The position numbers and the translations under genes are program-made. Positions 1-27,036 of a DNA stretch of 27,036 nt are shown piece by piece. The notes beneath the pieces were generated by a model, which saw only the letters and a list, made by a program, of their open reading frames with translations, made no database searches and was not told the origin of the DNA. Each line of letters begins with the position of its first letter. Positions within the stretch are counted from its first letter, which is position 1. The stretch is from a bacterium (GTDB taxonomy: Bacteria; Blakebacterota; Blakebacteria; Blakebacterales; Blakebacteraceae), in NCBI GenBank assembly GCA_025774205.1, contig JALGWK010000023.1, positions 1 through 27,036 of the forward strand. The letters are read 5' to 3'.

Positions 1-504
1 CCGGCCGGTGATGTCGAGGAAGTCCTGCAGGGCAGCAGCCTGGCGACTGGTCACGACGCCGACCCTGAAGGGGAATTCCGGAATCGGCTGCTTCCGGTCG
101 GGATCGAAGAGCCCTTCCTTTTCCAGCTTCTCCTTCAGTTGCTGGAAGGCGAGATCCAGTTCTCCCACCCCCGCCGGTTTCAGCTGCCTGATGACCAGCT
201 GGTACTTTCCCTTTAAGGGATAGAGGGTGACCTCGGCCTGGACGAGGACCTTCATCCCGTCTTCCAGGTCGAACCTGAGCGAGGCGACCGTCTCGTTCCA
301 GATGACGATTCCCACCTCGGCGCCACTGCTCAGTTCTCCCTCTACCCAGACGGTCCCGATCCCGTCCTGAAGGAGGTCCCGCACGCGACGGTTGAGTTCC
401 TCGACAGTCAGGACGGCCGGGGTTGTTTCCTCATCAGCCGGACTGACATGGGTGGTCTCTTCCGGTTGGTCGAACAGAGTGGGCTGTTCCGGATCTGATG
501 GCAC
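1..504 (-). CDS. xseA: Exodeoxyribonuclease VII large subunit, N-terminal 168 residues (cut by window edge)
   Basis: The large subunit of exonuclease VII degrades single-stranded DNA together with XseB. Only the N-terminal OB-fold and the start of the catalytic domain lie in the window. The family pattern is clear: LTVEELNRRVRDLL, then VWVEGELS, LYPLKGKYQLVIRQLKPAGVGEL, KLEKEGLFD, and FPFRVGVVTSRQAAALQDFL. The GTG start at 504 shares one base with the folD stop (TAGTG), so the two genes are translationally coupled. About 30 residues precede the first conserved block and look like a low-complexity leader. One oddity: the usual SGHxYFxLKD strand after VEGELS is missing. The sequence goes directly from SSG to AEVGIVIW, about ten residues short but still in frame. 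The family call is firm; whether the gap is real is not known. Confidence 0.93.
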   Translation of the reverse strand, partial: MPSDPEQPTLFDQPEETTHVSPADEETTPAVLTVEELNRRVRDLLQDGIGTVWVEGELSSGAEVGIVIWNETVASLRFDLEDGMKVLVQAEVTLYPLKGKYQLVIRQLKPAGVGELDLAFQQLKEKLEKEGLFDPDRKQPIPEFPFRVGVVTSRQAAALQDFLDITGR

Positions 505-1391
505 TACCCGATACCGTGGATCGTTCTGGCTGCCTGGAGGGTGTTGACCATCAGCATGGTGATGGTCATCGGTCCCACCCCGCCCGGCACCGGTGTGATG
601 GCCGAAGCCACCTCGAGTGCGGCCTCGAAATCGACATCGCCCACCATGCGCCAGCCTCGCTCACGAGTGGAATCCTCCACGCGGTTGCTGCCGACATCGA
701 TAACAACCGCCCCCGGTTTCAGCCAGTCGGCCTTGATGAACCGCGGACTTCCGATGGCCGCGATCACGATGTCCGCCCGCCTCACGATATCGGGCAGATC
801 CTGCGTCCGGCTGTGGGCCACTGTCACCGTTGCATTGGCTTTGTCATTCTTCTGGACGAGGAGCATGGCCACCGGTTTGCCGACGATATTGCTCCTGCCC
901 ACAACCACCACTTCCCGCCCCCCCGGCGGATTACCGGAGCGGTGCAGGAGTTCAAGTATCCCGGCCGGCGTACAGGGAGTGAAGCGGGGTTGTCCCACCA
1001 TAAGGCGACCGACGTTATCGGGATGGAAACCATCGACATCCTTGGCAGGATCGATGGCCAGCAGGACTTTCTGTTCATCGATGTGCCCGGGGAGCGGCAA
1101 CTGCACCAGGATGCCATGGACCGCGGGGTCCCCGTTCAGCCTGTCCACCAGCGAGAGCAGTTCTTCTTCTGACATGTCCGCGGAGTGTTCTTCGGCGAAT
1201 GAGTTGATCCCCAGCTCGCCGCAGGCCTTCTTCTTCATGCCGACATAGGAGTGGCTTCCGGGATCATCACCGATCAGGACCGTCGCCAGCCCGGGGGTTA
1301 TCCCCTGTTCAGTGAGCTCGCGCACACCATTGGCGACCTCCACCCGTATCGTGGCTGCTATCTGCTTCCCGTCTATCAGTGCGGCGCTCAT
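504..1391 (-). CDS. folD: Bifunctional methylenetetrahydrofolate dehydrogenase / methenyltetrahydrofolate cyclohydrolase
   Basis: FolD interconverts 5,10-methylene-, 5,10-methenyl- and 10-formyl-tetrahydrofolate in the cytoplasm and so supplies one-carbon units for purine and formyl-Met-tRNA synthesis. At 295 residues it has the usual length. The substrate site shows Y49 and K53/K55 in SYVGMKKKA. QLPLPGHID and DVDGFHPDN follow. The NADP site is GRSNIVGKPVA, and the C-terminus carries VPGGVGPMTITML. It overlaps the upstream phosphodiesterase gene by four bases (ATGA) and its stop overlaps the xseA start. The folD-xseA pairing is common in bacteria. I see nothing abnormal in it. Confidence 0.97.
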   Translation of the reverse strand: MSAALIDGKQIAATIRVEVANGVRELTEQGITPGLATVLIGDDPGSHSYVGMKKKACGELGINSFAEEHSADMSEEELLSLVDRLNGDPAVHGILVQLPLPGHIDEQKVLLAIDPAKDVDGFHPDNVGRLMVGQPRFTPCTPAGILELLHRSGNPPGGREVVVVGRSNIVGKPVAMLLVQKNDKANATVTVAHSRTQDLPDIVRRADIVIAAIGSPRFIKADWLKPGAVVIDVGSNRVEDSTRERGWRMVGDVDFEAALEVASAITPVPGGVGPMTITMLMVNTLQAARTIHGIG

Positions 1392-2215
1392 TCCTCCTCA
1401 TCGTCCTCCTGCCGGGTGGTATACGCATCCGGATCGAGCGGCACCCGGTGCCGGTGGATCGCGACAGCGGAACCGGTCGACTCTTCAACCTCGATGGTGA
1501 CGGCGCAGAAACAGGGATCTCCCCTGGCGACCTGGAAACGGTTAAGAATGCCCAGTTTGAACCGGTTCAGGGCGTCTTCCTTGCGAACACCGATCACCGA
1601 GTCGAGCGGGCCGGTCATGCCAACGTCGGTGAGGTAGGCGGTTCCCCCGGGCAGGATACGCTCATCGGCGGTCTGAACGTGGGTATGGGTACCGATCACT
1701 CCCGACACGCGTCCGTCGAGGTGCCATCCGAAGGCGACTTTCTCACTCGTCGCCTCGGCGTGGAAATCCACCAGGATGATGTCGGTCTTACCCTCCAGCT
1801 CCTCAAGGATCGTGTCGACAGTCCGGAAAGGATCGTCCACACCCCTCATGAAAACCCGGCCCTGCAGATTGATCACGGCCACCCGGGCACCATTCCCGGC
1901 GGTTCCGGTCCAGACTCCCTTGCCGGGCACTCCGGGCGGATAGTTGGCCGGACGGAGGAGCCGCGGTTCATTGTTCAGGTAACCGAGGACTTCGCGCTTG
2001 TCGAACGTGTGATTGCCGCCCGAGATCACATCGATCCCGGTTTCGAAGAGCTCCTGCGCGACCCGCTCGGTGATGCCGAAGCCGCCGGCGGAGTTCTCCC
2101 CGTTGGCCACGATGAGATCGTACCTGTCGACTGCCTCCTCACCTCTGATCCAGGCCGTCATGGCGCGACGCCCTATTCTGCCCATGATGTCGCCGATAAA
2201 AAGGATCCTGGTCAT
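1388..2215 (-). CDS. YmdB-family metallophosphoesterase (TIGR00282; probable 2',3'-cyclic nucleotide phosphodiesterase)
   Basis: This family is known from Bacillus YmdB, a cytoplasmic phosphodiesterase that acts on 2',3'-cAMP and affects RNA turnover and biofilm decisions. The metal-binding blocks are all visible in order: FIGDIMGRIGR at the N-terminus (Asp9), VANGENSAGG, GGNHTFDK, VDFHAEATSEK and GTHTHVQTADE. The open frame continues upstream to 2305, but ATG at 2215 is chosen. It places FIGDIMG at the extreme N-terminus as in the family and has AAGGAA seven bases upstream, giving 275 residues. The C-terminus is an acidic tail. It follows zapA and overlaps folD by four bases. In many bacteria rny (RNase Y) sits between zapA and this gene; here there are only 67 bases between them. 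Confidence 0.93.
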   Translation of the reverse strand: MTRILFIGDIMGRIGRRAMTAWIRGEEAVDRYDLIVANGENSAGGFGITERVAQELFETGIDVISGGNHTFDKREVLGYLNNEPRLLRPANYPPGVPGKGVWTGTAGNGARVAVINLQGRVFMRGVDDPFRTVDTILEELEGKTDIILVDFHAEATSEKVAFGWHLDGRVSGVIGTHTHVQTADERILPGGTAYLTDVGMTGPLDSVIGVRKEDALNRFKLGILNRFQVARGDPCFCAVTIEVEESTGSAVAIHRHRVPLDPDAYTTRQEDDEEE

Positions 2216-2282
2216 CTGTATTCCTTGCGGGTACTCAGGCGGTGTTGCGGACGGAACAGCGGTTCGGAAGGTACGTAAGGGC

Positions 2283-2564
2283 TCACCCGGTGGAGAGTCC
2301 CTCACGGACCCTGTCCGCGAGGAGTGACAGTCGCTCCTCGATGTCTCCGATCTCTGTGTCGCTCGAACCTCTCAACCTGAACAGTTCGTCGGTGATATTG
2401 AGGGCTGCCAGGATCGCCACCTTGGTGGTCGATTTGACACTGAGTGTATCGGCCACTTCCTTCATCTTCCCATCCACGTACTCTGCCACCTCGTGGATAT
2501 AATCGGAATCAGCCTCGCCCCTGACCGGGTACTCCGTTCCGTAGATGGTCACCTTGACACTCAT
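2283..2564 (-). CDS. zapA: Cell division protein ZapA
   Basis: ZapA is a small cytosolic protein that cross-links FtsZ filaments at the division ring. The 93-residue product has the family pattern: an N-terminal beta segment (VKVTIYGTEYPVRGEAD), then YIHEVAEYVDGKMKEVA, then KVAILAALNITDELFRL, and a C-terminal coiled coil. It starts three bases after the stop of the small coiled-coil gene upstream. The two are therefore almost certainly co-translated and possibly partners. Position downstream of pheT is the usual one for zapA in many phyla. Confidence 0.92.
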   Translation of the reverse strand: MSVKVTIYGTEYPVRGEADSDYIHEVAEYVDGKMKEVADTLSVKSTTKVAILAALNITDELFRLRGSSDTEIGDIEERLSLLADRVREGLSTG

Positions 2565-2567
2565 GAT

Positions 2568-2840
2568 CTACAACACTTCCAATCTGGCCAGAACGTTCGC
2601 CAGCCGGCTCTGGATCTCTTCCCGTTTCCGGCGGTACTGAAGATCGAGTTCCCCGGAGGCTTCAGCAGCCTTGCGACGGAGTCGATCGAGCTCTTTCGCC
2701 TGGCGGTTGAATTCAGCTTTCAGCTCCTTGAGGCGTTCCTCGGCTCCGGTATTGTTCTTCAGTTTCTTCCGAAACTCGTTGAGCAGCCTGTCGACCTGCT
2801 TCTCAAGATCATCTATCGGTTTCGTACGTGATCCGGCCAC
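2568..2840 (-). CDS. Small coiled-coil protein encoded directly before zapA (hypothetical)
   Basis: I do not recognise a named family. The 90-residue product is almost entirely predicted helix with heptad-like spacing of Leu, Ile and Val and very high charge. Typical stretches are DDLEKQVDRLLNEFRKKLK, EERLKELKAEFNRQAKELDRLRR and REEIQSRLANVLARLEVL. There is no signal peptide and no membrane segment, so it should be cytosolic. The start is GTG at 2840 with AGAGG seven bases upstream. It sits 42 bases after pheT and three bases before zapA. By analogy with ZapB, or with Caulobacter ZauP, a coiled-coil protein encoded beside zapA, it may be a Z-ring partner of ZapA. That role is inference from position and shape only. 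Confidence 0.8.
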   Translation of the reverse strand: MAGSRTKPIDDLEKQVDRLLNEFRKKLKNNTGAEERLKELKAEFNRQAKELDRLRRKAAEASGELDLQYRRKREEIQSRLANVLARLEVL

Positions 2841-2882
2841 GGTGCAACCTCTGCCAGTCAGGTCCGGGGACCGGGATCGGTA

Positions 2883-5270
2883 TCAACCCCTCAGTCGCGC
2901 CCCGAACTCGTTCTCGAGTATCTTCACCAGCTTCTTAAGTATATCCTCCAAATCACTATCTGACATTGTATTGCCGATATCTCGCAATCGCAAGGAGAGG
3001 AGCACGCCCTTCCGGTCGGCAGGAATCTGATCTCCCGTGTACCGTTCTACCAGCCTGACATCCTCAACCCGCTTCTCGGTTTTCAACCGGTCGATGATGG
3101 TGCCAACCGGGGCCTCAAGGGGCAGGATGAGTGACAGGTCCCTCTCTGCCGCCGGGAATCTCGGCAATCCCTGGTAGCGGCGCACGGAACGGTGCCCCGT
3201 TTCGATCGAATCAAGTCGGAAGCCGAAGACCCAGACCGGCTTCGTGAAACCCAGGGCTTCTGCGAATCCGATCGTGAGCCGGCCGGCGAGTCCTGTCTCG
3301 TTTTCATCATCGTCTACGTAGCGGATCCCGGTCGATGCGTCGAGGGCCGCCCCGTTGTACGGAAGAGCCCGCGGAGTGTCAATACGGAGGGCCCGGTAAT
3401 GAGCCGCCATAAGGCCTGTCAGATCGAACCAGTCCGTCCCGGGGGAGGATTCGTCCCATATCTCTGCCAGTCGGGACCCATGGAGAGCTCCCACGATCCA
3501 CTCCTGCTCCAGCGCCTTGTCACCTTCAAGGCGGTGAACCATTCCGATCTCGAAAATCCTCACATCGGTCATCTGGTGGCGATGGTTGTGTGCCAGGGCC
3601 CTCAGGACTCCCGGAAGGAGATCCCGTCGGAGTTCCGAACTCTCCTCACCTCGCGGATTGGCCAGGACGACAGGCTCACTCCCGGGCAGGAAGGGATGGG
3701 CGGCATCTCTGCCCACCAGTGAATCGGTGATGACCTCGTAGAATCCGAAATGCACCATCGCGTTCCGGATATCCACGCGAAGCTTCTGTCGGAGTGTCGG
3801 ACCGGCCGCTGCCTCACCTGAGAGTCTGGTGTCACTGCCGAGATTGTCGTAGCCCCAGACCCTGGCCAGTTCTTCGGCGACGTGGGCAGGGCCGTCGGCG
3901 TCCGGCCGCCAGGGGGGGATGGTCACCTGCCACTCCCCCGCTTGAGCCCCATCATTCACTTCGAAACCGAGCCGCTCGAGGATACCGGTCGCCTCATCAT
4001 CGGGTATCGAGGCCCCGAGCAGGCTGTCGACCCAGGTCTTCCGGACTGAGACCGCCCGTTGCTCGAGCGCCTCCGGAGCGACCTGCTCGACCAGTCCGGC
4101 GGCAACTTCGCCTCCGGCCATGTCAGCGATCAGGCGCGCGGTCCGGTCCGCTGCCCGGCCCGTAATGGTCGGATCGGTACCCCGCTCGAACCGTTTCCCG
4201 CTTTCGGTGATGAGGTCGAGGCGGCCACCGCCGATGCTGACCCTGATCGGATTGAAGTGCGCGCTCTCCAGAAGCACATCGGTGGTGTCACCACTGATCT
4301 CGGAATCGAATCCGCCCATCACCCCGGCCACGGCCAGGGCGCGGTCCGGGTCGGCGATGACAAGGAGTTCCGGATCGAGGGTCTGGACCTTCTCATCGAG
4401 GGTTCTGAGCGCTTCGCCCTCGCGAGCCCGGCGGACGATGATGGAACCACCGGCGACCTGACGCAGATCGAAGGCGTGCTGGGGTTGACCGAGTTCCATC
4501 ATGGTGTAGTTGGTGATATCCACGATCAGGTTGATTGGTCTCAGACCCACCGCACGCAGACGACCCGCGAGCCATGGGGGGGAGGAGTCGATCCGAACAT
4601 TCCGGATGAGGCGGGCCGAGTACCGGGGGCAGCCCTCGAAATCCTCGATTGCCACGCTGATGGTTTCCGAGGCGGCAGGACCACTCTCGTTGACGGAGAA
4701 ATCGGGTGGTTCCAGGGGGAGTTGGAAGAGAGCCGCCGTCTCCCGGGCGAGGCCGTAGATGCTCAGGGCGTCGGGACGGTTCGGAGTGACGTCGATCTCG
4801 ATGATCTCGTCATCAATGCCCAGGTATTCCGCGAAGGATGTTCCGACGGCAGCCTCTTCCGGCAGCACTACGATGCCGGCCGCGTCATCCCCGATTTCAA
4901 GTTCCACCTCGGAACAGATCATACCCATCGAGACTTCACCGCGGATTTTCGCCTTCTTCAGGCGCATCCCGTTCGGCAGGAGAGTGCCAACCTCGGCGAA
5001 AGGAACCTTCTGTCCTGCCGCGACGTTCGGCGCTCCACATACCACCGGTATCGGTTCTCCCCCGATGGTCACCGAACAGACACTCAGTCTGTCGGCATCG
5101 GGGTGTCTGCCGGCCTCGAGTACTTCAGCGACCGTGACTCCCTTGAATATCTCGCCGGGACGCACGATCTCCTCCACTTCGAGACCCGCTACGGTCAGGC
5201 TCACGGCCAGGTCCTCGGCGCTCCCCTCATAGGGGACGAAATCACGCAGCCAGCTCAGTGGTAGACGCAT
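2883..5270 (-). CDS. pheT: Phenylalanyl-tRNA synthetase beta subunit
   Basis: PheT forms the alpha2-beta2 enzyme with PheS and carries tRNA-binding and editing functions. At 795 residues it matches the bacterial long form. Domains in order: N-terminal MRLPLSWLRDFVPY; the EMAP-like OB fold (HPDADRLSVCSV, VVCGAPN, MICSEVELEIG) at about 40-155; the B3/B4 editing region (VDITNYTMMELGQPQHAFD); the B5 domain; the catalytic-like core (VWGYDN, NPRGEESSELRRDLLPGVL); and the C-terminal ferredoxin-like anticodon-binding domain (RFPAAERDLSLILP, VRLVERYTGDQIP). The start lies one base after the pheS stop. No frame break or missing block was seen. Confidence 0.98.
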   Translation of the reverse strand: MRLPLSWLRDFVPYEGSAEDLAVSLTVAGLEVEEIVRPGEIFKGVTVAEVLEAGRHPDADRLSVCSVTIGGEPIPVVCGAPNVAAGQKVPFAEVGTLLPNGMRLKKAKIRGEVSMGMICSEVELEIGDDAAGIVVLPEEAAVGTSFAEYLGIDDEIIEIDVTPNRPDALSIYGLARETAALFQLPLEPPDFSVNESGPAASETISVAIEDFEGCPRYSARLIRNVRIDSSPPWLAGRLRAVGLRPINLIVDITNYTMMELGQPQHAFDLRQVAGGSIIVRRAREGEALRTLDEKVQTLDPELLVIADPDRALAVAGVMGGFDSEISGDTTDVLLESAHFNPIRVSIGGGRLDLITESGKRFERGTDPTITGRAADRTARLIADMAGGEVAAGLVEQVAPEALEQRAVSVRKTWVDSLLGASIPDDEATGILERLGFEVNDGAQAGEWQVTIPPWRPDADGPAHVAEELARVWGYDNLGSDTRLSGEAAAGPTLRQKLRVDIRNAMVHFGFYEVITDSLVGRDAAHPFLPGSEPVVLANPRGEESSELRRDLLPGVLRALAHNHRHQMTDVRIFEIGMVHRLEGDKALEQEWIVGALHGSRLAEIWDESSPGTDWFDLTGLMAAHYRALRIDTPRALPYNGAALDASTGIRYVDDDENETGLAGRLTIGFAEALGFTKPVWVFGFRLDSIETGHRSVRRYQGLPRFPAAERDLSLILPLEAPVGTIIDRLKTEKRVEDVRLVERYTGDQIPADRKGVLLSLRLRDIGNTMSDSDLEDILKKLVKILENEFGARLRG

Positions 5271-5271
5271 C

Positions 5272-6291
5272 TCAGAACTGCTCCAGGAAACGGAGATCGT
5301 TCTCGTAGAATAGCCGGATATCGTCGATGCCGTATCTCAGCATGGCGATCCGTTCCACGCCCATGCCGAAGGCGTATCCGGTCACCTTCTCCGGATCGTA
5401 TCCGACGAAACCGTAGAGATCGGGATTCACCATCCCCGCTCCGAGGATCTCGATCCAGCCTGTCCCCTTGCACAGCCGGCAGCCCTTGCCGCTGCACTGA
5501 AAGCAGCCGATATCAAGCTCGGCGCTCGGTTCGGTGAAGGGGAAATAGGAGGGTCGGAAGCGCGTCGGCACCTCCTCGCCGAACAGCCTGTGCGCGAAGG
5601 TGTCGAGGGCACCTCGCAGCATGGCCATGCTCACGCCCTCATCGACGTAGAGCCCTTCGACCTGGTGGAAGACCGGGCTGTGGGTAGAGTCAGGAGTGTC
5701 GGATCGGTAGCAGCGGCCGGGAACGATGATCCGGACCGGCGGTTCCTGGTGTTCCATGGTCCTGATCTGGACAGGACTGGTATGCGTTCGAAGGACCATT
5801 CCGGGTGGCGATTCGGTCCAGAAGGTATCCCACATCCCCCGGGCGGGATGGTGTTCGGGGATGTTCAGCGCCTCGAAGTTGTAGTATTCCGATTCAACCT
5901 CAGGCCCCTCTGCGACGTCGAATCCCATCTCCCGGAAGACATCGATGATCTCATTGAGCGTCGTGGTCAGCGGGTGGAGCCGGCCGATAAAGGGAGTCCG
6001 TCCCGGATGGGTAATGTCGAAATCGGCCCCTGTTTCCGATTCGTCGGCGGACAGATTCCTGAGCCGTTCTTCGAGGCAGGCAGCCAGTTCCCCTTTGAGG
6101 GCATTGAGGGTTCCACCGGCAATCGGCCGTTCATCTGCGGGAAGATCGGGGATCTGGCGCAGGAGGAGGGTGATGCGTCCCTTCCTGCCGATCCAGGCCA
6201 CCCGCGCAGACTCCAGTTCATGCTCGTCGGCGGCAGATTCGAACATCTGCCTCGCCTCTGCGGCAAGGGCCTCATAATCGATCGAACTCAC
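5272..6291 (-). CDS. pheS: Phenylalanyl-tRNA synthetase alpha subunit
   Basis: This is the catalytic subunit that charges tRNA-Phe. The 339-residue product has the N-terminal coiled coil, then GFDVAEGPEVESEYYNFEAL, HPARGMWDTFW, HQVEGLYVDE, the Cys-rich loop CFQCSGKGCRLCKGTGW with EILGAGMVNPD, and class II motif 3 FGMGVERIAMLRYGIDDIR. The start is GTG at 6291; no in-frame ATG lies nearby, and the Shine-Dalgarno match is weak. It follows rplT after a 96-base spacer that holds a strong terminator-like hairpin. Its expression may therefore depend on read-through or attenuation. Confidence 0.97.
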   Translation of the reverse strand: MSSIDYEALAAEARQMFESAADEHELESARVAWIGRKGRITLLLRQIPDLPADERPIAGGTLNALKGELAACLEERLRNLSADESETGADFDITHPGRTPFIGRLHPLTTTLNEIIDVFREMGFDVAEGPEVESEYYNFEALNIPEHHPARGMWDTFWTESPPGMVLRTHTSPVQIRTMEHQEPPVRIIVPGRCYRSDTPDSTHSPVFHQVEGLYVDEGVSMAMLRGALDTFAHRLFGEEVPTRFRPSYFPFTEPSAELDIGCFQCSGKGCRLCKGTGWIEILGAGMVNPDLYGFVGYDPEKVTGYAFGMGVERIAMLRYGIDDIRLFYENDLRFLEQF

Positions 6292-6314
6292 GACGTCAGT
6301 CCGTCCCTGTTCGT

Positions 6315-6347
6315 AAAAACCGGCCGGTACCCCGGGGCACCGGCCGG
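6315..6347 (-). terminator. Strong intrinsic terminator or attenuator between rplT and pheS
   Basis: Reading on the minus strand, a perfect 9-bp stem CCGGCCGGT / ACCGGCCGG encloses a 10-base loop that is itself CCCC/GGGG. Five T follow immediately. This is a textbook rho-independent terminator lying inside the thrS-infC-rpmI-rplT-pheST block. In E. coli the same spot holds the pheM leader peptide and the pheST attenuator. Here I find no Phe-rich leader ORF before the hairpin, so either another control mechanism works on it or it simply tunes read-through. Confidence 0.85.
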
Positions 6348-6387
6348 CCGTGTTCAGATCGATACGGGAGCGCGGTTACCCGGGGTG

Positions 6388-6744
6388 TTAACTGCTCCCC
6401 GTCCGGGCGGTCTCGATCACTTCGGCGAAAGCCTCGTCATCACGCACCGCCAGATCCGCGAGCACCTTCCTGTTCAGCGCGATACCGGCACTATCGAGAT
6501 CGTGGATCAGCTGGCTGTAGGTCGTGCCGTGCTTGCGGGCAGCGGCGTTGATCCTCACGATCCAGAGCTTCCTGAAATCCCGTTTCTTCCTGCGGCGGTC
6601 ACGATAGGCATACTGGCGGCCGCGTTCAACGGCTTCCCGGGCAGTACGATAGAGTTTGCGTCGTCCGCCGACATATCCCCTGGCCTGCTTCAGATACCCT
6701 TTTCTTCGCCGGCGACTCGCCGGACTGTTCTTTGCTCGCGGCAT
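6388..6744 (-). CDS. rplT: 50S ribosomal protein L20
   Basis: L20 binds 23S rRNA early in large-subunit assembly. The 118-residue protein shows the full family sequence: an Arg/Lys-rich N-terminus, KGYLKQARGYVGGRRKLYRT, AYRDRRRKKRDFRKLWIVRI, NAAARKHGTTYSQLIHDL and NRKVLADLAVRD. Its ATG shares one base with the rpmI stop (TGATG), so it is translationally coupled. In several bacteria L20 represses its own operon by binding the leader. No clear rRNA mimic was identified here. Confidence 0.98.
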   Translation of the reverse strand: MPRAKNSPASRRRRKGYLKQARGYVGGRRKLYRTAREAVERGRQYAYRDRRRKKRDFRKLWIVRINAAARKHGTTYSQLIHDLDSAGIALNRKVLADLAVRDDEAFAEVIETARTGSS

Positions 6745-6935
6745 CAGCCCAACATCCTGTCTATCTTCTTGTGGTTAGCAGGAGAGACGATAGTACCCTT
6801 CCTCAGCGTTCGTTTCCTCTTGGTCGTCTTCGACGACAGCAGATGGCTGCCGTATGCCCGGCGCCGTCTGATCTTGCCGGTGCCGGTCTTCCTGAACCGC
6901 TTCATGGCGGCCCGGTTGCTCTTCATCTTGGGCAT
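6744..6935 (-). CDS. rpmI: 50S ribosomal protein L35
   Basis: This is a 63-residue basic protein of the large ribosomal subunit. MPKMKSNRAAMKRFRKTGTG, then KIRRRRAYGSHLL, then KTTKRKRTLRKGTIV and a C-terminal KKIDRMLG are all typical. It lies ten bases after infC and overlaps rplT by one base, which is the conserved infC-rpmI-rplT order. Confidence 0.98.
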   Translation of the reverse strand: MPKMKSNRAAMKRFRKTGTGKIRRRRAYGSHLLSSKTTKRKRTLRKGTIVSPANHKKIDRMLG

Positions 6936-6945
6936 GTTGCTTTCC

Positions 6946-7515
6946 CTATCCCTCGTCCTCTTCCTCGGTTGATTCCGGCTTCTTTGCTGCCACCGCAGCG
7001 CTTCTGGACGGTGCCACGACCATGGTCATGTTCCGTCCTTCCGACTTCGGCTCCTGCTCCACTACAGCGATATCCCCGATGTCCACCTTGACGCGATCGA
7101 GGATCGCCCGCCCGAATTCCTGATGCATCATCTCCCGGCCACGGAACATGATCGTGAGTTTTACCTTGTCCCCTTTTTCGAGGAACTCACGGACATGGGC
7201 GACCTTGAAATCGTAATCGTGATCATTGATCTTGGGACGGAACTTCATCTCCTTGATCGTGATCTGATGCTGTTTCTTCCGGGCTTCCTTATCCTTCTTG
7301 GCCTGCTCGTACTTGTACCGCCCGTAGTCCATGATCTTGCAGACCGGCGGACGGGCGTTCGGAGCGACCTCCACGAGATCAAGTCCCCGTTCCTCGGCTA
7401 TCTTTCTCGCTTCGTGTGCCTCCATGATCCCCAGTTGTGCGCCCTCATCATCGATTACACGCACGGGCGAGATCTTGATCTGGTAGTTGACGCGTGGGCC
7501 TCGGTCATTGCTCAC
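6946..7515 (-). CDS. infC: Translation initiation factor IF-3
   Basis: IF-3 keeps 30S subunits free and checks start-codon pairing. The 189-residue product has both domains. The N-terminal domain has VNYQIKISPVRVIDDEGAQLGIM and LDLVEVAPNARPPVCKIMDYG; the linker is KYEQAKKDKEARKKQ; the C-terminal domain has IKEMKFRPKINDHDYDFK, VKLTIMFRGREM and VVEQEPKSEGRNMTMV. The start is GTG at 7515, overlapping the thrS stop by four bases (GTGA). Many infC genes start with the rare AUU or AUC, through which IF-3 represses itself. A GTG would weaken that control. The C-terminal tail is acidic (ESTEEEDEG). Confidence 0.97.
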   Translation of the reverse strand: MSNDRGPRVNYQIKISPVRVIDDEGAQLGIMEAHEARKIAEERGLDLVEVAPNARPPVCKIMDYGRYKYEQAKKDKEARKKQHQITIKEMKFRPKINDHDYDFKVAHVREFLEKGDKVKLTIMFRGREMMHQEFGRAILDRVKVDIGDIAVVEQEPKSEGRNMTMVVAPSRSAAVAAKKPESTEEEDEG

Positions 7516-9470
7516 GGAGTCGTGTAACCCTCCTCTTTAACCATTTCAAGGAAGCTATCCAGGGGCATCTCCCCCAGATCGCCTTCCTTCCGGCGCCTGA
7601 CACTGACTGTTCCCGCGTCAGACTCCTGCTGGCCGGTCACGAGCATGTACGGGACGCGACCGGTCTCTCCCTCGCGAATCTTGTATCCCACCTTTTCATC
7701 CCGCTCGTCAACCTCAACCCGCAGTCCGGCTTTCTTCAGTCCGGCTGCCACGGCCGAGGCGTACTCCCGGTAAGCCTCACCTACGGGGATCACCACCACC
7801 TGGCGCGGAGCGATCCAGAGCGGGAAATCACCGGCATAGTGCTCGGTCAGAATGGCAATGAACCGCTCTATCGAGCCGAAGATGGCCCGGTGGATCATGA
7901 TCGGACGGTGTTTCCCACCGTCAGGACCAACATACTCCAGATCGAAGCGTTCGGGCATAGAGTAATCGACCTGGACGGTACCGAGCTGCCACGACCGGCC
8001 GATGCTGTCCCGGAAGTGGAAGTCGATCTTCGGTCCGTAGAAGGCGCCATCCCCTTCATTGATCACGTATTCGAGACCGGTCTCCTCCAGCGCCGCTTCC
8101 AGGTCGCCCTCCGCGCTGTCCCACATCTCGATGGTACCCACGTACTTCTCGGGCCTGGTCGAAAGTTCGACGTGGTAGTCTTCGAAACCGAAATCGGCAT
8201 AGACTTCGCGAACCATCTCCACGGTGTCGACCACCTGCTCCCGTATCTGATCGGGAGTGCAGTAGAGGTGAGCGTCGTCCTGCACGAACGAGCGGACTCG
8301 TGTGAGGCCATGGAGCACGCCTGAGAGTTCGTGTCGGTGGACAACTCCCATCTCCGCGATCTTGTAAGGCAGATCACGATAGGAACGGAGGTCGGACCGG
8401 TAGACCAGGCACGCGCCCGGGCAGTTCATCGGTTTGACCGCGAAATCCGCTTCGTCGATCCTGGTGTAGTACATGTTCTCGCGGTAGTGATCCCAATGCC
8501 CGCTGCGCCGCCAGAGATCCACGTTCATGATGAGCGGGGTGAAGATCTCGTGGTAGCCCCGCTCGGCGAGCTTGCCCCTGATATAGGTGATCACGCCGTT
8601 GAACAGGATCATGCCGCGTGGATGCCAGAAAGCCATTCCAGGCGCCTCTTCATGGAAGGAGAAGAGATCCATCTCCCGCCCGATCTTCCGATGGTCCCGC
8701 TTCCTGGCCTCTTCGAGTCTGACCAGATGCTCTTCGAGCTGCGCCTTCTTCGGGAAGGCGATCCCGTAGATCCGCTGAAGCTGCTCGTTCCGCTGGTCAC
8801 CCCGCCAGTACGCCCCGGCCAGTCTCATGACCTTGAAAGCCTTCAGGTAACCGGTCGATGGCACGTGCGGGCCCCGGCAGAGATCGGACCATTCTCCCTG
8901 ACTGTACAGGGAAACCGTTCCTCCCTCGTCGAGCCCCACTTCTTCATCCGCCTTCAGGTCATCGAGGATCCGGACCTTGTAGATCTCCCCCTGTTCCGCG
9001 AAGAGAGCCTTCGCCTCTTCGACCGGCAGGGAGAGCCTCTCGACTTTCTGGTCCTCAGCGACGATCGCCGCCATTTCTGCCTCGATGCGCTCGAAATCAT
9101 CACTCGATATCGGCTCGTCGAACTCGATGTCGTAGTAGAAACCCTCTTCGACGGCAGGTCCGATAGCAAGGCGCGCCTCAGGCCAGATACGCTTGACTGC
9201 CTGGGCCAGCAGGTGGGCGCCCGAATGCCAGAATACGTCCCGCCCGGTATCGGAATCGAACGTATGAACCCTGAATTCACCGCTCTCCTCGAGCGGCATC
9301 GTCAGATCAACCGGTATACCGTTCAGTTCTCCGGCCAGAGCGGCTTTGGCCAGTCGTGGACCGATAGACTCCGCCACCTCCCTCGAAGTGGTCCCGAACG
9401 GGAACTCGAGAGCTTTGCCGTCAGGCAGAGTCAGGATGATACGCTCTTCTTCCACACCGGTTCTCGGCAT
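7512..9470 (-). CDS. thrS: Threonyl-tRNA synthetase
   Basis: This enzyme charges tRNA-Thr. The 652-residue protein is full length. It has an N-terminal TGS domain (LPDGKALEFPFGTTSREVA), an editing domain with WHSGAHLLAQAVKRIWP and the CRGPHVPSTG site, and a class II core with the zinc ligand Cys in MNCPG and HRHELSG/LTRVRSFVQDDAHLYC around motif 2. It also has MIHRAIFGSIERF of motif 3 and an anticodon-binding domain at the C-terminus (PVGEAYREYA, GYKIREGE, VPYMLV). It begins 83 bases downstream of the tRNA-Val gene and probably shares its promoter. The Shine-Dalgarno sequence is weak. Confidence 0.98.
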   Translation of the reverse strand: MPRTGVEEERIILTLPDGKALEFPFGTTSREVAESIGPRLAKAALAGELNGIPVDLTMPLEESGEFRVHTFDSDTGRDVFWHSGAHLLAQAVKRIWPEARLAIGPAVEEGFYYDIEFDEPISSDDFERIEAEMAAIVAEDQKVERLSLPVEEAKALFAEQGEIYKVRILDDLKADEEVGLDEGGTVSLYSQGEWSDLCRGPHVPSTGYLKAFKVMRLAGAYWRGDQRNEQLQRIYGIAFPKKAQLEEHLVRLEEARKRDHRKIGREMDLFSFHEEAPGMAFWHPRGMILFNGVITYIRGKLAERGYHEIFTPLIMNVDLWRRSGHWDHYRENMYYTRIDEADFAVKPMNCPGACLVYRSDLRSYRDLPYKIAEMGVVHRHELSGVLHGLTRVRSFVQDDAHLYCTPDQIREQVVDTVEMVREVYADFGFEDYHVELSTRPEKYVGTIEMWDSAEGDLEAALEETGLEYVINEGDGAFYGPKIDFHFRDSIGRSWQLGTVQVDYSMPERFDLEYVGPDGGKHRPIMIHRAIFGSIERFIAILTEHYAGDFPLWIAPRQVVVIPVGEAYREYASAVAAGLKKAGLRVEVDERDEKVGYKIREGETGRVPYMLVTGQQESDAGTVSVRRRKEGDLGEMPLDSFLEMVKEEGYTTP

Positions 9471-9486
9471 CGGGTTCCGCCAGCAG

Positions 9487-9532
9487 TCGCTTCCGCAGTG
9501 GGAACGCGAACAGTGAATGAGGGAGCCGCTCC
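9487..9532 (-). promoter_or_regulatory. Two small hairpins in the spacer between tRNA-Val and thrS (possible leader structure)
   Basis: On the minus strand the spacer can form a GGAG/CTCC stem with a 3-base loop (9522-9532). It can also form TCGC-G-TTCC pairing with GGAA-GCGA around a 6-base loop and one bulged base (9487-9509), close to the thrS start. E. coli ThrRS represses its own mRNA by binding leader stems that mimic tRNA-Thr. The loop here does not show a Thr anticodon, so any such role is only a suggestion. The hairpins could also help end or process the tRNA transcript. Confidence 0.25.
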
Positions 9533-9553
9533 TCCGAATTGAAAAGAGGAGAA

Positions 9554-9630
9554 TGGTGGGCGATACAGGAGTTGAACCTGTGACCTCTAGCGTGTCGAGC
9601 TAGCGCTCTAACCAGCTGAGCTAATCGCCC
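9554..9630 (-). tRNA. tRNA-Val (anticodon GAC), with C at position 33
   Basis: A complete cloverleaf of 77 bases includes an encoded CCA end. The acceptor arm GGGCGAT pairs with ATCGCCC, the D arm has GCTC/GAGC, the anticodon stem is CTAGC/GCTAG, the T arm is ACAGG/CCTGT with loop TTCAACT, and the discriminator is A73. The anticodon loop reads TCGACAC, so the anticodon is GAC (Val, codons GUC and GUU). The acceptor stem resembles known Val tRNAs. The oddity is position 33, which is C where a U is nearly universal because it makes the U-turn. Shifting the loop to gain T33 breaks the stem, so C33 is read directly. The gene stands just before thrS under a good promoter, a placement I recall from other bacterial groups. 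Confidence 0.95.
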
Positions 9631-9659
9631 TGAATCCCGTTAAAATAATGAAGATTCGC

Positions 9660-9688
9660 AAACTACGAGGGAAGGCGTTGAGTGTCAA
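9660..9688 (-). promoter_or_regulatory. Sigma-70-type promoter for tRNA-Val and probably the thrS operon
   Basis: On the minus strand a perfect -35 TTGACA (9683-9688) is followed after exactly 17 bases by TAGTTT (9660-9665) as a -10. The -10 keeps T1, A2 and T6 of the consensus. Transcription would start about 22 bases before the mature tRNA 5' end, a normal tRNA leader length. Confidence 0.6.
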
Positions 9689-9695
9689 GATTCAA

Positions 9696-9723
9696 GGCAG
9701 AGGGAGTGAAACCTGTCTCTGCC
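9696..9723 (-). terminator. Terminator-like hairpin after the DUF92 gene
   Basis: Starting four bases after the stop codon at 9728, GGCAGAG pairs perfectly with CTCTGCC across a 14-base loop, followed by TTGAATCTT. The stem is good but the loop is long and the T-run is broken, so termination may be inefficient. Its position between a gene end and the tRNA promoter fits a terminator. Confidence 0.4.
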
Positions 9724-9727
9724 GCCC

Positions 9728-11206
9728 TCAGAGGAGTGCCAGGAACAGGAGTACTGCCGCTCCCGCCCCGATGAGCCCTGAAACGGCGTTCACCATGTCA
9801 TTATCAACGATCCTCCAGCCACCGGCGTGGATGGTCGGCATGTCGTCGCAGTGCTTCCGCCGCTCGGTCATCCGGTTGCAGACCGGGCAGCGCAATCTGG
9901 CCTGGATCGTGGCCCCCATCAGGCTGTCTGCCAGTGATCCTGTTGCACCGCCGACGGCACCGGAGAGCGCGGCCAGCCCGACGATCCCGGCCTCTACCGG
10001 GGCCAACGGGAGCGCTGAGGCACTGATTACCCCTGCGCCCATCAATGATCCGATCGAGCCGATCAGCGTCACTCCGCCTGAGGTGCCGGCCGCCACCACC
10101 CTGCCCGTAGTAATGAGGCGCGCGTTTCGCCGGAATCCCATACCGATCTCGGTCGCCCAGGTATCAGCTGTCGCGGTCGCCACGGCGCCCAGCATGGCTG
10201 CCCACATGACGGGCACGGGCAATCCCGAGATCGTGCCGAGATACGCTGCCAGCGCAATGGCGCCGTTGGCCGCTACCTGCGCGATATCCCGCTGGTGTCC
10301 CTTGGCCAGGACCCTGTCCGGATCGAACCGTCTCCTGGTGTTGATCTGTGAGAGAACGCTCGACAGGATGAAAAAGACCAGGATGGGAAGGGTCCAGGTG
10401 AGTCCGCCACCACCGAAGAGCCAGGCGACGATGAGGAAGGCACCCACTGCCCCGTCGGGACTGAGGGCGCGCGATCTCAACGATCCCGCCACCAGTACGA
10501 GGCCAGCGGCTTCGGCCAGCAGGACGGCGTGCGGCTGTCCGGGAGTAGCGCGGATCACCATGATGGTCACCACTGTCGCCAGGGGAATGGCCAGGTTGTC
10601 GATCCCTCTCCGGCAGAGCGCCTCGGTAACGGCCACAACCGGCGCGCAGGCCAGACCGACCAGCAGCGCTTCTCCCGTAGAGCCGAGACCGAAAGCTTCC
10701 CAGCCGAGACTCACGGTGAAGCCGGTGAGCATGAAGACACCGATGGAACCGTCCCAGGTCTTCTCTCCGAAGGCGTCGGGCAGGCGGACGGTGTTCTGCC
10801 TGAACTCGCCGATCACCGCGCCGGCAGCGTCGGCGAAGGTCATCGTCAGGAGCGGAAGGGTGACCATGAACGGTTCGTTCCAGGCCAGCAGATAGAATAA
10901 AAGGGCTGACACGGCAAACCACATGGTTCCGAAACTGGCTGGTCTTGCGGCGTGAATGGCCGGCAGCCAGCCCCTGCGGATGCTGACGATCATCCCCACC
11001 AGCACCACGGACGCTATTCCGGCCGGCCACCATCTCGTACTGAACAGCAGGGGCGCCAGGGCAACGATCGTACCGGTCGAAATGTGCACCATGATCCGGG
11101 TGACGCGAGCCGGGGTTCCAAGGAATCGACCGGCTCCCTCGGAGAGAAGCACGATGATCCCGACCGTGCCGGCGCAGAAAAGTGCCATGAGGGAATCACC
11201 GGTCAT
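9728..11206 (-). CDS. Fused polyprenol/phytol-kinase-like and DUF92 membrane protein
   Basis: A 492-residue polytopic inner-membrane protein made of two known families. Residues 1-225 look like the phytol/dolichol kinase family (VTE5/SEC59-like): HISTG at 41-45, SFGTMWF at 91-97, ADAAGAVIGE at 126-135, KTWDGSIGVF at 149-158 and RRGIDNLAIP. Residues 245-490 are a DUF92 (TMEM19/VTE6-like) domain: SPDGAVGAF, RRRFDPDRVLAKG, ATADTWATEIG, LITTGRVVAAGTSGGVT, GSLADSLMGAT, a CPVC pair at 440-443 and DNDMVNAV near the end. In plants VTE5 phosphorylates phytol and VTE6 (DUF92) phosphorylates phytyl-phosphate. The fusion could therefore turn a free isoprenoid alcohol into its diphosphate. Substrate is unknown here. 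It stands alone between a promoter and a terminator-like hairpin. Confidence 0.88.
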   Translation of the reverse strand: MTGDSLMALFCAGTVGIIVLLSEGAGRFLGTPARVTRIMVHISTGTIVALAPLLFSTRWWPAGIASVVLVGMIVSIRRGWLPAIHAARPASFGTMWFAVSALLFYLLAWNEPFMVTLPLLTMTFADAAGAVIGEFRQNTVRLPDAFGEKTWDGSIGVFMLTGFTVSLGWEAFGLGSTGEALLVGLACAPVVAVTEALCRRGIDNLAIPLATVVTIMVIRATPGQPHAVLLAEAAGLVLVAGSLRSRALSPDGAVGAFLIVAWLFGGGGLTWTLPILVFFILSSVLSQINTRRRFDPDRVLAKGHQRDIAQVAANGAIALAAYLGTISGLPVPVMWAAMLGAVATATADTWATEIGMGFRRNARLITTGRVVAAGTSGGVTLIGSIGSLMGAGVISASALPLAPVEAGIVGLAALSGAVGGATGSLADSLMGATIQARLRCPVCNRMTERRKHCDDMPTIHAGGWRIVDNDMVNAVSGLIGAGAAVLLFLALL

Positions 11207-11239
11207 GCTGTCAACCTCTGGACGTCTGTCATGTAGATG

Positions 11240-11268
11240 GATTTATTACCCCTGGCCGGTTTTGTCAA
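11240..11268 (-). promoter_or_regulatory. Promoter candidate for the kinase-DUF92 gene
   Basis: On the minus strand TTGACA (11263-11268) is separated by 17 bases from TAAATC (11240-11245). With a spacer of 16 the hexamer would be ATAAAT. The start would fall about 27 bases before the ATG at 11206, which has AGAGG at suitable spacing. The -35 is perfect and the -10 is poor. Confidence 0.5.
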
Positions 11269-11290
11269 CCACCCTGAAGCAGGAATGATC

Positions 11291-12075
11291 ATGTCGACCG
11301 ATCCCGGGACCCTCCCCTCCGATCCGCTGAAGAAGCTGGAATCGATCATGGCGCTCCTCCGTGGACCCGATGGATGCCCCTGGGACCGTGAGCAGGACCA
11401 TCGTACCCTCCGGACCCACCTGCTGGAGGAGACCTACGAGTTTTTACCGAGGAACTGGGGGATCTCCTCCTGCAGGTCGTCTTCCATGCCCAGCTTGCCT
11501 CGGAACGGGGCGCCTTCGACCTGGATGCCATCGCGGAACGCATATCCTCGAAGCTCATCCACCGTCACCCCCATGTCTTCTCGACAACCGAAGTCTCCGG
11601 TACCGGTGAAGTACTGCGGAACTGGGAAAGACTGAAGCAGGAGGAAGGGAAAGAATCGGTTCTGGATGGCGTGCCGGCGATCTTTCCGGCCCTCCTGCGC
11701 GCTCACCGTATCCTGGCCAAGGCTGACCGGGCCGGATTCCGATGGCGATCGTCAGACGGGGCACTGGCCAAGGTCCGTGAAGAGTTTGCTGAGTTCGAAG
11801 AGGTGGTCGTCGCCGCCATGGAAGGTGATCAGCGTGCGGTTGAGGAAGTTGCCTGGGAATTCGGAGACCTGGTCATGTCACTGGCGACCCTGCTGCTCCG
11901 TTTCGAAATCGATCCTGAACTGGCTGTTCGTGAGGCCACCGGACGCTTCGAGAGGCGCTTCCGCCGGATGGAATCCGCTGTCGGAGCCGATGGGGTTGTG
12001 ATGCCCGATCTCGATCGTGAGGATCTGCTGGAGCGCTGGCGACTTGCCCGTCAATCCGAGCCCGGTTCAGAATAG
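11291..12075 (+). pseudogene. mazG: Nucleoside triphosphate pyrophosphohydrolase MazG, reading frame broken near 11441-11448
   Basis: MazG hydrolyses (d)NTPs to monophosphates and pyrophosphate; the two-domain form cleans the nucleotide pool and influences ppGpp. From ATG 11291 (AGGA upstream) the frame reads PLKKLESIMALLRGPDGCPWDREQDHRTLR and LLEETYEF. The match then jumps to the -1 frame: EELGDLLLQVVFHAQLASERG, KLIHRHPHVF, LRNWERLKQEE, RAHRILAKADRAGFRW. The C-terminal MazG domain with EEFAEF and EFGD is intact to 12075. In known MazG domains the EExxE and ExxD metal motifs are 12-28 residues apart. Here, even after correcting the frame, only four residues separate them, so about 34 bases seem lost at the break. 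The last 25 bases overlap plsC on the other strand. It is either a true pseudogene of the first domain or a sequence artefact. Confidence 0.88.
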
Positions 12076-12721
12076 GCCAGCCGGGTTTCCTCGATCCAGC
12101 GCCGGGCTCTATCCCTCAGCTCGTGACGATCCGCCTGCTCGAGACCTTCAGTCTCGATCGCCTCCCCGACGACCATCGTGATCGTGCCGCGCCTGATGAA
12201 TCTCCGACTGGGAGGGAGGATCGAATAGGCCCCGATCAGGGTGAGGGGAACGATCGGCGTCTCGGTAGCTATTCCAAGCCTGAAGGCGCCGGTCTTGAAC
12301 GTACCCAGTTCGCCGGTCCGACTCCTGGTCCCCTCGGGGAACAGGAAGAGCTGACGCCCGCTGTTCAACGCTGTCTCTGCCGGTTCGAGACTTCGGCGCG
12401 CCTTTTTCCTGTTCTTCCGAACAACCGAAACGAAGCCCTGGGCGTACATGGCCCAGCCGAAGATCGGGATACGGAAAAGAGATCTTTTGGCGAACATGTT
12501 CACGCCCGAAGGCAGAAGAGAGATCACGGTGGGGATGTCGAGGACGCTCTGGTGGTTCGCGATGAAGATGGCACTGAGGTCTTCCGCCCCTTCGGGGTCA
12601 GGCGAACCACTATGGTCAGGAGCGCTACGATCCCGCTCACCGCGGCAGCTGTTATCCAGACCATCCGGCTCCGTATCTCCTCACCCAGGGTGCCTTTCTC
12701 ATTCCGGGCCGTGCCTGCCAT
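12051..12721 (-). pseudogene. plsC: 1-acyl-sn-glycerol-3-phosphate acyltransferase (PlsC family), frame broken near 12587-12600
   Basis: PlsC-type enzymes acylate lysophosphatidic acid at the inner membrane to make phosphatidic acid. From ATG 12721 (GGAAGG upstream) the first frame gives a short N-terminus and a membrane helix (WITAAAVSGIVALLTIVV). The match then moves to the -1 frame, where the catalytic NHQSVLD appears, followed by FAKRSLFRIPIFGWAMY, LFLFPEGTRSRTG with FKTGAFRLGI, and PIVPLTLIGAY. These are the normal acyltransferase blocks in order. Between the membrane helix and NHQSVLD the family usually has some 20-30 more residues, so sequence also seems to be missing at the break. The gene converges on mazG and overlaps it by 25 bases. 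Confidence 0.85.
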
Positions 12722-12745
12722 GCGCTTCCTTCCTGTCACCTGCGG

Positions 12746-12774
12746 TTGGTTTCCCTCACGGGCCGCTCTATCTT
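12746..12774 (+). promoter_or_regulatory. Promoter candidate for the DUF296 gene
   Basis: On the plus strand TTGGTT (12746-12751) and TATCTT (12769-12774) are 17 bases apart. Transcription would begin about 30 bases before the ATG at 12814, which has GGGAG at normal spacing. Consensus fit is moderate. The site overlaps the leader of the divergent plsC gene. Confidence 0.4.
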
Positions 12775-12785
12775 CGATCAGGCTG

Positions 12786-12813
12786 AATCTACATCATTCC
12801 GGGAGACTCTCAA
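12786..12813 (-). promoter_or_regulatory. Promoter candidate for plsC
   Basis: On the minus strand TTGAGA (12808-12813) and TAGATT (12786-12791) are 16 bases apart, giving a leader of about 58 bases before the plsC ATG. It lies back to back with the DUF296 promoter, so the two genes may interfere with each other's transcription. Confidence 0.35.
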
Positions 12814-13236
12814 ATGCTTCAGATGCCATTCGACGGCGGCTATGTAATCCGTATCGAGGAGGATGAAGAGGTCATCGGCGCCCTGACAGCGTTCTGCGAG
12901 ATGGAGGGAATCGAAGCCGGGGCTTTCACGGGCATCGGCGCGGTCGAGGGTGCCAGACTCGGTTACTACGATCATGATTCCGGCAGATATGTCGAGAAAG
13001 TCTTCAAACACGGCCTGGAGGTGGTCGCGTTTTCGGGCAACATCAGCCGGAAGGCGGATGGGAGCCTCTTTCCTCACGCTCACATGATAGTCAGCGATCG
13101 TTACATGAAGGCATACGGAGGACACTGCTTTGAGGCGAGCGCGAAGCCGACCCTGGAGATCATTCTGTGGACCATCCCGGGTGCCCTGAAACGTGTCCAG
13201 GTACCTGGCAAGGCTGCTCAGCTGCTTGATCTTTAA
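12814..13236 (+). CDS. PPC/DUF296 domain protein
   Basis: The 140-residue protein is a single PPC (DUF296) domain, the fold known from plant AT-hook proteins and many bacterial proteins of unknown function, usually a trimer. Typical blocks are YVIRIEEDEEVIGALTAF, GAFTGIGAVEGARLGYYD, VVAFSGNISRKADGSLFPHAHMIV and AYGGHCFEA. The HxH plus GGH histidines are the usual cluster of the family and could bind a metal. There is no DNA-binding tail, no signal peptide and no membrane segment. It is the only isolated intact plus-strand gene here and ends six bases from the converging carD gene. Confidence 0.9.
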   Translation: MLQMPFDGGYVIRIEEDEEVIGALTAFCEMEGIEAGAFTGIGAVEGARLGYYDHDSGRYVEKVFKHGLEVVAFSGNISRKADGSLFPHAHMIVSDRYMKAYGGHCFEASAKPTLEIILWTIPGALKRVQVPGKAAQLLDL

Positions 13237-13242
13237 ATATAG

Positions 13243-13737
13243 CTACTTCAGTTGGGTATCGATGAACCGCTGCGCCTGCCTGATGTCACAGTCACGGATC
13301 AGCGCAACCTCGCTGGCGAGCAGGTCATAGGCCCTGCAGTAGATCTTCCGCTCGGTCGAGGATATCGAATCGTCGGCATAACCCGCGTGCAGATCGCGGA
13401 CTGTTTCGGCATAGCATCCAAGAGTGGAATCTTCCAGCCGGTTCTTCAGGTACGTCACACGCGACTTCCAGTCGTTCGAGAGACGCGCTTTCCGACTCCG
13501 CAGAATATCGATAGCCTTCTTGTTCTCGGTCTTTGAACCGGGATGCCGTACATCCGCGACGTCGAGATTGTCTTTGGGCACAAAGACCCGGGAAGTATTC
13601 AGCAGCAGTTCGATCTCGTAACACACGATCGCTTCATTGGCGACCTCTTTGGTTGTTACGCTGCGGATGTACCCCCCACCCCATGTCGTGTGGACGATCT
13701 TGTCATTGACCTTGAAACCTGGTGCGGTAGCCTGCAT
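13243..13737 (-). CDS. carD: CarD-family transcriptional regulator
   Basis: CarD/CdnL proteins bind the RNA polymerase beta subunit and stabilise open promoter complexes, commonly at rRNA and other growth genes. The 164-residue product has the N-terminal RNAP-interacting domain (FKVNDKIVHTTWGGGYIRSV, CYEIELLL, RVFVPKDNLD) and a helical C-terminal domain (LSNDWKSRVTYLKNRL, ETVRDLHAGYADDSISSTER, YDLLASEVALI). Trp90 stands where the family has the Trp that touches the promoter minor groove. It has its own strong promoter and a leader of about 85 bases, with GGGAG before the ATG. Confidence 0.92.
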   Translation of the reverse strand: MQATAPGFKVNDKIVHTTWGGGYIRSVTTKEVANEAIVCYEIELLLNTSRVFVPKDNLDVADVRHPGSKTENKKAIDILRSRKARLSNDWKSRVTYLKNRLEDSTLGCYAETVRDLHAGYADDSISSTERKIYCRAYDLLASEVALIRDCDIRQAQRFIDTQLK

Positions 13738-13829
13738 TCAGAATATCTCCCACCGACTGAGGATGCCTGGCATGCTGAAAGAACATTCATTGTCAGGCTG
13801 GCTGTATGTGTATGGCAGACAAGCAATTA

Positions 13830-13858
13830 AATATACGGTTCAAGTGGTTATAAATCAA
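13830..13858 (-). promoter_or_regulatory. Strong promoter for carD
   Basis: On the minus strand TTGATT (13853-13858), a 17-base spacer and TATATT (13830-13835) form a good sigma-70-type promoter in a noticeably AT-rich spacer. No hairpin typical of a terminator separates it from the heptosyltransferase stop at 13876, so upstream read-through is possible. Confidence 0.65.
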
Positions 13859-13875
13859 GGTATTTCTGAAATTCA

Positions 13876-14925
13876 TCAAATTGCGGGTCCCTCCGACCCT
13901 GAAATACAGCGTTCCAGCTCATCTATGACCTGTCGAGGAGAAATATCGAGCAGACAATGCCGTTCCCGCCTCCAGCAGACCCTCTGCCCATGTTTGCTGC
14001 ACGGACTGCAGGGAAGACCGAGGTGGATATGGCTGGTCGATTCGCCGCGTGGGGAGAAACCGAGTTCGGGGCTCGTCGGGCCGAACAGACCTACCGTGGG
14101 AACTCCTAGAGCGGCGGCGAGATGCATCGGACCCGAGTCGTTGGTGACCACCCCGTCAGCGACAGCCAGCAGGGCTGCCAGTTGCATGATATCGGGCATC
14201 GGACCGAGCAGGGGCGGATGATCCTCACCATCCGTCAGTTCGGGCCCGATCTCCGGCTGGTCGGGGGGAGCTACCACGATCGGCGTATTCCCTCCCAGTT
14301 TCAGTAACGCGGCCAGCTCGCCGAAATGGAACCGTGGCCACTCCTTGGGAGCGTGACGGGCTCCGGGCAGCAGCACGATCAGCCTCCCTTCCCTCCCGGC
14401 CATGAGATCCCGTCTCACCTTCAATCCCCGGTTGATCTGCTCTTCGGTGAGGTGTACCGCCGGCGTGCCCTCTGCCTCACTCGGTTCGGTACAGTCTGCG
14501 GTCTCGAGGTACCGATCGATGACGGGAGTGAGGGGCCGGGACCTCTTGAGCGGCGGTCTCAGCACCAGCAGGATCCGGCGCAGGCGTTGCTGGCGATACC
14601 GGCGGGTAACAGATTCCCCCACCAGGGTAATGAGCCTGCTCCGCAGGGAACCGTGCAGATCAATAATCGTGTCGAAGCCGGCTTCCCTGACCATCCGGAT
14701 GAGTGAGGAGAGGGATCGGGTGTCGGGATCGAATCCCCAGATATCATCCACCTCGGCATTGGACCGGTGGAGATCGGCATAAGCAGATCGGGTCAGGAAG
14801 GTGATCGATGAATCGGGAAAGCGGCGCTTCAGGGCTCGGAATACCGGCTCGGCGAGTATGACGTCACCCAGACTTGAAAACCGGATGACGAGGATGTGCG
14901 GGATCAGGCTTTCGGTGCCCGGCAT
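13876..14925 (-). CDS. Glycosyltransferase family 9 (heptosyltransferase-like)
   Basis: GT9 enzymes such as WaaC and WaaF transfer heptose to the lipopolysaccharide core at the inner face of the cytoplasmic membrane. The 349-residue product has the N-terminal Rossmann half (ILVIRFSSLGDVILAEPVFRAL, FDTIIDLHGSLRSRL) and the C-terminal nucleotide-sugar half (LLPGARHAPKEWP, VVTNDSGPMHLAAALGVPTVGLFGP). A Cys-rich tail follows (LPCSPCSKHGQRVCWRRERHC). ATG 14925 overlaps the previous gene by 22 bases. The exact acceptor sugar cannot be told from sequence. It suggests an LPS-bearing outer membrane. Confidence 0.92.
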   Translation of the reverse strand: MPGTESLIPHILVIRFSSLGDVILAEPVFRALKRRFPDSSITFLTRSAYADLHRSNAEVDDIWGFDPDTRSLSSLIRMVREAGFDTIIDLHGSLRSRLITLVGESVTRRYRQQRLRRILLVLRPPLKRSRPLTPVIDRYLETADCTEPSEAEGTPAVHLTEEQINRGLKVRRDLMAGREGRLIVLLPGARHAPKEWPRFHFGELAALLKLGGNTPIVVAPPDQPEIGPELTDGEDHPPLLGPMPDIMQLAALLAVADGVVTNDSGPMHLAAALGVPTVGLFGPTSPELGFSPRGESTSHIHLGLPCSPCSKHGQRVCWRRERHCLLDISPRQVIDELERCISGSEGPAI

Positions 14926-15322
14926 ATTGGCGCCAGGGTGTCCGCCAGCCGGTTCATCACATCACCCGAGTCCTTCAGGCGGATAGCCAGATTATAGATA
15001 CGACGACGCATACGACCGGATTCATTGACCCCCATCTTCAGGGGAACCTGGCAGCGATCGAGCAGATAGGGCACGAACGGGTGCATATCCATGCTCAGAT
15101 CGATGGCCATGTCGTATCGAGTTCCCACTGGGGGAACTCCGACTTGAATGAGAATATCTGCGGCAGGACATTCTGGCGATCACCTTCATCGAGGGGAAGC
15201 ACGAGCAGCACCCGTTCGACAACATGGAGGGCATCCCCCATCCTGACCGCCTGCCGCCGGTCACGACGCAGAGAGGCAAGAATCACGAAGAACCGCGAAA
15301 GTGTCCATCGAGTGCCCTTCAT
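14904..15322 (-). pseudogene. Small GT9-like protein downstream of secA, frame broken near 15115-15135
   Basis: From ATG 15322, just after secA, the first frame reads an Arg-rich N-terminus, then VERVLLVLPLDEGDRQNVLPQ and FSFKSEFPQWEL. The next recognisable part lies in the -1 frame: YDMAIDLSMDMHPFVPYLLD, VPLKMGVNESGRMRRRIYNL, then LADTLAPICRAPKA to 14904. This resembles the N-terminal half of a GT9 glycosyltransferase (strand - GD - strand - DLAIDL - KxG) without the C-terminal nucleotide-sugar half. I do not recognise a named family. Sequence also seems to be missing at the break, since the two halves join more tightly than in GT9 relatives. A perfect 8-bp inverted repeat covers the break. 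It may assist the GT9 encoded immediately downstream. Confidence 0.55.
15119..15139. repeat. Perfect 8-bp inverted repeat at the break in the GT9-like gene
   Basis: GAGTTCCC and GGGAACTC flank a 5-base loop. It coincides with the place where the reading frame of the small GT9-like gene shifts. No T-run follows, so it is not a terminator. A hairpin of this kind can promote polymerase skipping, or it can simply be chance in coding sequence. Confidence 0.6.
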
Positions 15323-15338
15323 CGCTTGCAGATCTCCT

Positions 15339-18312
15339 TCATCGCCCGTGACAGTGCTTGAATTTCTTCCCCGATCCGCAGTGACAGGGATCGTTCCGGC
15401 CCGGTTCCTGGCCGACCGTGACCGGCCGGCGTTTGGCCGGGGCTCCTCCGGGCGGTGGCGCTTCTGGACCCGCCCCTCCTGCTTGCGTGCCTCCTCCCCC
15501 CTCCACCATCGCCCCCCTGAAAGCCATTCCGACCGCGTCCTGGTGGACGGCCTCACCACTTCGAGCCCGCACACTCATGGCCTGCTGCTGGAGCTGGTTC
15601 TCGACCGCGGCCGACTCGCGGAAGAGGAATTGCATCGTCTCCCGGGTGAGGCTCGACAGCATGTCCATGAACAGGTAGTAGCCTTCCTGCTTGTACTCTA
15701 CCAGAGGATCCTTCTGACCGTAAGCCCTAAGGCTGATGCCTTCCTTCAAACGGTCCATCTCGTAGAGATGGCTCATCCACTTCTCATCGATGACGCGAAG
15801 AATGGCGTATCGCTCGAGTTTCCCGCTGAGATCATCCCCCAGCAGTTCCTTCCTCCTGGACCACGCCTCACTGACTCCGGTCGAAATCGCCTCAAGCAGA
15901 TCCTCCTGGTCCATCTCGGCGCGCTTCGTCTCATCCACCCTGAGATCGACGAAACAGACCTCCAGCAGTTCCCGATGCAGATCATCCCACTGCCACTGAT
16001 CGGCGTAGGTGTTCTCCCCGGTGAAACGGTTCACGATGTCATGACTGATATCGAGAATAAGTTCCTCAACGTCCTCGCCGAGCGCGACCGCGTCGAGCGC
16101 CCGACCCCGCCGCGTGTAGATAACTTCCCGCTGGGTGTTCATCACGTCGTCGTATTCGAGCAGTCGCTTCCGGATGCCGAAGTTCTGCGCCTCGACCCGC
16201 TGCTGGGCCTTGCCGATCGCTTTCGTAACCATCGGATGGGCGATGACCTCGCCCTCCGACGCCGGCGATCCGATCGGACCCGAAGAGCCTCATCAGATCG
16301 TCTTCCAGGCTCATGTAGAAACGGCTCGAACCGGGATCCCCCTGCCGTCCCGATCTTCCCCTCAGCTGGCGATCGATCCGTCGGGCCTCGTGGCGCTCGG
16401 TGCCGATGATATGGAGCCCTCCGAGATCGACAACCCCCTCCCCCAGCTTGATATCGGTACCTCGCCCCGCCATGTTGGTCGCGATGGTGATGGCTCCCTT
16501 TTGACCGGCGATCAGGACGATCTCTGCCTCACGCTGGTGCTGTTTGGCATTGAGCACTTCGTGAGGGACGCCGGACCGCTTCAGGATCCGCGATAGCATC
16601 TCGGAGACCTCGACACTCGTGGTACCGACCAGGACCGGGCGCTGGGCGCGATAACACTCGGTTATCTCTTCTATAATGGAGTTGAATTTCTCCCGTTTGG
16701 TCCGGAAGATGACGTCATCCATCTCGTCCCTGACCACTTCCCGGTTGGTGGGAATGACGAGGACGTCGAGTTCGTAGATCTCCCAGAACTCCCCCGCTTC
16801 CGTCTCGGCGGTACCGGTCATACCCGAGAGTTTGCTGTACATCCGGAAGTAGTTCTGGATCGTGATGGTGGCCAGCGTCTGGGTCTCTTTCTCTATCTTG
16901 ACCCCTTCCTTGGCCTCCAGCGCCTGGTGGAGTCCTTCCGAAAACCGCCGACCGGGCATGAGACGGCCGGTGAACTCATCCACGATGATCACCTGACCGT
17001 CCTGGACAACGTAATCCACATCGATCTCGAAGAGCGTGTAGGCCTTCAGGAGCTGGTGGATGTTGTGGAGCCGCTCACTCCTGTCAGCGTAATTCCGGTG
17101 GAACTTCTCCCGCTCATGCTCAGCCCGCTCGTCCGAAAGATCTCCGCTCTCCACCTTCCCTTCCAGCTCGCTCATGATCCCCGAGAGGTCGGGGAGCACG
17201 AAGAGATCGGGATCGTTGGGACTGAGATTGGAGCGGCCGGAGTCCTGGAGATCGATGGTATTGGCCTTCTCGTCGATCACATAAAGAAGGTCCTCATCGA
17301 GGACATGCAGTTTCTTCTCGCGCAGGTAATCGTTCTCCACCCGCTCCAGCAGCTTGATGATACCCGTCTCCTTCTTGAGCTTCATCAGCTTGTTATGCTT
17401 CGGAGATCCCCTCTGCACCTGCAGGAACTTGATCCCGGCCGTGTATTCCTTGTTGCTCTCCTCCTCCTCTTCGGCCTCATTAAGCAGTCTCTCGGCCTCA
17501 CTGAAGAGGGAGTTCACCAGGCGTGTCTGGGCCCGGACCAGGGATTGTACTTTGGGGCGGTACTCGTCGAACTTGTGGGTGCTCCGATCGACCGGACCGG
17601 AGATGATGAGGGGTGTGCGCGCTTCATCGACCAGAACCGAGTCGACCTCATCTACGATAGCATAGTGATGTTCACGCTGAACCCTGTGTTCCGGCGTGAT
17701 GGCCATGTTGTCGCGGAGATAGTCGAAACCGAATTCGTTGTTCGTCCCGTAGGTGATGTCCTTGTTGTACTCGGCCCTCCGCTCGTCGGGCATCATGTCA
17801 TGCTGGATGATTCCCACATCCAGTCCGAGCCAGCGATAGACACCGCCCATCCATTCCGCGTCACGACGGGCCAGGTAGTCGTTGACCGTGACCAGATGGA
17901 CGCCCTTCCCTTCCAGGGCGTTGAGATAGAGAGGCATGGTGGCGACCAGGGTCTTCCCTTCCCCGGTTGCCATCTCGGCGATCTTGCCCTCATGCATCGC
18001 AATGGCGCCGATCAGCTGGACATCGTACGGCACCATATCCCATTCGATATCACGTCCCGTGATCTGCCATATCTGCCCGACCAGGCGGCGGCAGGCATCC
18101 TTCACCACCGCGAACGCCTCCGGCATGATCTCGTCGACTGTTTCACCCTCGGCCAGGCGCTGCCTGAACTGGTCGGTCATGGCCTGGAGATCCGCGTCGG
18201 AGAGTGAGCGACACTCCTCGACGAAGCCGTTGATCTTCTCCACCATCGGGGCGAGACGCTTCAGCTCCCGATCGTGCTTGGTGCTGAACATTTTGGTGAT
18301 GTTGAGAGCCAT
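15339..18312 (-). pseudogene. secA: Preprotein translocase ATPase SecA, reading frame broken near 16255-16262
   Basis: SecA drives proteins through SecYEG at the cytoplasmic membrane. From ATG 18312 the first frame holds Walker A ATGEGKT (115-121), [20 protein letters not shown], a PPXD roughly 90 residues longer than E. coli's, and [23 protein letters not shown]2 follows with [40 protein letters not shown] and [12 protein letters not shown]. The match then moves by +1 to [32 protein letters not shown] and the C-terminal zinc tail CHCGSGKKFKHCH. The expected MDRLGM-like residues are absent, so about 20 bases appear lost at the break. Corrected, the protein would be about 1000 residues. SecA is essential, so a real pseudogene is unlikely; a sequence error is the better explanation. 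Confidence 0.95.
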
Positions 18313-18333
18313 CGCTGTCGCCCCTTCTTCCGC

Positions 18334-19056
18334 CTAGTAACCCGCCAGCAGCCGGTCGCCGAGTTCAACCGGCAGACCGGCGTCGAGGATCGCGTCGCGC
18401 GCGCCTTCGACATCGTAAGCCACCCGCATGGGGGTATAAGTCCATGGTTCGGTGTCGAGGATGGCGAAGGCCGCCCGCGGATCGCCGTCGCGGGGTTGAC
18501 CGACGCTGCCCGGATTCAAAACGCTTCGCCTCTCCCTCAGTTCGATCTCCCGGAAATGAACCAGCCGCGCAGGAGCTTCCTTCTCGATGAAACAGGCCTG
18601 CACGTGGCTATGGCCGGTTACCACCACTTTCTCCTCCACCGATTTCAGGGCCATGTCGGCCTGGTGCCGATCAAGGATGTAGAGCCACGCCTCTGGAAGC
18701 ATCGGATGTCCGTGAGTGATCCTGATGTCGTTCAGTTCCGCCGACATGGGCAGTGTGGCGAGCCACGCGAGATCGTCTTCGGGGATGTTCTCAGCCGTCC
18801 AGGCCAGGGCCGCATACGCCCTAGGATTGAAGTTGTGAGCTCCTGAGATCTGCACCACGTGATGATCGTGATTTCCACGAACCGTTACGTCGCAGTTCTC
18901 CCTCACCCACTGTACGCATTCGGCCGGAAAGGCTCCATAGCCGACAATATCGCCGCCGCAGATGATCTGGTCCGGCGATTCCTTCTCGACGCGCGCCCAT
19001 ACCGCCTCAAGGGCATGGCGGTTGCCGTGTATATCACTGATAAGCGCAAGTTTCAT
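18334..19056 (-). CDS. Calcineurin-like metallophosphoesterase (YfcE-type superfamily)
   Basis: The 240-residue cytosolic protein carries the dimetal phosphoesterase pattern in order: ISDIHGNRHAL near the N-terminus, CGGDIVGYG, VRGNHDHH, ITHGHP, VVTGHSHVQ and LNPGSVGQPRDGDP. These residues bind two metal ions. The family hydrolyses diverse phosphodiesters or phosphomonoesters, and the natural substrate here cannot be read from sequence. It overlaps the nusB stop by four bases and is followed by secA after 21 bases, so it belongs to the same transcript. Confidence 0.9.
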   Translation of the reverse strand: MKLALISDIHGNRHALEAVWARVEKESPDQIICGGDIVGYGAFPAECVQWVRENCDVTVRGNHDHHVVQISGAHNFNPRAYAALAWTAENIPEDDLAWLATLPMSAELNDIRITHGHPMLPEAWLYILDRHQADMALKSVEEKVVVTGHSHVQACFIEKEAPARLVHFREIELRERRSVLNPGSVGQPRDGDPRAAFAILDTEPWTYTPMRVAYDVEGARDAILDAGLPVELGDRLLAGY

Positions 19057-19469
19057 ACGGTCCTTTCGGTCATCTCCCGGTATACAGAATCGAGGATGCC
19101 GTTCACAAACCGTTTCGAGTCTGATGAAGAGTACTTCTTCGTCATTTCGATCGATTCGTTGATACAGACCTTGCTGGGGATATCAGGAAAATGGAGCAGT
19201 TCACACAATCCCATCCTGAGGATGAGCTTGTCGATCAGAGCGATCCGCCCCAGGTCCCAGTTCACCGCCCGCTCTGCGATGATGCGGTCCAACGCCTCGT
19301 GTTCACGATCCACCCGTATCGCCAGCCTCCGCGCGAAATCGACAAGATCTTCTTCATACTCCGCCGCGGAGAGCAGATCATTGAGGGCCTGTTCGATCGG
19401 TTCCTCACCGATCTCGCAGGCATAGAGTGCCTGGAGCACGACCTCTCTTGCTTTCCGCCGGAGACCCAT
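19053..19469 (-). CDS. nusB: Transcription antitermination factor NusB
   Basis: NusB works with NusE (S10) on boxA RNA to keep RNA polymerase elongating through rRNA operons. The 138-residue protein is all-helical with the family blocks RRKAREVVLQALYACEIGEE, DRIIAERAVNWDLGRIALID, ILRMGLCELLHFPDIPSKVC and INESIEMTKKYSSSDSKRFVNGILD. It starts one base after the ribH stop. The ribH-nusB junction is conserved across many bacteria. Confidence 0.96.
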   Translation of the reverse strand: MGLRRKAREVVLQALYACEIGEEPIEQALNDLLSAAEYEEDLVDFARRLAIRVDREHEALDRIIAERAVNWDLGRIALIDKLILRMGLCELLHFPDIPSKVCINESIEMTKKYSSSDSKRFVNGILDSVYREMTERTV

Positions 19470-19470
19470 C

Positions 19471-19976
19471 TCAGCCTGTTTCCTTCATTGAGCGGAGCAG
19501 GTTCACCATCTCAAGACATGCCCGGGCTGCTTCCCTGCCCCGATGGCGATCTTCCTCCCCCTTTGCCCCACCCGCGTCGGGTGCCAGTCCGGCGCGGACC
19601 AGAGCCTGGGCCTCGGTACCGACCGTCAGCACCCCTGTCGCGACCGGAATGCCGGAATCGAGCGAGACCCTGGTCAATCCTCCGATCGATTCCCGGCTGA
19701 CATGTTCGAAATGGGTCGTCTCTCCCTCGATCACGCAACCGAGGCCTATGATCCCGTCCACGGTACCGGAACCGGCCAGGATACTGGCTGCCAGGGGCAG
19801 TTCAAGGGCTCCGGGAACCCGGACGACAGTTACGTCAGAGCGTGCGACACCGTGATCGGTCAGAATGGTGAGCGCGCCATCGAGGAGCGATTCGACGATC
19901 TCCCGGTTGAAATCGGCCGCGATAATCCCGATCCGCAGGCCGTCACCGTCCAGTTTGCCCCGATACAATTGATGGC

Positions 19977-19980
<4 letters not shown>
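19471..19980 (-). CDS. ribH: 6,7-dimethyl-8-ribityllumazine synthase
   Basis: Lumazine synthase joins 3,4-dihydroxy-2-butanone 4-phosphate and the ribityl-pyrimidine to make the riboflavin precursor, usually as a large hollow capsid or pentamer. The 169-residue product shows [49 protein letters not shown] (with the catalytic His) and [14 protein letters not shown]. The loop between RAG and [13 protein letters not shown], normally short (GKAGNKG-like), is about 11 residues longer and rich in Asp, Glu, Lys and Arg. ATG 19980 overlaps the ribBA stop (ATGA). An upstream extension of the frame lies inside ribBA and is not used. Confidence 0.95.
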
Positions 19981-21263
<1,283 letters not shown>

Positions 21264-21267
21264 GCTC

Positions 21268-21906
21268 TCACCCGATTCCTTTGAGTTGCTGCAGGTACGG
21301 CTCCAGTTGCGCGGCGACGTACTTGGCGATCATGTCCACTTCGAGGTTGACCCTGTCACCGATCTCGATATCTCCGAGACTGGTCACTTCCAGGGTGTGA
21401 GGAATCAGCGCCACCGAGAAGGCTTCATCGGCCACATCGACGACGGTAAGACTGACTCCTGAGATGGTGATCGAGCCCTTGAACACCATGTAGCGCATGA
21501 TGGCAGGTGGCGCGGAGTACCAGTGGATCACTTCATCCTTGCCCGCCTCCCGGGCGTCGTAGCTGTCCGGGGGGCCCGAAAGACGCTCACCGACCCCGTC
21601 TATATGACCGAAGACAAGGTGGCCGCCGAGGCCCTGATGCAGGGTCAGCGCGAGTTCCAGATTCACCCGGTCCCCTTCCCGCAGATCCCCGAGAGTGGTC
21701 AGCCTGAGAGTCTCGGGTATCGCCTCAACCGAGAACGTCTCCACGTCGAACTCCACCACAGTCAGGCAGACGCCGCTGGTACAGACGGAGTCTCCAAGTG
21801 AGAGTCGCCCGACGATCGGCCTGGCCGAGATCGTGAATCGTACTGCTTCATTCTTCTGCTCCAGCTTCACAACCTGGCCCATCGCTTCCACAATTCCGCT
21901 GAACAT
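21268..21906 (-). CDS. ribE: Riboflavin synthase alpha chain
   Basis: This enzyme makes riboflavin from two lumazine molecules. The 212-residue protein begins [10 protein letters not shown] as usual and contains two repeated lumazine-binding barrels. The first has [20 protein letters not shown] and [19 protein letters not shown]; the second has [22 protein letters not shown] and [37 protein letters not shown] sits between them. It lies 30 bases after ribD and four bases before ribBA. Nothing is missing. Confidence 0.96.
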
Positions 21907-21936
21907 GCTGCACCCTTTCGAAAGCTGTTACCGCTT

Positions 21937-23085
21937 CTAAAGACAGAAGCCCGGTTCCAGATCAGCGTCCGGCAGCGCCGTGACCAGCAGATCCTCGCCG
22001 TACTCCCGGACCCGCATCGCTCCCAGTCGGACCGGAGCGGCAAGGCTTTCACGCATGATTCCGCCCCCGGCGCCGGTCACCTTCGGTGAGATCCAGATCT
22101 CCCAGTGATCGATGAGGTCGGCCGATGCCAGCGATGCCAGCAGTCCGCCGCCGCCCTCCACCATGACTCCGCCGATCCCGATCTCATGCAGGACGCCCAT
22201 GATCCCCCTGACATCGAGTCCGCCCCGCGGGTCGATCTCCACCCCCGTGACTTCCGCTCCCGCGTTCCTGAGCGCCTCTGCCGCGTCGGTCTCCAGCATC
22301 TCAGGCGCCGTCAGCACCATGACCGCTCCCCCGGGCGAAGTAATGACCCGGGCTCCGGGTGGAGTGCGCAGTCGCCGGTCCGCAATCACGCGCCTCGGCT
22401 GGCGATCGAACAGAGTGCCGTCGGTGCGCCGCGCGCTCAACCGTGGATCGTCAGCCAGGATGGTGCCGCTCCCCACCAGCATGGCGTCCACCTCCGATCG
22501 ACGCCAGCCGACCTGTTCGAGCGCCTTCGCGCCCGTGACGGCAAGTGTCCTCCGGCCGGGAAGCATGGTCCGCCCATCGAGCGTTCGGGCTGCTTTGGCG
22601 ATCACCACCGGTCGCGCTTCGCTCGAAGCCAGGAAATACCTGCTGTTCAGGGCTATGGCCCGGTTACTCTCCACCCCCGTGATCACTTCCAGCGGGGCAT
22701 TTCGCAACCGATCCAGACCGGCCCCGCAGTCGTGACAGCACGGATCCTCTGCCGCGACAACCACCCGCTCGATCCCCGCTTCGATGATTGCCTCAGTACA
22801 GGGTGGGGTTCTTCCGTGATGATTGCAGGGCTCCAGGGTGACGTAGAGGGTCGCTCCCTCAGCGTTGGCGCCGGTATCCGAGAGGGCGGCCACTTCGGCG
22901 TGCGGTTCGCCCGGACGTTCGTGATACCCCTCACCGATGATCGTTCCCTCACGGACCACGACCGCGCCTACGGCCGGGTTCGGCGGCGTGGTCCACCGGC
23001 CGAGCCGGGCCAGGTCGATCGCCCGTCGCATGAATCGCTGATGCTGATCATCAGGAGCTGATGCCGAAGAGCCATGAACAGTCAT
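21937..23085 (-). CDS. ribD: Bifunctional diaminohydroxyphosphoribosylaminopyrimidine deaminase / uracil reductase
   Basis: RibD carries out the second and third steps after GTP cyclohydrolase II. The N-terminal deaminase shows zinc ligands H62 in PHAEVAAL, C87 in [12 protein letters not shown] and C96. The C-terminal reductase shows [26 protein letters not shown] and [14 protein letters not shown]. The chosen ATG at 23085 gives 382 residues. It has no Shine-Dalgarno sequence, only an AT-rich TTATATATTCT directly before it; the next in-frame Met is residue 19 ([11 protein letters not shown]), another possible start. The same frame is open into the preceding permease, producing a false 781-residue fusion. 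No FMN riboswitch fits in the 52-base spacer. Confidence 0.94.
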
Positions 23086-23137
23086 AGAATATATAAGATG
23101 CGAAAGTGAGAACGCTGGAACAAGCGCGGTAAACGCC

Positions 23138-24282
23138 CTATTCGTACCTGAGCGCTTCGACCGGATCGAAGGAACTGCGGCCGGCAGCGGGGTAACGATC
23201 CCGACCAGGAGACCGATACCGACCCCGATCGCGGCCCCGATGGTCCCCCCCACACCGCTCAGTACCACTGCCTCAACGAGGAACTGGAACACGATATCAC
23301 TCCGGCGAGCCCCGACCGCCTTCCTGACTCCGATCTCCTTCGTCCTTTCGGTGACCGAGACCAGCATGATGTTCATGATACCGATACCGCCCACCAGGAG
23401 GCTGATGCTGGCGATCCCGACCATCACCAGGCTGATACCGAGGATCAGCGCGTTCATCATATCCCTGATACTGTCGGAAGTTATCATCTCGAAGTCGTTC
23501 GGCTCACCGGGGGCCACCCCGCGGCGATTTCGCAGGATGCTGACTGTTTCGTCGACCGCGTACTGGAGGCGCCCCGGCCGGGCCATCACCGCGATCTGCA
23601 CCTCGCTCCGTCTCCCCCAGTACTTCCGGAAGGTGGTGAGGGGCACGAAGACGATGTTGTCCTGGCTGAAACCGAGGAATTCTCCCTGACGTTCCAGTAC
23701 CCCGATAACAAGAAAGCGGTGACTGTCGATCCGGATCTCACGGCCGAGAGGATCGATGGTCGGGAAGAAGCGTTCGACGAGATCGGCTCCGAGGATGACA
23801 ACGTTGCGCCGATTCGAGTTGTCGAGCGGCCCGAAGAACCTGCCGGCCTCCAGATCCAGCCCCTGTATCCGCGGGAGGTTCTCATCACCGCCGTAGAGGA
23901 TGACATTCGGATTCGTTTTCTCTCCCCCGTACCGGACTTCCACCCCGAAATGGGTACTCGACCCCGACACCAGCTCGACCGAATCGGCGTCCTTTCTGAT
24001 CGCGTACATGTCATCGAGAGTGAGTTCATCCCAGTCGGTCTCGTTGCTGTGACCTCCGACCTGGATCTCCACACTTGGCCTGGTCTGGATATAGAATGTC
24101 TCACTGCCAAGGTCGCTGAGCTGCTCGGAGAAGAAGCGCTCGAGTCCCTTGATCATACTGCTCATGCCCACCACGGCCAGGACGCCGATGATGATCCCGA
24201 GGCTCGTCAGCAGGCTGCGCAGGGGGTTGGCGAAGAGAGAACTCATCGCGACCCGGCCGGTTTCCCTGATGCTGACCGCCAT
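23138..24282 (-). pseudogene. MacB-type ABC transporter permease 2, C-terminus broken near 23170-23176
   Basis: This is a FtsX/MacB-like inner-membrane permease with an N-terminal membrane helix ([20 protein letters not shown]), a large periplasmic domain, and C-terminal helices around [40 protein letters not shown] and [20 protein letters not shown]. The frame is good as far as TPLPAAVP. The family ending [10 protein letters not shown] and its stop (23138-23140) then follow directly in the -1 frame. Aligned with the neighbouring permease 1, exactly 85 bases (about 28 residues, most of the last membrane helix) are absent at this point. As sequenced, ribosomes would run on into ribD. It may be an assembly deletion. 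It starts nine bases after permease 1. Confidence 0.9.
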
Positions 24283-24291
24283 CTCTCCCCC

Positions 24292-25527
24292 CTACTCGAA
24301 CCTGAGCGCTTCGATAGGATCGAGGCCGGCGGCCTTTGCCGCCGGGTAGATCCCGAAGAAGAGCCCTACCGAGGTTGAGAATCCCAGGCCGAGCAACACC
24401 GCCCATATCGGCGCCGCCGCCGGCAGTGAAGTAACGGAGGAGACGACGAGCGCGATAGCGAGTCCGAGCCCCATTCCGATCGCCCCCCCGAGCCCGCTCA
24501 CCACCACCGACTCCACCAGGAACTGCCACATGATGTCACGCCGTTTTGCTCCCACGCTCTTCCTGATCCCGATCTCCCGGGTCCGTTCGGTGACCGAAAC
24601 CAGCATGATGTTCATGATGCCGATCCCGCCCACCAGCAGTGAGAGGCTCGCCACGCCGATCATCACCGCGAAGAGCGCGGCCGTCAGACTGCGGAAGAGA
24701 TCGAGCAGCATCTCCTGCCGGTTGATCGCGAAATCATCCTCCGCGCCGAAGGGAATACCCCGGATCCGACGCAGCAGGCCCCTGGCCTCATCCTCGACCA
24801 GCGCGAGCGACTCGGCGTCGGGTGAACGCAGCGTGATCACCATCGAACGGCGGGTACCGAACAGCTTGAGCAGGGTCTGGAGCGGGATCACGGCGCTCGC
24901 GTTCTGGTCCATCCCCATCATGGTCCCCTGCTCCGGCAGCACGCCGATCACCGTGAAGACATGCCGGCCGACCCGAACCCGCTGTCCGAGCGGATCGCGT
25001 TCCTCGAAGAGATCCCTCCAGAGACCGTTCCCCAGAATAATGACGTTGCTCCCGTCACGAGCTTCCAGGGAGGTGTAGAATCGCCCGAACTCGGGATCGA
25101 GGTCGTGCACGAGTCGCCCCTCACTGGTGTGTCCGTCGAGCGAGACACTCCGGGCTGTGCGCTCCCGCCACTTTACGGTTGAACTCGCCGACACCTGCAG
25201 CGAGGCGGCCGCAGGCAGGGTGACCAGATCGAGGAGGCGCTGACCCTGTTCAAGGGTGATATCCTTGCGATTCCTGAACTTCCAGAAGTCATCCATCTGG
25301 ATCCAGGGGTACTTGCCCACGTAGAGGACGTTGGTACCCAGACCGGCGACCTCACGCTTGACGGTGCGATCGAGCCCATGGAGAAGACTGACGATGGCGA
25401 TGACGGCGGTGACGCCGACCACGATACCCAGCGTCGTCAGGATGGAACGGAGCAGGTTGGCGCGCAGGGCGCGGAAGGCGGCCGCGATGCTCTCACGAAT
25501 CTCTATGAGGAAACGGGTGACCTGCAT
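24292..25527 (-). CDS. MacB-type ABC transporter permease 1
   Basis: The 411-residue permease has the MacB/FtsX layout. There is one N-terminal membrane helix (about 22-45, LLRSILTTLGIVVGVTAVIA). A periplasmic domain of about 220 residues contains LDPEFGRFYTSLEARDGSNV and DPLGQRVRVGRHVFTVIGVL. Three C-terminal helices follow, with [37 protein letters not shown] and an ending AAKAAGLDPIEALRFE. It lacks a fused ATPase, which is encoded separately just upstream. In this family ATP hydrolysis moves the periplasmic domain to push substrates through an adaptor and an outer-membrane channel. The gene is intact and serves as the reference for the damaged permease 2. Confidence 0.93.
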   Translation of the reverse strand: MQVTRFLIEIRESIAAAFRALRANLLRSILTTLGIVVGVTAVIAIVSLLHGLDRTVKREVAGLGTNVLYVGKYPWIQMDDFWKFRNRKDITLEQGQRLLDLVTLPAAASLQVSASSTVKWRERTARSVSLDGHTSEGRLVHDLDPEFGRFYTSLEARDGSNVIILGNGLWRDLFEERDPLGQRVRVGRHVFTVIGVLPEQGTMMGMDQNASAVIPLQTLLKLFGTRRSMVITLRSPDAESLALVEDEARGLLRRIRGIPFGAEDDFAINRQEMLLDLFRSLTAALFAVMIGVASLSLLVGGIGIMNIMLVSVTERTREIGIRKSVGAKRRDIMWQFLVESVVVSGLGGAIGMGLGLAIALVVSSVTSLPAAAPIWAVLLGLGFSTSVGLFFGIYPAAKAAGLDPIEALRFE

Positions 25528-25600
25528 GAGTCTCAGCGCACTCTTCCGGGAGGTTCCAGTGTCATGTCATGCGACGGTTGCTGCGTGACAGGGCACCTGC

Positions 25601-26338
25601 CTACTGATGACCGGAACTCTGAGCCGCCGTAACCCCGTTGGCATGGCGGCGCCGTTCGACCCTGTCATCGGAGCCGATCTTGCCATCGAGGATACGCACG
25701 ATCCGGTTGGCATGTTCAGCGATGTATTCCTCGTGGGTGACCAGGATGATCGCGTTCCCCGCCTGGAAGAGGATCTCGAGAACCGCCATGATCTCCTCAC
25801 CGGTCGTTGTGTCGAGGTTACCGGTCGGTTCGTCGGCCAGGATGATCGAGGGATTGTTCACCAGGGCCCGGGCGATCGCCACCCGCTGGCGCTGCCCGCC
25901 CGAGAGTTCGTTCGGCTTGTGGTCGACCCGATCGCCTAGACCGACCGATTCGAGCGCTTCGAGAGCCCGGCGGCGTCGGTCGCCCGCCGAAATACCGCTG
26001 TAGATAAGCGGCAGTTCGACGTTATGGAGCGCGTCGGCGCGCGGGAGCAGATTGAAGGTCTGGAAAACGAAGCCGATCTTCTGGTTCCTGATCTCGGCCA
26101 GCTCGTCGTCGGTCATGTTCTCGACCGAGACGTTATCGAAGAGATAGGTTCCCGCGGTGGGAGTGTCGAGACAACCGATCAGGTTCATCAGGGTAGACTT
26201 GCCGGATCCTGAAGGTCCCATGATCGCTACGTATTCATTCTGGTTGATCTGGATATCGACCCCGCGGAGCGCGCGGACGATCTGGGTCCCCATGATGTAT
26301 TCCTTCGTGATCCCAGAAAGATTGATAATCGGCTGCAT
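25601..26338 (-). CDS. ABC transporter ATP-binding protein (MacB/LolD type)
   Basis: The 245-residue cytosolic ATPase pairs with the two permeases. Walker A is GPSGSGKST at 41-49, the Q-loop is FQTFNLLP, the signature is [16 protein letters not shown], Walker B is [12 protein letters not shown] and the switch His is in [14 protein letters not shown]. Sequence and order match the exporter ATPases of lipoprotein release and macrolide/peptide export. It sits 20 bases after the adaptor gene and 73 bases before permease 1; the gap shows no clear promoter or hairpin. Confidence 0.95.
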
Positions 26339-26358
26339 GATCTATTCCTGTCTCCCAG

Positions 26359-27036
26359 TTACCGGTCGCGTCCGTCCTCGAGCAGTGAATCTGTAACCGT
26401 TACCCTGTCACCATCCTTCAATGTACGGCTGAGAAGGCGGAAAGGTCCGGTTACCACCTGTTCACCTTCCTCGAGTCCGGAGATGACCTCGATGTGAGTG
26501 GTGCCCGAGATACCGGTCTCAACCACTCTCAGTTCCACGGTGCCCGCGTCGGTCACAACGAACACGACCTCCACGTATTCATCTTCATCAGCGCCGGATA
26601 CGGTCCCGGCCGCTTCCTCTTCTCCCCCGTTTGACACCACCAGATCGGCCTTCCGTCTCGCCGTAAGAGCCTGCATCGGGATGTGGACGACATCCGCGTG
26701 AGTTTCAGTAAGAACGTCCACGGCCGCCGACATGCCATATCTCAATCGTGGATCGGAATCGTACAGCTCCACCTTGACAGCGAAGTTGGTGACCTCCATC
26801 TGCGTGCCTGCCCCGAGGGTGACCCCGGCGTTGGCGATCTCGGTGACGATGCCGGCGAAGATGGTATCTGGCAGGGCATCGACCTCGACCTCAGCGCGCT
26901 GACCGACTGCTACCGCCACCACGTCGGTCTCATCGACGTCCACCTCCACCTCCATGCGACTCAGGTCGGCGATGGCCATCAGCTGGGTTCCCATGGTCAT
27001 CTGGGTCCCGAGCACCATCTCGCCCTCCTCGATGGC
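26359..27036 (-). CDS. Periplasmic adaptor subunit (HlyD/MacA-type), C-terminal 225 residues
   Basis: The N-terminus lies beyond the window. The visible part contains the end of the lipoyl/beta-barrel region (LMAIADLSRMEVEVDVDETD, VGQRAEVEVDALPDTIFAGIV, LRYGMSAAVDVLTETHADVVHIPMQAL) and the membrane-proximal domain (VELRVVETGISGTTHIEVIS, GLEEGEQVVTGPF). This is the pattern of MacA-like adaptors that bridge the permease and an outer-membrane channel. An acidic insert of about 20 residues (around GGEEEAAG) interrupts the domain. Its neighbours, one ATPase and two MacB-like permeases, support a tripartite exporter; the substrate is unknown. Confidence 0.92.
   Translation of the reverse strand, partial: AIEEGEMVLGTQMTMGTQLMAIADLSRMEVEVDVDETDVVAVAVGQRAEVEVDALPDTIFAGIVTEIANAGVTLGAGTQMEVTNFAVKVELYDSDPRLRYGMSAAVDVLTETHADVVHIPMQALTARRKADLVVSNGGEEEAAGTVSGADEDEYVEVVFVVTDAGTVELRVVETGISGTTHIEVISGLEEGEQVVTGPFRLLSRTLKDGDRVTVTDSLLEDGRDR

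What the first reader, a model, noticed from the sequence alone, without database searches (positions are those of the whole stretch)
1..24282. Six conserved genes in one window each lack an internal segment, five with a frameshift
xseA, mazG, plsC, secA, a small GT9-like gene and a second MacB-like permease each match their family well on both sides of one point, and residues expected at that point are absent. Estimated losses are about 30 bases in frame (xseA), 34 (mazG), 20 (secA) and 85 (permease 2, measured against its paralogue). Four breaks shift the frame by -1 and secA by +1. Other genes between them look clean. Three of the five frame breaks fall on inverted repeats of 5-8 bp (15119-15139, 16249-16268, 23155-23171); the repeats in mazG and plsC are only 4 bp, so this could be chance. 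Hairpin skipping in library preparation, contig misjoining, or real genome decay would each explain part of it.
Basis: partly seen in the sequence, partly recalled or inferred. Interest (0 to 1): 0.62.

Follow-up and report, generated by a model that had tools for sequence, protein, structure and literature searches.

The report
Unmarked assembly joins in a metagenome genome
Six genes in this stretch really do lack 20-139 bases that relatives have, but the losses are almost certainly blind joins made when the draft genome was assembled from a metagenome, and not a property of the organism.

Summary
Aligned to the closest relative (G001, same genus, ~77% DNA identity), the window has six clean gaps: xseA 57 bp (in frame), mazG 43, plsC 94, a small unnamed gene 139, secA 20, second MacB-like permease 85. 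The same genes are unbroken in G001 and, where covered, in G002, G003 and G004. No other coding frame break was found in the window.

The pattern is genome-wide in this 527-contig draft genome (apparently a MAG). In 128.5 kb aligned to G001 I counted 19 blunt coding deletions of 17-164 bp, one removing the DnaE PDIDIDF motif. Only 4 of 19 keep frame, and junctions show no direct-repeat homology. Hairpins are not enriched over 2,616 random coding positions; the three in the window look like chance.

The mirror-image error is also present: exact, abutting duplications of 104 and 70 bp here, and 38, 38 and 65 bp in G001 (one breaks metK). None were found in 449 kb of four control genomes. Neighbouring contigs carry unmerged exact overlaps (72-114 bp) or gaps (~91, ~131 bp).

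Best explanation: paired-end scaffold joins with the spacer lost or misjudged, a known kind of draft-genome error. Hairpin skipping and genome decay are not supported. Not novel biology.

The parts
327..328 (-). blunt gap in xseA (exonuclease VII large subunit): 57 bp absent, in frame, inside the OB-fold domain
   Evidence: alignment to G001:C256; Pfam tRNA_anti_2 and Exonuc_VII_L
11442..11443 (+). blunt gap in mazG: 43 bp absent, frameshift
   Evidence: alignment to G001:C195; the G001 copy is an open 288-aa frame with MazG domain
12572..12573 (-). blunt gap in plsC (1-acyl-glycerol-3-phosphate acyltransferase): 94 bp absent, frameshift
   Evidence: alignment to G001:C195; Pfam Acyltransferase on the window piece and on the intact 266-aa G001 copy
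15115..15116 (-). blunt gap in a small unnamed gene (weak DUF6913 likeness, not GT9): 139 bp absent, frameshift
   Evidence: the missing peptide is present in G001, G002 and G003 and absent from G000
16256..16257 (-). blunt gap in secA: 20 bp absent, frameshift between the P-loop domain and the wing/scaffold domain
   Evidence: only secA hit in G000
23170..23171 (-). blunt gap in the second MacB-like permease: 85 bp absent; the frameshift fuses its frame to the downstream ribD frame (781-aa ORF 21937-24282)

Best explanation
The six gaps are assembly errors. The window is one whole contig of a fragmented draft genome. Where the primary assembly had a short unresolved stretch, two pieces were joined end to end with no marked gap, so the bases between them are missing. 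Where the pieces actually overlapped, the same blind joining left an exact tandem duplication. Shown here: the gaps, their genome-wide rate, bluntness, frame-blindness, the companion duplications, and the unmerged overlaps and small gaps between neighbouring contigs. Inferred: that the joins were made by paired-end scaffolding with the spacer dropped or a wrong negative distance trimmed. The program responsible is not known.
For: Window = G000:C23, 27036 bp, of a genome with 527 contigs, 85.9% complete, 4.8% contamination. All six gaps are absent from G001 and no break was seen in G002-G004 where covered. 19 blunt coding deletions of 17-164 bp in 128.5 kb of G000, against 2 clear ones in G001, both near a contig end; the window's share, 6 of 19, is not unusual (P 0.19). 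Only 4 of 19 in frame. Homology between deletion ends 0.53 bp, expected 0.70. One deletion removes the DnaE PDIDIDF motif, and the family profile matches that gene in two broken pieces. Exact head-to-tail duplications of 104, 104 (93 matching) and 70 bp in G000 and 38, 38 and 65 bp in G001, breaking a K+ channel/TrkA-like gene and metK; none in 449 kb of four other genomes. Neighbouring G000 contigs share unmerged exact overlaps of 114, 107 and 72 bp or are separated by about 91 and 131 bp. Chen et al. 2020 (PMC7111523) describe local assembly errors, suspected to be commonest in IDBA-UD, and duplicated sequence at scaffold joins.
Against: No reads were available, so no junction was shown to lack read support. 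One 23-N run exists in G000 (C124), so spacers were not removed everywhere, unless that run is a mask. G001 is the only same-genus reference. Gap lengths are inferred from a relative and could be off by a few natural indel bases.
Confidence: 0.95

Rival explanations
1. Hairpins in the template made polymerase or library chemistry skip segments, leaving deletions beside inverted repeats.
For: Stems of 8, 6 and 6 bp near three window junctions; the six window junctions alone exceed random positions at P 0.02.
Against: Across 19 junctions stem length (4.63 vs 4.39, P 0.17) and folding energy (P 0.11) do not differ from 2,616 random coding positions; the 13 junctions outside the window average 4.31. 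It does not explain exact abutting duplications.
Confidence: 0.03
2. Real genome decay: the organism carries these broken genes.
For: The gaps are in the deposited sequence, and deletions are a normal route of gene loss.
Against: Extrapolated, about 275-713 deletions per genome, including the only secA hit and the PDIDIDF motif of the dnaE orthologue; no excess of in-frame events and no direct repeats at the ends; same-genus and same-family genomes intact; exact two-copy duplications alongside.
Confidence: 0.02
3. The short forms are used as they stand, with the missing information restored at RNA or translation level.
For: None found; only the conserved flanks would fit.
Against: 20-164 missing bases cannot be supplied by frameshifting or bypassing, and the missing peptide of the 15115 gap is nowhere in G000.
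Confidence: 0.003

Closest known systems
Local assembly errors and scaffold-join errors in metagenome-assembled genomes (Chen et al. 2020, Genome Res., PMC7111523)
   Same: Consensus stretches not expected to be supported by reads, broken genes entering databases, and duplicated flank sequence at scaffold joins.
   Different: The paper describes joins with Ns inserted; here nearly all joins are unmarked, with sequence missing or duplicated and no spacer. Read support could not be examined.
Deletions between direct repeats by replication slippage (general knowledge)
   Same: Loss of a short internal segment.
   Different: No microhomology at the ends.

Membership tests
Scaffold-join or local assembly error in a draft genome | Intact form present in close relatives | tested here: met
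Scaffold-join or local assembly error in a draft genome | Occurs genome-wide in the same assembly, blind to reading frame | tested here: met
   19 events in 128.5 kb, 4 of 19 in frame
Scaffold-join or local assembly error in a draft genome | Companion errors: exact duplicated overlaps at joins, unmerged contig-end overlaps | tested here: met
Scaffold-join or local assembly error in a draft genome | No read supports the junction as written | not testable with these tools
   raw reads not held
Hairpin-skipping artefact | Junctions enriched in inverted repeats or stable folds | tested here: not met
   P 0.17 for stems, P 0.11 for folding energy over 19 junctions
Slippage deletion between direct repeats | Short direct repeats at the two ends of the deletion | tested here: not met
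   mean 0.53 bp against 0.70 expected, measured on the relative's sequence
Genuine pseudogenization | Broken genes dispensable or redundant, broken form supported by reads or shared by relatives | tested here: not met
   only secA hit broken; relatives intact; read support not testable

The most novel reading that the evidence does not exclude
The organism really carries hundreds of short, blunt, frame-blind deletions in conserved genes, arising by an unknown repeat-independent process and tolerated or compensated in some unknown way.
Probability: 0.01. Interest if true: 0.9.

Novelty: not a real feature. Interest (0 to 1): 0.08.

Why it matters
It matters only as a quality warning. At about one broken gene per 7 kb, gene-loss, pseudogene and fusion calls from this genome (such as the permease-RibD fusion frame) would be false. 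The paired signature of blunt coding deletions plus exact abutting duplications is a read-free way to flag such assemblies.

Tried and rejected
Hairpins at junctions: tested on 19 junctions against 2,616 random coding positions, no enrichment. Direct-repeat slippage or short-overlap merging: no microhomology. GC effect: missing segments 59.4% GC, flanks 58.4%. Missing 139-bp segment elsewhere in the genome: not found. Special clustering in this window: not significant (P 0.19). DnaE loss as proof of a dead cell: dropped, because a second DNA_pol3_alpha match exists on G000:C174, perhaps a contaminant or a second polymerase. C359 17462/17514 are extra bases in G000, so were not counted; C56 5564 reflects a 65-bp duplication in G001, not a loss in G000. 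A literature search for the combined signature found nothing.

Full report
What the window is. The window is the whole of contig C23 (27036 bp) of a draft genome of 3.09 Mb in 527 contigs, 85.9% complete with 4.8% contamination. Its closest held relatives are G001 (same genus), G002 and G003 (same family) and G004. G001 contigs C195 and C256 cover almost the whole window in the same gene order.

The observation. Alignment to G001 shows six gaps and no other coding frame break: xseA 57 bp after base 327, mazG 43 after 11442, plsC 94 after 12572, a small gene 139 after 15115, secA 20 after 16256, permease 2 85 after 23170. All are absences in the window. The remaining indels are intergenic, in the tRNA, or multiples of three. 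At protein level the five frame breaks appear in the window and nowhere in G002, G003 or G004 where they cover these genes. The 139-bp segment is intact in G001, G002 and G003 and absent from G000. The permease break fuses that frame to ribD, giving a 781-residue ORF with MacB, FtsX and RibD domains. The 'small GT9-like gene' has no GT9 match; the intact G001 copy gives only a sub-threshold DUF6913 hit.

Is it special to this window? No. I fetched 333 kb of G000 and 478 kb of G001 and aligned 128.5 kb in common. Coding deletions with well conserved flanks on both sides number 19 in G000, 17 to 164 bp long (list). G001 shows two clear ones, both near a contig end. Six of 19 fall in the window, which holds 21% of the bases (P 0.19). 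Extrapolation gives roughly 275 to 713 per genome. The list combines two automatic screens and inspection of the alignments, so the exact number is soft; C56 1124 and 1569 and C359 21573 rest on the codon-position screen alone.

What the junctions look like. Four of 19 lengths are multiples of three, so there is no sign of selection to keep frame. The ends share no direct repeat: 0.53 bp on average against 0.70 expected, measured on the relative's sequence. The missing segments are not GC-extreme. Inverted repeats are not enriched: mean longest stem 4.63 against 4.39 at 2,616 random coding positions, P 0.17; folding energy P 0.11. One deletion (C208:1303, 31 bp) removes the PDIDIDF motif of DnaE; that motif carries the catalytic aspartates (established knowledge). 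G000 has another DNA_pol3_alpha match on C174, so this alone does not prove non-viability, but secA has only one hit.

The mirror-image error. G000 carries exact head-to-tail duplications: 104 bp in C24, period 104 with 93 matching in C200, 70 bp in C101. G001 carries 38 bp in C258, 38 bp in C170 and 65 bp in C117. None of these periods is a multiple of three. The C24 copy shifts the frame of a K+ channel/TrkA-like gene and the C170 copy shifts metK (identified by reading the translations). No such duplication occurs in 449 kb from four other genomes. Neighbouring G000 contigs carry unmerged exact overlaps of 114, 107 and 72 bp and others are separated by about 91 and 131 bp on the relative's map. 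These are the two situations, overlap and gap, that blind joining would turn into duplications and deletions.

Mechanism. The simplest account is that contigs were joined by paired-end evidence with the spacer lost or with a wrong negative distance trimmed. The evidence for joining errors is strong; the particular step is inferred. Chen et al. [quoted passage not shown] A 23-N run in C124 shows that at least one gap is marked, unless it is a mask of the collection. No reads were available, so the direct test was not run.

Verdict. Score low as biology.

Noticed in passing
window 25557-25597; full copies e.g. L160 4690-4855, L155 6323-6490, L191 8999-9165, L190 2362-2527: A dispersed palindromic repeat of about 166 bp (one strand folds at -95 kcal/mol), 87-93% alike between copies in G000 and G001, with many short partial copies. 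The window holds an apparently internally shortened copy between the ABC ATPase and permease 1, within 65 bp that G001 lacks there; the full copy in C56 also looks absent from the matching place in G001. It looks like a MITE- or REPIN-like element, but no Y1 transposase (PF01797) was found in either genome.
   Followed up: partly
G000:C174 5414-6139: A second DNA_pol3_alpha match in a long open frame (1450 aa) in G000; G001, G002 and G003 have one each. Possibly a second polymerase or a contaminating contig.
   Followed up: no
L133 14828-15706; window 14904-15697: The small gene between secA and the GT9 gene is conserved in the family but matches no Pfam family above threshold (DUF6913 at E 0.08).
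   Followed up: partly
G001:C170 8281-8357 (L180): Exact 38-bp tandem duplication that shifts the frame of metK in the relative G001, so the reference genome carries the same class of error at a lower rate.
   Followed up: partly
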